A stretch of 64,000 bases of DNA, taken from assembly GCA_000378025.1 (NCBI GenBank), contig KB899087.1, positions 1-64,000 on the forward strand. The letters run 5' to 3'. Shown one piece after another: positions 1-64,000 of this stretch. The notes under the pieces were generated by a model, which saw only the letters and a program-made list of their open reading frames with translations, ran no database searches and was not told the DNA's origin. This stretch comes from Xanthobacteraceae bacterium 501b. Its GTDB lineage: Bacteria > Pseudomonadota > Alphaproteobacteria > Rhizobiales > Xanthobacteraceae. Every line of letters starts with the position of its first letter. Positions within the stretch are counted from its first letter, which is position 1. The translations under genes and the position numbers were made by a program.

Positions 1-330
1 AGCATAGCCGGGGATATAGCAGCCCGCCCGCCACTGGCCGTCGGCCTCCACGAACAGGTTCTGCCCGGCGGCGAGGCCCGTCACCGCCAGCGGCATGGCG
101 GCTTCATCGCTGGCGAAGACGAGGGGATAATCGCGCCCGGCCAACGCGAACTCGCCCGCTACGACCGGGATCGCCGTTGCGCCGGCGGCGAAGCCGAACG
201 CCGGTCCGCGCCGGAGGCCGAGCCGGGCATGGTCCTGGAAGCGCAGCAGGCCCGGCGCGCGGTAGAACAGCGGCAGGGAAGCGGCAGGGACGGGTGAGGT
301 GGCTGAAGCGGTTTCGGTCGGGTTCGTCAC
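1..330 (-). CDS. SapC family protein, partial (N-terminal 110 residues)
   Basis: The gene runs off the left edge of the window, so only the N-terminus is visible. The frame opens at a GTG (330) preceded by an AAAGG about ten bases upstream and stays open to base 1. The translation contains LPLFYRAPGLLRF, then PLVFASDEAAMPLAVTGL, GQNLFVEADGQWRAGCYIP and PGYA, the pattern typical of SapC family proteins (named after the S-layer-associated SapC of Campylobacter; biochemical role poorly known). No signal peptide is visible. It is the third gene in a same-direction row after the giant autotransporter and the IalB-like gene, with a gap of 91 bases, so co-transcription is likely. I infer a link to surface-protein export only from this neighbourhood. 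Confidence 0.8.
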   Translation of the reverse strand, partial: MTNPTETASATSPVPAASLPLFYRAPGLLRFQDHARLGLRRGPAFGFAAGATAIPVVAGEFALAGRDYPLVFASDEAAMPLAVTGLAAGQNLFVEADGQWRAGCYIPGYA

Positions 331-421
331 GGCAGGTACCTTTCGCGGAGCGGGGCGGACGGCGGGCCTTGGAGGCGCGCGGTCCGCTTCGCGTGAAGAG
401 ACAGGCGGATCGGCGCGTGGC

Positions 422-976
422 CTACGGCTTAAGGCTGGCGTCGAGGGCTGCGGTGAAGCCCTTGAAGGAGAGCGGCAGCGTCACCGGGCGGCGGGCGCCG
501 TCCTCGAAGGAGAAGCTGCCGCCCTCGGTGGCGGCCTTCAGCGCCTGCAGCGTGGCGGCGTCCAGCTCGGCTTCGGCGAAGCAGCCCTGCGGGCAGCGGG
601 TGAAGGTGAGCTGCACCGGCTTGGCCTTCTCACCGAGCTGCACCTTCACCCCGGCCGGCAGCCAGACCCCGGCGGGCAGCTGCACCACCAGCCGCAGCGG
701 CGCCTTCGGGTCGGCCCGGCCGACCGCGACGCTGGCGATCAGCCCCTGCCCCTGCGCCTGGATGTTCTGCACCACCTCGCAGATCCGCCCAGTGTCGCCC
801 GCCACGCAGCGCACCACCCAGTCCTGATAGGTGGCGGTGGTGAGGCCGGGCCGCGCCGCGGCACCCGCCGCCGGCGCGGCCGGCTGCTGCGCCAAAGCCG
901 GGCCGGCGAGGCTGAGGCAGGACAGGCCGAGGCCCGCCAGGAGCGCCGCCAGTTTGAGGAAACGATGCGTCATCAT
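422..976 (-). CDS. Invasion-associated locus B (IalB) family protein
   Basis: A 184-residue secreted protein. Residues 1-29 form a signal peptide (hydrophobic LAALLAGLGLSCLSLAGPALA, cleavage near ALA-QQ), followed by a short Ala/Pro linker. The mature part carries the IalB signature: YQDWVVRC, a GRICEVVQ block, LPAGVWLPAGVKVQL and a FTRCPQGCFAEAEL segment with paired cysteines that could form disulfides. IalB was described in Bartonella as invasion-associated; most alphaproteobacterial homologues are periplasmic or outer-membrane proteins of unknown activity. It lies 59 bases downstream of the autotransporter stop and 91 bases upstream of the SapC-like gene, all on the minus strand, so it may help export or anchoring of the big surface protein (inference). 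A second ATG at codon 2 is an alternative start. Confidence 0.85.
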   Translation of the reverse strand: MMTHRFLKLAALLAGLGLSCLSLAGPALAQQPAAPAAGAAARPGLTTATYQDWVVRCVAGDTGRICEVVQNIQAQGQGLIASVAVGRADPKAPLRLVVQLPAGVWLPAGVKVQLGEKAKPVQLTFTRCPQGCFAEAELDAATLQALKAATEGGSFSFEDGARRPVTLPLSFKGFTAALDASLKP

Positions 977-1035
977 ACAACTCGGTCAGGTGTGGGTCGG
1001 GTGGGCGAGATCCGTGTGACCCCAGCGCGGTTGGC

Positions 1036-4000
1036 TCAGAACTTGAGAGAGAACTGCGCGCTGAAGGTGTTCTGGTTGGTCTGGTCGGCCAGTTGGCCGG
1101 CATAGTTGAGCTGCAGCTCGGCGCTGTCGGACAATTGGTAGCCCAGCCCGAGCCCGACCAGCGCCACATCCTGCGCGATCGGCACGCCCCGGATGGTGAA
1201 CGGGTTGGCCCCGCCAGTGGCGAACAGCATGTCGGCGGTTGAGGTCGTGTCGCCAAAGGCATGCTGCCAGCCCAAAGTCGCGCTGGTGGTGAGGGTGCGG
1301 CCTGCCACGGTGAAGCTGGTGGCCGCCCGCACGCCCAGCGTGGAGTAGAACGTGCCCTGCGAGGCCCCGTCGACCGCCAGCGCCGAGGCGAGCGTGCCGC
1401 TCTCGGTGAAGCTGTCGCCGGAGATGTGGACATAGGCGAGCCCGGCAAAGGGCTCGAAGGCATAGGCCCCCACCGACAGGTCGTAGCCGATCTCGCCGAA
1501 CAGCTGGGTGGTGCCCAGCGTGTAGTCGCCGTCATTGGCGCCGTAGAAGCCCGGGAACACCACCGAGCGCGACACCGAGATGTCGTGCCAGGTGTAGGAG
1601 GCGCCGCCGCGCAAAGCGAGCGCGTCGAACTGGGCGCCGGCATAGAGGCCGATGTCGTAATTATCCATCGTGCCCTGCGAGGAGCGGCCATCAATGTCGA
1701 ACGAGGTCCGGCTGTAGCCGCCGACCAGGCCAACCCGCAATTGGTCGAGCACCGCGACATCGATGCCGCCGAACACGCCGCCGACCGTGGTGTTGACGGA
1801 AGCGGCATTGCCATTGCCCGAGATATCGCCCCAGCCGCCGAAGCCTTCCGCCCACAGCGTCGGGGTGAAGCCCTGCGCCAGCTGGGCCGTGGCCGGCCCC
1901 GCCGCCTTGGCGGCATAGGACAGCGCGCCGGCGGACGGGGCGGTGAGCGATTGGCGCAGCCGGCTGCCGACCGCGTCGCGCAGATAGATCGACTGCTGCT
2001 GGATCACCGTCTGCGCCGAGGCATAGGCCTCGCCCGAAAGCTGGTCCAGCGCCGGCGCAACCGCCGATTCCGGCAGCGCGAAGATCGCCTCATAGACGGC
2101 GTTGCCCGTGCCCAGCGCCTGCGCCGATACCGCCACGTTCGCCTGGTTCGGCGTGTGGGCATAGTCGACGAAGTTGAACCCGTTATAGACCAGCGTCAGA
2201 TAGACGTTCTGCGCGTCATAGGTCAGTTCCGGCGCCAGGAAGGCGAAGTCCGACGTGACCGAGCCGAAGGTGCCGGTCACCGTGCTTGACGTGGACAGAA
2301 TGGTGATCGTGCTCGTCGAGGGGTAGCGCCCCGAAGTCGCCAGCACCTCGACGCTCGCCTGCGCGGACAGCGTCACCGCCCCGGTGGCAGTGATCAGGTC
2401 GTGCCCGCCGGCCGCCGTCACGTCCACCTGGTAGACCGCGCCGGCATTGAACGTGACGGGTCCGTTCACCGTCAGGGTTCCCGGCGAAGTGCCCGGCCCG
2501 ACAATGCCGCCCTCATTGACGATCAGCCCGCCAATGCTCGCCGTGCCGCCGAGCACGCCGCCCTCATTGACGGTGAAGGTCGAGGCGGTGCTCGACCCGG
2601 AGGCGAGTTGCACCGTGCTCTCATCCACCGTCACCGCCCCGGTATAGGGCGCGGAGAACAGCACCGTGCCGCCGCCGGTGAAGGTCACTTCGCCGCTGCC
2701 GGTGATCGCCCCGGTGAAGGCGTAGGTGTCGGAGCGGTTGAACACCAGGCTGGCATTGTTGACCACGTCGCCGGCAATGGAGCCGGTGGTGCCGCCATCG
2801 CCGATCTGCAGCGTGCCGGCCGAGATGGTCGTCACCCCGGCATAGGTGTTGGTCCCGGTCAGGATCAGCAGGCCGTCGCCGGTCTTGGTCAGCCCCGCCG
2901 TGCCCGAGATCACCCCCGACAGCGTCAGCCCCTGCGCGGAATCCACCTCGATCGTGCCCGCGCTCGAGCTCGGCCGGGCCAGCGGGTTGGGCACGCCCAG
3001 CACCACCGCCCCGCCATAGCTGAAGCTGCTGCTGGCGCGCAGCGTGCCATAGGTACCCACGATGAGGCCGCCGCTGCCCAGCGCGCTGGCCGCGTCCACC
3101 CGCAGCGTGCCGGCCTCGATGGTGATGCCGCCGGTGGAGGTGTTGACCCCCGTCAGATACAGCGTGCCCTCGCCCGCCTGCACCAGCGCGCCGCTGCCGG
3201 AGATCGCCCCCGCCATCGTCGCGTCGTCGTCGCGGTCGAACGCCAGCACGGCGTTATTGACCACATCGCCGAGGATCGACCCCGTGCTGCCGCCATCGCC
3301 GATCTGCAGCGTGCCGCCTGAGATGGTGGTGCCGCCGGTGTAGGTGTTGGTGCCGGTCAGGACCAGCGTGCCGTAATCGGCCTTCTCCAGCCCGTTCGTG
3401 CCGGTGAGAACCGAGGCGATGGTGGCCACGCTCGACGCCCCGGCCTCGGTGCCGTCGCCGACCCGGATCACCGGCGCCTCGCCGGCGAGCAGGAGAGCGC
3501 CGCCGCTCACCACATAGCCGGTCTCGACGAATTGCAGGCCGGTCGCCGACACCTGGCCATCGGTATTGTCCACCGTTACCGTACCGGGCGAGCCCTGGAA
3601 CACCGCAAACGCGCCGTTCCAGCCCTGCGGAATGGTGCCGCTGGCATTGATCCAGTTGGTCTGCGACCCCGCCGTCCACGTCCCGGTGCCGCCGAGCACG
3701 GTCTGCGTCGCCGTCGTGTTGGCGCCGTTCCAGAACAGGATCGGCGTGTCGACGCCTTCCACCAGCAGGTTCACCTGGTTGGCGATCGAGGTCTGGACCC
3801 CGCCCAGCAGCCCGCCGGTGAGCGGGCTCACCTCCATGCCATTGTCGGTCAGCGCGCCGGTATAGTTGATGATGCGGTAGACGCCGACGCCGAAGCCGGC
3901 CGTCTGCGTCACCTTCAGCGTGCCGTCCAGCGTCACGTCGCCATTGACCGTGAACACCGTGTCCTCCGAGGGCGCGCCCAGGCTCACGCTCACAGTGGCC

Positions 4001-7000
4001 GCCGCGGCCAGGTCGAGCCCGCCCATGGTCAGGCCCGCTCCCGGCCCACCCGCCAGCGTGCCGCCATCGAGCACATGCACCGTCTTGGCGATGCTGCCGG
4101 TGCCCGACAGCGTGGCGAGGTTCTGCACATAGACGTCGCCATCCAGGCTGCCGGTCACCGCGAGGCCGCCGCCCGACACCGTGGTGTCGCCCGTATAGGT
4201 GTTGTCCCCGGCCAGCGTCAGCGTGCCGGTGCCCGACTTGGTCAGCCCGCCCGTGCCGCTGATCACCCCGTCAAAGCTGGTGCTGCTGTTGTCGCCGCCG
4301 GTGGCGAGGTTCGCCCCCTCGAGGACCAGCGCGCCGGAACCGGCGATCGAGCCGACCGTCTCGGTGGCGCCGCTCGGGCGCAGGATCAGCTGCGCCCCCA
4401 TGGCCACGCTCACCGCGCTGGCGTCGCCCAGCGCCTGCCCACCCTCGGCGATGAGGATGCCCTCGTCGACCTTTGTCGCGCCGCTGGCGCTATTGGTGCC
4501 GCTGATGATGAGCGTGCCGGTGCCGGTCTTGGCCAGGTCGCCGAGGCCGGTGATCGCCCCGGTCAGGGTCAGCGTCTTGCTGTCGTCCACCTCGAAGGTG
4601 CCGCCGCCGACGCCGGCCGCCGGCGTGAGCGAGACCGCGCTGGCATAAATGAAGGTCTCGCTCGCGCGCAGCGTGCCCGAACCTTCCAGCGCCAGCGGGC
4701 CGCTGCCCAGCGCCGCCGCCGCGGAGACCTGCACCGTGCCGCCTGAAATGGTGGTGCCGCCGCTATGGGTGCTCGTGCCGGTCAGCGTCAGCGTGCCCGC
4801 GCCGGTCTTGCTGAGGCAGCCCGTGCCCGAGACCGCGCCCGAGAAGGTCGAGCTGGTGCCGTCGCCGCCGGTGATCAGGCAATAGGCGCCGAGGGCGACA
4901 TCGCCCCCGCCGGCCAGCGAGCCCACCGTCTCGTTCGCGTCGGTCAGGGTCAGCGCCGCCCCGCTGGCCACCGTCAGCCGCGCCGTGTTCGACAGCGAGG
5001 CGCCGCCGCTGATCTCCAGCGTGCCCGCCGCCACAGTGGTGGCACCGCTATAGGTGTTGCCGCCAATCGCCAACGTGCCGCTGCCCGACTTGGTCAGCGC
5101 CCCCGTCCCGCCAATGCCGCCGGTCAGCGTCAGCGTCTTGCTGTCGTCCACAGTGAACGTGCCACCGCCCGCGCCACCAGCTTCGGCCAAAGAAATGGCG
5201 GTCGAGAGGGTGAGACTCTCGCTTGCCCGCAGCGTCGCAGCGCCCTCAAGCGCGAGCGTTCCGCTACCCAGCGCGCCCGAGGTTGAAAGCTGGATCTCGC
5301 CTGCCTCCACCCTCACATCGGCGGTGCTGCCGGTACCGGCGAGCGTAAGCGTGCCCGCTCCAGTCTTCACGAGGCAGCCGCCCGTGACGGCGCCGGAATA
5401 GCTGGTCGAGCTGCCGTCTCCTCCCGCGGTGAGGCAGTGGCCGTTCAGGGCCACATTTCCGCCCCCCGCAAGCGATCCGACCGTTTCATCGGCATCGCTC
5501 AGCACAAGCTGCGCGCCCGCCACCACTGTCAACGCCGCGGAATCCGACAGAGATGCCCCCCCACCGACGGTTAGCGTGCCGCCCGCCACCGTCGTCGCAC
5601 CCGCAAAGCTATTGGCACCGGTCAGCGTCAAGGTACCGGTGCCGGTCTTGGTCAGACCGCCCGCGCCGCTGATGATTCCGGAGAAGAGGGTGCCGGAATT
5701 GTCCCCACCCGTCTCTAGGTTGGCCCCATTGAGCACCAGCGATCCGCCGCCCGCGATGGAGCCGACCTTCTCCATCACGCTTGTCGGGCGCAGGATCAGC
5801 TGGGCGCCGGCCGCAACCGTCACCGCGCTCATATCGCCGATAGCGCTCCCACCCTGGGCGATCAGCGTGCCTGCTGCGACGTTTGTCGTTCCCGAGGCAC
5901 TGTTCGTGCCCTGGATCAGCAGCGTGCCAACGCCGGATTTTGTCAGGCTCCCCGCGCCCGAAACATTGCCCGTGAGCGTCAGTTGCCGGGTGTCATCGAC
6001 GAGGAAAGTGCCGCCACCGGTACCCGCCACCTGGTTGAGGACCACATCGTCATGAATGGTGAAGCTTGCACTCGCCTGTACCGTTCCTGTCCCGGCGACC
6101 GTGAGCGTGCCGGTGCCGAGCGAGCCGCCTTCGGCGATCCGCACCGTGCCGCCGGATACGTTGGTGCCCCCGGAATAGGTGTTGAGGCCCGCCAGGGTCA
6201 ACACACCGGCACCGCTTTTCCCGAGGCCGCCGGTACCCTCGATCTCACCGGAAAAGAGGCTGTCCGCCGCACCGCTGACGGTCAGGCGATAGGCGTTGAG
6301 GCTCACGCGGCCGGCGCCGTCCAGCCCGCCAATGGTTTCGTCGCCATTGGCAAGCTCGAGGCGCGCGCCGGCCGCAATCGTCGTGGACGCCGTATCCGAA
6401 AGCGACGTGCCGCCGCTGATCCGGAGAAGGCCAGTCTTCACGGTCGTCGTTCCGGCAAAGCTGTTCGTGCCCGTGAGTTCAAGCGTTCCTGCGCCCGATT
6501 TCACGAGGGCGCCGGAGCCGGAGATGTCTCCCCCGAACGTCAGCGTGTCCTGCCGGTCGAAGGCGAGCGTGCCATTATTGACGACATCGCCGAGGATCGA
6601 CCCGGTGGTGCCGCCATTGCCGATCTGTAAGGTACCCTGGGTGATCGTCGTGCCACCGGAATAGGTATTCGTGCCGGTCAGAACGAGCGTGCCAAGGTCG
6701 GTCTTTTCCATCCCCGTCTCGCCCTGCAGCACGGAGGCGATGGTGGCGACGAAGCTAGCCCCGCCCTGCGTGCCGTCGCCGACGCGGATCTGCGTCTGGC
6801 CGGAGCCGTAATTGAGGGTGATGGCTCCATCCACCACCTGATATCCGTCCACCATGAACTGCATCGCGGTGACCGACACCGTGCCGTCGACGCTCACAAG
6901 GCCCGAGGAGCCCGCGAAGATCGCCTGCACACCGGTCCATGGCACGGATTGGTTCAACTGGCGCGTCAGCCAGTTGGTGGAGGTGACGTCGTCGGCCCAG

Positions 7001-10000
7001 GTCCCCGCGCCGCCGGTGATGGTGCGGTCGGGATCGGGCGCGGTGGTCGTGCCGTTCCAATAGAGGAACGACCCATCCATCACCGCAAGGTTCACCTGTC
7101 CCGGAGTTTCCTGGATCTCGTAAGAGAAATTCGTCGGCGTGGAGCCCAGCACCAGACCGGTATTGGCGGCGAGGGTCGAATAGTCGAGGATGCGATAGAC
7201 GCCGAGCGCCATCGCGCCACCATTCGTGACATCAAGCACCCCGCCGAGCGTGACCGTCTCGGCCGAGATCACGGCATTGCCGTTATCTGACCCGAGCACA
7301 ACCGACAGATGGGCGCCCCTCTGCAGGGTTAGCGCCGTCATCGAGAGCCCATAAGTACCCGCGGAACCTGTGGGCGCGGCCCGCAGCGTGCCTCCCGATT
7401 CCACCGTGACCGTGCCGGAAATGCTGCCGCCCGACGCGCCGCTGATCTCGCCGGTGAGAGTCGCTCCGCTCTTGACGGTGACATTGCTCACCAGCGACAC
7501 GCCATCGAGGATCGCGAGCGTGCCGGCGGACACGGTGGTGCCGCCACCCGCGCTGTTCGCCCCCGACAGGAACAAGGTGCCGGTTCCCCGCTGGACCAGT
7601 GCCCCGGCACCGGTAATCGGCCCACCCGCGAGCACGGCATCGTTTCTATCGAAGACAAGAGTGCCGCCATTCAGTGCGACAGCGCCGGCAATGGCGCCAT
7701 TGGTTGTGCCGTCTCCGACCACGAGAGTTCCGGAGGAGACGGTCGTACCCCCGGAATAGCTGTTCGTACCGGTGAGCGTGAGAGTTCCAGCTCCTTCCTT
7801 CAAGACCGAACCTGTCCCCGAGATGACGCTCGCGAATGCGACGTCATCGGAGCGGTTGAAAGACAGGATGCCTGCCGTACCCACTGTTCCGCCGTCCGTC
7901 ACCACGCTTCCGGAATCGAACCAGCCGGCAGCAAGGCCCGCGCCAACCTGAAGCGTGCTGCCTCCGCTCACGATCACGCTGCCGGTGAAGCTGCTATCGC
8001 CGGTAACAATGACGGTTCCTCCGCCGCGCACGCTGACGGTCCCGCTGCCGCTGATGGCCCCGGCATAGGTCGCGCTATTGGAGCGGTCGAAGGCAAGATC
8101 GCCGCCCGAGAGAGCGACATCGCCGGCGATCATGCCAGCCGTTCCGCTGCCGATGGCGAGAATGCCGCCAGTGACGGCTGTCAGGCCCTGATAGGTCTGA
8201 TTCGCGCTCAGGATGAGGGTGCCCGCGCCCGCTTTGGTCAAGGTGCCGGAGCCGGATATGACACCCGCATAGGTATCGATGTTCGCTGCGGCGTTGGTCA
8301 AGATCAGGGTGGCTTCGTTGGCGACATCGCCGAGGAGAGAGGCGGCGCCGGTGCCGTCGCCGATCTGCAGCGTTCCTCCGTCAATCGTCGTCCCGCCCGT
8401 CCAGCCATTCGTGCCGGAGAGCACAAGCGTGCCGGTGCCCCGCTTTGCAAGACGTCCTGCACCGGTGATGGCGGAGGAAGAAGTGACGGTCCCGTTCGTG
8501 TCAAACACGAGCGCGCCTGCATTCGAGACGGCGCCCATGACGCCGGCCGTCACGGAATCCAGCCCATTGGAGAGGCCGTTGCCGATCTGGAGCGTGGCGC
8601 CCGCCTCGATCGTGGTGCCGCCGGTCCAGCTGTTCGCACCCACCAGGGTCAGCGTCGCCGCGCCCCGCGCTATCAGGCTTCCCGCGCCGCTCAGGACGCC
8701 GCCATAGGTGAAGTCGCTCGACTGATCGAAGACGAGCACCCCGGCATTCGCGATATGGCCCATCACGCCCGCCGCGGACGTGTCGACGCCCATGGCGGTG
8801 CCATTGCCGATCTGCAACGTACTCGTGCTGCCGATGGTCGTTCCGCCGGTCCAACGGTTAGCGCCGGTTAGGACAAGGGTACCCGCGCCCCGATGCTCGA
8901 CCTGACCCGTGCCGGAGATGGCGCCCGCATAGGTCTGTGTGCCGGAGCGATTGAAGGAGACTGTTCCCGCCACCCCGGCATCGCTGGTGACGATATTTCC
9001 GACGACGGAACCGTCGGAACCGCCCAGGACGAGCCCTCCACCCCCCGCAATCACCGTGTCGCCTGCATAGGTGTTGGCGTTGGTGAAGGTGACGGTGCCG
9101 TCGCCGAGCAGTCTTACGCTGCCTTGGCCGGAGATCACGTTCTGATAGCTGTAGACTGTATCGGGGCGGTTGAAGGCGAGGACCGCCCCCGCGGCGACGC
9201 TGATGTCGCCGGTACGGCTTCCCTTGCCCGCGCTCGTGCCATCTCCCAGCTGGAGGGTGCCGGCCGTGACCGTGACCATCCCGCCCACGCTTATGTCGCC
9301 CACAAGCGTCAGTGTACCGGTACCGCGCTTTTCCACCGAACCGATGCCGGAAATATCCCCGCTCTGCGTCGTGCTCCCGACGAGATTGAACACCAGCGCC
9401 GCATTGTTCAAGACGTCCCCGGCAATGCCGGCATTGGTGGACACGCCGTCACCAATCTGCAGCGTACCGCCGGACACTTTGGTGCCACCCGTATAGGTGC
9501 TGGCATTGGTCAGAGTTAGAGTGCCCGCGCCGGTCTTGGTCAGGCTTCCCCCACCGCTGACGATTCCGGTCAGGGTGAAAGCGTCGGGTTGATTGAAGAT
9601 CAGCGCACCGTCATTCGTGACGTTGCCCATCACACCCGCCGTGTCGACAACACCGTTAAGGATGCCGTCGCCGACCTGAAGGATCGAATACTGGTCGATG
9701 ATGGTGCTGCCCGACCATGTATTGGCGCCGGTGAGGGTCACCTTCACTTCCGCACCCGAAGCTCCACCCATCTGATGCAGGAAACCGGTGCCCGAAACGA
9801 CGTTCGCGAAGACTTCGTTTGCATTGTGATTAATGGCGAGGCGGCCAGCCATGCCGAGATAGCTGGTGCTCACATTGCCGACGATGCGTCCTGCCATCGA
9901 GGTGCCGTCACCCAGTTGCAGCGTCGCGTTGGATATATATGAGCCAAGGCCGGGGTCGATCGTGCCGAGCACGGTCGTCACGCTAGCCGCGATGGATGCG

Positions 10001-13000
10001 CCGCCGACGCCGAACTGGCCGCCCGCGCCGTTATGCGTAACGTTTCCAGAGTAGGTGTAGGCGTTCAAGCGGTTGAACGCGAAGTCACCGCCGTTGATAA
10101 GGACGTCTCCGGTCAGCGAGGCGGTAGTATTGAAGCCGACGATGAGGAGGCCGGCATTGATCTCGATGCCGCCGGACTGGTCGATGGCGCCGTACAGCGC
10201 GACATAGCGCCCGGTGCCGTTCTTGACGATCTTTCCGTTGCCCGAGACGTCGCTAGAGAGTTCGTAGGCGATCCCCGGCTCGGCACCGATATCGAACTCA
10301 AGTGTCCCGGAATTCACGATGTTGACCCCGGCAACGCCGGAGGCGTGAAGCGAACCGCCGGTGACTTCCAGCGTGCTGCCCGCCGCGATCGAGATGGCCG
10401 CCGCGTTGGCCGACAGCGTGGAGTTGCCGCTCAAAGACAGCGTGCCCCCACCCTCCACGGTAAGCCGCCCGCCGGAAATAGCGCCGCCATAGGCGAGTGT
10501 TCCGGTCCGGTTGAAGGCGAGCACGCCACCAGTGTTTGCGACGTCTCCCGTGCCGAAGGCGCCAGTGCTTCCACCGCTGCCGACCTGGAGAACGCCGTTC
10601 GTGTTGGTCGTTCCGCCGGAATATGTGTTGTCCGCGGTCAGAACCAGCGTCCCCGTTCCGGCGTGCCTCACGGCCCCGTCGCCGGAGATCAGACCCGTGA
10701 AGGTGTAGCTTCCCGGCAGGTTGAAGGTGAGGACGGTGTTCAGCCCGGTCGTGACGGTCGAGGCGGAGAGGGATCCGGTGGTGCCGTTGCCGATCTGGAG
10801 GCTGGCGCCATCCAGCACCACTTGGCCGACAGCTATGGCGCCAGTGAGAGTCGTGGTGACGGCGGAGGCGGTGGTCTTGGTGAGGCTGAGGGTTCCGGCA
10901 CCGGAGATGGCGTTCGAGAAGGTGGTTGAGGCGTTCGCCGAAAGGTCGAGCGTCCCGCTCGAATAGACGGTGACCGCGCCGGTATAGCTGGCATTGGAGA
11001 TCGACAGCGTTCCGGCGAACACAGAGGTGGCGCCGCCATAGGTGTTGGCGCCGGTGAGGCTCAAGGTGCCGGCGCCGTACTTGGCCAAGGTGCCGGTACC
11101 CGAGATCACGTCGCCGAAGGTGATCTGAGTCGCGTCCACGATGTTGAACGCCACGGCCGCATTGTTGACGATGCCGCCGCCGCCGGGCGCTCCGTTGCTG
11201 ATTCCGTTGCCGAACTGCAGTATGCCGGCCGAGATCGTGGTTCCGCCGGCATAGCCGTTCTGACCGCTGAGAATGAGCGTTCCGTCACCGGTTTTCTGGA
11301 GTCCGGTCGCGCCGATCAGCGCAGCGCCGATGGTGGCGGTCATGCCGGCGTTGACGCCGATGCGGGTCTGGCCGCTGAGCGCTGCGAGGGTGATGGCGTC
11401 GCCCGAGACCATATAGCCGGTGGAGCGGAACAGCATTCCCTGGGTGGCGATCGCGCCGGCCGTGCCGTCGACCACCACTTCGTCATTGCCGGTGCCCCCG
11501 GCGAAAATGGCCAGGCCGCCTTTCCACGGGTCGGCGGACGTGCCGCTGCTTTCGGTCCAGTTGGTGGCGGTCGGGCGCGCGGTCCACACGCCGGTCCCCC
11601 CGATGATCCCGCCGCCCGCCGAAGTCCCATTCCAGAACTGTCCGGCGACTACCAAGAGGTTCACCTGACCGGCGGTCGAGGTGTCGATGGTGAAGAGGGA
11701 ATCCTCCGGCGCGGTTCCGATCGTCATGCCCGGCGTGCCGGAAAGCACCGCATACTCGATGAGCAGATAGGTGCCGGACGTGAAGCCCGCCGCCGTGGTG
11801 ATGTCGAGTGTCCCGTTGAGGGTCAGCGTTCCGGCGGTTATCGCCGCTGTCAGCGTCGGGGCGCCCAAGGTCATGTCGAGCGTCGCGCCCGCCTGGAAAT
11901 CCAGGCTCCCGGATGCGGTCAGCAGGCTGACGCCTGACAGCGCCTGGACCGTACCGCCGGCCTCAACCGTTACCGCGCCGGAGACCGTCGAGGTGCTGGC
12001 GCCGGTCATGTCCACGGCGAAGGTGCCGCCGGAAGCAACCGAGAGGTCGCCTGCCAGGCTGCCGTTCACGCCGGCATCGCCAAGACGCAGCGTGCCCGAC
12101 GACACTGTTGTCGTCCCCGTATAGGCTTGGGCGCCGGTGAGGATGAGGATGCCGCTGCCGGCCTGTTCCACGGTGCCTGAGCCGGAAATCGCGCCGTCAT
12201 AGGAAATGGTGTTCGAGCGGTTGAATATGAGCGCCGCATTGTTCTGGATCGCAGCGCTGTCAACCGAGCCTGTATTCCCGCCCGCGCCTATGCGCAGCGT
12301 TCCAGCGGCGATGATCGTGTCGCCGGTATAGCTGTTACCGGCGGAGAGAATCCAGGTGCCGGCACCCTGCTTCGTCACCGTTCCGGTGCCCGTCGCGATG
12401 TCGGCGGAAATGGTACCGGTGCCGGAGCCGAGCAGGGTGAGGTTCTTACCCGAGCCGGTAATGCCGCCGGAAAGCGTCAGAGCAGCGGTGGCCGACACGG
12501 GGCCGACACCGATCGTGGCGTTTTCCGTCAGCGTGATCGCACCCGCATAGCTCGTGTTCGCGCCGTCGGCGCGCAACGCGCCTGCGTCGCCGATCCCCGC
12601 TAGCGACAGAGCCTCGGCGCCGACAGCGACGTTCGGGCCGAGGATCAGCGCGCCGCCCGAATTGACGATCGTCCCGCTGGACGTCGACCCGAGAGCGCCG
12701 GAATGGGCGACGTAGAGCATTCCGGAATTGATCGTCGTCAGTCCCGAATAGTCGTTCGCCGCGTCAAACTCCCATTGCAGCCCGCTCACCGTCACCGATC
12801 CGGTGCCAAGAGACAGCGATCGCGTGAAGATGCCGGCCCCGCCCCCGCTGCCCCCGAGCGAGAGATCGACGTTCGTCCCGCTGACCGCTCCGGTGAGGAC
12901 AAGGCTTGTGCCGGCCTGGATGCTGATCAGGGTATTCCCGGCGAGTGTGATCGCCCCGCCGAAGCGGCTGACGCCCGTTCCGCTGGTGGTCAGGGCCCCA

Positions 13001-16000
13001 CTATTGCCCATGCCTGTCCCCGCCAACGTCAGCGCTTCCGCGCCGATGGTCACGCCACCGGCCACCGCCAAGGTCGCGCCGCTCTCGACCACCGTTCCCG
13101 CCGCTGTGCTGCCAAGCGCGGAATTGTGGGAGGCGGTCAGTGTGCCGGCCGAGACGCGCGTCTCACCGGCATAGGTGTTCGCGCCCGAGAACGCCGCTGT
13201 TCCCGTTCCGATCTTGGTGATCGAAAGGCTTCCGCCCTCGGAATTCTGCAGCACGCCGGAGAAGCTGCTGTTGCGATCATCGGTTCCCAGCGTCAGGGTC
13301 GCGGTGTCGGCGGAGACGGTGCCGCCCCCCGACAGCGCGCCGATCGTCTGCGAGTTGGAGCCGAGGAAAAACTCACCCGCGCTTATGAACACAATGACGG
13401 AATCCGCCAGATCCGCGCTCGCTCCGAGCGTCAGCTTTCCGGCGCTGAGGCTGATCTGGCCCGTGAACGTATTGACGCCCTCGAGGATTTGCTCGCCCGT
13501 CCCGAGTTTCCCGAAGCCGCCCGTGCCCGATATCGTGCCCGAAAAGGTGCTGACGCGGCCGCTCGCCACGGTCACCGTCAAGGCGTTGGCGCCACTCTCG
13601 ACAGTGCCGCTGCCCGAAAGCCCGCCGATCACCTCGGTACTGTTGAGCTGTAGGCTAGCGCCTGAGGCGACAGTGACATTACTGGAATTACCGATCGCAC
13701 TCCCCCCGGCCACGATCAGCCTGCCGGTCTCGATCTCGGTTGCGCCGGAATAGTTGCTGCCGGCATTGCTCAGGGTAAGCGTGCCCGTGCCGATCTTCTT
13801 CAGTCCACCAACCCCGGAAATGGCGCCGGAATAGCTTGTATTCGCGTTATTAGCGCCAATGGAGAGCGCCCCGGTGGTCTGATTCAGCATCACCGCCCCG
13901 GCGCCCGCCAGCCCGCCGATCGTTTCCGCCGCCGCGATCTGCAGCGTCGCGCCCGGGACGCCCGTGATGGTGTTGGAATCCTCGATCGCCGCGCCGCCGT
14001 CGAGGATCAGCCGACCCGCGGTGAGAGTGAGGCCGCCAGTGAAGGTGTTGATACCCGAGAGCGTGAGCGTGCCGGCGCCGATCTTTTCCATGGCTCCGCC
14101 AGCGAGCGGAGCGGAAACGGTCGCCGAGACCGAGGCGCCGACAGCGTCGAGCTTGGCAGCGCCCAGGGTGGACGTCAGGGTCAGCGTATCGCCCGTGACG
14201 GTGTAGCCGGTGGTGAGGAACTGGAGACCCTTTGCCCCCACCGCGCCGTCCGTTGCATCGACCGTGACGGTGCCGGCGGTGCCGGAGAAGATTGCGGTAT
14301 TGGCCGCAGTAGTCCAAGCTTCGCGGGCGGTGCCGGCGGCGTTGGTCCAGTTGAGATGCGTAACATCGGCATCCCAGACGCCGTTTCCGCCTGCGACAGG
14401 CCCGGTGGAACCAGTCTCGCGCGCGCCGTTCCAGTACAGTTCCGGCGATACGATCAGAAGGCGGACGACGCCTGCGGTGGAGGTGTCGAGCGTGTAGCTG
14501 TAGTCGAAGCCGGTTGGCGTCGTGCCGATGGAGAGGCCGGCGCCCGACAGAGTGCCGGAATAGGTAATGAGATTATAGGTGCCGGCAACCATGCCGCCGC
14601 CATTGGTTATGTTCAGTGTACCGTCGAGCGATACATCTGAGGCGATGCGGATGATGCCACCCGCTCGCGGTGCGCGCAGGGAGAGATCGACCACCGCACC
14701 GGCACTGATGACCAGACCACCCGTCGTGGTGGCCAGGGCCGCATTGTTGTTGTTAAGCGCATATACGGCCAGCGTTGCGCCGCTCGCGATGGTCAGCGTC
14801 TGCGTCACCGTCGCCGTGCCGGACCCATCGGTGGGATTGGTAAATGTGGTACCTGCGCCGACCGAAACCGTGCCGGCAATGGCTCCACTCACCATCAGGA
14901 CGCCTGAGGATAGGGTCCAGGGAATATTCGGCGTGGTTTGGGAGCGGGTGCCGTTCAGCGCCCAGGTGCCTGTAGAGTTCACCTCCACGGCCTTGAAACC
15001 GTTATAGGTGCCGCCGATCTGCGTATTGTCGAAGACGCCGCCGGCGCCCGTTAACTTCAAGGTCGAGGACACCACGTCGGGTAATGAACCGACATACGCG
15101 ATGTCTGCATGGGTGACGCCGGAAGTGCCGCCGTTTCCGACCAGTTCCAGGCTGTTCGTGCCGCCGATGAAATAGATGCCGGGCTGCACTCCGCCCAGAT
15201 TGTTGGGACCGCCCCGCGCGACTGCCCCCGGCATCGCGACGATATTCAGGTTGCTTCCACTGATGCCGTAGGAGGGGCCGGTGCCGCCGATGACCTGCGC
15301 CGTGCTGGCAAGCGTCAGAAGGGTTGTCGAACCGTTGCTGTTATCAACGAAAATTCCTACGCCGCCCCGATTGCTACTTGATCCGCCGCGGACGGTGCTT
15401 GCAATAGTGAGGGTGCGATCGGTCGAGGGCGTCAAATACAGCCCCGCGCCGCCTTGCCCGGCAAAGCCACCGCCATAAGACCCCGTCGAGGACCCTCCGC
15501 TTCCGCCCTGGCCGCCGGAGACATTGAATGACAACGTTCCAAGATTGCCGCCGCCGGTGATGATGGCGCCATAGCCACCACCTCCGCCGCCGCCGGTTCC
15601 ATATCCGAGACCGCCATTGCCGCCGCGCCCGCCCGTGACCGCGGTCGTGGGCAGCGCCGCGCCGACATAGCCGTGCTGCCCGCCGCCGCCGCCACCGCCG
15701 CCATAGCCGGCGGATGTGTTCGAACCGCCATTCGCGCCCGCCGCGCCCGGAGTCGCGCCGCCGGCGCCGCCGCCAATGCCGGCCGAGGCGGACCCGCCCG
15801 CGCCACCGGCGCCGCTTGTGCCGCCGCCAGTGCCGCCATTGCCGCCGCCATTCGCACCGCCGGCTGAGCCCGGCCGCGAGGTTCCATTATAACCGGCCGC
15901 ACCGCCGGACCCGGCTGGCCGCGGGCTCTGGGGGCCCGCATTCGCCCCACCGCCGCCGCCGCCGCCGCCCGCGCCGCCACCGCCACCGCCACCCGGCGCG

Positions 16001-16245
16001 CCCTGGCCGCCCTGGCCGCCGGCATATTCGTAGAGGAGCGTCGGGGCCTGGGCGAAGGCGGGAAGCATCTGCCCGACAGCAAAGACCGGGACCAGCGCCG
16101 TCGAAAGGAGCAGGCCGCGCGTCATGGCCGGGCGCGCGCCACGGGCAGGCGGGAGACCCCGCGTATTGCGGTCCGTAACATTGCAGATGACCTTGGAGGC
16201 TTTGACGGCTTCTACGACGGGGCCTGAAACGCGATCACCAGTCAT
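1036..16245 (-). CDS. Giant type V autotransporter with PATR passenger repeats
   Basis: About 5,069 residues from the ATG at 16245; a GTG at 16257 and an ATG at 16125, immediately before the hydrophobic MTRGLLLSTALVPVF segment, are alternative starts. The longer start gives an extended signal region ending near AFAQA. Residues about 75-240 are strongly glycine-rich. The passenger consists of about 36 units of the pattern GAGTLTLTG-NTYSGGTT-GTLQIGDG (passenger-associated transport repeat, predicted beta-helix). Four longer inserts beginning with an aromatic-WNG motif occur near residues 606, 1539, 3066 and 4174. From about residue 4795, LWAEGFGGWGDISG to the terminal SLKF is a complete autotransporter beta-barrel ending in phenylalanine, as required for outer-membrane insertion. 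No protease or lipase motif was seen, so adhesion or biofilm function is inferred. It heads a likely operon with the IalB and SapC genes. Confidence 0.93.
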   Translation of the reverse strand: MTGDRVSGPVVEAVKASKVICNVTDRNTRGLPPARGARPAMTRGLLLSTALVPVFAVGQMLPAFAQAPTLLYEYAGGQGGQGAPGGGGGGGAGGGGGGGGANAGPQSPRPAGSGGAAGYNGTSRPGSAGGANGGGNGGTGGGTSGAGGAGGSASAGIGGGAGGATPGAAGANGGSNTSAGYGGGGGGGGQHGYVGAALPTTAVTGGRGGNGGLGYGTGGGGGGGYGAIITGGGNLGTLSFNVSGGQGGSGGSSTGSYGGGFAGQGGAGLYLTPSTDRTLTIASTVRGGSSSNRGGVGIFVDNSNGSTTLLTLASTAQVIGGTGPSYGISGSNLNIVAMPGAVARGGPNNLGGVQPGIYFIGGTNSLELVGNGGTSGVTHADIAYVGSLPDVVSSTLKLTGAGGVFDNTQIGGTYNGFKAVEVNSTGTWALNGTRSQTTPNIPWTLSSGVLMVSGAIAGTVSVGAGTTFTNPTDGSGTATVTQTLTIASGATLAVYALNNNNAALATTTGGLVISAGAVVDLSLRAPRAGGIIRIASDVSLDGTLNITNGGGMVAGTYNLITYSGTLSGAGLSIGTTPTGFDYSYTLDTSTAGVVRLLIVSPELYWNGARETGSTGPVAGGNGVWDADVTHLNWTNAAGTAREAWTTAANTAIFSGTAGTVTVDATDGAVGAKGLQFLTTGYTVTGDTLTLTSTLGAAKLDAVGASVSATVSAPLAGGAMEKIGAGTLTLSGINTFTGGLTLTAGRLILDGGAAIEDSNTITGVPGATLQIAAAETIGGLAGAGAVMLNQTTGALSIGANNANTSYSGAISGVGGLKKIGTGTLTLSNAGSNYSGATEIETGRLIVAGGSAIGNSSNVTVASGASLQLNSTEVIGGLSGSGTVESGANALTVTVASGRVSTFSGTISGTGGFGKLGTGEQILEGVNTFTGQISLSAGKLTLGASADLADSVIVFISAGEFFLGSNSQTIGALSGGGTVSADTATLTLGTDDRNSSFSGVLQNSEGGSLSITKIGTGTAAFSGANTYAGETRVSAGTLTASHNSALGSTAAGTVVESGATLAVAGGVTIGAEALTLAGTGMGNSGALTTSGTGVSRFGGAITLAGNTLISIQAGTSLVLTGAVSGTNVDLSLGGSGGGAGIFTRSLSLGTGSVTVSGLQWEFDAANDYSGLTTINSGMLYVAHSGALGSTSSGTIVNSGGALILGPNVAVGAEALSLAGIGDAGALRADGANTSYAGAITLTENATIGVGPVSATAALTLSGGITGSGKNLTLLGSGTGTISADIATGTGTVTKQGAGTWILSAGNSYTGDTIIAAGTLRIGAGGNTGSVDSAAIQNNAALIFNRSNTISYDGAISGSGTVEQAGSGILILTGAQAYTGTTTVSSGTLRLGDAGVNGSLAGDLSVASGGTFAVDMTGASTSTVSGAVTVEAGGTVQALSGVSLLTASGSLDFQAGATLDMTLGAPTLTAAITAGTLTLNGTLDITTAAGFTSGTYLLIEYAVLSGTPGMTIGTAPEDSLFTIDTSTAGQVNLLVVAGQFWNGTSAGGGIIGGTGVWTARPTATNWTESSGTSADPWKGGLAIFAGGTGNDEVVVDGTAGAIATQGMLFRSTGYMVSGDAITLAALSGQTRIGVNAGMTATIGAALIGATGLQKTGDGTLILSGQNGYAGGTTISAGILQFGNGISNGAPGGGGIVNNAAVAFNIVDATQITFGDVISGTGTLAKYGAGTLSLTGANTYGGATSVFAGTLSISNASYTGAVTVYSSGTLDLSANASTTFSNAISGAGTLSLTKTTASAVTTTLTGAIAVGQVVLDGASLQIGNGTTGSLSASTVTTGLNTVLTFNLPGSYTFTGLISGDGAVRHAGTGTLVLTADNTYSGGTTNTNGVLQVGSGGSTGAFGTGDVANTGGVLAFNRTGTLAYGGAISGGRLTVEGGGTLSLSGNSTLSANAAAISIAAGSTLEVTGGSLHASGVAGVNIVNSGTLEFDIGAEPGIAYELSSDVSGNGKIVKNGTGRYVALYGAIDQSGGIEINAGLLIVGFNTTASLTGDVLINGGDFAFNRLNAYTYSGNVTHNGAGGQFGVGGASIAASVTTVLGTIDPGLGSYISNATLQLGDGTSMAGRIVGNVSTSYLGMAGRLAINHNANEVFANVVSGTGFLHQMGGASGAEVKVTLTGANTWSGSTIIDQYSILQVGDGILNGVVDTAGVMGNVTNDGALIFNQPDAFTLTGIVSGGGSLTKTGAGTLTLTNASTYTGGTKVSGGTLQIGDGVSTNAGIAGDVLNNAALVFNLVGSTTQSGDISGIGSVEKRGTGTLTLVGDISVGGMVTVTAGTLQLGDGTSAGKGSRTGDISVAAGAVLAFNRPDTVYSYQNVISGQGSVRLLGDGTVTFTNANTYAGDTVIAGGGGLVLGGSDGSVVGNIVTSDAGVAGTVSFNRSGTQTYAGAISGTGQVEHRGAGTLVLTGANRWTGGTTIGSTSTLQIGNGTAMGVDTSAAGVMGHIANAGVLVFDQSSDFTYGGVLSGAGSLIARGAATLTLVGANSWTGGTTIEAGATLQIGNGLSNGLDSVTAGVMGAVSNAGALVFDTNGTVTSSSAITGAGRLAKRGTGTLVLSGTNGWTGGTTIDGGTLQIGDGTGAASLLGDVANEATLILTNAAANIDTYAGVISGSGTLTKAGAGTLILSANQTYQGLTAVTGGILAIGSGTAGMIAGDVALSGGDLAFDRSNSATYAGAISGSGTVSVRGGGTVIVTGDSSFTGSVIVSGGSTLQVGAGLAAGWFDSGSVVTDGGTVGTAGILSFNRSDDVAFASVISGTGSVLKEGAGTLTLTGTNSYSGGTTVSSGTLVVGDGTTNGAIAGAVALNGGTLVFDRNDAVLAGGPITGAGALVQRGTGTLFLSGANSAGGGTTVSAGTLAILDGVSLVSNVTVKSGATLTGEISGASGGSISGTVTVESGGTLRAAPTGSAGTYGLSMTALTLQRGAHLSVVLGSDNGNAVISAETVTLGGVLDVTNGGAMALGVYRILDYSTLAANTGLVLGSTPTNFSYEIQETPGQVNLAVMDGSFLYWNGTTTAPDPDRTITGGAGTWADDVTSTNWLTRQLNQSVPWTGVQAIFAGSSGLVSVDGTVSVTAMQFMVDGYQVVDGAITLNYGSGQTQIRVGDGTQGGASFVATIASVLQGETGMEKTDLGTLVLTGTNTYSGGTTITQGTLQIGNGGTTGSILGDVVNNGTLAFDRQDTLTFGGDISGSGALVKSGAGTLELTGTNSFAGTTTVKTGLLRISGGTSLSDTASTTIAAGARLELANGDETIGGLDGAGRVSLNAYRLTVSGAADSLFSGEIEGTGGLGKSGAGVLTLAGLNTYSGGTNVSGGTVRIAEGGSLGTGTLTVAGTGTVQASASFTIHDDVVLNQVAGTGGGTFLVDDTRQLTLTGNVSGAGSLTKSGVGTLLIQGTNSASGTTNVAAGTLIAQGGSAIGDMSAVTVAAGAQLILRPTSVMEKVGSIAGGGSLVLNGANLETGGDNSGTLFSGIISGAGGLTKTGTGTLTLTGANSFAGATTVAGGTLTVGGGASLSDSAALTVVAGAQLVLSDADETVGSLAGGGNVALNGHCLTAGGDGSSTSYSGAVTGGCLVKTGAGTLTLAGTGSTADVRVEAGEIQLSTSGALGSGTLALEGAATLRASESLTLSTAISLAEAGGAGGGTFTVDDSKTLTLTGGIGGTGALTKSGSGTLAIGGNTYSGATTVAAGTLEISGGASLSNTARLTVASGAALTLTDANETVGSLAGGGDVALGAYCLITGGDGTSSTFSGAVSGTGCLSKTGAGTLTLTGTSTHSGGTTISGGTVQVSAAAALGSGPLALEGSGTLRASETFIYASAVSLTPAAGVGGGTFEVDDSKTLTLTGAITGLGDLAKTGTGTLIISGTNSASGATKVDEGILIAEGGQALGDASAVSVAMGAQLILRPSGATETVGSIAGSGALVLEGANLATGGDNSSTSFDGVISGTGGLTKSGTGTLTLAGDNTYTGDTTVSGGGLAVTGSLDGDVYVQNLATLSGTGSIAKTVHVLDGGTLAGGPGAGLTMGGLDLAAAATVSVSLGAPSEDTVFTVNGDVTLDGTLKVTQTAGFGVGVYRIINYTGALTDNGMEVSPLTGGLLGGVQTSIANQVNLLVEGVDTPILFWNGANTTATQTVLGGTGTWTAGSQTNWINASGTIPQGWNGAFAVFQGSPGTVTVDNTDGQVSATGLQFVETGYVVSGGALLLAGEAPVIRVGDGTEAGASSVATIASVLTGTNGLEKADYGTLVLTGTNTYTGGTTISGGTLQIGDGGSTGSILGDVVNNAVLAFDRDDDATMAGAISGSGALVQAGEGTLYLTGVNTSTGGITIEAGTLRVDAASALGSGGLIVGTYGTLRASSSFSYGGAVVLGVPNPLARPSSSAGTIEVDSAQGLTLSGVISGTAGLTKTGDGLLILTGTNTYAGVTTISAGTLQIGDGGTTGSIAGDVVNNASLVFNRSDTYAFTGAITGSGEVTFTGGGTVLFSAPYTGAVTVDESTVQLASGSSTASTFTVNEGGVLGGTASIGGLIVNEGGIVGPGTSPGTLTVNGPVTFNAGAVYQVDVTAAGGHDLITATGAVTLSAQASVEVLATSGRYPSTSTITILSTSSTVTGTFGSVTSDFAFLAPELTYDAQNVYLTLVYNGFNFVDYAHTPNQANVAVSAQALGTGNAVYEAIFALPESAVAPALDQLSGEAYASAQTVIQQQSIYLRDAVGSRLRQSLTAPSAGALSYAAKAAGPATAQLAQGFTPTLWAEGFGGWGDISGNGNAASVNTTVGGVFGGIDVAVLDQLRVGLVGGYSRTSFDIDGRSSQGTMDNYDIGLYAGAQFDALALRGGASYTWHDISVSRSVVFPGFYGANDGDYTLGTTQLFGEIGYDLSVGAYAFEPFAGLAYVHISGDSFTESGTLASALAVDGASQGTFYSTLGVRAATSFTVAGRTLTTSATLGWQHAFGDTTSTADMLFATGGANPFTIRGVPIAQDVALVGLGLGYQLSDSAELQLNYAGQLADQTNQNTFSAQFSLKF
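2640..14110 (-). repeat. Array of about 36 PATR-encoding repeats in four modules
   Basis: Within the autotransporter gene the motif K-x-G-x-GTL-x-L-x-G followed by NTYSGGTT-like residues recurs about 36 times by my own count, at irregular spacing. The repeats are divergent at DNA level, but some stretches stay close: 3249-3391 and 6570-6710 encode almost the same block (SILGDVVNN, TLQIG, GTLVLTGTNTY). The array is cut into modules by the WNG inserts at about 14430, 11637, 7060 and 3732. Expansion by unequal recombination is the likely origin. Confidence 0.8.
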
Positions 16246-17100
16246 GCCTGATCCCACAATTTACTCGGCGGCTCGACAAAGCTGATCCGCGTGCCGTGAA
16301 ACGAAATAAATCCGCGCGGGAAACCCGGCCGGGCAGCCCCAACGTCACTCAATTGCGAAGCTCAAGAAGGCGTAGAAAATTCCGGCGACGGAGTTCGATC
16401 ACCAGTGGCAGCTCCCGTTGAAACAGGAGGGTGGTTAGACGATCGCTTCGCACTTTGCCGAGTAACACACGGCAAACGCCGGCTATTACATAACCTTACG
16501 CAGTAAACTCTTGACCTGATGCCGGTTCTATGGAGGGGCAGTTGTCCGCCTCATCTCCCGCCGAGGAACCTCTGGACTAGCGCCAGCCAGCAGCCTGTCC
16601 TTACCGAGGAGACCGGCATCGCCGATGCGCTTCCATTTCCGGCAGGTCGCACAGGGTGTCAACGCCGACGTGACTGACGAAGCTCCATGCGCGAGCGTGT
16701 CAGCCGTGTCCCTCGCTCCACACGGCAGGGATGTCGCACCACCTTTTGTGCGGATGTTGAGCGCGCTGTCGCTGCGAGAGGCTCCGCGCCTCGGCGCGCC
16801 GCTGATCGCGGCGCGCGCTTGCGCGAGATGTCGATGATGGGCGCGCTGATGGGAATGCTGACCCTCAAGGGGAGGGTAGGGCCGTGGCGGCTGGTGGGAT
16901 GCGGCGTGCTTATCCCAAGCGTCATTGTGCTTGCGGCAGCATGAATTCGGGCGCGAGCCAAGGCAGGCGGCACGAGAAGGCGAACCGCTAGCATCCAAGC
17001 TTGCGGGCAGCGGGATGTGCGCGGCCGAAGAGGGAGCTGGGCGCGCCAAAGTCTGAAGATGTTGACCCGTTGCTGCCCTCTCAGCGTGCCCCTACTAACG
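16246..17100. other. Gene-poor stretch upstream of the autotransporter
   Basis: About 855 bases with no convincing gene. It must contain the autotransporter promoter, since the gene reads leftward from 16245, but I could not fix -35 and -10 boxes. Small frames around 16528-17049 have no recognisable domain and biased, arginine/serine-rich translations, so I treat them as chance. The right border is the terminal inverted repeat of the IS1182-like element. Confidence 0.5.
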
Positions 17101-18659
17101 TCCGCTTTGCGCCGATGTCGTTGAAAAAGTCGGCATTGCTGGGGGTATGAAGTCCTGATTCAGTCTCCTCAGATGGAGGACGGCGCGATGATGGGCGAGC
17201 GGCTGGCAGTGCAGGAGGTGCTGTTCTACGAGTTCAGCCTGGAGCGCCACGTCCCGGCCGATCATTGGGTGCGCGGCATCGATCGGTTCGTTGATCTTTC
17301 CGAGATTCGCACACATCTGCGGCCGTTCTACAGCGAGATGGGACGGCCCTCCATCGATCCGGAGTTGATGATCCGGATGCTCCTCATTGGCTACTGCTTC
17401 GGGATCCGCTCCGAGCGCCGCCTATGCGAGGAGGTCCATCTGAACCTCGCCTATCGCTGGTTCTGCCGGCTCGGGTTGGAGGGCAGCGTGCCCGACCATT
17501 CCACCTTTTCGAAGAACCGCCATGGCCGTTTCCGCGAGAGCGATCTCCTGCGCGAGCTGTTCGAGGCGACCGTCCGGCGTTGCATAGCGGAGGAGCTGGT
17601 CGGCGGCGAAGGCTTCGCGGTCGATGCCAGCCTGATCAAGGCCGATGCCAACAAGCAGCGCTCGGCTGATGGCTCCGAGCCGGTCGATTGGGACGATCTC
17701 GCCCGGACGCATCGACCGGTGCGCGAGTATCTCGACACGCTGGATGAAGCCGCCTGGGGCGCGGCCAGCGAAACGAAGCCGAAGTTCGTCTCGCGCTCCG
17801 ATCCGGCGGCGCAATGGCCCGGCGCTTTGAAGGGCCATGCCTTCTTCGCCTACGCCACCAACTATCTCATCGACCTCGACCACGCCGTCATCGTCGATGT
17901 CGAGGCCAGCCGCGCGATCCGGCAGGCCGAGCTCGGCTCGGCCCGCACCATGCTCGACCGAACGCGGGAGCGCTTTGGCCTCTGGCCGGCGAAGCTCGCC
18001 GCCGACAGCGCCTATGGCTCGGCCGAGAACCTCGCCTGGCTGGTGCATGAGCGCGGGATCGAGCCGCACATCCCGGTCTTCGACAAATCCCAGCGCAGCG
18101 ACGGCACCTACAGCCGTTCCGACTTCGCCTACGACCACGACCGCGACCTATATATCTGCCCGGCCGGGAAGGAGTTGAGGCAGCGCCAGAAGGTCTATCG
18201 AACCGAGCGCCCGTTCGTCGATGAGAACGGCATGATGCGCTACCACGCCAGCAAACTTGCCTGTGACGCCTGCTCGCTGAAGCCGCAGTGCTGCCCCAAC
18301 ACCCCGGCCCGCAAGATCTTGCGCTCGATCCACGAAGGTGCCCGCGACATGGCCAGGGACATCGCTCAGACCGACGCCTATGCCGTCTCACGGCGCGAGC
18401 GGAAGAAGGTCGAGATGCTCTTCGCCCACCTCAAGCGCATCCTGAAGCTCGACCGGCTGCGCCTGCGGGGACCAAACGGCGCAAGAGACGAGTTCCACCT
18501 CGCCGCGGCAGCCCAGAACCTCAGGAAACTCGCCAAGCTCCTGCCGAACGGACCGCAGATCAGACCAGCATGAGACGCCGAGGCCCAATTGGCCAAATCC
18601 GACACCGGCCAGCGGCGCTCTCCAAGGCGACTTTTTCAACGACATCCGCCAGAAGCGGA
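17101..18659 (+). mobile_element. IS1182-like insertion sequence, complete
   Basis: About 1,559 bases. The ends are imperfect inverted repeats of about 34 bases: 17101-17134 against 18626-18659 read on the other strand. Both start TCCGCTT and share the identical core GATGTCGTTGAAAAAGTCG. They enclose a single intact transposase gene. I could not identify a target duplication in the flanks (CTACTAACG on the left, AGGTCGCTG on the right), so the exact outer boundary may be a few bases off. The element is apparently intact and could still be active. Confidence 0.8.
17173..18573 (+). CDS. IS1182-family transposase
   Basis: A 466-residue DDE-type transposase with no frameshift. The N-terminal part (SLERHVPADHWVRGIDRFVD, then GRPSIDPELMIRMLLIGYCF and RSERRLCEEVHLNLAYRWF) is the usual N-terminal domain of this family. 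The middle holds HSTFSKNR and the first catalytic Asp region FAVDASLIKADAN; LAADSAYGSAENLAWL supplies the second Asp. The C-terminal part includes a cysteine-rich block (CDACSLKPQCCP) and RRERKKVEMLFAHLKRIL with the likely catalytic Glu. Length and domain order match IS1182 elements, related to the IS5 group. The first ATG at 17173 lies about 40 bases inside the left repeat; a second at 17188 is also possible. No other gene is carried. Confidence 0.92.
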   Translation: MEDGAMMGERLAVQEVLFYEFSLERHVPADHWVRGIDRFVDLSEIRTHLRPFYSEMGRPSIDPELMIRMLLIGYCFGIRSERRLCEEVHLNLAYRWFCRLGLEGSVPDHSTFSKNRHGRFRESDLLRELFEATVRRCIAEELVGGEGFAVDASLIKADANKQRSADGSEPVDWDDLARTHRPVREYLDTLDEAAWGAASETKPKFVSRSDPAAQWPGALKGHAFFAYATNYLIDLDHAVIVDVEASRAIRQAELGSARTMLDRTRERFGLWPAKLAADSAYGSAENLAWLVHERGIEPHIPVFDKSQRSDGTYSRSDFAYDHDRDLYICPAGKELRQRQKVYRTERPFVDENGMMRYHASKLACDACSLKPQCCPNTPARKILRSIHEGARDMARDIAQTDAYAVSRRERKKVEMLFAHLKRILKLDRLRLRGPNGARDEFHLAAAAQNLRKLAKLLPNGPQIRPA

Positions 18660-19093
18660 AGGTCGCTGCTATGATGACGAATCGCCGGTTTGAGGCCGAC
18701 TTCAGACCGTCTGCTAATAGGCGCGTACCGCGACTGGCGGACGTTTGTCTGCCGACCCAAATGTCGACACACGGCAACTTAGCGATCGGCAAGGCCGCCC
18801 CCCCCAATGCGGGCGTCCGATCGATGTCGGATTTAAGTTCGCTCGGCGAAGGGCAAAGCACTACAAATCGCCTTTTGGATACTGCACTGGGTTCGCGATC
18901 TTGGAGCGAACAGCTTCCTGCACTGAGCAGCCAGCCGGCTAGTCTCACGATTAGACGGCGCGCACACGGTAGTGCGGCACGTTGCGCGCCGTCCGCTGCA
19001 ACTTTCAGATAGCGTGATACTTAAGAGAGGAGTTGAGTTCTCTGCGGACAACCGGTAGACGACGCGGCTCATTTTCACTCTCAGACTGCGTCA
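18660..19093. other. Gene-poor flank of the IS element
   Basis: About 430 bases between the IS right end and the stop codon of the acyl-CoA dehydrogenase. Short frames here overlap each other and show no domain. No hairpin with a T-run was seen behind the dehydrogenase. It looks like old, degraded sequence. Confidence 0.45.
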
Positions 19094-20227
19094 TCAAGAT
19101 TTAAGTATCTCTCGCGCGATGATGGTCCGCTGGATCTGGTTCGTGCCCTCGTAGATCTGCGTGATCTTCGCGTCGCGATAGAGCCGCTCGACTTCGAAGC
19201 CCCGAATGTAACCGCTGCCGCCAAAGATCTGCACCGCGTTGGCGGTCTGTGCGACGGCGATGTCGGAGGCGAAGCACTTCGCCATCGAGCAGGCCATGGT
19301 GGCGGGCTCGCCGGCATCGAATTTCTGCGCGGCGTCGTGGATCAGGAGGCGCGCGGCGGCGATGTCCTTGGCCATGTCGGCCAGCATCCACTGGATGCCC
19401 TGGAACTCGGCGATGGTCTGGCCGAACTGTTTGCGGGTCTTGGCGTAATCGACCGCCGCCTCAAGGCCGGCCTGCGCGATGCCGAGCGCGAGCGCCGCGA
19501 TGCCGATGCGGCCCTTGTCGAGCACGCTCATCATGATGTGGAAGCCGCGACCCTCGACTCCGAGCACAGAATCGCCGGGCAGAACGACATTGTCGAAGGT
19601 GAGCCCGCCGACCTGCGAGGCGCGCTGGCCCATCTTGTGTTCCTTTGGCCCGCGGGTCACGCCCGGCAAATTGAGGTCCACGACGAAGATGCTCATGCCG
19701 CGCTTGCCGGCCGCCTTGTCGGTGCGCGCCAGCACGAAGCCGACATCGGCGAGCGGCGCGTTCTGGATCCACAGCTTGCCGCCGTTCAGCACCCAGCCAT
19801 CCGCCGTGCGCTCGGCGACGGTGCGGATGCCGGATACGTCGGTGCCGGCTTCGGCTTCCGTGATACAGTAGGCGACGCGCTTGCGACCGGCCATGACCTC
19901 ACTGAGCCATGTCTCGCGCTGCGCCGGCGTGCCGTGGGCGGAGAGCAGCGTGCAGCCGAGTTCGACGAGGCCGCACTGATCGGCCACCGACGAATAGCCC
20001 TTGGAGAGTTCCTCCATTACCAGTGCATAGCCGAGTGCGTCGAAGCCGGCACCATCATGCTCGGGCGGCACGGTGATGCCGAACAGGCCGAGGCGGCCCA
20101 TTTCCTTGTAGATCTCGGCGGGGAAGCGCTCGTCGCGGTCGAGTTCCTCGGCGAGCGGGCGGACGACCTCCTGCGCGAAGCGGCGGGCCATGTCGCGGAT
20201 CTGCACATGGGTTTCGGACAAGGACAT
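19094..20227 (-). CDS. Acyl-CoA dehydrogenase
   Basis: A 377-residue flavoenzyme that introduces an alpha-beta double bond into an acyl-CoA and passes electrons to ETF. The full family layout is present: helical N-terminus (EVVRPLAEELDRDERFPAEIYKEMGRLG), the substrate/FAD segment YCITEAEAGTDVSG, the middle beta domain with LNGGKLWIQNAPLADV, and the C-terminal helical domain with RKQFGQTIAEFQGIQWMLADM and QIFGGSGYIRGFEVERLYRD. The catalytic base is Glu360 in QIYEGTNQIQR, where medium- and short-chain enzymes have it. Chain length and branching of the substrate cannot be read from sequence. The gene follows the TetR gene in the same direction and has its own operator at 20253-20266, matching the one before etfBA; its electron acceptor genes are therefore probably co-regulated. 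Confidence 0.93.
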   Translation of the reverse strand: MSLSETHVQIRDMARRFAQEVVRPLAEELDRDERFPAEIYKEMGRLGLFGITVPPEHDGAGFDALGYALVMEELSKGYSSVADQCGLVELGCTLLSAHGTPAQRETWLSEVMAGRKRVAYCITEAEAGTDVSGIRTVAERTADGWVLNGGKLWIQNAPLADVGFVLARTDKAAGKRGMSIFVVDLNLPGVTRGPKEHKMGQRASQVGGLTFDNVVLPGDSVLGVEGRGFHIMMSVLDKGRIGIAALALGIAQAGLEAAVDYAKTRKQFGQTIAEFQGIQWMLADMAKDIAAARLLIHDAAQKFDAGEPATMACSMAKCFASDIAVAQTANAVQIFGGSGYIRGFEVERLYRDAKITQIYEGTNQIQRTIIAREILKS

Positions 20228-20252
20228 GAGGCGCTCCCGGAGACGGTCTATA

Positions 20253-20266
20253 TAACTATCTAGTTA
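20253..20266. promoter_or_regulatory. TetR-type operator before the acyl-CoA dehydrogenase
   Basis: TAACTATCTAGTTA is a perfect 6-2-6 inverted repeat (TAACTA, two bases, TAGTTA) lying 26 bases upstream of the dehydrogenase ATG. The same arms occur at 21122-21135 before etfB. On the minus strand the similarity extends outward as AAGTAACTA-N2-TAGTTAT. A TATATA run just downstream could be part of the -10 box, so a bound repressor would block the promoter. Confidence 0.75.
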
Positions 20267-20317
20267 CTTACTTCTGTCGACGCGCCGACGCAAGTGGCGA
20301 GGGCGGCGTGGCCCGCG

Positions 20318-21010
20318 TCAGTCGCGGCAGATCAGCCGCAGGATCGTCTCGATGTTGAAGGCGAGGCGCTCGTCCAGGGCCTCGCGCGCATTGAGGTCGC
20401 GGTCATAGATGATCGAGCCGGTGAAGCGGTTGTTGAGGTAGTGGTAGCCCACCGCCGCGATGGTGAGGTTGACCTGCACCGGATCGAGACCAGGGCGGAA
20501 CGTGCCCGCCGCAACGCCGCGCTCGAGGATGGATCGGACCATCTCGATCAGCGGGGTGTGAAGCTCGCGGATCACGGTGGATTTCTTCAGGTAGCGTGCG
20601 CGGTAGAGGTTCTCGGTGTTCACCAGCGTCAGGAATTCCGGGTTCCGGATGAAGTAGTTCCAGGTGAAGGTGACGAGCTTCCGAATGGCATCCTCCGGGG
20701 CGAGGTCGTCGAGCTTGAGCTGCTGTTCGGCGGCGCGGATCGCGCCATAGGCATCGTCGAGAATGGCGACGTAGAGGCCCTCCTTGCTGCCGAAATAGTG
20801 GTAGATCATGCGTTTATTGGCCTTGGCCCGCAGCGCGATGGCGTCGACACGCGCGCCGGCGAGACCGAGGCGAGCGAACTCCGCCTTGGCGGCGTCGAGG
20901 ATCCGGCGGCGGGTGGCATCCGCCTCGCGCGGACGGGGCGCCGGGGCGGCGCTCTTGGCGGGCACGGCCTTGCCCGAAGTCTTGACGCCCGCGTCGTCCG
21001 TCACCCGCAT
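20318..21010 (-). CDS. TetR family transcriptional regulator
   Basis: A 230-residue one-component repressor. After a low-complexity Ala/Pro/Lys tail of about 30 residues comes a classical TetR helix-turn-helix (ATRRRILDAAKAEFARLGLAGARV, then AIALRAKANKRMIYHYFGSKEGL, about residues 32-80). The remainder is an alpha-helical ligand and dimerisation domain (LVTFTWNYFIRNPEFLTLVNTENL and a C-terminal NIETILRLI helix) resembling regulators of degradation pathways with a bulky C-terminal domain. It is divergent from etfBA and directly upstream of the acyl-CoA dehydrogenase. Both target promoters carry the same inverted repeat, so I infer that this protein controls them, with an acyl-CoA or related pathway intermediate as the probable inducer. 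The ATG at 21010 is the only good start. Confidence 0.9.
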   Translation of the reverse strand: MRVTDDAGVKTSGKAVPAKSAAPAPRPREADATRRRILDAAKAEFARLGLAGARVDAIALRAKANKRMIYHYFGSKEGLYVAILDDAYGAIRAAEQQLKLDDLAPEDAIRKLVTFTWNYFIRNPEFLTLVNTENLYRARYLKKSTVIRELHTPLIEMVRSILERGVAAGTFRPGLDPVQVNLTIAAVGYHYLNNRFTGSIIYDRDLNAREALDERLAFNIETILRLICRD

Positions 21011-21121
21011 GTTCCCCGCAGTTGCGACGGCGAAAGCACCGCTCCGCCGTGTTCTAGACCAATGCCTCGCCGCGCGCGACTACGTCGCGCGATCGCGGGC
21101 GGTTGCCAAACGCATACTAAG

Positions 21122-21135
21122 TAACTAACTAGTTA
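21122..21135. promoter_or_regulatory. TetR-type operator before etfBA
   Basis: TAACTAACTAGTTA is a perfect inverted repeat with two spacer bases, 42 bases upstream of the etfB GTG and 111 bases from the divergent tetR start. Its arms are identical to those of the site at 20253-20266. A TTGCCA at about 21103 could serve as -35, which would place the operator over the -10 region. Confidence 0.75.
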
Positions 21136-21177
21136 TTTATTGGAAGATCAAATCCCACCCCCGAGTAGGAGAGCCGC

Positions 21178-21924
21178 GTGAAGGCGCTGGTTGCGGTGAA
21201 GCGGGTCGTCGACCCCAATGTGAAGATTCGGCTGAAGGCCGACGGTTCGGGCGTCGAGCTCGCCGGCACCAGGATGGCAATGAACCCGTTCGACGAGATC
21301 GCGCTGGAAGAGGCGATCCGGCAGCGGGAAGCGGGGAAGGTCAGTGAGATCGTCGCGGTTTCCATCGGCAACTCCTTTGCCAGCGAAACGCTGCGCCATG
21401 CGCTCGCCATGGGCGCGGACCGCGCGATCCACCTGACCACCGAAGCCGCGCCCGAGTCGCTCGGCGTGGCGCGGCTGCTGGCAGAGATCGTGCGCCGCGA
21501 GGAGGCGCGCCTCGTGCTGCTCGGCAAGCAGGCGATCGACGACGACACCAACGCCACCGGCCAGATGCTGGCGGGGCTGCTCGGCTGGCCGCAGGCGACC
21601 TTCGCCTCCTCGCTGAATATCGAGGCCGATACCGCCCGCGTGATGCGCGAGATCGATGGCGGGCTGGAGACGTGGGAACTGCCGCTGCCACTGGTCGTTA
21701 CGGCGGATCTGCGCCTCAACGAGCCGCGCTACGCCTCGCTGCCCAGCATCATGAAGGCGAAGAAGAAGCTGATCGAGGCCATCGACGCGGGAAGCCTCGG
21801 CATCGACCTGTCGCCACGTCTGGAGCGGCTGTCGCTCACTGAACCGGCGGGCCGCACGGCCGGTGTCCGCGTGGGTTCGGTGACCGAACTCGCCGCCCAT
21901 ATCCGCACTCTCGCCAAGGGCTGA
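21178..21924 (+). CDS. etfB: Electron transfer flavoprotein subunit beta
   Basis: The 248-residue small subunit of ETF, which takes electrons from acyl-CoA dehydrogenases and delivers them to ETF-ubiquinone oxidoreductase. The start [20 protein letters not shown] is the standard opening of the family. Further signatures are [14 protein letters not shown], the [12 protein letters not shown] segment, [20 protein letters not shown] and, near the C-terminus, the [12 protein letters not shown] loop equivalent to the recognition loop that docks onto partner dehydrogenases. It starts at a GTG with an AGGAG seven bases upstream, and etfA follows after three bases. Because most bacteria hold a housekeeping ETF elsewhere, this pair under TetR control is probably dedicated to the adjacent catabolic dehydrogenase (inference). 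Confidence 0.95.
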
Positions 21925-21927
21925 ACG

Positions 21928-22884
21928 ATGACCACTTTGCTTATTGCCGATCACGACGGAGCGGCGCTTTCACCCGCCACGCTGCGTGCCGTCTCCGCCG
22001 CGCGCGCTCTCGGTACGCCGATCGACCTCGTGGTGCTTGGCGGCGCGCCTGAACTGGCCGCCAAGGGGGCAGAGTTCGCTGGCATTGACCGCGTGCTGCG
22101 CGTGGATGCGCCGGCAGACCTGTCCACCGAGGCGGTTGCGGCACTGCTGAAGTCGCTGGTAGCCGCGCGCGGAGCGGGCGCGGTCGTCGCCGCGGCGACC
22201 AGCACCGGCAAGGATGTGTTGCCGCGCCTCGCCAGCCTGCTGGATGTGATGATCGTCGCTGATGTCGTCGCCATCGAGGGGCCGAACGTGTTCACGCGGC
22301 CGATCTATGCCGGCAACGCGCTGGAACGCCTGCGTTCCCTCGATGGCGTGAAGGTGGTGACGGTGCGGGCCTCCGCCTTCCAGCCGGCGGCGCAGGGCGG
22401 GGCTGCCGCTCCGGTCGAGGAGATGTCGCGCGCGGAATGCGAGGCGATCATCGGCTCGGCGGTCCCGGCCAGGCTGGTGTCGCGCGAGGTCAGCGAGACT
22501 GAGCGGCCCGATCTCGGCTCGGCGCGGATCGTCGTGTCGGGCGGTCGCGCGCTGGGTTCGGCGGAGCGCTTCGACGAGGTGATCGCCCCGCTCGCGGACG
22601 TACTCGGCGCGGCCATCGGGGCGACGCGCGCGGCGGTGGATGCGGGCTATGCGCCGAACGACCTACAGGTCGGCCAGACCGGCAAGATCGTCGCGCCCGA
22701 TCTCTACATCGCTGCGGGCGTGTCGGGCGCGATCCAGCATCTCGCCGGCATGAAGGATTCGCGCGTGATCGTCGCGATCAACACCGATCCGGAAGCGCCG
22801 ATCTTCGCGGTGGCGGATTATGTGCTGGTCGGCGACGTGTTCAGCGTCGTGCCGGAGCTGACCAAGGCGCTGTCGGCATCTTGA
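21928..22884 (+). CDS. etfA: Electron transfer flavoprotein subunit alpha
   Basis: The 318-residue large ETF subunit. The N-terminal half ([24 protein letters not shown]) is the ETF alpha/beta-type fold shared with EtfB. The C-terminal half is the FAD domain with the conserved run [56 protein letters not shown] (described here in pieces) and [19 protein letters not shown], followed by the terminal [13 protein letters not shown]. All FAD-binding motifs are intact. It is translationally close to etfB (three-base gap) and is followed by a strong terminator shared with the convergent shikimate dehydrogenase-like gene. Confidence 0.95.
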
Positions 22885-22892
22885 TGCAAAAA

Positions 22893-22920
22893 GGCCGCCC
22901 GGACGAAGATCCGGGCGGCC
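22893..22920. terminator. Bidirectional intrinsic terminator after etfA
   Basis: GGCCGCCCGGA, a six-base loop (CGAAGA) and TCCGGGCGGCC form an 11-bp perfect stem. It is preceded by AAAAA and followed by ATTTTAT, so it can stop transcription from both the etfBA operon and the convergent gene that ends at 22937. Confidence 0.85.
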
Positions 22921-22936
22921 ATTTTATCGCAGCGGA

Positions 22937-23752
22937 TCAGACGAGGCCGAAGAAGGCCAAGTTTGCCTCGGCCTGGCCGACGAGGGCCTGATAGCCGACC
23001 TGAATAGGGCAACCCTTCTTCTCGGCGGCCTGAAGCAGCGGGGTGACTGGCGGTTTCATGATCATGTCGGTTACCAACTGGCCGGGGACGAGCGTCTCGG
23101 GATCAATCGGGTATGGGTCGTTCGAGGACATGCCGAGCGGCGTGGCGTTGGCGACGATGTCGAACTCGGCCGGGACCGGCGCGCCGGTGTCCACGGCGAG
23201 GCCGGGATAGGCGCCCCTCACGGCGGCGACGACACGCTCGGCCTTGGCGGTGTCGACATCGACGACGCGCAGGCGCGACACGCCCGCATCCGCCAGCGCG
23301 ACGGCAATCGCCGCACCCGCGCCACCCGCGCCGATCAGCAGTACCGAGCGGCCCTTGGGATCGCGATTGTTCGAAACGAGGCCGTTGACGTAGCCGACGC
23401 CATCAAAGGTGTCGCCGACCCAAGTGCCGTCCGCCTCGACGCGGATCGAGTTGACCGCGCCGACCAGCTTGGCGCGCGGCTCGACGCGGTCCACCACTTT
23501 CATCATGCGTGGCTTGTGCGGGATGGTCGGGATGATGCCCGCCAGATTCTTGAAGCTGCGCAGTCCGGCGACCGCGGCGTCGAAATCGGCGGCGGCGAAT
23601 TGCAGCGGCGCGAACACGACGTCGATGCCCTTTTCGGCGGTGATCTTGTTGTAGAGCTGGGTCGAGCGGACCTGCCGGATCGGGTCGCCGATCACGAAAT
23701 AGAGGCGGGTCTCTCCAGTGACGCTGAGGAGCGCGGGGCCGGCATCGGACAT
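22937..23752 (-). CDS. Shikimate dehydrogenase-like NAD(P)-dependent oxidoreductase
   Basis: A 271-residue member of the AroE/YdiB superfamily. The substrate domain shows IGDP at 21-24, the catalytic Lys80 in TIPHK, Asn101 in VGAVNSIR and Asp117 in TFDGVGY, all expected for the shikimate-dehydrogenase active site. The Rossmann domain carries GAGGAGAAIAVALADAG at about 142-158 and ends with QVGYQALVGQAEANLAFFG. The usual carboxylate-binding HSxSP motif is replaced by QVRST (27-31), so one of two serines is gone. This argues against housekeeping aromatic biosynthesis and for a catabolic paralogue acting on a shikimate-like or other hydroxy acid. It is 35 bases behind the SDR gene in the same direction, forming a two-gene operon that converges on etfBA. 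Confidence 0.85.
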   Translation of the reverse strand: MSDAGPALLSVTGETRLYFVIGDPIRQVRSTQLYNKITAEKGIDVVFAPLQFAAADFDAAVAGLRSFKNLAGIIPTIPHKPRMMKVVDRVEPRAKLVGAVNSIRVEADGTWVGDTFDGVGYVNGLVSNNRDPKGRSVLLIGAGGAGAAIAVALADAGVSRLRVVDVDTAKAERVVAAVRGAYPGLAVDTGAPVPAEFDIVANATPLGMSSNDPYPIDPETLVPGQLVTDMIMKPPVTPLLQAAEKKGCPIQVGYQALVGQAEANLAFFGLV

Positions 23753-23787
23753 GGTGACCTCCTGTTGTTATGGATCGTCGGCGCGCG

Positions 23788-24576
23788 TCAGAGGCGCGGC
23801 AGCAGCATCGCGCCGTCGACGCGGATGACCTGACCGGAGACATAGGGCAGGCCGCCGGCGGCGATGGACGCGGCGACCGTGCCGACATCCTGCGGCTGGC
23901 CGAGGCGCGGGATGAGGGTCAGGCCTTCCTCGTCGATCCGGCGCTGGTAGTCGGCGAGCGCGGGACGCGACATGTCGGTCTCGATGACGCCGGGCTGGAT
24001 GTCGAAGACATAGACCCCTTCGCGCGCGAGGCGGGCGGCGAAGACCTGGGCGATCATCGCGGTCGCCGCCTTCGACACGCAATACTCGCCGCGATTGATG
24101 GAGGCGGCGGTCGCGCTCACCGAGGAGACGAGCAGGATCGAGTAGTAGCCGGCGGGATCGCGCGGGCGCGTGACCATGCGGCGGGCGACCGCTTGGGTGA
24201 GGAAGAAGGCGGCCTTCGCGTTGTATAGCATGCAGTGGTCGTAGCTTTCGACCGAGGCCTCCAGCACGTCACCGCGCTTGAGCGCGCCAACGCCCGCATT
24301 GTTCACGAAAGTGGTGAGCGGGCCTAGCGCGGCCTCGGCCTCCTCGATCATCGCCTCATGGCGCGCCAGATCGCCGATTTCTCCGAGGACGACGGTGGCG
24401 CGGCGCCCGAGGGCGACGATCTCGTCGGCGGTGCGCTGCGCCTCAACCGCGTTCGAGCGGCCATGCACCGCCACGTCGAAGCCCTTGGCTGCAAGAGCGA
24501 GGGCGATGCCACGGCCGATGCCGCGGCTGGAGCCGGTGACGAAAGCAACGGGCCAGAAGGGGAAGGATTCGCTCAT
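23788..24576 (-). CDS. SDR family oxidoreductase (3-oxoacyl reductase-like)
   Basis: About 262 residues from the ATG at 24576; the frame is open further to 24648, but the shorter start places the family N-terminus correctly and frees an upstream inverted repeat. Classical short-chain dehydrogenase motifs are all present: cofactor loop TGSSRGIGRG, NNAGVGAL, the Ser of LLVSSVSATAAS with the YCVSK Tyr/Lys pair, and PGVIETDMS. It ends with GLPYVSGQVIRVDGAML, typical of FabG-like enzymes. It probably oxidises a 3-hydroxyacyl-CoA or a ring alcohol in the local pathway; the substrate is not determined. First gene of an operon with the shikimate dehydrogenase-like protein. Confidence 0.88.
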   Translation of the reverse strand: MSESFPFWPVAFVTGSSRGIGRGIALALAAKGFDVAVHGRSNAVEAQRTADEIVALGRRATVVLGEIGDLARHEAMIEEAEAALGPLTTFVNNAGVGALKRGDVLEASVESYDHCMLYNAKAAFFLTQAVARRMVTRPRDPAGYYSILLVSSVSATAASINRGEYCVSKAATAMIAQVFAARLAREGVYVFDIQPGVIETDMSRPALADYQRRIDEEGLTLIPRLGQPQDVGTVAASIAAGGLPYVSGQVIRVDGAMLLPRL

Positions 24577-24610
24577 GAAGGCACCTGCCGAGGGAAAGAG
24601 GGTCGTTTCG

Positions 24611-24635
24611 TTGGTGTATCGTTTGACCACACCAA
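24611..24635. promoter_or_regulatory. Candidate operator upstream of the SDR gene
   Basis: TTGGTGT at 24611-24617 and ACACCAA at 24629-24635 are perfect 7-base inverted arms separated by 11 bases, 35 bases upstream of the SDR ATG at 24576. It differs from both the TetR-type and LacI-type sites of this island, so another regulator may read it. Confidence 0.4.
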
Positions 24636-24648
24636 TCGGTTGCGTCAA

Positions 24649-25206
24649 GGCGAAAATGGCTGTGCGACGTGGCGGTAAGGGCGTCCAGAGCAGGCGCGAG
24701 GAAGGCCGGAGTCTACGTTAAAATCTTCTAAGTTACGCACATACATCATGAAAATCACATTGTTCCGTGATCCGTCTCGTCGGGTGCAGCCGATTATAGT
24801 GCATGCGGGGACACCAGATACCGGCGAAAAGCCGGCCATCCAGCGAGATCGTTGAAAATGAATTTAAGTTCAGAAACTTAGCCGTTACGGCAATCATATT
24901 TGTGTGCCTCTAGCACGCCGGAACGCTTGATAAATCGTTGTACTAACGTTCGGTCTGCGCTAATACCGCCTCAAGAAGGCGAAAAGCCTATGGGAGGATG
25001 CCATGCCGCAGGCGCAGTTGCTGCCAAAGGCCGAGCCGGATCTCGGGTCGTCACCACGACCCTCCACGCGCATCGCGGCTGTCTTTCCCCATCGCTGAGA
25101 CTTTCGTCGCTCTCGCCGTCATGGCGCGGGTTGCTCAACGTCTGCCCGCTTGCCTCGCCCGTCGCCGGGTGCGGCTCTGCACCGAGAAAAGCCAGGAGGA
25201 ACCTCA
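24649..25206. other. Long leader region before the TRAP genes
   Basis: About 560 bases with no supportable gene between the divergent SDR operon and dctP. The left half is AT-richer than its surroundings and probably holds the promoter. A weak match to the LacI-family site pattern (TACTAACGTTC at 24941-24951, central AACGTT) lies about 260 bases before dctP. The only strong element near the gene is the ribosome binding site AGGAGGA at 25194-25200. Confidence 0.4.
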
Positions 25207-26202
25207 ATGAAGCCAATCAAGCTCGCCGCCGCCGCCTTTTCCGCCTGTCTCCTGCTCGCCGGTACGATGAGCGTGCAGGCGCAGGAGAAAATCGTTCTGC
25301 ACGGCGCCAGCGCCTACAACAAGGACCACATCTTCAACCGCTCGATGACGAAATTCACCGATCTCGTGGCCAAGTACTACGGCAAGCCAGTCGAATTCGT
25401 GATGCACGAGAATGGCGAGCTCGGTAACGAGGCTGGCTATTTCGGCCTGATGACGCGTGGCACCTCGGTCGACTTCGCTGTCGTTGCCCCCGCCCACATG
25501 ACGCCGATCGCGCGCGGCGCCGGCATCCTCGACACGCCGTTCCTGTTCAAGGACGTCGACCAGTGGAAGAAGGCGACGGCGGGCGATGCCTTCAAGCCGA
25601 TCGTCGACGACATCGAGAAGCGAGGCAACGTCAAGATCCTCGGCCTCGGCGGCGGGGCGGAGCGCAACATCCTCTCCAAGAAGCCGGCCAGCGACCTCGC
25701 CGGCCTGCACGGCCTGAAGATGCGCGTGCAGGGCACGCCTATCCACGCCCGCGCCTTCCAGGCGGTGGGTATCGTGCCGAGCACTGTCGCCTATAACGAG
25801 ATCTACAACGCCATCCAGAGTGGCGTGATCGAGGCGCTCGAGAACGAGGCGTCCACCAACGCGCAGATGCGCTTCTACGAGGTCGCGCCGGAAGTCATCC
25901 GCACGCGCCACATCATCACCGTCCGCCCGCTGGTGTTCAGTGGCGCGACTTTCGAGCGCCTTCCCCCGGACCTGCAGGCCGCCGTGCTGAAGGCGGGCGA
26001 GGAAGCCGCGGCCTGGTGGCGCGAGACCGAGGCGGCCGAGGACGCGGCTATGCTCGAGAAGATGGCGGCTGAGGGCAAGGTGAAGCTCATTGAGTTTAAG
26101 GACGTCGAGGCGATGCACAAGAAGGTGCAGCCGGTGATCGACACCTATGCCAAGGAGCTCGGCGCCGAAGACGTTCTCAAGAACGTTCGCGCCATCAACT
26201 GA
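25207..26202 (+). CDS. dctP: TRAP transporter substrate-binding protein (DctP family)
   Basis: 331 residues. The signal peptide (MKPIKLAAAAFSACLLLAGTMSVQA, cleavage after VQA) sends it to the periplasm. The mature protein has the DctP pattern: KIVLHGASAYNKDH, a FAVVAPAHM strand, and LHGLKMRVQGTPIHARAFQAVGIVPSTVAYNEIYNAIQSGVIEALENE (in pieces), whose LKMRVQ-x-P Arg normally salt-bridges the substrate carboxylate. The ligand is therefore probably a carboxylic acid. Start chosen for its AGGAGGA ribosome site six bases upstream; an earlier TTG frame is not credible. Together with dctQ and dctM it forms a complete sodium-driven importer, probably for the acid degraded by the neighbouring CoA-dependent enzymes. 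Confidence 0.93.
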   Translation: MKPIKLAAAAFSACLLLAGTMSVQAQEKIVLHGASAYNKDHIFNRSMTKFTDLVAKYYGKPVEFVMHENGELGNEAGYFGLMTRGTSVDFAVVAPAHMTPIARGAGILDTPFLFKDVDQWKKATAGDAFKPIVDDIEKRGNVKILGLGGGAERNILSKKPASDLAGLHGLKMRVQGTPIHARAFQAVGIVPSTVAYNEIYNAIQSGVIEALENEASTNAQMRFYEVAPEVIRTRHIITVRPLVFSGATFERLPPDLQAAVLKAGEEAAAWWRETEAAEDAAMLEKMAAEGKVKLIEFKDVEAMHKKVQPVIDTYAKELGAEDVLKNVRAIN

Positions 26203-26215
26203 TCCCATCGCACAA

Positions 26216-26238
26216 GGGCCGCGGTTCCGCCGCGGCCC
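26216..26238 (+). promoter_or_regulatory. GC-rich hairpin between dctP and dctQ
   Basis: GGGCCGCGG, loop TTCCG, CCGCGGCCC: a perfect 9-bp stem just after the dctP stop and without a T-run. Such intercistronic hairpins commonly protect the upstream message or cause partial termination, giving more binding protein than permease. That role is inferred. Confidence 0.55.
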
Positions 26239-26255
26239 CATCTGAGGGCATCTCC

Positions 26256-26774
26256 ATGCGACGCCTGTTGCGGCTCTATCATCTGTTCCTTGTCGGAGTG
26301 CTCGGCCTGCTGACCGTGTTTCTGGTCATCCCCGTCGGGATGCAGGTTCTGGCCCGCTATGGCGAGATCGTCCCTAACTATCTCTGGACCGAGGAGCTTT
26401 CGCGCTTCGCTCTGATCTGGCTGGTCATGATCGGATCGGCGGTCGCCGTGCGCGAGAATACCAATTTCGACATCGACCTGCTGCCGACGCCCGCAACGCC
26501 GCTCGGCACGCTGATCGCACGCATGATCGTGCGGATCTGCGTGCTGGTGTTCGGCCTCGTCTTCCTATGGGGCAGCCTCGAATATACGCAGTTCGGGCTG
26601 CGCATGACGTCGGACATGTCGGACATCAATATGGGTTACGTCTACGGCGCCTTCCCGTTCGCCGCGATCGGCTGGATCGTCTTCACCCTTGAGGGGATCT
26701 ACGACGCCATCGCCGTCTACGGCCGCTCCGAGACCGCGCTCTCCCTGACGGAGGTCGAAAATGGGACCCGGTGA
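26256..26774 (+). CDS. dctQ: TRAP transporter small permease (DctQ family)
   Basis: 172 residues with four predicted transmembrane segments: LYHLFLVGVLGLLTVFLVIPVG, a central LIWLVMIGSAVAV, ARMIVRICVLVFGLVFLWGS and FPFAAIGWIVFTLEGIYDA (each shorter than shown domains in larger permeases). The conserved WTEELSRFALIWLVMIG block, placed after the first helix, is the hallmark of DctQ. The protein sits in the inner membrane and complexes with DctM. A GAGGG ribosome site lies nine bases before the ATG. Its end overlaps the start of dctM by 14 bases, so the two are translationally coupled. Confidence 0.92.
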   Translation: MRRLLRLYHLFLVGVLGLLTVFLVIPVGMQVLARYGEIVPNYLWTEELSRFALIWLVMIGSAVAVRENTNFDIDLLPTPATPLGTLIARMIVRICVLVFGLVFLWGSLEYTQFGLRMTSDMSDINMGYVYGAFPFAAIGWIVFTLEGIYDAIAVYGRSETALSLTEVENGTR

Positions 26775-28065
26775 GGTTGCCGTCATCCTGCTCGGGACCT
26801 TCATGGTCCTGCTGATCTTGCGCGTGCCGGTGGCGTTCGCGCTCGGCATCGCCTGCCTGCCGCCGCTGCTGTTCGACCCGCGCGTGTCGCTCTACGTGCT
26901 GATCGACCAGATGTACACGTCGTACAATTCGTTCCTGCTGCTCGCTGTGCCGTTCTTCCTGCTCGCGGCGAACGTGATGAACGCGGGTGGCATCACCGAC
27001 CGCATGCTGAACCTGTCGCGCACTATGGTGGGCCATTTCCCCGGTGCGCTGGCTCAGATGAACGTGGTGCTCTCCGTGCTGTTCGCCGGCGTCTCCGGAT
27101 CGGCCACGGCCGATGCGGCGAGCCAGAGCAAGATCTTCATCCCCGCCATGGTGAAGGAGGGCTACGACCGCAGCTTCTCCGTCGCCAATACGGCGGTGTC
27201 CTCGGTGCTTTCGGTGGTCATTCCGCCGAGCATCCTGATGGTGATCTGGGCGGGCACGCTTTCCATCTCGGTCGGCTCGCTCTACATCGGCGGTATCCTG
27301 CCTGGCCTGATGCTGTGTCTCGCCATGATGGTGACGGTCCACGTCTATGCGAAGGTGCGCCACTATCCGCGCTTCGCCCGGTCGAGCTTCGTCGACTTCC
27401 TCAAGGCCACTGTGATCGCGGTGCCGGCGCTGTTCCTGCCGTTCATCATCGCGGGCGGAAAGATCTTCGGCTGGTTCACCGCGACCGAGTCGGCCGCTAT
27501 CGCGGGCGTCTACGCGATCTTCCTCGCGGTGTTCGTGTTCCGCGAGATGGACCTGAAGCAACTGTTCGCGACCTTCATCGATACCGGGCGGTTCTCGGCG
27601 GTGTCACTGTTCTGCCTCGGCACCGCGTCGGTGTTCGGCTGGCTGCTCGCCTATTACAAGGTTCCAAACGCCCTGCTCGCCAGTGCGGTCGAATGGGACA
27701 TGGGCATCACCGCGACGGGCTTCTTCATTGCGGCGGTGTTCCTGGTCGTCGGCTGCTTCCTCGATGCGATCCCCGCCATCGTCATCGTCGGTGCGATCCT
27801 GCAGCCGCTCACGGCCCATGCCGGCATGGATCCGCTGCACTACGCGCTGATCGGCATTGTCTCGCTCGCCTTCGGCCTCGTGACGCCGCCCTATGGACTG
27901 TGCCTGCTGATCGCGGCGGCGTCAGCCGCAGCGCCGCTCAGATCGGTCATCAAGGATACGCTGATCCAGATCCTGCCGCTACTGCTGGTGCTGGTGACGG
28001 TGATCATGCTGCCGCAGCTCTATCTCTACCTTCCGCACCTTGTCGGGCCCGATCTCGGTCCCTGA
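26761..28065 (+). CDS. dctM: TRAP transporter large permease (DctM family)
   Basis: 434 residues, about twelve hydrophobic helices. It begins with the family pattern LLILRVPVAFALGIACL, followed by PFFLLAANVMNAGGITDR, the loop VLFAGVSGSATADAASQSK and AVIPPSILMV-like SVVIPPSILMVIWAG, then the second inverted half ending in AFGLVTPPYGLCLLIAA. These are the ion- and substrate-pathway signatures of DctM. It is the energy-coupled channel of the TRAP system. Start ATG follows GGAGG and lies inside dctQ. An 18-bp terminator follows the stop by 15 bases, so the operon is dctPQM only. Confidence 0.94.
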   Translation: MGPGEVAVILLGTFMVLLILRVPVAFALGIACLPPLLFDPRVSLYVLIDQMYTSYNSFLLLAVPFFLLAANVMNAGGITDRMLNLSRTMVGHFPGALAQMNVVLSVLFAGVSGSATADAASQSKIFIPAMVKEGYDRSFSVANTAVSSVLSVVIPPSILMVIWAGTLSISVGSLYIGGILPGLMLCLAMMVTVHVYAKVRHYPRFARSSFVDFLKATVIAVPALFLPFIIAGGKIFGWFTATESAAIAGVYAIFLAVFVFREMDLKQLFATFIDTGRFSAVSLFCLGTASVFGWLLAYYKVPNALLASAVEWDMGITATGFFIAAVFLVVGCFLDAIPAIVIVGAILQPLTAHAGMDPLHYALIGIVSLAFGLVTPPYGLCLLIAAASAAAPLRSVIKDTLIQILPLLLVLVTVIMLPQLYLYLPHLVGPDLGP

Positions 28066-28079
28066 TACGGCGCAGCCCA

Positions 28080-28126
28080 CGAAAAGAAAGGGCGGCCCGC
28101 AGATGCGAGGCCGCCCTTTCTTTTCG
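28080..28126 (+). terminator. Strong intrinsic terminator after dctM
   Basis: Two perfectly complementary 18-base arms (28080-28097 and 28109-28126) flank an 11-base loop. The top of the stem is GGGCGGCC paired with GGCCGCCC, and the base is an A/T-rich GAAAAGAAA paired with TTTCTTTTC. That layout works in both directions and originally also faced the convergent lacI gene. Confidence 0.88.
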
Positions 28127-28191
28127 CGGCTGGCTGGAGGACCGTAGATGTTGCGATCGACGACAGGACGCCGCGCTAGAGCAGATTCGAC

Positions 28192-28833
28192 TTAATCCGG
28201 GTCATATCCGGCAGCGTCGAAATAGTGCCGACATTCCTCTGGCGTGAAAGCGGAGAGGCAATCGGCGACGACGGACCATAGTTCGTCGATGGTTCGGGCT
28301 GCGGCCTTTCTGAGCAGGGCCTTGAGCTTCGAGAAGGCCATCTCGATGGGGTTGAAGTCTGGCGAGTAGGGCGGCAGGAACAGGAGCCGCGCGCCGACCT
28401 TCTCGATGGCCTCGCGCACGCCGCTGATCCTGTGAGCGGGCAGATTGTCCATGACCACGATGTCGCCGGGGCGAAGCTCGGGCGCGAGCACTTGCTCTGC
28501 ATAGGCCAGGAAGGCCGGACCGTTCATCGGTCCGTCGAGCAGCATCGGCGCCGTCATGCCGTCCAGTCGCAGGCCGGCGGTAAAGGTGGTCGTCTTCCAA
28601 TGGCCGTGTGGAACGGCCGCCCGGCATCGCTCGCCGCATGGCGCCCTGCCGCGCAAGCGGGCCATCTTCGTGGATGCCGCGGTCTCATCGATGAAGATCA
28701 GCCTCGCGGGGTCGAGGTCAAGTTGGCCGTCAAACCAGGCTATGCGGCGGCGCAGGACATCGGGGCGCTGCTGCTCGGCGGCGTGCGCCGTCTTTTTTTG
28801 AACGTGATGTCGCGCCGGTCGAGGAACAGCCAC
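28192..28833 (-). CDS. IS630 transposase, downstream frame (DDE catalytic part)
   Basis: A 213-residue frame with the catalytic core. Motifs are [21 protein letters not shown] (first Asp, in IDET; split here for length), [11 protein letters not shown] (second Asp) and [19 protein letters not shown] with the terminal acidic residue, the classic IS630/Tc1-mariner pattern. The N-terminal residues before [11 protein letters not shown] are not part of the mature fusion; the real junction is at the A7 tract, giving a fused protein of about 345 residues. It appears undamaged. Confidence 0.88.
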
Positions 28834-29168
28834 ACCGTCGAGGGGGCGGCCCGCACGCCGCGCTCGGCTGCAAGGCGCTCCCCGATCTCGGCCAGCGTGA
28901 TGTCCGGCACCTCCTCGATGAGGCCGAGAATGAAGGCCTCATGTGCATCGAGCTTCGAGCGCGACGGCTGGCCCTGCTTGCGCGCTTCCATCTCGCCGGT
29001 CTCGCGATAGCGGCGATACCAAGCCCCGGCCGTCGAGATCCCGATCGAGAAGCGACGCGCTGCCTCCCGCGTTGAAGCCCCGTCTTCGATCGCCGCAATC
29101 AACCGACCGCGAAGGTCGCCACTCAGGCTCCTCGTCATCATCACCTCCTGGCAAATCACCAGCAGCAA
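28740..29168 (-). CDS. IS630 transposase, upstream frame (DNA-binding part)
   Basis: The first frame, 142 residues (a start at a downstream [15 protein letters not shown], is likely). It contains two helix-turn-helix units: [32 protein letters not shown] (given as a region, residues about 24-55) and the [15 protein letters not shown] winged segment with [18 protein letters not shown]. These bind the inverted repeats. Beyond the A7 run at 28793-28799 this frame runs into a short unrelated tail, whereas a -1 shift leads into the catalytic frame. Production of the full transposase thus appears to need programmed frameshifting, as known for many IS630 elements. Confidence 0.85.
28793..28799 (-). 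other. Programmed -1 frameshift site (A7)
   Basis: Seven consecutive A on the minus strand in TTC AAA AAA AGA (frame 1). A slip of one base back gives AAG ACG GCG and enters the catalytic frame. This is the usual arrangement for IS630 frameshifting; a sequencing or mutation artefact is less likely because both frames are otherwise intact. Confidence 0.7.
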
Positions 29169-29229
29169 TGAATCAGACAGCGAACGACCCGGGAATCCTC
29201 AAACCGACTCTGCGTTCATCGAAGATGCT

Positions 29230-30255
29230 CTAGCGTGTGCCGCAGGAGGCGCGCACGATCAGGTTCGGGCGCAGGATAACGTTCTCATGCGTCTTGCCTG
29301 GCGCCTTGATTCGCTCCAACACCAGTTCGGCGGCGCGGCGACCCGTCTCATGGGCGTGCAGCGCCACCGTCGTCAGGGCCGGATAGGCGAGTTCCGCCTC
29401 CGAGGTTCCGTCGATGCCGACGATGGCGAACTGCCTGCCGGGCTCCAGACCACGCCGGCGCAAGCCGTGCATGAGCGCGATGGCGACATTGTCGTTGTAG
29501 CCGATCGCGGCGGTCGGCGGCTCGGGTAGGTCGAGCACCTTGTTGAGGTCGGAGATGGCGTTGGCGCGCGTCGGCCGGCTTTCGACGCATAGGGCGGGAT
29601 CGAAAGCGTTGCCGGCGCGCTGCAGCGCTTCCTGATAACCGGCGACGCGATCGATCCGGGAGGGGCTTTTCGCCTCGCCGCCGAGAAAGGCGATCCGACG
29701 ATGGCCGAGTTCGATGAGATGGCGCGTCGCGATGCGTCCGGCGAGGCGGTTGTCGGGGCCGACATAATCGACATCGGCATCCGGAGGCCGGCGAATGGCG
29801 ACGCAGATCGGGGTGCCGCCCGCTGCGATGCGCTCAAGGAATTCCGGCTTCGTCTGCGAGGCCGGGAAGATGATAAGCCCGCCGATGCCGTGCTCTTCCA
29901 GCGACTGGTAAACGCGTGACTGGCGCTCGATCTCGTCACCGGTCTCGACGAGGAAGACGAGAAATTCCGTGCCTTCCAGCCCCTTCTGCACGCCCGCCGT
30001 CATTTCCGCGAAGAACGGGTTGCAGATGTCGTTGATGATGAGGCCGATGGCCTGCGAAGTCTGGCGGCGAAGGTTTGCGGCGCTACGATTGTACTTGTAG
30101 CCGAGCTTCCTTATTGCCTCTTCGACGCGGTTTCGCGTCTCGGCGGAGATGCGCTCGTTTTTCTGCAGGACGAGCGACACCGTCGAGGGCGACACGCCGG
30201 CCGCCTTCGCGATGTCAATGATGGTGACCCGCCGCAGCGGCGCGATCTCATTCAT
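29230..30255 (-). CDS. LacI family transcriptional regulator
   Basis: 341 residues. The N-terminal lac-type helix-turn-helix and hinge are clear: VTIIDIAKAAGVSPSTVSLV (residues about 9-28), RVEEAIRKLGYKYNRSAANL. The rest is a periplasmic-binding-protein-like effector domain (IGLIINDICNPFFAEM, GLIIFPAS, YVGPDNRLAGRIATRHLI, GHRRIAFLGG, DRVAGYQEAL, AIGYNDNVAIALMHGL, IVGIDGTSEAELAYPALTT). It lies eight bases after the enoyl-CoA hydratase stop and is probably co-transcribed with it. The perfect palindrome at 31115-31130, in the divergent promoter region, is its most likely operator. The stop codon TAG straddles the IS630 boundary but is unchanged. Confidence 0.93.
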   Translation of the reverse strand: MNEIAPLRRVTIIDIAKAAGVSPSTVSLVLQKNERISAETRNRVEEAIRKLGYKYNRSAANLRRQTSQAIGLIINDICNPFFAEMTAGVQKGLEGTEFLVFLVETGDEIERQSRVYQSLEEHGIGGLIIFPASQTKPEFLERIAAGGTPICVAIRRPPDADVDYVGPDNRLAGRIATRHLIELGHRRIAFLGGEAKSPSRIDRVAGYQEALQRAGNAFDPALCVESRPTRANAISDLNKVLDLPEPPTAAIGYNDNVAIALMHGLRRRGLEPGRQFAIVGIDGTSEAELAYPALTTVALHAHETGRRAAELVLERIKAPGKTHENVILRPNLIVRASCGTR

Positions 30256-30263
30256 TGCCGGTG

Positions 30264-31040
30264 TCAGCGCCCATTGAACTGCGGTGCCCGCTTCTCCTTG
30301 AGGGCGCGGATGCCCTCGCGGCCGTCCTCGGTGCCAGCCGCGGCCATGCCCGCCAGGAGTTCGAACGTTGCATCGCTGCCAATGCCGACACCTCCGTTGA
30401 GAATCGATTTAGCGATCTGCGTCGACACGGGTGCCATGCTGGCGATCTCGCGGGCAACGTCCTTTGCCTTGGCGAGCGCCTGTCCGGGCTTGGCGATATC
30501 GGTCGCCAAGCCCCACGACGTAGCGGTTGCAGCATCGATCCGCCGCCCCGTCAAGGCCATGAGTTTGGCGCGGGGCAGGCCTATGAGCCGGCTAAGTCTC
30601 TGTGTTCCGCCCCAGCCGGGAACGGTGCCGATGGAGGTTTCCGGCAGCGCGACCAGCGCCTCGGCATCGATGACGCGAATGTCGGCGGACAAAGCTAGCT
30701 CCAGCCCGCCACCGAACGCCATGCCGTGAATGGCTGCGACCACCGGCAGGCGGCAGGTCTCGATGCGGTCGAAGACGCGGTGTCCATGGAGAATCCAGCT
30801 GCGGCGGACGTCTTCCGGGCTCAGGCTTCCCCAGATGTTCACGTCGGCGCCGACGCAAAAGGCGCGCCCCTCGCCGGAGAGGACGATCACACGGATGTCC
30901 GGAATGTCCTCGATTCGGCTAATGGCCGCGCCGATTTCGGCGATCATCTGCGGCGTTAGTGCGTTCAATTTGGCGCTGCGGGTTAGGAGGAGGGTGGCGA
31001 CGGTGCCATCCACGTCGATCTTCACGAATTCCATTTCCAT
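30264..31040 (-). CDS. Enoyl-CoA hydratase/isomerase family protein
   Basis: 258 residues, crotonase fold. The oxyanion-hole segments are visible: SAKLNALTPQMI and GEGRAFCVGADV, then HGMAFGGGLELALSADIRV. Both catalytic glutamates of true enoyl-CoA hydratases are kept, one in GGLELA and one in ALPETSIGTVPGWGGTQRL. The C-terminal trimerisation helices end with GIRALKEKRAPQFNGR. It should hydrate a 2-enoyl-CoA, or a ring-containing analogue, in the cytoplasm. The gene is the first of an operon with lacI and is divergent from the CoA-transferase operon, sharing a 137-base promoter region with a palindromic operator. Confidence 0.92.
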   Translation of the reverse strand: MEMEFVKIDVDGTVATLLLTRSAKLNALTPQMIAEIGAAISRIEDIPDIRVIVLSGEGRAFCVGADVNIWGSLSPEDVRRSWILHGHRVFDRIETCRLPVVAAIHGMAFGGGLELALSADIRVIDAEALVALPETSIGTVPGWGGTQRLSRLIGLPRAKLMALTGRRIDAATATSWGLATDIAKPGQALAKAKDVAREIASMAPVSTQIAKSILNGGVGIGSDATFELLAGMAAAGTEDGREGIRALKEKRAPQFNGR

Positions 31041-31114
31041 CCCCTCGATGTGTGGCCCAGCTGCGGACTCAGATTGATTTCACGCGTGCGCCTTGACGAC
31101 AAACCAACCAGATG

Positions 31115-31130
31115 AGTAGAACGTTCTACT
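31115..31130. promoter_or_regulatory. Perfect 16-bp palindrome, probable LacI-family operator
   Basis: AGTAGAACGTTCTACT is a perfect palindrome with a central CG, the form typical of LacI-family operators. It lies 74 bases upstream of the enoyl-CoA hydratase ATG (minus) and 47 bases upstream of the CoA-transferase ATG (plus). One bound dimer could therefore control both the hydratase-lacI and the CoA-transferase operons. Confidence 0.75.
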
Positions 31131-31177
31131 AATGATGCCAAGGGCGGCGTTCAACCCCGCACAGGCGAGGAAGCAAA

Positions 31178-32728
31178 ATGAAAATCGTCACCAAGGAGGA
31201 GCTTCAGTCCATCCTGGCTGGGCTGAAGGAGGGTGCGACCGTCGCTACCAGCGGTGCGGGCGGTGGCCTGATGGAGCCGGACGAGGCGCTGAGCTGCTTC
31301 GAGGCGGCGTATCTGGAGCAGGGCGCACCGCGCAACATCACGCTCGTCCATGCGCTCGGCCTTGGTGATCGCCGCCGTCGCGGCATCAACCGTTTCGCCC
31401 ATGAGGGTATGGTAAAGCGCGTCATCGGCGGCCACTGGGTCTGGTCGCCCACCATGCTGCGCATGGCGCAGGAGAACAAGATCGAGGCCTACTGCCTGCC
31501 GGGCGGCGCGATCATGCACCTGTTCCGCGAAATCGGGGCGGGCCGTCCGGGCCTGTTCACCCATGTCGGCCTCGGCACTTTTGTGGATCCGCGTCAGCAG
31601 GGCGGGCGCTGCAATTCGATCTCGACCGAGGACATCGTCGAGCTGATGCAAATCGATGGCAAAGACGTGCTGCGCTACAAGCCGTTCCCGGTCGATGTCG
31701 GCGTCATTCGCGGCACCTACGTCGACGATGTCGGCAATATCAGCGCCAGCGAGGAGCCTGCCGACCTCGACGCCTATTCGCTCGCCCTCGCGGCGCGCAA
31801 TTCCGGTGGCGTCGTCATCGCGCAGGTGCGCGAGAAGGTCGCGCGCGGCACGTTTCGTCCGCGCGAGGTGACCGTTCCCGGCAATCTCGTCGATTACGTC
31901 GTTGTCTGCCCCGAGCAGCAGCAGACCTATCAGGGCGGCTACCACCTCTCGCTTGCCGGTCTCGAGCACGGCGATGTCGTGCGCAATTCCGGCAAGGACG
32001 ACGTCGCGCGCCATATCGTTGCCGCCCGCGCGGCCGAAGAGCTGATCACCGGCTCGACGCTGAATTTCGGCTTTGGCATGTCCGCCGATGTCGCGGAGAT
32101 CATCTTCAAGACCGGGCGTCAGGACGAGTTCTGGTTCACCATTGAACAGGGCATCCATGGCGGCGACCTGCTGACCGGCGACATGTTCGGCATCGCGGCG
32201 AACCCGATGGGCATCCTGTCCTCGCCCGAGCAGTTCGACCTCTATAGTGGCGGCGGCCTCGACATGACCTTCCTCGGTCTCGCCGAGATGGACGGGTTCG
32301 GCAACGTGAACGTGTCGCATTTCGCAGGCCAGATCAGCGGGCCCGGCGGCTTCATCGATATCACCCAAAAGGCGAAGGCGGTCGTGTTCTGCGGCAGCTT
32401 CGACACCAAGGGCGCGCGCTCGCGCGTCGTCGACGGCAAGCTTGTGATTGAGCGTCAGGGCGATGTGCGCAAGCTCGTGGACCGCGTCGCGGGCATCACA
32501 TTCAGCGGCGAGCAGGCTATCGCGGAAGGCAAGAAGGTCGTCTACGTGACCGAGCGCGCCGTGTTCCAGTTGACCCCGGAAGGCGTCGAACTGATCGAGG
32601 TGGCTCCGGGCATCGACATCCAGACCGACATTCTCGACCGCATCGGCTTCACCCCGATAACCCGCGAGCCGAAGATCATGTCCGCCCGCTTCTTCGAGGG
32701 CGCCGCGCCCGTCGACAGCGCCGCCTGA
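31178..32728 (+). CDS. Acyl-CoA:carboxylate CoA-transferase, family I, fused alpha and beta
   Basis: 516 residues, both CoA-transferase halves in one chain as in propionate/acetate CoA-transferases. The alpha half has LKEGATVATSGAGGGLMEP and the glycine-rich CLPGGAIMHLFREIGAG; the beta half contains FWFTIEQGIHGGDLL, where Glu323 is the expected residue that forms the glutamyl-CoA thioester, and then SGGGLDMTFLGLAEMD and GFGNVNVSHF. It moves CoA from a donor such as acetyl- or succinyl-CoA to the imported acid and so activates it without ATP. The GAGGAAG ribosome site supports the start. It leads an operon with the DUF993 (16-base gap) and MaoC genes. Confidence 0.9.
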   Translation: MKIVTKEELQSILAGLKEGATVATSGAGGGLMEPDEALSCFEAAYLEQGAPRNITLVHALGLGDRRRRGINRFAHEGMVKRVIGGHWVWSPTMLRMAQENKIEAYCLPGGAIMHLFREIGAGRPGLFTHVGLGTFVDPRQQGGRCNSISTEDIVELMQIDGKDVLRYKPFPVDVGVIRGTYVDDVGNISASEEPADLDAYSLALAARNSGGVVIAQVREKVARGTFRPREVTVPGNLVDYVVVCPEQQQTYQGGYHLSLAGLEHGDVVRNSGKDDVARHIVAARAAEELITGSTLNFGFGMSADVAEIIFKTGRQDEFWFTIEQGIHGGDLLTGDMFGIAANPMGILSSPEQFDLYSGGGLDMTFLGLAEMDGFGNVNVSHFAGQISGPGGFIDITQKAKAVVFCGSFDTKGARSRVVDGKLVIERQGDVRKLVDRVAGITFSGEQAIAEGKKVVYVTERAVFQLTPEGVELIEVAPGIDIQTDILDRIGFTPITREPKIMSARFFEGAAPVDSAA

Positions 32729-32744
32729 GAGAAGGACACTTTCC

Positions 32745-33941
32745 ATGGATATCATTCTTCCCGTCTCGAGCGGTGCTCTCGAGCGCTACACGCTGAAGGC
32801 CGGCGAGCCGCTTCCCCGTCGCGCCGCCGGGCCGTTCAACCGCATCGCCTATTCGGCTGCCCATGTGACGGTGAACCCGTTTGCGGACATCGATCCGTGG
32901 CTGAAGACGGCGGTCGACTGGGACGCGACGCTCTCCTATCGCCGCTATCTGTGGGATCTCGGCCTCGGCGTCGCCGAAGCCATGGACACTGCGCAGCGCG
33001 GCATGGGCGTCGACTGGCCGACCTCGCTCGAACTCATCACCCGCACCGCTGCGGAAGCCCGTGCCTATGGCGCGAACGCGCTGCTCGCGAGCGGCGTGGG
33101 CACCGACCAACTCGCCAATGGCCGTGACTACACGATCGACGAGATCATCAAAGCGTACGAGGAGCAGTGCACAGCGATCCACAAGGCCGGCAGCCGCTTT
33201 ATCCTGATGGCGAGCCGTGCGCTAGCGCGCGCTGCGGCGCGTCCGGAAGACTACGCCCGCGTCTACGACCGGATCCTCTCGCAGAGCCCGGAGCCCGTGA
33301 TCCTGCACTGGCTGGGCGAGATGTTCGATCCCGCGCTCGCCGGCTATTGGGGCCATGACGACCACTGGAAGGCGATGGACGTCTGCCTTGAGATCATCAA
33401 GGCCAACGCCTCGAAGGTCGCCGGCATCAAGGTGTCGCTGCTCTCCGAAGAGAAGGAAGTATCGATGCGCGCCCGGCTGCCAGCGGGCGTCGAGATGTAT
33501 ACCGGCGACGACTTCAACTACCCGACCCTGATCGCAGGTGACGGCACGCACCATTCGCAGGCGCTGCTGGGCATTTTCGACGCCATCGCGCCGGCCGCCA
33601 GCGCCGCGCTCACCGCGCTCGCGAAGGGCGACCGTGCCGCCTATGACCGGCTGATGGATCCTACCGTGCCGCTGTCGCGCCACATCTTCAAAGCGCCGAC
33701 GCAGTTCTACAAGACCGGCGTCGTGTTCCTCGCGTGGCTGAACGGCTTTCAGAGCCATTTCACCCTCGCGAACGGGCAGGAGAGTGCGCGCGCGACGGTG
33801 CATCTCGCCGAACTGTTCCGCCTAGCCGATCAGGCCGGGGTCCTTTTGGAGTCGGAACTCGCCTGCACGCGGATGTGCAATCTGATGGCGGTGCGCGGCG
33901 TCGAGCCGGGCGTTGCCAGTGCCCGCGCGGCAGCTGAGTGA
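32745..33941 (+). CDS. DUF993 family protein (TIM-barrel, dihydrodipicolinate synthase-like)
   Basis: 398 residues. The sequence matches my memory of the DUF993 family, annotated as dihydrodipicolinate synthase-like: SAAHVTVNPFADIDPW at the N-terminus, AMDTAQRGMGVDWPTSLELI, LASGVGTDQLANG, PVILHWLGEMFDPALAGYWG, and a lysine-containing strand KVAGIKVSLLSEEKE (the Lys in AGIKVS is in the position where class I aldolases form a Schiff base). It is therefore a candidate C-C lyase or aldolase. No activity is established for the family as far as I know. The gene lies between the CoA-transferase and MaoC genes with short gaps, which places its reaction inside a CoA-ester degradation route. Confidence 0.8.
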   Translation: MDIILPVSSGALERYTLKAGEPLPRRAAGPFNRIAYSAAHVTVNPFADIDPWLKTAVDWDATLSYRRYLWDLGLGVAEAMDTAQRGMGVDWPTSLELITRTAAEARAYGANALLASGVGTDQLANGRDYTIDEIIKAYEEQCTAIHKAGSRFILMASRALARAAARPEDYARVYDRILSQSPEPVILHWLGEMFDPALAGYWGHDDHWKAMDVCLEIIKANASKVAGIKVSLLSEEKEVSMRARLPAGVEMYTGDDFNYPTLIAGDGTHHSQALLGIFDAIAPAASAALTALAKGDRAAYDRLMDPTVPLSRHIFKAPTQFYKTGVVFLAWLNGFQSHFTLANGQESARATVHLAELFRLADQAGVLLESELACTRMCNLMAVRGVEPGVASARAAAE

Positions 33942-33954
33942 CGGGAGCTACCTG

Positions 33955-34392
33955 ATGAGCGTGTTCCACGTTGAGGTCGATCAGAGCTGGCGCTTCCGCA
34001 AGACGGTGTCGGAAGCCGATGTCTACGGCTTCGCCGGTATCACCGGCGACCTGTCGCCCAACCATGTCGACGAGGCCGCGATGCGCGAGACGCCCTATGG
34101 CGGGCGCATTGCCCATGGCGCGCTGCTCGTCGGCTACATGTCGGCCTGCTCGACCATGGCCTGCGCGGACGCTCGCGACGGCGGCGAGACGCCGGTGTCG
34201 CTCGGCTATGACCGCGTGCGCTTTCTCGAAGGCGTGCGCATCGGCGAGACGATCGCGGTGACCTACAAGATCGCCCGCGTCGATACCGAGGCGCGCCGAT
34301 CCTATGCCGAGGTTGAAGTCCATGTCGTCGACAGCGGCAAGCTCGCGGCCGTGGCGACCCACATCCTAAAATGGGTGCCGAACGCGGCCTGA
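33955..34392 (+). CDS. MaoC family (R)-specific enoyl-CoA hydratase-like protein
   Basis: 145 residues from the ATG at 33955; GGGAG nine bases upstream supports this start over an upstream in-frame GTG/ATG at 33913. It is a single hot-dog domain. The hydratase-2 motif is present: DVYGFAGITGDLSPNHVDE supplies the catalytic Asp and His, and GGRIAHGALLVGYMSA matches the conserved loop. It would hydrate a 2-enoyl-CoA with the opposite stereochemistry to the crotonase-type hydratase at 30264. The presence of both in one island suggests two different hydrations, or a hydration and a dehydration, in the same pathway. Last gene of its operon. Confidence 0.9.
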   Translation: MSVFHVEVDQSWRFRKTVSEADVYGFAGITGDLSPNHVDEAAMRETPYGGRIAHGALLVGYMSACSTMACADARDGGETPVSLGYDRVRFLEGVRIGETIAVTYKIARVDTEARRSYAEVEVHVVDSGKLAAVATHILKWVPNAA

Positions 34393-35295
34393 GTACAACG
34401 GCTTCAGCGACGAACCACCTAAATCGTCTTCCAAGATATTAGCGAGAACTTACTCATGTTTTAAGCGTTTGAGTGTATGCGAGCAGGTTGCTAGCGCGAT
34501 GGCCGCTTGTTGCCAGCCGTGGACATTCCAGGCGCTCTTTTAACGTCTGTTTTGGGGTCGGTGGCAGACTGTCCGCTATTGGGACTTTAAACGAGAAGTT
34601 AACATATCGCCGTTGAATGACTGAGGCTGACACTGGCCCATCTACAAGCTTCAGAAGGTCCGCTTTCGGCAGCCCCTCCGAGACTTGGGCTCTTGGCCGC
34701 GCGTGGGCCGAGGATTACGACGAAGACCGCGACAAAGACGATCGTGGCGACGCCGAAGCGGAACCTTCGCTGGAGACGGACTAGTTATCTGATTGAATTA
34801 ACAAATATCGGCGATCACTGAGTCTCTACTGGCGCAGATCGCAACTCCAGTCGAAATGAACTCCTGAAGCCATTCCAATGCGTTGAAGCCATCTGTGGCG
34901 GGGCTCGTGTTGGCGCTTATTCACCGCGGAACACCAGCGGTAGCACGAAGAACGGCAATACTCGTGCCATCTGGCTCTTGCTAAGCACAAACAATTCACC
35001 CGTCCCGGCATTCTCCCGGATACGGTGAATCACATCTGGATCGAAATTAATAGGCCCTGAGCCTTGGCGTGCCACACGGTCTGTGCCGCGCCAAAGCAAC
35101 TCAAGGCGCCTCGCCTCAGCCCCTCAGTCGAGTCGCTCAATCACATCGACGCCCAAGGTGGAACTGTTGCGTCCTCGCTCTCCGTACCCTCGGAGGCCGC
35201 TCATCAAAGCATGATTTGGTATGGTCTCCCTAATCGTAGCATTTGTTTTGGTGCGCCGCTAACGTTGCCGCTGGACTGGCCGGTATCGGCTGTGC
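34393..35295. other. Gene-poor region between the two metabolic islands
   Basis: About 900 bases, lower in GC than the neighbouring genes. No gene is supported with confidence. A 60-residue frame on the minus strand (34917-35099, start LWRGTDRVARQGSGP, internal ELFVLSKSQMARVLPFFVL) reads more like protein than the other frames but matches nothing I recognise; it could be a fragment of a lost gene. No insertion-sequence ends were found here. Confidence 0.4.
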
Positions 35296-36312
35296 GTGAC
35301 CGCGCCGATCGGCCTTGTCGCGCTGCGGGAGAGTGCTTTGCTGCTTGACAAGGATCACGAACCCTTGCGCTTCGGCTTCCTCCTGGCGCCGCGCTTCTCG
35401 ATGATGAGCCTGAGCTCCGCAATCGAACCGATCCGCGTTGCCAACCGGCTTCTTGGCCGCAAAGCCTTTGATTGGTACACATGCAGCACGGACGGCCAGC
35501 CCGTGATGGCGTCGAATGATCTGGTTCTTGAGGCCGGGGCGGTTGATGCGGCGACTGACCGGATAGATGCACTTGTCCTGTGCGGCGGCACGCGCCTTAC
35601 CGCAGCGCAGGAGCGGCCGATCATTCGCGCCCTGCGCAATGCGAACCGGCGCAAGCGCGCCATCGGCGCACTGTCGACGGCCACACATCTGGTTGCGCGG
35701 GCGGGCCTTCTCGAAGGATACCGCTGCACAATCCACTGGGAAAATCTCCCGGCGCTGCGCGAGGAATTTCCAGGCCTGATTGTGACCGAGGCGGTCTACG
35801 AGATCGACCGCGATCGGCTGACATCTTCGGGTGGCACCACCGCGATGGACATGATGCTGCACATCATCCTGCTGCGGTATGGCCCGGACATCGCCAACGA
35901 GGTTGCCGCGCAGTTCCAGCATGCGAAGATCAGGGCGCACAACGAGCCGCAATCAGGTTGGCGGCAGCGCAATCTGACCTACCAGCCTCCGGTGATCCGG
36001 CGGGCCACCACCATCATGCGGGAACACATCGAAGATCCCCTGGCCATCCGCGAGATCGCCGATCAGGCGGGCATCAGTGAACGACAAATGGAACGGCTTT
36101 TCACGACCCATCTCTCGTTGCGGCCGATGCACTACTACCTGATGCTGCGCACCGAGCGCGCCCGCGAATTGCTCAGCTATACCGAGAAGCCGTTGCTCGA
36201 GATCGCTATCGCCACCGGATTCGGATCGGTCGCGCATTTCTCCAGATGGTTCCTGCACTTCCACGACCAGATGCCGTCTCAGTACCGCAAGATCAGCAGC
36301 ACAGGTGCGTGA
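35296..36312 (+). CDS. GlxA family transcriptional regulator (DJ-1/PfpI domain plus AraC HTH)
   Basis: 338 residues from a GTG. The N-terminal half is a glutamine-amidotransferase-like domain (LRFGFLLAPRFSMMSLSSAI, DALVLCGGT, AIGALSTATHLVARAGLL, RCTIHWENLPALREEFP and SSGGTTAMDMMLHIILL). The usual nucleophile-elbow Cys of this domain is not present in AIGALSTAT, so it is a sensor rather than an enzyme. The C-terminal half has two AraC helix-turn-helices (LAIREIADQAGISERQMERL and LLEIAIATGFGSVAHFSRWF). Proteins of this build (GbdR, CdhR types) respond to quaternary amines such as betaine or carnitine. The neighbouring betaine-type binding protein makes such a ligand plausible. It converges on the MmgE/PrpD gene. 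Confidence 0.9.
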   Translation: MTAPIGLVALRESALLLDKDHEPLRFGFLLAPRFSMMSLSSAIEPIRVANRLLGRKAFDWYTCSTDGQPVMASNDLVLEAGAVDAATDRIDALVLCGGTRLTAAQERPIIRALRNANRRKRAIGALSTATHLVARAGLLEGYRCTIHWENLPALREEFPGLIVTEAVYEIDRDRLTSSGGTTAMDMMLHIILLRYGPDIANEVAAQFQHAKIRAHNEPQSGWRQRNLTYQPPVIRRATTIMREHIEDPLAIREIADQAGISERQMERLFTTHLSLRPMHYYLMLRTERARELLSYTEKPLLEIAIATGFGSVAHFSRWFLHFHDQMPSQYRKISSTGA

Positions 36313-36330
36313 GAGGCGGTGCGATCGCTA

Positions 36331-37686
36331 TCAATTGCGGATCGCATGCAAAAGGTCGCGCACCGTGGTTCCCGGCCGGCCGAACTGGCTGAGGTAACAC
36401 AGGCAGTTGCGGCTCTGCTCTTCGCCCCATGCCGGTGTCGTATAGAGCAGGAACTTGCGCTCCAGTTCAGCGACGGACAGCGGAGCATCCGGATCACCAC
36501 GCGGCTCGCGCGGCGCTGACGAATGGATTGAGCCGTCCTTCAGCCGGATCTCGACGCGAGCGAAGCGCCGAGCGGGAAACAACCGCGAATATTCGCCATC
36601 CTCGACATAACGGATCCGCTCCGTGAGCCTGCACACTTGCGGATCGCCGAGCGCGTCATCCACGACATGCTGGGGCAGCACGTTGCCATGGATGAGCGCA
36701 ACAGCCGTCGGGAACGACGTGCCGTACTGCGCCTGGTCAGTCGTCTGGGGTATGCCTTGAAATAGACGTGTGGCCTCATGGAAGGTGTGAACGATCACCT
36801 CGTCGACATCGTCAGGTTTAATCGCATGAGCGGCCTTGAGCTCACGAACACCGTCAATGCCGGCATGCGCCCAGCGGCAGACGGGATAGAGCTTAGTGTA
36901 TTGCTCCTGGATACGCCAGCGCTCGCCCAGATCATTCCAAACCTCATCTAGATCCTCGTCGACGACAGACACGGCCGGCGCGCCGGTGAAACCTCCCGAG
37001 GCGAGATAGGCGGCCGATACGCCAGCCATCGCTCCCCAGCCCGAACCGTCCTTGACCATCGTCGGATAGTCGACGTCGCGCATCAGCTGGCTGCGCGGAC
37101 CGTGATACTCCGCAATGCCGAGGGCGTGCTGGAAGCGCGTTTCGTCCAGTTCCAGCAGATGCCCCGCGAGAGCGGCACAGCAGACGGCATTCCAGGCCCC
37201 TGACGAGTGATACTCCGGGACGCTGTTATGCAGGGCGATGCCCGCCCGCGTACCGATTTCGTAGCCCGCGATCAGCAGGCGCAGGAAAGTGCCCCCTTCG
37301 AGATCAGGTCTGGCGGCTTCGGCGACTGCCAGCAGCGACGGCAGTGCCGCGCAGCCGACATGTCCCTTGGTGAGCGAGTGTCCGTCATGCGCGTCCATGG
37401 AGTCGATCACCATTCCGCCCAGCAGCGCAGCGCCCACCGGGTTGGTAAGCGGGCCACCGATCATCGGCCGGCAGCTTGGCCCGCCATTGAGGCCGACGCC
37501 GTGAAAATCACCGACATAGCGGACGAGTATGCCTGCCAGCGGCGTGGCGGAACCGGCGACGGCGGTGGCGATCAGATCGACAAGGCACCAGCGCGCCTTG
37601 TCGACGATCTCCTCGGACAGATCCGTCGTCTCGATCGTCGAAAGGAACGAGCGAAGGTCGCCGTCCCGAAGCGAAAGCTTGCGCAT
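36331..37686 (-). CDS. MmgE/PrpD family protein
   Basis: About 451 residues from the ATG at 37686. A TTG at 37710 and a GTG at 37695 in the same frame are alternatives, the first overlapping the preceding stop. Signatures are the N-terminal all-helical LVDLIATAVAGSATPLA, GMVIDSMDAHDGHSLTKGH (the family DxxD active-site region), GYEIGTRAGIAL, the PTMVKDGSGWGAMAGVSAA stretch and YPVCRWAHAGIDGV. The superfamily includes 2-methylcitrate dehydratase, cis-aconitate decarboxylase and iminodisuccinate epimerase, so the reaction cannot be assigned: proton abstraction next to a carboxylate is the common theme. It follows the binding-protein gene directly in the same operon. Confidence 0.88.
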   Translation of the reverse strand: MRKLSLRDGDLRSFLSTIETTDLSEEIVDKARWCLVDLIATAVAGSATPLAGILVRYVGDFHGVGLNGGPSCRPMIGGPLTNPVGAALLGGMVIDSMDAHDGHSLTKGHVGCAALPSLLAVAEAARPDLEGGTFLRLLIAGYEIGTRAGIALHNSVPEYHSSGAWNAVCCAALAGHLLELDETRFQHALGIAEYHGPRSQLMRDVDYPTMVKDGSGWGAMAGVSAAYLASGGFTGAPAVSVVDEDLDEVWNDLGERWRIQEQYTKLYPVCRWAHAGIDGVRELKAAHAIKPDDVDEVIVHTFHEATRLFQGIPQTTDQAQYGTSFPTAVALIHGNVLPQHVVDDALGDPQVCRLTERIRYVEDGEYSRLFPARRFARVEIRLKDGSIHSSAPREPRGDPDAPLSVAELERKFLLYTTPAWGEEQSRNCLCYLSQFGRPGTTVRDLLHAIRN

Positions 37687-37699
37687 GATGGCCACGTGC

Positions 37700-38581
37700 T
37701 CAGTTGACAAGGCCGGAGGACTTCAGGAACCCGTTCGCAACCTCGGAAATTGTCTTCTTTTCAACATCGACCTGAGCGTTGAGCCTGGCCATAACCTCTT
37801 CGTTGAGTCGGCTGGAAATGTCCTTCAGCAGCGGCTTGAGCTGGGGGTGGGCTTCCAGCGCCGCTTTGGTGGCTACCGGGGTCATCACCTGCGCAATGTG
37901 GTACTGCCGGTCGTCTTCCAGAAGGACGAAGTCGAAGGCTGGGATGCGGCCGTCGGTCGAGAACACGAGACCGACATCGACCTGGCCGTCGCGCAGCGCC
38001 TGATAGACGAGGCCGGAATCCATGCGAACGATGTCCGCGCGCGGGAAGGAGAAGCCATAGGCTTCTTGCATAGGCATGAGCCCGTCCTTGCGGCCGTAGA
38101 ATTCTGCGTTGCAGCCGAACGTGATCTTCTCTCCGCGGTTGACCGCCGCAGCCAGATCGCTGGTCGTGCGCAACCCCCTTGCCTTGGCGGTTTCACGGCG
38201 TACCGCGAGGGCATAGGTGTCATTCACGTCCGAGCTGTCGAGCCATTCGAGCCCGTTGGTCGCGTCCAGCTCGTTCAATTTGGCAAGCATCTGTGCTCGC
38301 GGGATTCCGGGCATCTTGTGGTAGTTCACAAGTGCAGGACCAGTATACTCCCAATAGAGGTCGATCTGACCCGAAACGAGACCTTGGCGGACGACGTTGC
38401 TCCCGAGCCCTGACGTCAACGTTGCGCCGATACCCTTAGAGGCGAGATACTGCTGAGTAATCTCGCCGGCCAATATATTCTCCGTAAATCCCTTGGCACC
38501 AAGCTTGACATCCGCGGCGCTCGCGAAAAGCGGCATAGCCGCTACGCACAGTCCAACGAAACAGGCAATCATCTTATCCAT
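37700..38581 (-). CDS. Glycine betaine/osmoprotectant-type ABC substrate-binding protein
   Basis: 293 residues. A signal peptide (MDKMIACFVGLCVAAMPLFASA) is followed by ADVKLGAKGFTENILAGEI, TSGLGSNVVRQGL and IDLYWEYTGPALVNYH, the OpuAC/OsmF-type fold; VFSTDGRIPAFDFVLLEDD and the C-terminal LNAQVDVEKKTISEVANGFL complete it. The aromatic residues of WEYTG and the tyrosine of AFDF-type loops usually make the cation-pi box for quaternary amines. No permease or ATPase for it is present: upstream is a non-coding stretch and then an IS3 element. Its transporter may lie elsewhere or may have been lost. It forms an operon with the MmgE/PrpD gene. Confidence 0.88.
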   Translation of the reverse strand: MDKMIACFVGLCVAAMPLFASAADVKLGAKGFTENILAGEITQQYLASKGIGATLTSGLGSNVVRQGLVSGQIDLYWEYTGPALVNYHKMPGIPRAQMLAKLNELDATNGLEWLDSSDVNDTYALAVRRETAKARGLRTTSDLAAAVNRGEKITFGCNAEFYGRKDGLMPMQEAYGFSFPRADIVRMDSGLVYQALRDGQVDVGLVFSTDGRIPAFDFVLLEDDRQYHIAQVMTPVATKAALEAHPQLKPLLKDISSRLNEEVMARLNAQVDVEKKTISEVANGFLKSSGLVN

Positions 38582-38904
38582 GGGACCCCCGATTGGAATG
38601 GCTTGAGTTTACTTCTTTTTGTCAATGGCTTGGCCATTTGCGTCTAGGAAAGCCGGACGAATTCAATTGTGCACGTATCGTAGATCGAGCCGCACACTGG
38701 CGAGCATCAGTTATCGACACCAATTTTGCAGAAATCGACATTGCCGCGTCAGCCCGCCGCGACAGCTCCACAGTTGGCCGCGAGACTACCGGCGAACCGC
38801 GCCGGCGCGCGCTTAAGCAGCCGCCGCGTTCGTCGCACCTGACTGTCCCAATGCGGCGCTGCCCATCGGCGCCCTTACATTGGGCGCCGGAAAATTCCGC
38901 ATAT
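38582..38904. other. Promoter-containing stretch before the binding-protein gene
   Basis: About 320 bases without a gene. AATGGCTTG occurs twice in the same orientation (38597-38605 and 38624-38632, 27 bases apart), and the minus strand has a TTGACA between them that could be the -35 box of the binding-protein operon. The right end abuts the IS3 terminal repeat. Confidence 0.45.
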
Positions 38905-38954
38905 TGAACCGCCCCGGCTTTGCCGGAGACCCCAACTCCTGAGAGGATGGGGCT

Positions 38955-40186
<1,232 letters not shown>

Positions 40187-40417
40187 CTTAAACCAAATGG
40201 CCTCCGGTGAAACCGGGGCGGTTCAGCATCCCCGATTCAGATCCGCTCATCGACATCATCCGCCTTCGCATTTTCTCGCGTGATAGCGAGGAATTTTCGC
40301 GGCGGGAGCTGCCGATAGCAAACTACTTTCAGGAATGTACTAGACATTTCATAAACTTACTCCTCACGGCGCAAGCCGGTATACCGGTTATCGAATCCGG
40401 GACTCTGCCGTTGACGA

Positions 40418-40435
40418 TACATATTTTAAGATGTA
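40418..40435. promoter_or_regulatory. Inverted repeat in the promoter of the first GntR gene
   Basis: TACAT at 40418-40422 and ATGTA at 40431-40435 flank eight A/T-rich bases, 25 bases upstream of the GntR ATG. A TTGACG at 40411 may be the -35 box. It is a plausible autoregulatory operator, but the arms are short. Confidence 0.35.
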
Positions 40436-40459
40436 CCACTTGAACAACAGGAGGCCGCC

Positions 40460-41143
40460 ATGACCGTGACTGTTGAGAGCCGACCCACGCCGAGGGAGCG
40501 GTTTTCCGCTATCCACCGCGCTTTGCGCGACCGCATCTGTCTTCTGATTTACCCGCCTGGGACGGCACTCAGCGAAGCCGAGCTCGCGCGCGAATTCGGT
40601 GTCAGCCGCACCCCCATGCGGCGGGTAATGCAGGCGCTGGAGAATGAAGGGCTGATCGAGACCACACCCAATGTCGGCTCGATGGTAACGTCGGTGGAAC
40701 TCAAATCCCTGCGCGACGCCTATGCGCTGCGCATGAAGCTTGCTGAATTGCTCGGCGACCTCAACCCGGCGTCCATGCTCGACGCCATTACCGCGACGCT
40801 CCGCGAGCTTCTGGCCGAATGCCAGCCGCTGAGCGGTCAGGTCGATGTGCGCGCTCTGGCCCAGATCAGCCACCGGCTTCAGGACGAAATCCTGCACCTT
40901 TCCGGCAATGCCGAATACCGGCAGGTTTCCGAGGTTCTTTACTACAAGACGATCCGCGCCTATCTCGAGATCCTGCCCGAACTCAACTGGGCGGCTGAGG
41001 TCGCGGCACAAGCCGACGAAATCACCGAAATCCTGGCTTCGCTCGCCGCTGGCGATATCCGCGCGGTGGGCTTCATCCGGCGCAACCACATTGCCCGCAC
41101 TCTCAACCGCATCACCAGCTTCATGCTGGGTGATCACGATTGA
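40460..41143 (+). CDS. GntR family regulator (FCD-type), operon leader
   Basis: 227 residues. The winged helix-turn-helix is typical: IHRALRDRICLLIYPPGTAL, SEAELAREFGVSRTPMRRVM, ALENEGLIETTPNVGSMV (residues about 17-75). The C-terminal helical domain (SHRLQDEILHLSGNAEYRQV, then GDIRAVGFIRRNHIARTLNR) belongs to the FadR/FCD group, which usually binds carboxylic acids and a metal. AGGAGG lies six bases before the ATG. It leads the ABC transporter operon; the next gene starts eight bases behind it. It is a close paralogue of the GntR at 49989, sharing ALRDRICLL-YPPG and GDIRAVG-I-RNHIA. Confidence 0.92.
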   Translation: MTVTVESRPTPRERFSAIHRALRDRICLLIYPPGTALSEAELAREFGVSRTPMRRVMQALENEGLIETTPNVGSMVTSVELKSLRDAYALRMKLAELLGDLNPASMLDAITATLRELLAECQPLSGQVDVRALAQISHRLQDEILHLSGNAEYRQVSEVLYYKTIRAYLEILPELNWAAEVAAQADEITEILASLAAGDIRAVGFIRRNHIARTLNRITSFMLGDHD

Positions 41144-41151
41144 GGGTGCTC

Positions 41152-42273
41152 ATGCTGATGAAGGTGACGAGCGCGCTGGCGCCATCAGGCAACGGGACCC
41201 AGGCGGAAGCTCTGGTGCTGCGCCGCGTAGACAAGACTTATGACGGTATCGCCAAGGTGGTGGACGCGCTTGATCTCGACGTTCACCCGGGCGAGTTTCT
41301 GACTATTCTCGGTCCCTCGGGTTCCGGCAAGACCAGCCTACTGATGATGCTCGCTGGCTTTGAGCCGCCGAGCGCCGGGACAATCGAGATCGGCGGGCGC
41401 GACGTGTCCAGGCTGCCGCCCTATAAGCGTAATATCGGCATGGTGTTCCAGCATTATGCGCTGTTCCCGCACCTGACCGTCGGCGAGAACCTGGCCTATC
41501 CACTCCAGGCGCGCGGCTGGCGCAAATCCGAGATCACCGAGCGTGTCGCCTGGGCGCTGCAGCTCATCCGCCTGGATGGCATGCGGGATCGGCGCCCGGC
41601 GCAGCTGTCCGGCGGGCAGCAGCAGCGCATCGCCGTGGCTCGGGCGCTGATCTACAAGCCGCAGCTCGTGCTGATGGACGAGCCGCTAGGCGCGCTCGAC
41701 AAGCAGCTGCGCGAACAGATGCAGGATGAGATCCTTCGACTACATCGCGAGCTGCGGCCGACCATCGTCTATGTCACCCACGACCAGAGCGAAGCTCTGT
41801 CGCTCTCGGACCGCGTCGCGGTGTTCGAAGCGGGGCGGATTGCCCAGATCGGCACGCCCTCTGAGCTCTATGAGGCACCGCGCACCGCCTTCGTGGCCGG
41901 CTTCATCGGCGAGAACAACCGCATCACCGGCATGGTGATCGCCGCCAATACCGAGTTCTGCCATGTCCGCTGCGCCGATGGCGCCGTCCTTGAAGCGCGA
42001 AACATCGCCGACGCGCGCATCGGCGACCGCGTGAACCTTGCGGTCCGGCCCGAGCGTCTTCGACCGGCTCAGGCTGGGGAGGGATCATCGGTCGAGGTGG
42101 AGGTCGCCGACATCACCTATCTCGGGGAGGTTTCCCGCGTGCGCGGCCGGATGCGCGACGGCACCGAGATCATCTGGAAACTGCCCAATTGCGGCCAGAG
42201 CGCGCGCCCTGAGCGCGGCGCGACCATCGCTCTCGGCTTCTGCCGAGAGGACGCCCGGGCCTTCGCCGCCTGA
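41152..42273 (+). CDS. ABC transporter ATP-binding protein (PotA-like)
   Basis: About 373 residues from the ATG at 41152. An in-frame TTG at 41140 overlapping the GntR stop and an ATG at 41158 are alternatives. Walker A GPSGSGKTS, Q-loop VFQHYALFPHLTVGEN, signature LSGGQQQRIAVARAL, Walker B LVLMDEPLGALD and switch THDQSEAL are all intact. The extra C-terminal OB-like TOBE_2 domain (LAVRPERLRPAQAG, then ITYLGEVSRVRGRM) is that of spermidine/putrescine-type ATPases. The protein powers the importer encoded by the next three genes on the inner face of the membrane. Confidence 0.93.
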   Translation: MLMKVTSALAPSGNGTQAEALVLRRVDKTYDGIAKVVDALDLDVHPGEFLTILGPSGSGKTSLLMMLAGFEPPSAGTIEIGGRDVSRLPPYKRNIGMVFQHYALFPHLTVGENLAYPLQARGWRKSEITERVAWALQLIRLDGMRDRRPAQLSGGQQQRIAVARALIYKPQLVLMDEPLGALDKQLREQMQDEILRLHRELRPTIVYVTHDQSEALSLSDRVAVFEAGRIAQIGTPSELYEAPRTAFVAGFIGENNRITGMVIAANTEFCHVRCADGAVLEARNIADARIGDRVNLAVRPERLRPAQAGEGSSVEVEVADITYLGEVSRVRGRMRDGTEIIWKLPNCGQSARPERGATIALGFCREDARAFAA

Positions 42274-42304
42274 GCGCACCCTTCCCATCTCAAGGAGGTT
42301 CACC

Positions 42305-43378
42305 ATGGTTATCGCGTGCCCGAAAGTGTCGTCCGCAGCCGTTCTCTGCCTTCTGATTGCTTCTGGCCCCGCGAGCGCGGCGGACGCTCTGACCATCGCT
42401 TCCTTCGGCGGCCAATACACGGCAAGCCAGAGCAAGTCGCAGTACGATCCGTTCACCGCCAGAACCGGCGTGACGATCAAGTCGGTCGATTACAACGGGG
42501 GACTTGCCGAGCTCACCGCCCAGGTCCGTTCGGGCACGGTGAACTGGGACATCGTTGATGTCGAGTTGCAGGATCTTGATCGTGGCTGCGCCGACGGACT
42601 GTTCGAGAAGGTCGATCCGGCGCAACTGCCGGCAGGCTCCGATGGGGTTCCGGCCATCAAGGACTTCGTTGCTGGGTCCCTGCATGAGTGCGGTGTCGGT
42701 ACGGTCATCTGGTCCAATGTGCTGGCCTTCAGCGATCCGGCCTTTCCCGACGCCAAGCCGAGTCGGATTGAGGACTTCTTCGATCTGGAGAGGTTTCCAG
42801 GCCGGCGCGGGCTGCCCAAGCGTCCTCACGCCATACTGGAATGGGCGTTGATGGCCGATGGCGTCGCCCCCTCTGAGGTCTACGGGGTGCTGGCAACGCC
42901 CGAAGGTCTCGACCGTGCCTTCGCCCAGCTGGACACGATCAAGGATCAATCCGTCTTCTGGGAGACCGGGGCGCAGATGATCCAGCTTCTCGCCGATGGC
43001 GAGGTCGCGCTGTCCGCCGCCTATAATGGCCGGGTGCAATCGGCGATTTCGGACGACGCCAAGCCGCTGAAGATCATCTGGGATCGGCAGATCTGGAACG
43101 CGGATTACTATGCCGTTGTCGCCGGCACCCACGCCAAGAACACCGCATTTGATTTCGTGCGCTTTGCCACTGGAACCGTTCCGCTGGCCGAGCAGACCAA
43201 ATACATCGCCTATGGTCCTGTGCGTCGATCCTCCCAGCCGCTGATAGCGCCGGCGATCGCCGCCACGCTTCCAACGGCACCGGGCAATTTCAACAACGCC
43301 CTAGCCTTCGACGCCGCCTGGTGGACCGCTCATGGCGACGCGATCAATGAACGCTATGCGGCGTGGCTGGTCCAATGA
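42305..43378 (+). CDS. Extracellular substrate-binding protein (PotD-like)
   Basis: 357 residues from the ATG at 42305, preceded by AAGGAGG seven bases upstream. The signal peptide is MVIACPKVSSAAVLCLLIAS plus GPASA. The mature protein shows the polyamine-binding-type pattern: LTIASFGGQYTASQSKSQYD, SGTVNWDIVDVELQDLDRGC, TVIWSNVLAFSDPAFPDAKP, DLERFPGRRGLPKRPHAILE and LADGEVALSAAYNGRVQSAI. Two cysteines (RGCADG and HECGVG) could form a disulfide. Ligand unknown; the amidase downstream suggests an amide- or amine-containing compound. Its stop overlaps the next ATG (ATGA). Confidence 0.92.
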   Translation: MVIACPKVSSAAVLCLLIASGPASAADALTIASFGGQYTASQSKSQYDPFTARTGVTIKSVDYNGGLAELTAQVRSGTVNWDIVDVELQDLDRGCADGLFEKVDPAQLPAGSDGVPAIKDFVAGSLHECGVGTVIWSNVLAFSDPAFPDAKPSRIEDFFDLERFPGRRGLPKRPHAILEWALMADGVAPSEVYGVLATPEGLDRAFAQLDTIKDQSVFWETGAQMIQLLADGEVALSAAYNGRVQSAISDDAKPLKIIWDRQIWNADYYAVVAGTHAKNTAFDFVRFATGTVPLAEQTKYIAYGPVRRSSQPLIAPAIAATLPTAPGNFNNALAFDAAWWTAHGDAINERYAAWLVQ

Positions 43379-44547
43379 ACGCAGCCTCGCCCTCCCGCGC
43401 CGGCTGGGCGCTCGTGCTTCCCCTGGTCGCCTTCATCGTGATCGCCTTCCTGGCGCCCATCGCGACCATGTTCCTGCGCAGCGTCCATGACCCGGAAATC
43501 GCCGATCTCATGCCGCGTACGCGACAGGCCCTCGCTCAATGGGACGGAGCCGGTGTTCGGCAGGTGGCCTTTGACGCGGTCTCGGCGGATTTGCAGGAGG
43601 CGAACGCGACCAACCAGATCGGCCGGCTCGCCCAACGCCTCAACCGCGAACAGAACGGACTTCGCAGGCTGATCGACGTCACCGCGCGACAGCTGCAACA
43701 GAATCCAGACACACAGCTTGCGCGGATCGATCCAGGCTGGAGCGATCCCGACCTCTGGCGGATTCTGGCGCGCGTAACCTCGCCCTGGACGGGGCGGCAT
43801 CTGCTCAACGCGCTTGATGTGACCGTGACGGCCGATGGTGCGCTGGTTCGGCAGGAGGAGGCGCGGCGGCTTTATGTCGATCTCTTCCTACGGACCGCCT
43901 GGGTCGCCGCCTTGGTGACCCTCATCTGTGCGCTGCTCGGCTATCCCTATGCCTATGCCATGGCAGCGTCCGGCCCCTCCTTACGTACGCTGCTGCTGTT
44001 CCTGGTGCTGCTGCCGTTCTGGACCTCATTGCTGGTGCGCGCCACGGCCTGGATCGTGCTGCTGCAGCGGCGCGGTGTCATTAATGAAGGGCTCCTCGCG
44101 ATGGGCCTCATTAGCGAGACCGGTCGTCTCGACCTGATCTACAACATGACGGGGACAATCATCGTCATGGTTCACGTGCTGCTGCCCTTCTTCGTACTTC
44201 CGCTCTATTCGGTGATGGCGGGACTGCCGACGTCCTACGTGCGCGCCTCTGCAAGCCTGGGAGCGCATCCACTGCGGACCTTCGCCCGCGTCTATCTTCC
44301 GCTGACCTATCCCGGCGTCGCTGCGGGTGGCCTGCTCGTCTTCATCCTATCGCTTGGCTATTACGTCACCCCGGCCCTGGTGGGAGGACGAACCGGCCAG
44401 CTCATCAGCAATCAGATCGCTTTCCACATGCAGAGGAGCCTGAACTGGGGCTTGGCGGCCGCTCTTGGGACGTTGCTCCTGCTTGCGGTTCTGCTCCTCG
44501 CTTTGACGCTGCCGCGCCTCGCCGAACGCGGAGGGCTGCGCGCATGA
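43375..44547 (+). CDS. ABC transporter permease (PotB-like)
   Basis: 390 residues, starting at the ATG inside the ATGA overlap with the binding-protein stop. After the first transmembrane segment (ALVLPLVAFIVIAFLAPIAT) there is a periplasmic domain of about 120 residues, larger than usual (EIADLMPRTRQALAQWDGAG to TADGALVRQEEARRLY). Five further helices follow, including TAWVAALVTLICALLGYPYA and LLLFLVLLPFWTSLLVRATA. The EAA loop appears as ASASLGAHPLRTFARVYLPL and contacts the ATPase. The long periplasmic insert is known from some spermidine/putrescine-type permeases in Rhizobiales. Overlaps the next gene by four bases. Confidence 0.92.
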   Translation: MNAASPSRAGWALVLPLVAFIVIAFLAPIATMFLRSVHDPEIADLMPRTRQALAQWDGAGVRQVAFDAVSADLQEANATNQIGRLAQRLNREQNGLRRLIDVTARQLQQNPDTQLARIDPGWSDPDLWRILARVTSPWTGRHLLNALDVTVTADGALVRQEEARRLYVDLFLRTAWVAALVTLICALLGYPYAYAMAASGPSLRTLLLFLVLLPFWTSLLVRATAWIVLLQRRGVINEGLLAMGLISETGRLDLIYNMTGTIIVMVHVLLPFFVLPLYSVMAGLPTSYVRASASLGAHPLRTFARVYLPLTYPGVAAGGLLVFILSLGYYVTPALVGGRTGQLISNQIAFHMQRSLNWGLAAALGTLLLLAVLLLALTLPRLAERGGLRA

Positions 44548-45362
44548 ACCGGCTCGCCCGTTTCGGGTTCTATCTTCTCTGCGGCCTGATCGCGGCCTTC
44601 CTTGTCCTGCCACTCCTCGTGATCGTGCCGCTGTCCTTCAATCCGGAGCCGTATTTCTCCTTCACGCCGGCCATGCTCCAGCTTGATCCTGCTGGATGGT
44701 CGCTGCGCTGGTACCGGGAAATCACGGAAAGCGCGCAGTGGCGGCTGGCGCTGCGCAACAGCCTGAGCATCGCGGCTGTCGTCACCCCGCTGGCAACCCT
44801 TCTTGGCACGATGGCGGCGCTTGGATTGCGGCGGCTACCGACACGAGCGCGCAAGATGTCGGCTGTCATCATCGCGTCGCCGCTGGTTGTGCCGGTCATC
44901 CTGTTCGCCACGGGGATCTATTTCTTCCTGGCGCCGCTGGGGCTCACTCAGTCCTTCACCGGTATCATCCTGGCCCATACCGCGTTGGTGGCGCCCTATG
45001 TGGTGGTGACGGTCGGCAGCACGCTCACCACCTTTGACGAGCGCCTGCTGCGCGCGGCGTCCATTCTGGGCTCGCCGCCTTTATCCGCCTTCTTCAAGGT
45101 GACCTTGCCGCTGATCGCGCCCGGCATCGCCTCAGGTGCTCTGTTCGCCTTTGTCACGTCCTTCGATGAAGCGGTCATCGCCCTGTTCCTGGCTGGCTAT
45201 GACCAGCGCACCATTCCCTTGCAGATGTGGTCGGGTGTGCGGGATCAGTTGAGTCCCGCCGTACTCGCCGCAGCGACGCTCATGGTGCTTCTCGTCACCA
45301 TCATCATGCTCGCAGCGATGCTGATCGCTCGCTCGGCGCGATCGGCAGGGGCACGCAGATGA
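44544..45362 (+). CDS. ABC transporter permease (PotC-like)
   Basis: 272 residues with six predicted helices, beginning LARFGFYLLCGLIAAFLVLP. FNPEPYFSFTPAMLQLDPAG is the extracytoplasmic loop found in PotC-type permeases, and ALRNSLSIAAVVTPLATLLG starts the BPD_transp_1 domain. The EAA loop is LLRAASILGSPPLSAFFKVT, and AFVTSFDEAVIALFLAGYDQ is also characteristic. It pairs with the permease at 43375. Its end overlaps the next small gene by four bases, so the importer and the hydrolase genes are translationally linked. Confidence 0.92.
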   Translation: MNRLARFGFYLLCGLIAAFLVLPLLVIVPLSFNPEPYFSFTPAMLQLDPAGWSLRWYREITESAQWRLALRNSLSIAAVVTPLATLLGTMAALGLRRLPTRARKMSAVIIASPLVVPVILFATGIYFFLAPLGLTQSFTGIILAHTALVAPYVVVTVGSTLTTFDERLLRAASILGSPPLSAFFKVTLPLIAPGIASGALFAFVTSFDEAVIALFLAGYDQRTIPLQMWSGVRDQLSPAVLAAATLMVLLVTIIMLAAMLIARSARSAGARR

Positions 45363-45583
45363 GCCGTCAGGACTGGCTCGACGCCGACTTCCTGGCCAAC
45401 GTCGCTGCGCGGCTTGCCGGGCGTGACTGGCCCTCAGCGACGTTGGCGCCGCTGGTACATGGGGCGGGGCATGGCCTCGTCAGTAGCCTGGGCGATCTGC
45501 TGGCAGGCCTGCAGAGGCTCGCCGATGAGGATCTTGCCGACATCGGACCGGCAATCCCCCCTTTCCAGGAAACAGGCCAATGA
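45359..45583 (+). CDS. Small AtzG-like (DUF4089) putative amidase subunit
   Basis: 74 residues, mostly helical (WLDADFLANVAARLAGRDWP, LVSSLGDLLAGLQRLADEDL) ending in PAIPPFQETGQ. Similarity to DUF4089/AtzG is weak by eye. The assignment rests on size, helical content, the acidic end and position: it is coupled by ATGA overlaps to the permease before and the amidase after. AtzG-type proteins form a tight complex with AtzE amidase and are needed for its stability (established for the cyanuric-acid pathway of Pseudomonas ADP). Here the protein may do the same for the amidase at 45580. Confidence 0.6.
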   Translation: MSRQDWLDADFLANVAARLAGRDWPSATLAPLVHGAGHGLVSSLGDLLAGLQRLADEDLADIGPAIPPFQETGQ

Positions 45584-47022
45584 GCGACCTCACGCGTCTG
45601 TCCTTGCGCAAGCTCCGGCGGCTGATGGTCTCCGGGGAGGTCCGGCCGGAAGAGGTGACCGCGGCGTTTCTGGCGCGAGCCGAAGCCCGCAATAGTCGCG
45701 ATCTCAGCTATGTCTCGATCGGAGCGGAAGAGGCTCTGGCGTGCGCTAGCCGGGTGGAACGGGCTGGCGCATCGGGGCGCCTCGCCGGCATACCCTTCTC
45801 CTGCAAGGATGTGTTCGACACAGTGACGTTGCCGACCACGGCCGGCTCGCGCGCCCTGCATGATTACCGGCCGATCAGAGACGCGCAGGCGCTCGAACGC
45901 CTCAAGGCGTCTGGTGCCATCCTTTTGGGAAAGAACAATCTGCACGAGTTCTGCTACGGCATCACCGGCGCCAACCCTATCTTCGGCACGCCGGCCAACC
46001 CGCATGATCGAGGCCGCCTGGCGGGCGGATCTTCCAGCGGCTCCGCCGTTGCCGTCACCAACCGGACAGCAATGTTTGCCCTCGGCACCGATACGGGCGG
46101 CTCGGTGCGCGTTCCCGCTAGCCTGTGTGGCCTTGTCGGCTTCAAGCCGACCTACGGACAGATCAGCCTGAAGGGTGTGGTGCCATTCTGCTGGTCGCTG
46201 GATCATGCCGGGATTCTTGCCCGAAGCTGTGTGGACGCGGCCGAAGTGTTCCTCGCCATTCGCGAGGCGGGTGAGGCCGTCTCGGCAGCGAACGCCGATC
46301 ATTCCGAGCGTAGCAACTCGCTGCATGGCCTGCGCATCGGAGTACCCAGGGGAGCCTATCTTGAGGATGTGACGTCCGACATTGCCCTGCGCGCGCATCA
46401 GCTGATCACGGAATGCCGCCGGCTCGGGGCCCACATCATCGACGTGGTAATGCCGGACGCCACCCATGTGCGCACGGCCTCGCTGGCCGTCCAGCTCGTC
46501 GAGGCTTTTGCCTGGCACCGGACAAACCTCCAGCGCCGGTTCGATCTGTATGGCGAGGATGTGCGTGAGGGGCTACTTCAGGGGCAGTTCATCCTGGCCG
46601 AGCATTATGTGCAGGCGCTCCGGCTGTTCGCCGCGAAGAAGGCCGAGATAAGTGAGCGGCTCAAGGATATCGATGTGCTGATGACGCCGACGACGCCGAT
46701 CGTCGCGCCGGCTCTGGATCAGAAGCAGGTGACGCTAGCGGGCGTTGCGGAGCCTGTCGGCAATGCACTGTCTCACTTCACCTGTCTTTTCAACCTGACC
46801 GGTCACCCCGCGCTATCCGTTCCCATCGGTCGGGACGGTGATGGCCTGCCGATCGGGGTGCAACTGATCGGTGCGCATCATCGGGACATGAAGCTCCTGG
46901 CGATCGGCGCCGCACTGGAACGGGTCGGTCTGGCCGGCTGGATCGAGCCGAATGACGAGATGGATGATGGCACCGCCATGCCGTCTCCGCTGGCGGAGCG
47001 GCGAGAGCTCTATGCGCATTAG
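45580..47022 (+). CDS. Amidase signature family hydrolase (AtzE-like)
   Basis: 480 residues. The Ser-cisSer-Lys triad can be placed at Lys76 (GIPFSCKDVFDT), Ser151 (LAGGSSSGSAVAV) and Ser175 (GTDTGGSVRVPAS). The full amidase signature between them is intact (ILLGKNNLHEFCYGITGANP). The C-terminal part (VLMTPTTPIVAPALDQ, then CLFNLTGHPALSVPIGRDGD) is also typical of the GatA/AtzE branch. The enzyme cleaves an amide to acid and ammonia; substrate unknown. Its ATG lies within the stop of the small AtzG-like gene. It ends the operon GntR-ABC importer-amidase, which suggests that the importer brings in the amide it hydrolyses. Confidence 0.92.
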   Translation: MSDLTRLSLRKLRRLMVSGEVRPEEVTAAFLARAEARNSRDLSYVSIGAEEALACASRVERAGASGRLAGIPFSCKDVFDTVTLPTTAGSRALHDYRPIRDAQALERLKASGAILLGKNNLHEFCYGITGANPIFGTPANPHDRGRLAGGSSSGSAVAVTNRTAMFALGTDTGGSVRVPASLCGLVGFKPTYGQISLKGVVPFCWSLDHAGILARSCVDAAEVFLAIREAGEAVSAANADHSERSNSLHGLRIGVPRGAYLEDVTSDIALRAHQLITECRRLGAHIIDVVMPDATHVRTASLAVQLVEAFAWHRTNLQRRFDLYGEDVREGLLQGQFILAEHYVQALRLFAAKKAEISERLKDIDVLMTPTTPIVAPALDQKQVTLAGVAEPVGNALSHFTCLFNLTGHPALSVPIGRDGDGLPIGVQLIGAHHRDMKLLAIGAALERVGLAGWIEPNDEMDDGTAMPSPLAERRELYAH

Positions 47023-47231
47023 GGATACGGGCGCTACGGATACCATCCAACTCCGAGTGGCGCCGCCTGTGGAGATGGCGTTCCCAGACATCACCAAGTA
47101 AGATTTACTGCGGGGGATGGTGCGGGTACCATCAAGTTCATTTCTGAAGGCGGACCGATGGGTGGTGACAATTGAGATCCACAGTGTCCGCCTCTCCGGA
47201 CATTACGCGAGCGAGGTGATTTTTCTCTCGA
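47023..47231. other. Short region between convergent genes
   Basis: About 210 bases separate the stops of the amidase operon and of the GntR gene at 47232. No clear intrinsic terminator was found, and no gene fits. Confidence 0.4.
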
Positions 47232-47948
47232 TCACACGTGTTGTTCCTGCATCAAGGATGTCGCGAGTGCGCGCATGACCAGATCCGGCAGCGCCACCTC
47301 AAGAACCCGGAAATGATCATTCAGAGCGCCCTGGGCCGCCTCCATTCTTCCGTCGGCCAGCGCGGAGGCGAGGGCGGTGAGTGAGGCATGCAGAGGCCGC
47401 GGCAGATCGGATGATCGATAGGCGCAGCGGCGAACATGATGGGTCCGCTCGCACAGATCGATCACGTTGCGCTCGATCACATCGCTGCCCGTACATCGGC
47501 TCATGGCGATGAACAAGGCTTCGGTTCGGCGTGCCAGCGCAACGGCCGTCCTTGGATCGCACGGCGTCAAGGGGGGAGGGCCCAGGTCGGGCAAAGGGCG
47601 AAATGATGCCTTAGATGCTCCCACTTCAAGGCTGTGTCGGAGGAGAAGCTGCAGGAGGTCATGGATTTCCTGCATCTCGCGTAGGCGCAGTTCGCGAGCG
47701 AAGAAACCTCGCGCTGGAACGGCAGCAATATGACCTTCGGCATGTAGGCGGATGAGCGCTTCGCGAACGGGCGTGTTACTGACCTTCAGCTGGTCCGACA
47801 ATTCGACGACGGCCAGATGCTGGCCAGGACGGAACCCGTAGAGGAGCGCCCGTGTCTTCAAGGCACGGTAGACCTGATGGCGCCTATCCCCGCCGAGACA
47901 TCCTGATGGCCGCAATCCCGGGTGAAAGCGGTCCCCGTCACGTTTCAT
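47232..47948 (-). CDS. GntR family regulator downstream of the M24 gene
   Basis: About 238 residues from the ATG at 47948. A TTG at 47975 that overlaps the stop of the M24 gene is the longer alternative. The N-terminal winged helix-turn-helix reads QVYRALKTRALLYGFRPGQH, VELSDQLKVSNTPVREALIR, HAEGHIAAVPARGFFARELR. The C-terminal domain is a shorter FCD-like helical bundle (RTEALFIAMSRCTGSDVIER and NDHFRVLEVALPDLVMRAL). It differs clearly from the two paralogous GntR proteins at 40460 and 49989. Being co-transcribed with the M24 gene, it probably controls that divergent promoter region. Confidence 0.88.
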   Translation of the reverse strand: MKRDGDRFHPGLRPSGCLGGDRRHQVYRALKTRALLYGFRPGQHLAVVELSDQLKVSNTPVREALIRLHAEGHIAAVPARGFFARELRLREMQEIHDLLQLLLRHSLEVGASKASFRPLPDLGPPPLTPCDPRTAVALARRTEALFIAMSRCTGSDVIERNVIDLCERTHHVRRCAYRSSDLPRPLHASLTALASALADGRMEAAQGALNDHFRVLEVALPDLVMRALATSLMQEQHV

Positions 47949-47971
47949 CCTCGCGTCTACGGCTCCCTGCC

Positions 47972-49123
47972 TCAAAGAACTTTCAGGTCGCGAGGATAAG
48001 GCGTGAGATAGTCAAAACCGTCCTCGGTCACGACGATGGAGTCGCCGATGCGTCCGCCGCCCTTGCCGGGCACGGTAATGCCGCCATCAACAGCAAAGGT
48101 CATGCCGGCTCGTAGCTCGCGTATCTCGCCGCGCTTGAGTTCCGGCGCCTCCAGCAGCGACATGCCGACCGAGCGGCCGGTACGATAGCCGGGGGAGAAG
48201 CCGGCCGCCGCATAGGCCTCTTCCGCAGCGGCGTTGACCGCCTCGCAGCGTATACCGGGACGGATCGCGGCCAGCGCGGCGCGCTGGGCAGCCACGGAGG
48301 CCTCCTGGATGCGCGCCTGTTCGTCAGTCACAGTCCCCACAAAGAACTGGCGGTCAAAGCCGAGCTTGTAGTTGCGGAAGTTGACCATGCCGCAGAAGCA
48401 CAGATAGACCGGATCGCCCGGCTCCAGCGGGCGGACGGCGGCGCGGCGATGGACCATGCATGTGTCTGTGCCTGACTGCAGGATCTGCAGATTGTGGATC
48501 AGCGGCGAGACATAGCGGTCCTGCGGATCGCGCAGCAGTGAGGCGGCCCGGCGCGTGCCGGCCTGCATGGCGGCAAGCGCGATCTCAAATTCGGGCACAC
48601 CGGGACCGATCGCGTCCGCAGCGGCATCCATCATGGAAACGGCAACTTCGCCGGCCTGGCGCAAGATAGCAATCTCGTCTGGCGACTTGATCATGCGCTG
48701 CTCTGCGATCAGCGGAACAATATCCGTCAGGATGCGAGCGGGAAGTTGGTCCCTGATCTCGGCGGCGATCACATTCGGCATTCTGGCCGCTTCGATCCCG
48801 ATCGGCGTGGTCGTTGCGGGGCTGCCCAACAGGCCAATCAGCAGGTCCCGCCATTCCCGACCGCCGTCGGTCCAGGGTCGGATGTCCCCGACCCAGCTCA
48901 TGGCGGCGCACATGTCCGATTCCATCAGCGGAGTGAGGATCACCGGAGCCTGACCGGGGCGCACGATCATCAGTGTCGGCCGCCCGAATTCCATGCCGAG
49001 ATAATTCCAGTAGCCGCCGTAATAGGCGATCGAGTCCGGATCGCTGAGCAGGGCCAGTCCGAGGCCGGCGCTCTCGAGAGACCGGGCGAGAAGATGCGTG
49101 CGCATCTCAAAGGGGCTTGTCAT
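47972..49123 (-). CDS. M24 (creatinase/aminopeptidase P) family protein lacking metal ligands
   Basis: 383 residues. N-terminal creatinase domain (residues about 1-145: LLSDPDSIAYYGGYWNYLGM, RPTLMIVRPGQAPVILTPLM) followed by the pita-bread fold (EIAILRQAGEVAVSMMDAAA, CFCGMVNFRNYKLGFDRQFFVG, GYRTGRSVGMSLLEAPELKR, VDGGITVPGKGGGRIGDSIVV). Metal-dependent peptidases of the fold carry two Asp, one His and two Glu; here the first Asp position is CFCG, the GHG motif is GRSVG, and the last Glu of VRIED is Gly. It is therefore more likely a metal-free creatinase-type hydrolase of a C-N bond than a peptidase. It is divergent from the racemase gene and co-transcribed with a GntR gene. Confidence 0.85.
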   Translation of the reverse strand: MTSPFEMRTHLLARSLESAGLGLALLSDPDSIAYYGGYWNYLGMEFGRPTLMIVRPGQAPVILTPLMESDMCAAMSWVGDIRPWTDGGREWRDLLIGLLGSPATTTPIGIEAARMPNVIAAEIRDQLPARILTDIVPLIAEQRMIKSPDEIAILRQAGEVAVSMMDAAADAIGPGVPEFEIALAAMQAGTRRAASLLRDPQDRYVSPLIHNLQILQSGTDTCMVHRRAAVRPLEPGDPVYLCFCGMVNFRNYKLGFDRQFFVGTVTDEQARIQEASVAAQRAALAAIRPGIRCEAVNAAAEEAYAAAGFSPGYRTGRSVGMSLLEAPELKRGEIRELRAGMTFAVDGGITVPGKGGGRIGDSIVVTEDGFDYLTPYPRDLKVL

Positions 49124-49132
49124 CTGCCAACC

Positions 49133-49235
49133 TGTATGCAGCTATAGTGTGCCTCACGATAGAGAGGCGTGAATAGCGTTGTCAATACAGGAATTACGGC
49201 AGTGTTGGCGGGGGGTTTTTCCCATGCTGCATACA
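49133..49235. promoter_or_regulatory. Pair of inverted 10-bp sites in the divergent promoter region
   Basis: TGTATGCAGC at 49133-49142 and its exact complement GCTGCATACA at 49226-49235 lie 83 bases apart. They flank the promoter region between the M24 gene (start 49123) and the racemase gene (start 49251), each close to one start. A regulator binding both could loop the DNA and control both directions; one of the GntR proteins is the obvious candidate. Confidence 0.5.
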
Positions 49236-49250
49236 CCAAGGGGGCAGGGC

Positions 49251-49988
49251 ATGCGTGAGATCAAGAGCGATGCGGGTCGCCATCACCGGGCAAAGATCGG
49301 ATTTGTGCTGTTGGCGATGGAACAGACCATCGAGGACGACATGTTCACGCTCCGCCCAGGGGGCGTGGGCATTCACTTTACGCGCGCACCCATGGCGAAC
49401 CGGGTCAGCGTCGATACACTGGCGGCCATGGCCTCAGGCATTGGCGATGCCGCCAGTCTGCTCCTGCCGGAGGAGCCGCTCGATGTCGTCTGTTATGCCT
49501 GCACCTCGGGCAGCGTCGTCATCGGAGAGGATCGGGTGTTTGCTGAACTGAACCGGGGCAAGCCCAAAGCCCGGGCCACTTCGTTGATCACCTCGGTCAT
49601 GCGCGCATTGCACGCACTAAAGGCGAGCCGCATTGCCATTGCCACGCCCTATCTTGCCGAGGTTGATGCCATCGAGCGGAGCTATATGGCGGCGCGCGGC
49701 TTCGAGATCGTTCACATGCAGGGATTGGGCATCGAGAAGGATGCCGATATGGTGAGGGTGGCCCCGGAAGCCATTCTGGATTTTGCGCTCAGCGTCGATC
49801 GCACCGACGCCGAGGCGCTGTTCATCAGCTGTGGCGCTCTACGCTCTCTCGATATCATCGAGGAACTCGAGCGCCGGCTCGGCAAGCCGGTTGTGACCAG
49901 TAATCAGGCGATGATGTGGGACTGCTTGCGTCTTGCCGGGATCGCCGACCAGCGGGATGATTATGGCATTCTGCTTCGGGAGCATTAA
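49251..49988 (+). CDS. Asp/Glu racemase superfamily protein (maleate isomerase/arylmalonate decarboxylase-like)
   Basis: About 245 residues from the ATG at 49251, which follows GGGGGCAGGGC. A TTG at 49179 and an ATG at 49224 are in frame. The two symmetric catalytic cysteines of the superfamily are present: VVCYACTSGSVVIGEDRV in the first half and FISCGALRSLDIIEELERRL in the second. GKPVVTSNQAMMWDCLRLAG is typical of the maleate isomerase and arylmalonate decarboxylase branch. The enzyme could isomerise maleate, racemise an amino-acid or hydantoin, or decarboxylate a malonate; context points to stereochemical correction of an amide or imide breakdown product. The next GntR gene starts one base after its stop. 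Confidence 0.85.
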   Translation: MREIKSDAGRHHRAKIGFVLLAMEQTIEDDMFTLRPGGVGIHFTRAPMANRVSVDTLAAMASGIGDAASLLLPEEPLDVVCYACTSGSVVIGEDRVFAELNRGKPKARATSLITSVMRALHALKASRIAIATPYLAEVDAIERSYMAARGFEIVHMQGLGIEKDADMVRVAPEAILDFALSVDRTDAEALFISCGALRSLDIIEELERRLGKPVVTSNQAMMWDCLRLAGIADQRDDYGILLREH

Positions 49989-50675
49989 GTGAGCGAAAGC
50001 GCGACGAGCGAGACGTCAAGGACACGAGCCCCGCGGGGCCAGGTCACGGACATCTACCGGGCCTTGCGCGACCGTATCTGTCTCCTGCGTTATCCTCCGG
50101 GCATGCTGCTCGGCGAGCACGAGCTTGCCGAGGAGTTCACGGTCAGTCGCACGCCGGTGCGCCAGGCGCTGCAGCGGCTGGAATATGATGGTCTCACCGA
50201 GACCCGCAACGGCGTAGGAACCATGGTGACGGGCGTCGACCCGAACGCCTTCCGCGATATTTATGCGTTTCGGCTGCGCCTGAGCGAAATGATGGGCGAG
50301 TTCCCCGCGGAAGAAGAGGTGCCTCACGCCCTCTCCACGATCCTGGCGCTTCAGGTTCGACTGGAGGCCCTGAAAGGCCAACGGGACATGGAGGCGTTCT
50401 GGCAGCTCAATCACGAGCTCCATCACGCCACCAACCGCCTGATCGCCAATCTCGCTTTGCGTGAGACTCATGAGCGCTATTACTTCCAAGCCTCACGCAT
50501 CTGGTACAGCGTGATCGAAGCCTTCTTCGAAGAACAACTCGCCGATCTCGCCGGCGAACTCAACGAGATCGCGGGCGCGCTGCGGGCCGGCGACATCAGG
50601 GCTGTCGGCTATATCCAGCGCAACCACATCGCCTTTGGCCTCCATCGTGTCGCGAGCGCTCACACCGCCGTCTGA
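49989..50675 (+). CDS. GntR family regulator (FCD-type), paralogue of the 40460 gene
   Basis: 228 residues from a GTG directly after the racemase stop. The winged helix-turn-helix reads IYRALRDRICLLRYPPGMLL, EHELAEEFTVSRTPVRQALQ, RLEYDGLTETRNGVGTMV. The C-terminal bundle contains FRDIYAFRLRLSEMMGEFPA, NHELHHATNRLIANLALRET and GDIRAVGYIQRNHIAFGLHR. Nearly the same sequence blocks occur in the GntR at 40460, so the two regulators at either end of the transporter-amidase-racemase island derive from one ancestor and may recognise related ligands. It probably regulates its own operon through the TGTATGCAGC sites upstream (inference). Confidence 0.92.
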   Translation: MSESATSETSRTRAPRGQVTDIYRALRDRICLLRYPPGMLLGEHELAEEFTVSRTPVRQALQRLEYDGLTETRNGVGTMVTGVDPNAFRDIYAFRLRLSEMMGEFPAEEEVPHALSTILALQVRLEALKGQRDMEAFWQLNHELHHATNRLIANLALRETHERYYFQASRIWYSVIEAFFEEQLADLAGELNEIAGALRAGDIRAVGYIQRNHIAFGLHRVASAHTAV

Positions 50676-50778
50676 CGCTGCCACGTCTGGCCGAACGCGG
50701 GCCACGTCCCATGCGGCTAGAGCGTTTACATATTATAGTTGATAAACTTGGTGCGACGGAATTGCGATCGGTCTGCGC

Positions 50779-50997
50779 ATGGATATGCGCAAGCTGGTCG
50801 GACGAAATTTCGCCCGCCTGCGTCAGGCCAAGGACCTGACGCAGGAACAGGTTGCCGAGCGCTCGGGGCTGAGCCAGCAGTATCTCAGTGGTCTCGAACG
50901 CGGCCGACGCAATCCGACGATCATCACGCTCTATGAGCTGGCACGTGCTCTCGATGTCAGCCATGTCGAGCTGGTTCTTCCGCCGGATGAGAAGTGA
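50779..50997 (+). CDS. Small XRE-family helix-turn-helix regulator
   Basis: 72 residues and a single Cro/C1-type domain: LVGRNFARLRQAKDLTQEQV, AERSGLSQQYLSGLERGRRN, PTIITLYELARALDVSHVEL. The recognition helix is SQQYLSGLERG. There is no extra domain, so it is a minimal DNA-binding protein of the kind found on plasmids, ICEs and prophages. It is preceded by an A/T-rich stretch with TTTACATATTATAGTTG that could be its promoter. It marks the likely left edge of the mobile-element block that continues to about 59.6 kb. Confidence 0.9.
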   Translation: MDMRKLVGRNFARLRQAKDLTQEQVAERSGLSQQYLSGLERGRRNPTIITLYELARALDVSHVELVLPPDEK

Positions 50998-51051
50998 GGG
51001 GTGCCGGTGTGACCCCGACCGTGAGGCCGGGGCCCTGATCCAGGCGACGTC

Positions 51052-51378
51052 TTAGTCGCTGCGGCGCCCGTTGGGGCGAGACCAGATGAGGGAGAAGGTC
51101 TCTCCGTCCTCGTCATCGAAGAGGTTGGCGTAGATGGGGGCGTTGAAACTCGGATCGTCGAGCTTGAGGCCCAGATAGTCGCGCCCCTCGGTAGAGCGCT
51201 TGGACCAGGCGGCGCCGATCTCGGCGCGGCCGACCAGGACCCGATGGCTGGGGGCGTTATCGCCGGTGGCGCGGGTGTCGGGGACGATGCGCACGCCCCG
51301 GGCCTGCACGCCGAGGGTCACGATGTCGCCGGTGAACTCGTTGGTGCCGGTATTCTTGAAGGTGCCGATGGTGGCCAT
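51052..51378 (-). CDS. DUF736 domain-containing protein
   Basis: 108 residues. The whole protein is the DUF736 domain: MATIGTFKNTGTNEFTGDIV at the start, then LVGRAEIGAAWSKRSTEGRD, YLGLKLDDPSFNAPIYANLF and EDGETFSLIWSRPNGRRSD. The family is small, of unknown function, and strongly associated with plasmids and integrative elements of alphaproteobacteria, near conjugation and partition genes. The frame continues upstream to 51825, but the ATG at 51378 is the universal family start. About 300 bases upstream (51379-51674) hold no gene I can support. Confidence 0.92.
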   Translation of the reverse strand: MATIGTFKNTGTNEFTGDIVTLGVQARGVRIVPDTRATGDNAPSHRVLVGRAEIGAAWSKRSTEGRDYLGLKLDDPSFNAPIYANLFDDEDGETFSLIWSRPNGRRSD

Positions 51379-51674
51379 GTTCCGTCTCCGTCCTGTCTTC
51401 TGAGCCCGCACCATTGCGGCCTCGATGGCGATCGGGAGGCCGAAGGCGATCGACGCCACATCGCCTCGGGGTCCCCGTCGCGCTCGCGCGATGGGGTGAG
51501 GATTGCGACCGCAGCGCAGCGGAGGACGGCGCAGGCGCGACTTTGTTGCTTCGCGAGGAATGACGGCGATCCGGGGTCCCCGCGCAGCGCGCGGGGTGGG
51601 CGCCGGCAGGGGAAGAAAGTCGTGACCAGCCGTTGTGGCATAGGCGCTCGAGGCGCAGCCGTCCTTCGGCCAGA

Positions 51675-52424
51675 TCAGGCCATTGAAGAGGCCGTATGGA
51701 GCGGGCACCGGCGGATGGATGAGGGAGATGGTTTGGCCTCGCGCCGGATACATAGAACCGACCGACCCACACCGCCAGACGATGCCGTGAGCCGGGCCAA
51801 CCTGCGCATTCCCCCGTCCCTCCAACGTCGCGAATGCTCTGCCCCAAGAGGTCTTTCGGCTGCGACGCGGCCGCCGTCCTCCACGCGCACCAATCTTGCC
51901 GCATCAGAGGGCGAAGCCGGCGCGCCCGATCTCCGCTCCCTCCCGGCCCAGCCAGGTGACGCGGACGATATGCCGTTCGCTGTCTGGTGCGCCGAGCGGA
52001 TATCGCGGTGTCGGGGACGGGAGCTGTGCCCGTCAGAAGGGCCGAACGCTTTCGTCTCGGTGATGCGCACGAAGGCTACAATGCCGACCACGCCTGCTCC
52101 GATGATCGAAAACACCATCTGCCACGGCTGGGAGGGTACGGTGTGATTCAGGATGCCATGGGTGGCGTGGAAGCCTGCCGCCACGGCCGGGATGACGAAC
52201 ACGGCAGCGATGAGCAGACGCGCCCAGATCGGGCGGACGGTGGCGAGCAGGAACCGGCCCAGACCGAAGGTTAGGGCTGCGGCAGCAAAGCCGACAAGGA
52301 TAGCGCCGGGCCATCCGACGCCGGTACCATAGGCCCATGTGCCAGCCGTGATGCCCGCAAACAGCGGCAACGCGAATACAGCCAGCGTGAAGAGCAGCCA
52401 GCAGAGGAATGCGATCGTCGCCAT
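51675..52424 (-). CDS. Membrane protein of unknown function, possibly with a frameshifted tail
   Basis: The frame gives 249 residues. The first 125 are a convincing membrane protein with four hydrophobic segments: IAFLCWLLFTLAVFALPLFA, WPGAILVGFAAAALTFGLGR, LLIAAVFVIPAVAAGFHATH and MVFSIIGAGVVGIVAFVRIT. Similar four-helix proteins of about 125 residues occur in alphaproteobacterial mobile elements. The remainder (after FGPSDGHSS) is Arg/Ser-rich without hydrophobic or domain character and looks like read-through of a shifted frame. The true stop was therefore probably lost by an indel near 52040. No function can be given. Confidence 0.65.
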   Translation of the reverse strand: MATIAFLCWLLFTLAVFALPLFAGITAGTWAYGTGVGWPGAILVGFAAAALTFGLGRFLLATVRPIWARLLIAAVFVIPAVAAGFHATHGILNHTVPSQPWQMVFSIIGAGVVGIVAFVRITETKAFGPSDGHSSRPRHRDIRSAHQTANGISSASPGWAGRERRSGAPASPSDAARLVRVEDGGRVAAERPLGAEHSRRWRDGGMRRLARLTASSGGVGRSVLCIRREAKPSPSSIRRCPLHTASSMA

Positions 52425-52574
52425 GCTGAGAAGAATGCCGATGAAGATTATGGGGGCGGCTCCATTAAATCAGACCGATGCGCCTCCGCCACCACGATGC
52501 ACCGGCGGGATTGGCGGTGGCGGCAGAGCACGAGCGCACGCCGGCTCCGCCGATCATGGCCGCCTGTTCGCCTC

Positions 52575-52742
52575 TCAAGAGGCGAAGGGGTCGATTTCGC
52601 GGACGATCGCGGCTTCGTCGCCGTCATATTCGGCAGCCGGGGTGACGGAGAGCGTGCCGTCGCCGGCGCGGAAGATGACGACGGTGGCCATCAGGGTGGT
52701 GGCGAGGCTGAAGGCGAAGGCGTGAGCGATCTGGGCGGACAT
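52575..52742 (-). CDS. Small hypothetical protein
   Basis: 55 residues, start ATG at 52742 with AGGAG about eight bases upstream, which is the main reason to believe it. It has one hydrophobic stretch (HAFAFSLATTLMATVVIFRA) and an acidic tail (EYDGDEAAIVREIDPFAS). Not recognised; a small membrane-associated protein of the mobile block is possible. About 280 bases follow to its right with no gene. Confidence 0.55.
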   Translation of the reverse strand: MSAQIAHAFAFSLATTLMATVVIFRAGDGTLSVTPAAEYDGDEAAIVREIDPFAS

Positions 52743-53024
52743 CGACCTGGCTCCTGCTCGAGCGGAGGTCCATCCCCCGCTGACAGGCGCCCGAAAGGGC
52801 CGGCCGTTGGCCGCATTCACCGCGTGAGGCGCAGCCGGAGCGGCGGCACGCGTAGCGTAGTCCGACCCTTCATGGGTTGATGGCGTCAGGCCATCGGCTG
52901 GACCCAAGGATCAGCGTCGTGAAGCGGAGATGGTCCTCCAGTCAGGAGACCTGGATGTCAGGTGTTCGCGAATGCCAATCCCAGCGGGTTGCCCAGTCCT
53001 ACACCTGCTGTCCGTGGCAGGTCG

Positions 53025-53447
53025 TCAGCGGTCCACGTTCCACGGATTGATGACCGCCACACCGGCGGCATGGAAGGCGCTGGTATCGCGCGTGGCCACA
53101 GTGAAGCCTCGAGAGGCTGCGATTGCGGCGATGTAGCCGTCGGGCGTCGGAAAGCCCTTCCCGGCCGTGCGTGCTTTCACGGCGAGGTCGGCATAGTGTC
53201 GTGCAGCAGTGACATCGAACGGCAGAACGCGGTCGGCGAACATCTCCATCACCCCGTCCAGGGCCTCTGTGAGCCGGTCTTTGCGCTTGCCGGCGGACAG
53301 CGCACCGATGCCGTACAACAGTTCGGCGATGGTGACGCTGGAGAGATAGAGCGTCTCGGCCGCCTGCTCGTCGAGCCACGCCCGGACGGTGTCATCGGGC
53401 GCGGGCTTCATCGCCTCCGAGATGACATTGGTGTCGAGAAGGATCAT
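53025..53447 (-). CDS. PIN-domain toxin (VapC/FitB type)
   Basis: 140 residues forming a single PIN nuclease domain. The acidic residues that bind the metal are in place: Asp5 in MILLDTNVISEAM, Glu42 in SSVTIAELLYG, an Asp in FPTPDGYIAAIA (about 103) and an Asp in FTVATRDTSAF (about 119). VapC-type toxins cut tRNA or rRNA. The ATG lies inside the stop region of the antitoxin gene (four-base overlap), the normal order antitoxin-toxin. In a mobile block such a pair typically stabilises the element by post-segregational killing. Confidence 0.92.
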   Translation of the reverse strand: MILLDTNVISEAMKPAPDDTVRAWLDEQAAETLYLSSVTIAELLYGIGALSAGKRKDRLTEALDGVMEMFADRVLPFDVTAARHYADLAVKARTAGKGFPTPDGYIAAIAASRGFTVATRDTSAFHAAGVAVINPWNVDR

Positions 53448-53698
53448 TCGAAGCTCAAGGGCTCGGCAGGGGTCCTGTCGCGTGCCGGGCTGAGGGCGTC
53501 AACGTCTTCATTGGTCAGGCCGAGCCGGCGGCTGCGCTCCGCGAGCGCCGCTCCGAGCCTAAGACGCGTGTCAGGGCGGACGGCGCTTTCAAGGATGTCG
53601 CGCATCTCCGCTTCGGTGCTGCGGCCGTGCTGTGCCGCGCGCACCTTGAGGGCACGATGCGTCGCCTCGGAGAGATTCCGGATTGTCACTGCGGGCAT
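53444..53698 (-). CDS. FitA/VapB-type ribbon-helix-helix antitoxin
   Basis: 84 residues. The N-terminus is a ribbon-helix-helix DNA-binding domain (MPAVTIRNLSEATHRALKVR, AAQHGRSTEAEMRDILESAV), and the C-terminal part (GLTNEDVDALSPARDRTPAE) is the flexible arm that would insert into the toxin active site. Size and arrangement match FitA-like antitoxins. The stop overlaps the toxin ATG by four bases. A direct repeat 20 to 36 bases upstream of its start is a plausible autoregulatory operator. Confidence 0.9.
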   Translation of the reverse strand: MPAVTIRNLSEATHRALKVRAAQHGRSTEAEMRDILESAVRPDTRLRLGAALAERSRRLGLTNEDVDALSPARDRTPAEPLSFE

Positions 53699-53718
53699 GA
53701 TGGCGCCTCCAGTAAGGC

Positions 53719-53734
53719 TGATAGCGTTGATAGC
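53719..53734. promoter_or_regulatory. Direct-repeat operator candidate for the toxin-antitoxin pair
   Basis: TGATAGCGTTGATAGC contains TGATAGC twice with a nine-base period, just upstream of the antitoxin ATG at 53698. Ribbon-helix-helix antitoxins commonly bind short repeats in their own promoter. The flanking CAAAATA could form part of the -10 or -35 region. Confidence 0.45.
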
Positions 53735-53782
53735 AAAATAGAGGAATTGCCATCACATTCAAGATGACGCGTGTGGCGGCGC

Positions 53783-54709
53783 CTATGCGCCGCCGGAGCC
53801 GAACCGATAGACCGGGATGCCCATCTTGCGGGCCTTGTCGGCGAGATTGTCCTGAATGCCGGTACCGGGAAAAATCACGACCCCGATCGGCACCACGTTC
53901 AGCATCTGGTCGTTGCGCTTGAAGGGCGCGGCCTTGGCGTGCTTCGTCCAGTCGGGTTTGAAGGCCACCTGCGGCACCTTGCGGCTGTCGGCCCAGAGGG
54001 ACGCGATCTTTTCGGCGCCTTTGGGCGAGCCACCATGCAGCAGCACCATGTCCGGGTGCTTGGCGTGGATCTGATCGAGCTTGGCCCAGATTTGCCGGTG
54101 ATCAGCGGTGTCTCCGCCCGAGAAGGCGATCTTCGGGCCCGCGGGCACGAGCACCTCGTTATCCGCGCGCCTCCTGGCGGCGAGGAAATCCCGGCTGTCG
54201 ATCAGTGACGCGGTGAGGTGGCGATGGTTGGTCCGTGATCCAGCGCGTGGCGTCCAGGGCGAGCCTATGGCGATGAGGTAGCGGTCGGCGGCGGCCTCGC
54301 GGAAGGTTTCCATTCCGTCGCGGCGGCCGATCAGGTTCATGCCGATGTCGATCAGGCGCTCGAGCTCGAGGGACTTCACCTCGGACCCATCCTGCTCGCG
54401 CTGAAGCTGCTTCTGGGCCTGCTCATTATCGTCAAGCTTCTGCTCGATCCGGTCCACGGCGCGGTGGAACATGTTGACGGTCGACCAGAGGAGATCAGGG
54501 AGGTCGGTATCGAGGCTGGTGTCGGTGATCGTGGCGACCAGGGCATCGAAGATGTCGGCAATGGCGCCTTCGATGAGGCGGTCCTGAGGTGGCGGGCGCT
54601 GGTCGCGTTCGTCCTCGGAAGGACGGTAACCGTGGAGCTGCAATTCCTGGATCAGATGGTCGGTCGGGGATGAGACGTGGTGCGGCTCGTGGTCGTCATG
54701 CGCGCTCAT
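53783..54709 (-). CDS. DUF2493 domain-containing protein
   Basis: 308 residues from the ATG at 54709. The N-terminal 170 residues are helical and charged (EQKLDDNEQAQKQLQREQDG suggests a coiled coil). The C-terminal part from about residue 190 is the DUF2493 domain, a SLOG/Rossmann-like fold: KIAFSGGDTADHRQIWAKLD, MVLLHGGSPKGAEKIASLWA, VPQVAFKPDWTKHAKAAPFK and the VVIFPGTGIQDNLADKARKM motif. The GG-x-GAE loop suggests nucleotide or nucleic-acid binding. It is a usual companion of the Toprim, ParB-like and DUF932 genes in alphaproteobacterial plasmids and ICEs. Function unknown. Confidence 0.9.
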   Translation of the reverse strand: MSAHDDHEPHHVSSPTDHLIQELQLHGYRPSEDERDQRPPPQDRLIEGAIADIFDALVATITDTSLDTDLPDLLWSTVNMFHRAVDRIEQKLDDNEQAQKQLQREQDGSEVKSLELERLIDIGMNLIGRRDGMETFREAAADRYLIAIGSPWTPRAGSRTNHRHLTASLIDSRDFLAARRRADNEVLVPAGPKIAFSGGDTADHRQIWAKLDQIHAKHPDMVLLHGGSPKGAEKIASLWADSRKVPQVAFKPDWTKHAKAAPFKRNDQMLNVVPIGVVIFPGTGIQDNLADKARKMGIPVYRFGSGGA

Positions 54710-55078
54710 GGGATGCTCCGTCGGCTTGGACCGCCTGCCGTGGCGGCCTTCATGGCGACGAAGCCGTCGGGCGGGACGGACCTGCACCCGGAGCGCGGGC
54801 ATGGTCCCCGAAAGTGGGAACCGGTTTCGGGACAAGACCATGCCGGAAAAGCGCACAGGGCCGCAGCGCCAGCGGAGGATGGCGACAAGCCGGCGATTTT
54901 GCTTCGCGATGGAAAGCGGCCTGAAGGCCGCGCCGGAAAATCGTCGGCGGCAGCCATTGCCGATCCGGCCCGGCTGATGGCCGATCGCCCTCTCGAAGGC
55001 GTAAGGCGCGGTCGTTTCCGTGGGCTGACGCATTCTTGCGGGTATGGCAGCCACGTCTCGTGGTTCAGACCGTTCCGG
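54710..55078. other. Non-coding stretch with a palindromic repeat
   Basis: About 370 bases between two minus-strand genes. It holds the hairpin repeat at 54799-54843 and otherwise no supported gene. Confidence 0.4.
54799..54843. repeat. Short palindromic repeat of the type scattered in Rhizobiales genomes
   Basis: GCATGGTC and GACCATGC are exact outer arms; inside them CCCGAAA pairs with TTTCGGG around a GTGGGAACCGG loop. Sequences of the form GAAAGTGGGAACCGGTTT are, from memory, dispersed many times in genomes of this order. Only this copy was found in the window. Confidence 0.6.
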
Positions 55079-56113
55079 CTATGAGGCCAGGCTCATGAAG
55101 CGCAAGACGTCTTCCGGGGCGAGTTGCAACCGAACGCACGCCCGGAGCGCATCCATACCCAGCCGCTGGAGATCCTCGTTGAAGTCCCCGAGGGCGGGCG
55201 ATAGGCAAATAGCCTCGATCCCCTCGGCGTTCGCCCGTTTGATCAGCGTGTCCCGCGCGGCGTCACCGGCCGGATCCCTATCGCGGACGATGTAGAGCCG
55301 CCTCAAGGAAGGCCGGAATAGGATGGCGGCCAGATGTGCTGCCGAGAGCGCCGGTGCCATCGCCATGTTGGGCAGGACCTGCCGGAGAGAAAGCACTGTC
55401 TCGATGCCTTCGCCCGCCGCCATCACGGTGTCGGGCACACCGATGCGGACGGTGCACCCGAGGAGGTCCCCCATCGCCTTACGGGGCGTGTCGACCGGAG
55501 CCATGTCCGAGCCGTCGGGCGCGAGCCAGGTTCGGTGCACGCCGGTGATCCTGCCGGTGAGATCGGTGACGGCGGCGATCATGGCGGGCCAGGTCTCGGT
55601 CGGGCCGTCGTCAGGCTTGTAGTAGCAGCGCGGATGGAAACGCAGGTTTCCGGTTTCGTGCAAAAGCGTAATGCCGCGTTGGCGCAAATACGTCTCTGCG
55701 ATGGTCCCGGCGATGGGCCGCGACATGGCGAACAGACGCCGTGCCGCTTCGACGGATCCTGACGGGGCCGACGCGATACCGCGACAAGGTGATGCCGGCT
55801 TCGGTTCGGGAGGCGGCAGGTTGAGAAAGGCGCGCGCCTCGTCGGCAACTTCAGCAAAGTCGAGGAGTCCCAGCGATCCGCGGATGACGTCGAGGAGATC
55901 GCCGTGCTCGCCGGTGGCGGCATCGGTCCATTTGCCCGCCGGCCCCTTCGCGGATGCCTGGAGCCGCACAAAGAGCGAGCGGCCGGGCGTGTTTCTGATA
56001 TCGCCGACCAGCCAGTAACGGCCCTCCCGGCGCCCATTGGAGAGATAGTGACGGCACACGGCTTCGGCCCGATCGGCGAGCCGGCGCGACAGATCGTGAG
56101 CAATCCCGGACAT
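55079..56113 (-). CDS. Toprim domain-containing protein (primase/helicase-like, mobile-element type)
   Basis: 344 residues. The N-terminal half contains a CHC2-zinc-finger-like region without the full cysteine set (GRREGRYWLVGDIRNTPGRS, TGEHGDLLDVIRGSLGLLDF) and the segment YLRQRGITLLHETGNLRFHP. The C-terminal half is a Toprim fold: AAGEGIETVLSLRQVLPNMA with the catalytic Glu, and LYIVRDRDPAGDAARDTLIK with the DxD pair. Such proteins are common on alphaproteobacterial plasmids and may prime replication or transfer. It lies 69 bases downstream of the ParB-like gene on the same strand. Confidence 0.9.
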   Translation of the reverse strand: MSGIAHDLSRRLADRAEAVCRHYLSNGRREGRYWLVGDIRNTPGRSLFVRLQASAKGPAGKWTDAATGEHGDLLDVIRGSLGLLDFAEVADEARAFLNLPPPEPKPASPCRGIASAPSGSVEAARRLFAMSRPIAGTIAETYLRQRGITLLHETGNLRFHPRCYYKPDDGPTETWPAMIAAVTDLTGRITGVHRTWLAPDGSDMAPVDTPRKAMGDLLGCTVRIGVPDTVMAAGEGIETVLSLRQVLPNMAMAPALSAAHLAAILFRPSLRRLYIVRDRDPAGDAARDTLIKRANAEGIEAICLSPALGDFNEDLQRLGMDALRACVRLQLAPEDVLRFMSLAS

Positions 56114-56182
56114 GGCGAGCTTTTCAAAAGCAAAGGCCCGCCGACAGAGCCGGCGGGCCGAGGTTCAGGATCGTGTTGAGGG

Positions 56183-58240
56183 TTACTCCGCCGCCACGGC
56201 AGGGGGGATGTCCGTGGTGTCTCCAGTATCCCCAAGGCTTTCGTCTTCGCCCATGGCCGTTGTGCCGTCCTGCGCCGCCGTTTCTTCGCCTGCCGCCGGT
56301 TCGGCTGCGCGCAGCGGTTCCGGCAGCCAGCCGGTATCAGCCAGCAGCGCTTCGGCCTCGTGGGCCATGTCGCCCTTCTTCAAGTGCGCGATACGCTCCG
56401 CAGCACGCGGCCCCTTTGCCTCGCCCACCGCCTGCAGAATGCGGGCCTTGGTCACCCGGCCGAGGAAATTGTCCACGGTGGGCTTCCACCCGGCTGCCGC
56501 CATATCGAGGTCAACGGCACATGCGAGCTGATCGGCATGGTTGAGCGCGCGCGGGCGTCGGTTCCAGGCCTCGTGAACGGCGTTCACCGACAGGCTCACC
56601 ACATGGGCGAACAGGCCGGAGCGGCTATCGCTGCCCCATTCCCGCAGAGCCTCCCAGAGATCGGCCGAGTCCTTCGGCAGGACCTTGGCCCAGCCCTCAT
56701 GCCGGGCATGGATCGCCGCGGCCGAGGCGCTGTCGTTCAGGCCCGGCGCCTGCGCGCTGAACGCCACGCTCTTCAGGTCGAGTTCGAGGCAGCTATCCGA
56801 GCCGTAGCGATAGAAGCTCTTCAGCGTCAGGGCATGCAGGGCGGCGAGGAAGGCGACGTCCGGCCGTTCGCCCAACGCCTGGCGCAGCCCGAGCGTGCGA
56901 TGCGAGGTCAGCTCGGTCATCAGCCGGTCCGAGAGTGCAGACAGCCCTTCGTCCTCTTCGGGCTCGGGCGCGTCTGCCGCGACGGCCTCGCCGGTACGCA
57001 TAACCGCCGCAGCGATGTGGTGCGGGCCGGAGTCTTCTACAGCGACTTTGGACTCCACCGGCAGTTCGTCCTCCGGGCGCACATAGCCGCGCTCAATGCG
57101 CAATGCGCCATCATGGCCAATGCTGACGAAGGCGCCGGCGCGCGCCACCTCCTGCGCATCGAAGGTGATCGGACGCCCCTCGAAGACTTCGATCGCCGTC
57201 TCAATCTCGCCGAGCCGCGTGTCGACCTCGTCCGGCAACTCGTCCGCCTCGGCGTGTTCCGCAGACAGGCGATCATATTCCGCCTGCAGGGCGTCGCGGC
57301 TTGCTTCTTCCTCCGTGGTGAGCGGGACCGTCTCACCACGCAGCTGCCGTAGGCCGTAGGTGTGGCCATAGGCGAAGTCAGGGGCCATCTCGACCCACTT
57401 CCAGCCTTCGCCGGCGACAGCGTCTGCCTCGGCCTTGAGCTTGTCAGCAACCAGTCGGTCGACGAGCGCGACATCCTGCAGCCAGCCGCCATCATCACCC
57501 TGGAACAGGTCGCGCAGGATGATGCCGCCGGCCTCGACATAGGCCTCGAGGCCGATGAACTGGGCGCGCTTGTCGCACGCGCGGACCGCGCCTTCGGTCA
57601 GCATGCGGCGGATGGCATAGGGCTGCTTGTCATAGGAGGTCTTCAGCCGGTCAAAGACCTGCTCCTGGCGCACATGGTCGCCGGAGACGGTGAAGGCCAT
57701 GAGCTGGTCGAGCGTCATGCCGTCCTCGGCATAGACCTCCAGCAGCGCCGGCGACACCGAGGCGAGCTTGAGGCGCTGCTTGACCACGCCGACGGAGACG
57801 AAGAAGGCGGCGGCAATCTCCTCCTCGGACTGGCCCTTCTCGCGCAGAGCCAGAAAGGCGCGGAACTGGTCGAGCGGGTGCAGCGGCGCCCGCTGGACGT
57901 TCTCGGCGAGCGAATCCTCCTCGGCGATACCGCCCTCCCGGATGACACAGGGCACCGGCGCGGTCCTGGCGAGGCGCTTCTGCTTCACCAGCAGCTCCAG
58001 CGCCCGATAGCGCCGCCCGCCGGCCGGGATCTCGAACATGCCGGTCTCGACGCCGGTGTCGTCAACCACAGGCCGGACACTGAGGCCCTGCAGCAGGCCA
58101 CGGCGGGCGATGTCCTCGGCCAGTTCCTCGATCGAGACCCCGGCCTTGATGCGCCGGACGTTCGATTGGCTGAGCAGGAGCTTGTTGAAGGGGATGTCAC
58201 GCGAGGGCGAGAGCGTGATCTTCTGAACATTGGTCGCCAT
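56183..58240 (-). CDS. ParB/RepB/Spo0J family partition-like protein
   Basis: 685 residues from the ATG at 58240. The N-terminal ParB-type nuclease/CTPase-like domain has SIEELAEDIARRGLLQGLSV, FEIPAGGRRYRALELLVKQK (the GERRY-type box) and DSLAENVQRAPLHPLDQFRA (ENxQR). A helix-turn-helix follows: QSEEEIAAAFFVSVGVVKQR. The long C-terminal part (about 400 residues) is charged and helical and is specific to the large ParB-like proteins of mobile elements; it lacks a ParA partner here. The mRNA leader shares a conserved hairpin with that of the DUF932 gene, and its ribosome site is inside GGAGGTGCCCTCC, which can fold on itself. Confidence 0.93.
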   Translation of the reverse strand: MATNVQKITLSPSRDIPFNKLLLSQSNVRRIKAGVSIEELAEDIARRGLLQGLSVRPVVDDTGVETGMFEIPAGGRRYRALELLVKQKRLARTAPVPCVIREGGIAEEDSLAENVQRAPLHPLDQFRAFLALREKGQSEEEIAAAFFVSVGVVKQRLKLASVSPALLEVYAEDGMTLDQLMAFTVSGDHVRQEQVFDRLKTSYDKQPYAIRRMLTEGAVRACDKRAQFIGLEAYVEAGGIILRDLFQGDDGGWLQDVALVDRLVADKLKAEADAVAGEGWKWVEMAPDFAYGHTYGLRQLRGETVPLTTEEEASRDALQAEYDRLSAEHAEADELPDEVDTRLGEIETAIEVFEGRPITFDAQEVARAGAFVSIGHDGALRIERGYVRPEDELPVESKVAVEDSGPHHIAAAVMRTGEAVAADAPEPEEDEGLSALSDRLMTELTSHRTLGLRQALGERPDVAFLAALHALTLKSFYRYGSDSCLELDLKSVAFSAQAPGLNDSASAAAIHARHEGWAKVLPKDSADLWEALREWGSDSRSGLFAHVVSLSVNAVHEAWNRRPRALNHADQLACAVDLDMAAAGWKPTVDNFLGRVTKARILQAVGEAKGPRAAERIAHLKKGDMAHEAEALLADTGWLPEPLRAAEPAAGEETAAQDGTTAMGEDESLGDTGDTTDIPPAVAAE

Positions 58241-58255
58241 GGAGGGCACCTCCGC

Positions 58256-58298
58256 GACGGGCGACCAAGAGCCTCTCTCTCGGCCTCCAACCCGTCAC
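58256..58298 (-). promoter_or_regulatory. Conserved hairpin leader of the ParB-like gene
   Basis: On the minus strand the leader begins GTGACGGGTTG (58298-58288) and ends with CCCGTC (58261-58256), pairing with the GACGGG near the start (6-bp arms, 29-base loop). GAGAGAGGCTCTT lies in the loop. The 3-prime arm ends two bases before the GGAGG ribosome site. A highly similar leader precedes DUF932 (59608-59650). Confidence 0.6.
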
Positions 58299-58398
58299 GA
58301 AGCGCAGCGCCGCCCTCTCACTCTGGAGGGCGACGCCGCAGAACCGCAGATCTGCAAAAGCGTAAAGCAGGAGACACGGATCTCCGGCTTTGGGGAAA

Positions 58399-59592
58399 TC
58401 AGGCGGCCCGATCGAGCAGCTTCTTGGCTCGGCCCTCAAGGTCGAGCCGGGCATCCTGGTGGGGCTTGTCGCGCGCGAGCGCGGTGATGCCCTGCACGAA
58501 ATCAAAAATGCTCTCGGGCTTGCGCCCTTCCTCGGCCAGCACCGTGTCGATGATCCTGGCGGTCTCGGCCTTGGAGAAGCCCCGGTTGCGCAGGAAGTCG
58601 CTGCGGTCCTCGTCGGTGCGCGCCACGATCTTCGCCCGCGCCGCCTTGATGCCGTTGATGAAGGGCATGGGCGAGGAATTGGCGAAGCGGGTCAGGGCCG
58701 AGGCCGCCTCGTGCGCGAAGCGGGAGGCAGCGTATTTGGAATGACGGATGGTGATCTCCTGGAAATCCTCGACGCCCCAGAGATTGCGGTTCTGGCACAC
58801 GGCACGCAGATAGAAACTCGCGATGCCGAGCGTCTTGGCCCCCACCTCCGAGTTCCAGCAATAGAAGCCTCGGAAATAGAGGTCCGGCGTGCCATCCGGC
58901 AGCCGCCCGACCTCGATCGGGTTCAGGTCATCGACGAGGAAGAGGAACACGTCACGGTCGGAGGCGTAGAGCGTCGTCGTATCCTTGGTGATGTCGACAC
59001 GCGGATTGTAGACGCCCCTCGACCAGTCGAGCACGCCCGGCACCTTCCAGCGCGTATCGCCGGTGCCGTTGCCGGCAATGCGCTGCACCGCCTCGACCAG
59101 CTCGTGATCATAGATCCGGCCATAGTCCGGCCCGGTCACGGCGCGCAGCTCGACGCGGCCATCGTCGGTCTCAAACGTCTTGATCTGCTCGGCGCGGTGG
59201 GAGGTCAGGCCATATTGCAGATTGATGCCGGCAAGTGCCGCAGGCAACTGACGCAGATACGCGGCCGGCGCCCCGATCTGGGCCGCCAGCTGGCCGAAGG
59301 ACCAATGGTTGGGCTCGACGGGTGCATCCGCCCCGGGCAGCACCAGTGCCAGCCGCTCGGCATTGGAACGGCTTGCCTCCACATGGATGCGGGACGTCTC
59401 CACCAGGCGCGACCGGCTGTGATCGGCCCGGCCCCGCACCATCGCGGCCAGTTCGCCGAGCGACAGGAAGCGCTCGTCATCCGGCCGGGAGAACCACTCC
59501 GACGACACGCGGCCGACCCGCTCGCCGCGCGTGACATCCACCTTGTAGCCGCCGCTGGCATCACGACGGGCATCGAGAACCTGCATGTTCAT
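58399..59592 (-). CDS. DUF932 family protein
   Basis: 397 residues from the ATG at 59592, which has GGAGG nine bases upstream; a TTG at 59601 is the longer frame. The DUF932 pattern is evident: SSEWFSRPDDERFLSLGELA, AERLALVLPGADAPVEPNHW, FGQLAAQIGAPAAYLRQLPA, VTGPDYGRIYDHELVEAVQR, YASDRDVFLFLVDDLNPIEV and LYFRGFYCWNSEVGAKTLGI. Proteins of this family are encoded on plasmids, phages and ICEs; one relative is encoded by phage-like genes, and no activity is settled. It is 158 bases upstream of the ParB-like gene on the same strand and shares its leader sequence, so the two are probably regulated together. Confidence 0.92.
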   Translation of the reverse strand: MNMQVLDARRDASGGYKVDVTRGERVGRVSSEWFSRPDDERFLSLGELAAMVRGRADHSRSRLVETSRIHVEASRSNAERLALVLPGADAPVEPNHWSFGQLAAQIGAPAAYLRQLPAALAGINLQYGLTSHRAEQIKTFETDDGRVELRAVTGPDYGRIYDHELVEAVQRIAGNGTGDTRWKVPGVLDWSRGVYNPRVDITKDTTTLYASDRDVFLFLVDDLNPIEVGRLPDGTPDLYFRGFYCWNSEVGAKTLGIASFYLRAVCQNRNLWGVEDFQEITIRHSKYAASRFAHEAASALTRFANSSPMPFINGIKAARAKIVARTDEDRSDFLRNRGFSKAETARIIDTVLAEEGRKPESIFDFVQGITALARDKPHQDARLDLEGRAKKLLDRAA

Positions 59593-59607
59593 GGGGATCA
59601 ACCTCCA

Positions 59608-59650
59608 TGACGGGCGCCGGAAGACCCTCTCCCGACCTTCAACCCGTCAC
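59608..59650 (-). promoter_or_regulatory. Conserved hairpin leader of the DUF932 gene
   Basis: On the minus strand it starts GTGACGGGTTG (59650-59640) and ends with CCCGTCA (59614-59608). TGACGGG and CCCGTCA are perfect 7-bp arms around a 28-base loop containing GGGAGAGGGTCTT. The GGAGG ribosome site starts one or two bases later. It is homologous to the ParB leader at 58256-58298. Confidence 0.65.
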
Positions 59651-59674
59651 GGAAATCTGATCTGGCCTCTCACT

Positions 59675-59723
59675 CGTGAACTCGACGGTCATCGCTTCCC
59701 GCTGAGCGCCCAGCGAGTTCACG
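59675..59723. promoter_or_regulatory. 10-bp inverted repeat upstream of the DUF932 leader
   Basis: CGTGAACTCG at 59675-59684 and CGAGTTCACG at 59714-59723 are exact inverted copies separated by 29 bases, and both are followed by ACGG. Position upstream of the DUF932 leader suggests an operator or a partition-protein site; a transposon end is the alternative. Confidence 0.4.
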
Positions 59724-59790
59724 ACGGCACCAGCCCTCGCCGAGCAGCGCTGACATTGATGCAATTGAGAACTATGTCTTCGCTGGGGCT

Positions 59791-59965
59791 CTGCAGGGTG
59801 TGCTTGCCATGCGTCGCTACGCCAAGAGGTGGCAACGGGAGCAGTCCGCCATCACCGCCGATGCTTTCGTTCCGCTGAGCTGCCCGTTCGACTGGAGCCA
59901 CGCGATCGTGCTGATCAAACCGCATGACGGTGACGGTGAAGGTCGCCCAGGGCACCTGCGATCGG
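59791..59965 (+). pseudogene. istA: IS21 transposase (istA) relic
   Basis: A frame fragment reads LQGVLAMRRYAKRWQREQSA, ITADAFVPLSCPFDWSHAIV, LIKP, matching the middle of IS21-type IstA (KRW, YVPL and QFDWSHE-IVL blocks). After a one-base shift it continues MTVTVKVAQGTC, corresponding to VTVTVKVAHVRL in intact proteins. The start, catalytic residues after DWSH and the whole C-terminus are missing, and no istB or terminal repeat is present. It is a small, decayed remnant. Confidence 0.65.
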
Positions 59966-60193
59966 CAGGGGCTCTATTGACGCGGCGCTGGTCAAGATCC
60001 GGCAGCTCCGCTCCAAAATGGACGCGGTCAATTTCACCACCGTCGCGCTGCGAGTGGAACGCGGTGGTTGAGCGGCTCGACGGGCAGGAATGACAATTTC
60101 AGCAGCTCGCAAACGCAAAGCCCGGAACCGTCGCCGGTCCCGGACCCGCTTTCATTTCATTGTTGCGGCTCCGTCCCAACGGCCGGGGCGGCG

Positions 60194-60403
60194 TCAGGCT
60201 GCGCGGCCGAGCGCCAGATCGAGATCGCCGCGCACTTCCACCTCAATCTCAAGGATCGACATCGGCGTCCCCCGCTCCAGACGCGCCTTCACATTGTCGT
60301 GTTCGCAAGGAACATGCTTGGCGACAACTACCAGAATGTCCTCGCGCACACGTGAGAGAAGGTCGTCGCCGCCCAGCACCTGGCGCTCATGCGAGAGTAG
60401 AAA
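60194..60403 (-). pseudogene. minE: Truncated minE (cell division topological specificity factor)
   Basis: About 69 codons read FLLSHERQVLGGDDLLSRVR, EDILVVVAKHVPCEHDNVKA, RLERGTPMSILEIEVEV and a short end. This is the MinE pattern from the MinD-binding helix (LLSHERQ) through the topological-specificity domain (LEIEVEV). The N-terminal membrane-targeting residues and a start codon are missing: the sequence is fused at about 60403 to an acyltransferase fragment in another frame. No minC or minD is nearby. A working min locus presumably exists elsewhere if the organism needs one. Confidence 0.75.
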
Positions 60404-60774
60404 AGGACATCTCGAAATAAAGAGTCCAATACGGAACATTAGCCCATGGGGGCATTCCGAAAGGGATGATAAGCGCCAGTTGCCACGTCGTACCGTGCAC
60501 CCCTATCAGATAGAGCGAGACGAGGGACGACACGGCGAGGGCGATCCAGAAGCATGGATAGACGCGGCGCACGCGATCCAAGGCGAATTTCAGCGGCGGA
60601 TCACTCGCTTTGTTTGTCATCAGATAAGCGGATAGGGCGAAGAAAATATAGACGCCGAGCGCGCCGAAATGAAATCTGTAGAGAAGCTCTGCGAGGAATA
60701 TTGGGCCGGTAGATCGATGTTCCGTGACGTACTCGCCCTTTTCCTGTCGGTCGATGATTAGGCTTGGTCGGGTT
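60387..60774 (-). pseudogene. Acyltransferase-3 (OafA-like) gene fragment
   Basis: About 128 codons without an N-terminal start (in-frame stop at about 60775). The translation includes ELLYRFHFGALGVYIFFALS, AYLMTNKASDPPLKFALDRV, RRVYPCFWIALAVSSLVSLY and a segment ending PYWTLYFEMSFSTLA. GVYIFFALSAYL followed by RRVYPCFWI is characteristic of the integral-membrane acyltransferase_3 family that O-acetylates surface polysaccharides, and WTLYFEMSF is a conserved site. The reading stops abruptly where the minE remnant begins, so both ends are lost. A surface-polysaccharide locus next door (glycosyltransferases) fits its origin. Confidence 0.75.
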
Positions 60775-61151
60775 TAGAGTGCTCTCCGAATTTGGGGCAG
60801 CGGGAGCTGAAAATTCGAACTGCGATGCCATTGCCGTGGCGGCACATCCCCCTAACGTTCCGGTTGTCCGACCGCAGCACTAGCTTGGCGTTCGGAAGCC
60901 GCCGAGGTGACAGGTAATATCCGAAAAACTGACCAATCGACGTGCACGGGTGACGAGCCGGAAGCCGACGACATCGACGATATGTCCGCTTTTCGTTCGA
61001 AGTCCCCACAGCGGACAGTCCGCTCTCGGCCCCCGACCGGCCATTGTCGTAGCCTTGATGAAACCTCGGGCCTGCCCCTAGCGGCGGCGTTCGATAGCCG
61101 CGCCGAGAGGCTCTTGCCTGCGGCGCCTCATGCGGCCGGCGTCCCGCGCCT
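60775..61151. other. Gene-poor stretch next to the glycosyltransferase
   Basis: About 375 bases with no supported gene, insertion-sequence end or clear terminator. Frames on both strands are short and Arg-rich. Confidence 0.4.
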
Positions 61152-62459
61152 TCACCTGGCGGCGAATACGCCCCTTAGCGCGGCACGGGCGCGGCGCAGC
61201 GCCCGGCCTAGCAGGCTGGCACGAGGTTTCGCAGGCGGCAGACCCGATACCAGGGTGGCGAGGCGCTCCAGCACATCATCGGCCACCGCCGCCGGAACGA
61301 TGGAGTGCCGGATGTGCCGCGCGGCCAGCGCACCGCGCCGCGCCGCCTCGACAGGATCGGCCGCGACAGCGCGCAGCGCCGCCACGGCCGAGCTCATGTC
61401 AGGCTCGGCCCAGTGCTGGTCCGGCGTGTAGCTGCCATTGGCCTCGCCGGGGCGCACCGGCGCCATGGACCAGTCCACGAAATAAGCCGCATCGGACCGT
61501 AGGAAAGCCGTGGGCCCGCCCCAGCCCGTGATCACGACCGGGCGAGCGACACAAGCGGCCTCGAAGGCGCCGAGACCCCAGCCTTCGGCACGGCACAGCG
61601 ACACGAAGCAGTCACCCAGCGCATGCAGGGCGTGCAACTCGCAATCCGGCAGATCGTCGGTGAGCAAGCAGATGGGGGGCGGCAGGCGGCCATGGCGCAG
61701 CACGGCGCGGCCGATCATTGTCTCGAACTGCGGCAGCACCGGTACGCTTTCGCCCTCATGCCCGGGATCGCGTCGCACGCGCTCAAGATCGTGAGCACTG
61801 GTCTTGATCACAAGCGCCACGGGATCGTCGTGGCTGAAGGCCTCGGTGAAGGCCGCCACCAGCGGGCCGATGGACTTGCGCTCCAGCCATGTCGAGACGG
61901 TGTAGAAAATGCGTCGGCCCTGCAGCGGCGGCAGGCGTCGCAGCAGCCGCTCCCGATCCTCGACAGTGGCGGCACGCTCGGGCCGGGGCAAATGCGGCAC
62001 GACCCAGATCGGGATCACCACGCCACTGTCGCGCAAGACCTGCCCGTTCCATTCGCTAGGCACGATCACGGCATCGAGCCGATTAATCAGCGCCGGCCAG
62101 TGGCCCGGCAACCGGTCGGTCTCCCACACGGTATGGCCGACCACGCAGCGTGTGCCCCGGCGGCGCTCGCGCCCGATGAAGTGAGGGTAATATTCGGGCA
62201 CGAAGTGGATGATGGCCACGTCGCACTTCCGCGCATCGTCACGCAAGGACCGGAGATCTTCTGGGCCGGCCTCGGGCGATACGGCAGGCGCATATCCCAA
62301 GCCCAGATCCCCGCCGGGAAGCAGGGGCTCCCAGGCCAGCTGGACGCCTGCATCCCGCAAGGCACGTACCAATGCAGCCGCCGCCACCGCATAGCCGCTC
62401 CTGTCGCCCAAACCGATATAGCGCAGCACCGGACGGGCGGCGGACAAACGGGCACTCAT
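61152..62459 (-). CDS. Glycosyltransferase family 4-like protein
   Basis: 435 residues from the ATG at 62459; the frame is open further upstream to 62537 but without family similarity. It shows the GT-B arrangement: N-terminal LRYIGLGDRSGYAVAAAALV, central VVGHTVWETDRLPGHWPALI and VIVPSEWNGQVLRDSGVVIP, then the C-terminal donor domain with FYTVSTWLERKSIGPLVAAF and the nucleotide-sugar motif LCRAEGWGLGAFEAACVARP (the E-x7-E pair) followed by VVITGWGGPTAFL. It would transfer a sugar, probably onto a surface polysaccharide, in the cytoplasm. The C-terminal Arg/Ala-rich tail (GRALRRARAALRG) may contact the membrane. It is divergent from the glycosyltransferase at 63080. Confidence 0.88.
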   Translation of the reverse strand: MSARLSAARPVLRYIGLGDRSGYAVAAAALVRALRDAGVQLAWEPLLPGGDLGLGYAPAVSPEAGPEDLRSLRDDARKCDVAIIHFVPEYYPHFIGRERRRGTRCVVGHTVWETDRLPGHWPALINRLDAVIVPSEWNGQVLRDSGVVIPIWVVPHLPRPERAATVEDRERLLRRLPPLQGRRIFYTVSTWLERKSIGPLVAAFTEAFSHDDPVALVIKTSAHDLERVRRDPGHEGESVPVLPQFETMIGRAVLRHGRLPPPICLLTDDLPDCELHALHALGDCFVSLCRAEGWGLGAFEAACVARPVVITGWGGPTAFLRSDAAYFVDWSMAPVRPGEANGSYTPDQHWAEPDMSSAVAALRAVAADPVEAARRGALAARHIRHSIVPAAVADDVLERLATLVSGLPPAKPRASLLGRALRRARAALRGVFAAR

Positions 62460-63079
62460 GCCAAACAACCGTCCTGGCGAAGTGGTGAACCATAACACAT
62501 CGTTCAGCGGCTCCTCGAAGGGCGGAGGTGGCGGCAACCGAGCGCACAGCGCTTGGCAGGCGGCCGGCGTTGGTTACACCCCACGAGCCGGAGGGCTTCA
62601 AGAGCAAAGAGGGGGTGCCGCTTTCATTCCCCCTCTTTGTCAGCAAGACGAAGCTCAGGCGGGTGCAATCATGAATGGTGAAAATTAATGCGATGAACTT
62701 AAAGAACTTCGATTTTAAGTTTCATTTTCGATGCATATCGATCGTCACCCGGCGGGCTGGATCAAGGCATATGCCAGTAAGAATGTGAAATGTTTCAAGA
62801 GAGAACCTTGGAGAGAAGCCGTGAACGGCACTTTTTCCGGTGAGAAGGGGGTTAAACGTCTGTCTTCAGCACGCGCGATCTTGACGGACGGAGGGGGTCC
62901 CACCTAGGACGGGGCCAGAACCTGGGACGCTTCAGGTGACGTCTGGGAAACGCCAAGGGGCCGACAAGAGCGCCCAGGCAGACCGAAATCAGCGGCACAT
63001 CATTGATGTTTTCAAACGCCGAACATCGACTCATCGCCTTACGCCATGCGGGGGGCTCTGCAGAGCTTTTCCGATCAAC
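62460..63079. other. Divergent promoter region between the glycosyltransferases
   Basis: About 620 bases. The centre (62680-62830) is A/T-richer than the genes and most likely contains both promoters. Neither a gene nor a perfect inverted repeat of ten bases or more was found. A frame that continues the right-hand glycosyltransferase upstream to 62936 lacks family similarity. Confidence 0.4.
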
Positions 63080-64000
63080 GTGACAGCCAGCTCCTCGCTT
63101 TCCGGGGCCGTGCAGGGCTCGCAGCGCATCCCCAACATCTACCACTTCGTGTTTGGTCTGCGGCCGCAGACGGAGCCCTTTCACCTGATGCATTACCTCT
63201 GCCTGGCCTCCTGCCTCGAGGTCAATCGGCCCGATCGCGTGGTCGTGCATCTGCACAACCAGCCCTATGGACCGCTATGGGACCGGATCTATCCGCGCAT
63301 CGAGGTGCAAACGATCCCCGCGGATGAACGGCGTGTCGAGCTGAACTACCAGGACGATTCCATCAGGCGTTTCGCCTACGCCCATCTGTCCGACTTCATC
63401 CGCCTGCGCGTTCTGCATGAGCAGGGCGGCGTCTATGCGGATATGGACACGCTGTTCGTGGCGCCGCCGCCCGCTGCCCTGTTCGGCGAATCCTGCGTCA
63501 TGGGCCATGAGCGTGTAGACGTCGGGGCTACCTCCTCACCCCAGGGCTCGCTTTGCAATGCGCTGATCATGGCCGAGCCCGGCGCGCCCTTTATCCGAAC
63601 CTGGATCGAGCGCATGCCCGGCGCCTTCGATGGCAGCTGGAGCAACCATTCCACCTTCCTGCCCTATCGGCTCAGCCGCGAATTTCCGCACTGGATCCGC
63701 GTGGAGCCCGAGAATCGCTTCTTCGCGCTCGACTGGACGCGGGAGGGCATTGCCGGCCTTTTCGAGCAGGACCGCGTGCTGCCACAGGAGGCCACGAGCC
63801 TGCACCTCTGGGCCCATCTCTGGTGGGACGTGGAGCGGCGCGACCTGTCCGATTTCAACCATCGCCGTCTGACACCCGCCTATGTGGCGCATGCGCGTAC
63901 CACCTATGCCCGCCAGGCACGCCCGCACCTGCCGGCCGGGCTGGCCCCTTCAGCCCTGGCCCACTGGCTGCGCAGGCCATTCCGGCGGAGGGCCTCGTGA
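63080..64000 (+). CDS. Glycosyltransferase with DXD motif (GT32-like)
   Basis: 306 residues from the GTG at 63080, which puts the family N-terminus IPNIYHFVFGLRPQTEPFHL near the start; an ATG at 62936 in the same frame adds 48 unconvincing residues. The sugar-binding DXD region (HLSDFIRLRVLHEQGGVYAD, then MDTLFVAPP) identifies a GT-A enzyme of the Gly_transf_sug type found in capsule and lipopolysaccharide loci. GSLCNALIMAEPGAPFIRTW and HLWAHLWWDVERRDLSDFNH follow. The stop codon ends exactly at the window edge, so the gene is complete. Together with the divergent GT4-like gene it indicates a surface-polysaccharide locus continuing to the right. Confidence 0.9.
   Translation: MTASSSLSGAVQGSQRIPNIYHFVFGLRPQTEPFHLMHYLCLASCLEVNRPDRVVVHLHNQPYGPLWDRIYPRIEVQTIPADERRVELNYQDDSIRRFAYAHLSDFIRLRVLHEQGGVYADMDTLFVAPPPAALFGESCVMGHERVDVGATSSPQGSLCNALIMAEPGAPFIRTWIERMPGAFDGSWSNHSTFLPYRLSREFPHWIRVEPENRFFALDWTREGIAGLFEQDRVLPQEATSLHLWAHLWWDVERRDLSDFNHRRLTPAYVAHARTTYARQARPHLPAGLAPSALAHWLRRPFRRRAS

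Follow-up and report, generated by a model that had tools for sequence, protein, structure and literature searches.

Enzymes of the DHDPS/N-acetylneuraminate lyase superfamily are Schiff-base aldolases and dehydratases, and the substrates of enzymes with this fold are free keto acids. A barrel carbon–carbon lyase coupled to CoA chemistry occurs in the BKACE (DUF849) routes of 2-deoxyribonate and carnitine, and this lyase, too, was once without a function. For the DUF993 family, the literature searched contained no mention of the name or its accessions and no function, despite a solved structure (4dnh) dating from 2012. In the parts of the sources available, the Sinorhizobium meliloti homologues were mentioned only in tables or in passing: SMc04133 is given as a putative oxidoreductase (PMC12542648), and smc04396, a putative sugar transporter gene, was induced by dextrin (PMC4960864). 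The levoglucosan pathway was considered as a model for a Gfo/Idh dehydrogenase together with an isomerase-like barrel.

The DNA analyzed here (the window) is a stretch of 64,000 nucleotides from Xanthobacteraceae bacterium 501b, in which a DUF993 gene lies in a block of genes for CoA-dependent enzymes (Table 1). All of the genes named in the initial annotation were found by Pfam; ten of the block's proteins were also run against NCBIfam, which has no model for DUF993. TetR and LacI regulators and an IS630-like transposase, unnamed in that annotation, also lie inside the block; the IS630-like element, between DctM and LacI, is an insertion outside the pathway. The gap between the CoA-transferase and DUF993 genes is 16 bp. 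The start of MaoC is uncertain, with TTG at 33913 in the open reading frame list and ATG at 33955 likely. No described pathway with this gene combination was found, in agreement with the initial annotation.

Table 1. Features of the DUF993 block, in coordinates of the window
Feature	Position	Strand	Basis or remark
Acyl-CoA dehydrogenase (ACAD)	19094-20227	-	Pfam; 90% in congener L261
TetR-family regulator	20318-21010	-	NCBIfam best RutR, 63 bits, cut-off 368
EtfB (ETF beta subunit)	21178-21924	+	Pfam
EtfA (ETF alpha subunit)	21928-22884	+	Pfam
Shikimate-dehydrogenase-like (SDH-like) oxidoreductase	22937-23752	-	Pfam
SDR, PRK12745 type	23788-24576	-	NF009386, 309 bits, cut-off 250
DctP, TRAP solute-binding protein	25207-26202	+	Pfam
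DctQ, TRAP small membrane protein	26256-26774	+	Pfam
DctM, TRAP large membrane protein	26761-28065	+	Pfam
IS630-like transposase, two reading-frame pieces	28192-29168	-	ORFs; family by sequence reading
LacI-family regulator	29230-30255	-	Pfam
Crotonase-type enoyl-CoA hydratase/dehydratase (ECH)	30264-31040	-	Pfam
Palindromic operator-like site AGTAGAACGTTCTACT	31115-31130		Between ECH-LacI and CoA-transferase-DUF993-MaoC
CoA-transferase, YdiF/propionate CoA-transferase type	31178-32728	+	Pfam
DUF993 protein (PF06187)	32745-33941	+	Pfam, 597 bits, cut-off 24
MaoC-like hydratase	about 33955-34392	+	Pfam

In the congener L261 the genes for ACAD, the SDH-like protein, SDR, DctPQM, LacI, ECH, CoA-transferase, DUF993, and MaoC were collinear with those of the window, with 81–86% DNA identity. 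The dN/dS values were 0.10–0.28 for all 11 genes compared; the genes common to the two congeners are under purifying selection. TetR-EtfBA was absent from the congener's block, and the stretch from 28145 to 29231, the IS630-like region, had no match there. Thus the block's "own ETF" is present in the window but is not a constant part of the cluster. Related gene sets co-occurred in other genomes, in line with the conservation that the initial annotation had named as a check. The collinear congener, the dN/dS values, and the recurring pairing of DUF993 with a CoA-transferase (below) ruled out a chance neighborhood. The proposal of a single functional unit is supported at least for the right half, which has a shared promoter with a putative operator, a collinear counterpart in the congener, and the recurring pairing.

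Foldseek searches with the AlphaFold2 model of the DUF993 protein (pLDDT 85.5) retrieved DHDPS-fold barrels with probability 1.00, E of about 1e-9, and TMt of about 0.7–0.84, placing the predicted structure in the (beta/alpha)8 fold of the DHDPS/N-acetylneuraminate lyase superfamily. The solved structure 4dnh, of S. meliloti SMc04132, is 62% identical to the window protein and has the same fold. Profile comparisons with DHDPS (HHalign, hmmsearch) gave no significant match, and DHDPS (PF00701) was absent from the Pfam matches of DUF993 at E up to 10, a scan in which few matches above about 0.1 pass the HMMER filters. Lys229 was invariant in all 148 aligned DUF993 sequences (four of the 152, shorter than 375 aa, were left out) and lies on strand 225–231 of the predicted model, probably where barrel strand 6 ends. 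This is apparently the place of Schiff-base lysines, and Lys229 is a plausible candidate for such a lysine. The fold and this residue make plausible the suggestion in the initial annotation that DUF993 is a carbon–carbon lyase.

Samples of 289 genomes from the class and 398 from the phylum contained DUF993 in 25 and 36 genomes, respectively, and the gene occurred in two contexts. In the commonest (type 1; 115 of 152 distinct sequences), a Gfo/Idh/MocA dehydrogenase was nearby and a CoA-transferase was not; the other members are a xylose-isomerase-like barrel, a TetR regulator, and an ABC importer. The DUF993 and TetR proteins of this context are 58–67% and 42–56% identical to those of the window, whereas the window has CoA genes instead; Gfo/Idh, the isomerase-like barrel, an enolase-like protein, and such an ABC permease were unmatched within it. 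An unrelated-looking ABC ATPase matched at 41182–41874. TetR kin adjoined DUF993 in many loci, a related gene being found in 60 of 80, of which seven span less than 10 kb and others are truncated at one end. The second context, with a CoA-transferase, accounted for 20 of the 152 sequences, which is not a frequency, because that table mixes DUF993-driven picks with loci chosen for a CoA-transferase nearby or similar (L156–L162). In the class sample alone, with all neighborhoods read for the 26 loci of its 25 genomes, three loci were of the CoA type (the window, L192, and L193). In the phylum sample, a CoA-transferase was within 10.5 kb in nine of the 25 neighborhoods read apart from the window, the remaining 10 of the 36 matched genomes being outside this count; in one genome (G388) it was just beyond that distance. 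Judged by gene order, smc04396 may belong to the CoA-type cluster of S. meliloti.

The CoA-transferase matched YdiF (structure 2ahu) over its full length with 402 bits, and its Glu323 aligned with Glu333, presumably the catalytic residue of YdiF; both place it in the YdiF/propionate CoA-transferase family. Its pairing with DUF993 appeared in three places in the transferase tree and three in the DUF993 tree, and both trees required at least four gains or losses of the pairing (the short L161 was dropped from one tree; the other was built without three sequences shorter than 370 aa and with one third of the type-1 loci among L027–L106). These changes in separate lineages are best read as repeated joining, and some may be losses instead of gains. 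The window DUF993 was nearest to Gfo/Idh-type relatives and its CoA-transferase to that of L156; these differing nearest relatives suggest that the pair was joined anew.

The LacI protein has kin of 28–58% identity in related clusters and 85% in the congener. The operator-like site is a perfect palindrome in the divergent promoter and is identical in L164; TAGAACGTTCTA occurred once in the 5.1 Mb genome with up to one mismatch. A kin motif was found in 12 of 24 related CoA/GMC-type clusters (the window and L161 not among them) vs. none of 24 type-1 loci, which were selected by hand from the 115; the consensus used, TRGAACGTTCYA, was widened after the first matches had been seen, only the window palindrome and the L164 identity having been found beforehand. 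Kin palindromes lay between DUF993 and LacI in seven other loci. In L160 the motif was inside the SDR gene. Within the window the site occurred once, with none before ACAD, SDH-like/SDR, or the TRAP genes. Because a search at up to three mismatches also gave a match in 47 of 100 shuffles, and a reversed control pattern was also found once in the genome, only the perfect palindrome, its place, and its conservation support the operator-like site. Control of the cluster by LacI, which would bind this putative operator, is the best reading of the sequence.

The nearest NCBIfam model to ACAD was acryloyl-CoA reductase (AcrC); Glu360 of ACAD, in IYEGT, is at what we take to be the catalytic place of short-chain acyl-CoA dehydrogenases. 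Scores against cyclohexane-carboxyl-CoA dehydrogenase models were below cut-off (309 vs. 650 and 237 vs. 575). The best solved relative of ECH was 5zai, a 3-hydroxypropionyl-CoA dehydratase, and Glu114 and Glu134, presumably catalytic, were kept. The SDH-like protein scored below every AroE/YdiB cut-off among the best 25 of 30 families (at best 171 bits vs. 252; TIGR00507, 154 vs. 200). It kept Lys80 and Asp117, which we assume to be the catalytic pair, and, as in 4k28, Val28 replaced a serine that we take to be the first of the two that bind carboxylate; 5-ketofructose reductase belongs to the same family. No ring hydrolase was found among the block proteins scanned with Pfam. The cyclic or hydroaromatic substrate proposed from the SDH-like gene was therefore dropped as unsupported; several sister clusters also carry sugar transporters. 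Sugar-type ABC transporters, LacI, GMC, and aldehyde dehydrogenases were found in many sister clusters, and glycerate 2-kinase was inside the stretch of six non-type-1 loci and none of the 115 type-1 loci. The TRAP clusters (the window and L164) had no GMC or aldehyde dehydrogenase in the stretch searched, which fits uptake of the acid itself; this argument is weakened because L163, L165, and L168 lack aldehyde dehydrogenase yet have an ABC rather than a TRAP transporter.

We give an even chance to the block serving, under LacI control (and here alongside a TetR regulator), the catabolism of a hydroxylated acid that probably derives from a sugar, with cleavage by DUF993 followed by CoA steps. 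The TRAP system would take up the acid, and the SDH-like protein, the SDR, or both would oxidize a hydroxyl to a ketone. Lys229 of DUF993 would form a Schiff base with this ketone, leading to carbon–carbon cleavage (or elimination of water). The YdiF-type transferase would then load CoA onto one fragment, a short acid with a hydroxy or oxo group, and the ester would reach central metabolism through the crotonase, MaoC, and acyl-CoA dehydrogenase/ETF. The data themselves comprise the genes present, their conservation, the operator-like site, the predicted fold, and the conserved residues; the substrate class, the order of steps, each reaction, and LacI binding are inferred. Because the commonest DUF993 context has no CoA-transferase nearby, the substrate of DUF993 is probably a free keto (sugar) acid, with the CoA steps after the DUF993 reaction; the tie of DUF993 to CoA chemistry in the initial annotation thus probably fails in that context. 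Counting against the cluster as drawn, we know of no activity for any DUF993 protein; five loci with SDR, GMC, and DUF993 (L231–L233, L235, and L258) had no CoA-transferase in the stretch fetched; and a search of this genome, run without a positive control, gave no match for the xylose-isomerase-like protein that accompanies most DUF993 genes. More tentatively, and at somewhat below even chances, DUF993 may be a new family of Schiff-base lyases that, with the CoA enzymes, forms an undescribed sugar (acid) route of oxidation and cleavage in which one piece is processed through acyl-CoA rather than sugar phosphates; on this reading, the several origins of the pairing imply that the two halves have a common intermediate.

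It is rather unlikely, in our estimation, that DUF993 instead dehydrates or isomerizes a keto sugar acid and that the CoA arm takes the whole carbon chain. The DHDPS superfamily does include dehydratases such as KDG/5-keto-4-deoxyglucarate dehydratase; the glycerate 2-kinase genes in sister loci point, weakly, to a C3 fragment. We also think it unlikely that the block is two modules under a common regulator for the same environment, with DUF993, the SDH-like protein, and SDR acting on a sugar acid and the other enzymes on a short-chain acyl-CoA (for example, with the transferase, the dehydratase, and ACAD as an acryloyl-CoA-reductase-like enzyme converting 3-hydroxypropionate to propionyl-CoA). 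The nearest relatives of ECH and, below cut-off, of ACAD fit this division, as do the five loci lacking a CoA-transferase nearby and two (L157 and L159) with a CoA-transferase and no DUF993 within 20 kb; however, the association recurs in separate lineages, and the promoter with its operator-like site is shared. The form given in the initial annotation, in which the cluster's CoA-transferase and dehydrogenase turn an alicyclic or hydroaromatic acid into a CoA thioester that DUF993 then cleaves or condenses, appears improbable. Although DUF993 directly follows the CoA-transferase and precedes MaoC, in a pairing that recurs, most DUF993 genes have Gfo/Idh rather than a CoA-transferase nearby, DHDPS-fold enzymes use free keto acids, the SDH-like site is altered, and sister clusters have sugar transporters and LacI.

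For DUF993, so far a family of unknown function, a small set of assays now follows from its two contexts, the operator-like site, and the conserved lysine. Should the route with DUF993 cleavage before the CoA steps prove real, it would add a CoA-linked breakdown of sugar acids in alphaproteobacteria. Among known systems, the enzymes that convert 3-hydroxypropionate to propionyl-CoA (CoA-transferase, 3-hydroxypropionyl-CoA dehydratase, and acryloyl-CoA reductase) supply the closest named relatives of ECH and ACAD, but ACAD falls far below its equivalog cut-off (379 of 640 bits). The BKACE (DUF849) routes resemble the proposed DUF993 route in joining a barrel carbon–carbon lyase to CoA chemistry; they belong to another family, and DUF849 gave no Pfam match to the window's DUF993. 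The DHDPS/N-acetylneuraminate lyase superfamily is like DUF993 in its barrel fold and probably in a lysine at the end of strand 6; it differs in being only 11–15% identical, without a significant sequence match, and in that the position of the strand-5 Tyr, whose role in the superfamily we assume, seems by reading to be His188-Trp189 in DUF993.

Every gene named in the initial annotation of the block (19094–34392) was verified with Pfam and NCBIfam; genes missing from its list are included in the table below with the neighboring features. Transcription of the right half diverges from a single 137-bp intergenic stretch, with the crotonase/enoyl-CoA hydratase (ECH) and LacI genes reading leftward and the CoA-transferase, DUF993, and MaoC genes reading rightward. 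Judged by gene direction, the left half falls into the acyl-CoA dehydrogenase (ACAD) and TetR genes, EtfB-EtfA, the shikimate-dehydrogenase-like (SDH-like) and SDR genes, and the TRAP transporter genes DctPQM. Counting the IS630-like element, three IS copies lie within about 23 kb.

Coordinates of features in and around the block
Feature	Position	Strand	Remark
Giant autotransporter-like protein (by reading)	1036–16257	−	single 5073-residue frame; many repeated passenger units; C-terminal barrel-like end
Transposase, DUF772/DDE type (Pfam)	17173–18573	+	flanks block on one side
TetR, EtfB, EtfA segment	20240–22946		absent from G291 block
TetR	20318–21010		not in initial annotation
IS segment	28145–29231		absent from G291 block
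IS630-like transposase in two reading-frame fragments	between DctM and LacI		not in initial annotation
LacI	29230–30255		not in initial annotation
Perfect palindrome AGTAGAACGTTCTACT	31115–31130		inside divergent promoter
AraC/DJ-1 regulator (Pfam); MmgE/PrpD-like and osmoprotectant-type binding proteins (both by reading)	35296–38581		looks like a unit separate from the block
IS3-family-like transposase (by reading)	39281–40186	+	other side of block

The right half is one unit, and most of the remaining block is probably also part of it. In the congener G291, a block (L164, L261) was collinear with that of the window at 81–86% DNA identity, apart from the two segments noted in the table, and all 11 genes compared were under purifying selection (dN/dS 0.10–0.28, dS 0.56–0.86). 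DUF993 was present in 35 of 101 relatives searched; among the 29 whose DUF993 neighborhoods were read besides the window (G321, G328, G337, G346, and G380 were excluded), only G291 had the block in this form. The block had been credited with its own ETF. This ETF is present but not constant, because the G291 block lacks EtfB and EtfA; however, locus L158 has ACAD (72%), EtfB (64%), EtfA (55%), and TetR (59%) clustered with a CoA-transferase, SDR, and DUF993, and therefore the ETF in the window is not accidental.

The genomic context of DUF993 was surveyed at the closest 80 of 593 relatives found in named species genomes. Their neighbors included a Gfo/Idh/MocA dehydrogenase (75/80), a xylose-isomerase-like barrel (73/80), a TetR related to that of the window (60/80), an enolase-like protein (47/80), and an ABC importer (ATPase 41/80, permease 32/80); a CoA-transferase was matched at none of the 80. 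We called loci with the Gfo/Idh/MocA dehydrogenase and without CoA-transferase type 1, and those where a CoA-transferase lay no more than 10.5 kb away type 2. The 152 distinct DUF993 sequences gathered, window included, comprised 115 of type 1, 20 of type 2, and 17 of neither; 20/152 is not a frequency, as the set mixes DUF993-driven picks with loci chosen for a near or similar CoA-transferase (L156–L162). Partners in type 2, with the window's own entry set by hand from its Pfam/NCBIfam results, were ECH (16/20), aldehyde dehydrogenase (11/20), LacI (11/20), a UgpB/GtsA-kind sugar-binding protein (11/20, including L163 and L165 at only 23% identity), isomerase-like barrel (8/20), SDR (7/20), SDH-like (6/20), MaoC (5/20), and ACAD (3/20). 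All five clusters with MaoC also had the SDH-like gene, and none had aldehyde dehydrogenase. Glycerate 2-kinase occurred at six non-type-1 loci (L192, L231, L232, L233, L235, and L258) versus none of the 115 type-1 loci. The last five of these six carry GMC dehydrogenases, SDR, DUF993, LacI, the kinase, and a sugar ABC importer, with no CoA-transferase found in the stretch fetched; perhaps they represent another way of handling the product.

Pairing of DUF993 with a CoA-transferase by chance should be rare, at roughly 0.2% per 21-kb neighborhood by our own arithmetic (71 transferase matches above 300 bits in 199 genomes). In the DUF993 tree (102 rows), the window and L164 formed a pair (100/100) nested (98/98) among three type-1 rows and one further row; L163, L165, and L168 formed a second type-2 lineage, and the third was a 21-row set (support 96/75) with 15 type-2 rows. 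Given the starred branches, the type-2 label must have changed at least four times. Transferases linked to DUF993 were spread over three places of the CoA-transferase tree (37 rows), which likewise required at least four changes. The best reading is that the two genes were joined repeatedly; this is not proof, because the changes may be losses as well as gains and long branches were flagged in both trees. The window's CoA-transferase groups as sister to the L156 enzyme, and the DUF993 of L156 sits in the third lineage. Replacement of DUF993 inside an existing cluster would also account for the window's pairing. Under either repeated joining or replacement, DUF993 and the CoA-transferase appear to be useful to each other. 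G291 itself carries two distinct DUF993/CoA-transferase clusters (L164 and L165), about 108 kb apart and of different tree lineages.

An AlphaFold2 model of DUF993 from 13 sequences had a pLDDT of 85.5. Foldseek returned 4dnh (SMc04132, 62% identity to the window's DUF993), followed, among the best 50 of 203 matches (E up to 0.001), only by DHDPS/NAL-type entries (probability 1.00, E about 1e-9 to 1e-8, TMt 0.69–0.84, 11–15% identity). Lys229 (GIK-x-SLL), invariant in 148/148 DUF993 sequences, was placed by the model on the sixth barrel strand (225–231), the strand that bears the Schiff-base lysine in the DHDPS/NAL superfamily. The best alignment, although not significant, paired Lys229 with the lysine in the GVK motif of the DHDPS that this genome encodes. 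Because sequence comparison alone gave no significant alignment and does not prove this kinship, that DUF993 may act on a keto compound as a Schiff-base lyase or dehydratase remains a reasoned guess. The enzyme most likely takes either a free keto acid or a keto sugar as substrate, because a CoA-transferase is missing from the neighborhood of most DUF993 genes gathered.

The CoA-transferase could be aligned with YdiF along its whole length, and its Glu323 matched Glu333 of YdiF. The ECH kept both glutamates, its best solved relative being 3-hydroxypropionyl-CoA dehydratase, and the nearest NCBIfam model for the ACAD was acryloyl-CoA reductase, well below cut-off. Their sequences would fit a role for these three enzymes in working up a short hydroxy acid. 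Sister clusters that have sugar ABC transporters commonly carried GMC and aldehyde dehydrogenases; because neither was found in the stretch searched around the two TRAP clusters (window and L164), import of the acid itself fits these clusters, with L163, L165, and L168 an exception to the pattern. A cyclic hydroxy acid, hydroaromatic or alicyclic, had been suggested as substrate or intermediate. The catalytic Lys and Asp are retained in the SDH-like protein, but a Val (Val28) takes the place of a carboxylate-binding Ser of AroE, as in the nearest solved relative, 4k28; the family also includes 5-ketofructose reductase, and none of the block's genes points to ring chemistry. A hydroaromatic substrate is thus unsupported.

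The inner 14 bases of the palindrome in the divergent promoter were kept in L164. Its 12-base core occurred once in the genome at one mismatch or fewer, as did a reversed control pattern; allowing three mismatches gave one match in the window and at least one in 47 of 100 shuffles. Weight is therefore placed on the site's perfect palindrome, place, and conservation. Among the CoA/GMC-type loci, 12 of 24 carried the widened consensus TRGAACGTTCYA, against a mean of 0.05 for shuffled sequences; none of 24 type-1 loci tested had it. The consensus lay between DUF993 and a divergent LacI gene in all seven loci L221–L227, and inside the SDR gene in L160. The best LacI proteins of related clusters were 28–58% identical to that of the window (43–46% in L221–L227 and L230). 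We infer that LacI binds this candidate site.

S. meliloti homologues are mentioned in passing in the literature. One table of a PhaR/AniA study (PMC12542648) gives negative values for SMc04132, SMc04133, SMc04390, and SMc04391, hinting at their common control with PHB metabolism. A literature search outside subscription papers found no mention of DUF993, PF06187, IPR009334, pfam06187, or 4DNH, and no cluster of this kind among the papers listed. We rate the block as a catabolic cluster of the LacI type that includes a DHDPS-fold enzyme; we know no other example in which such a cluster is linked with acyl-CoA chemistry in this manner.
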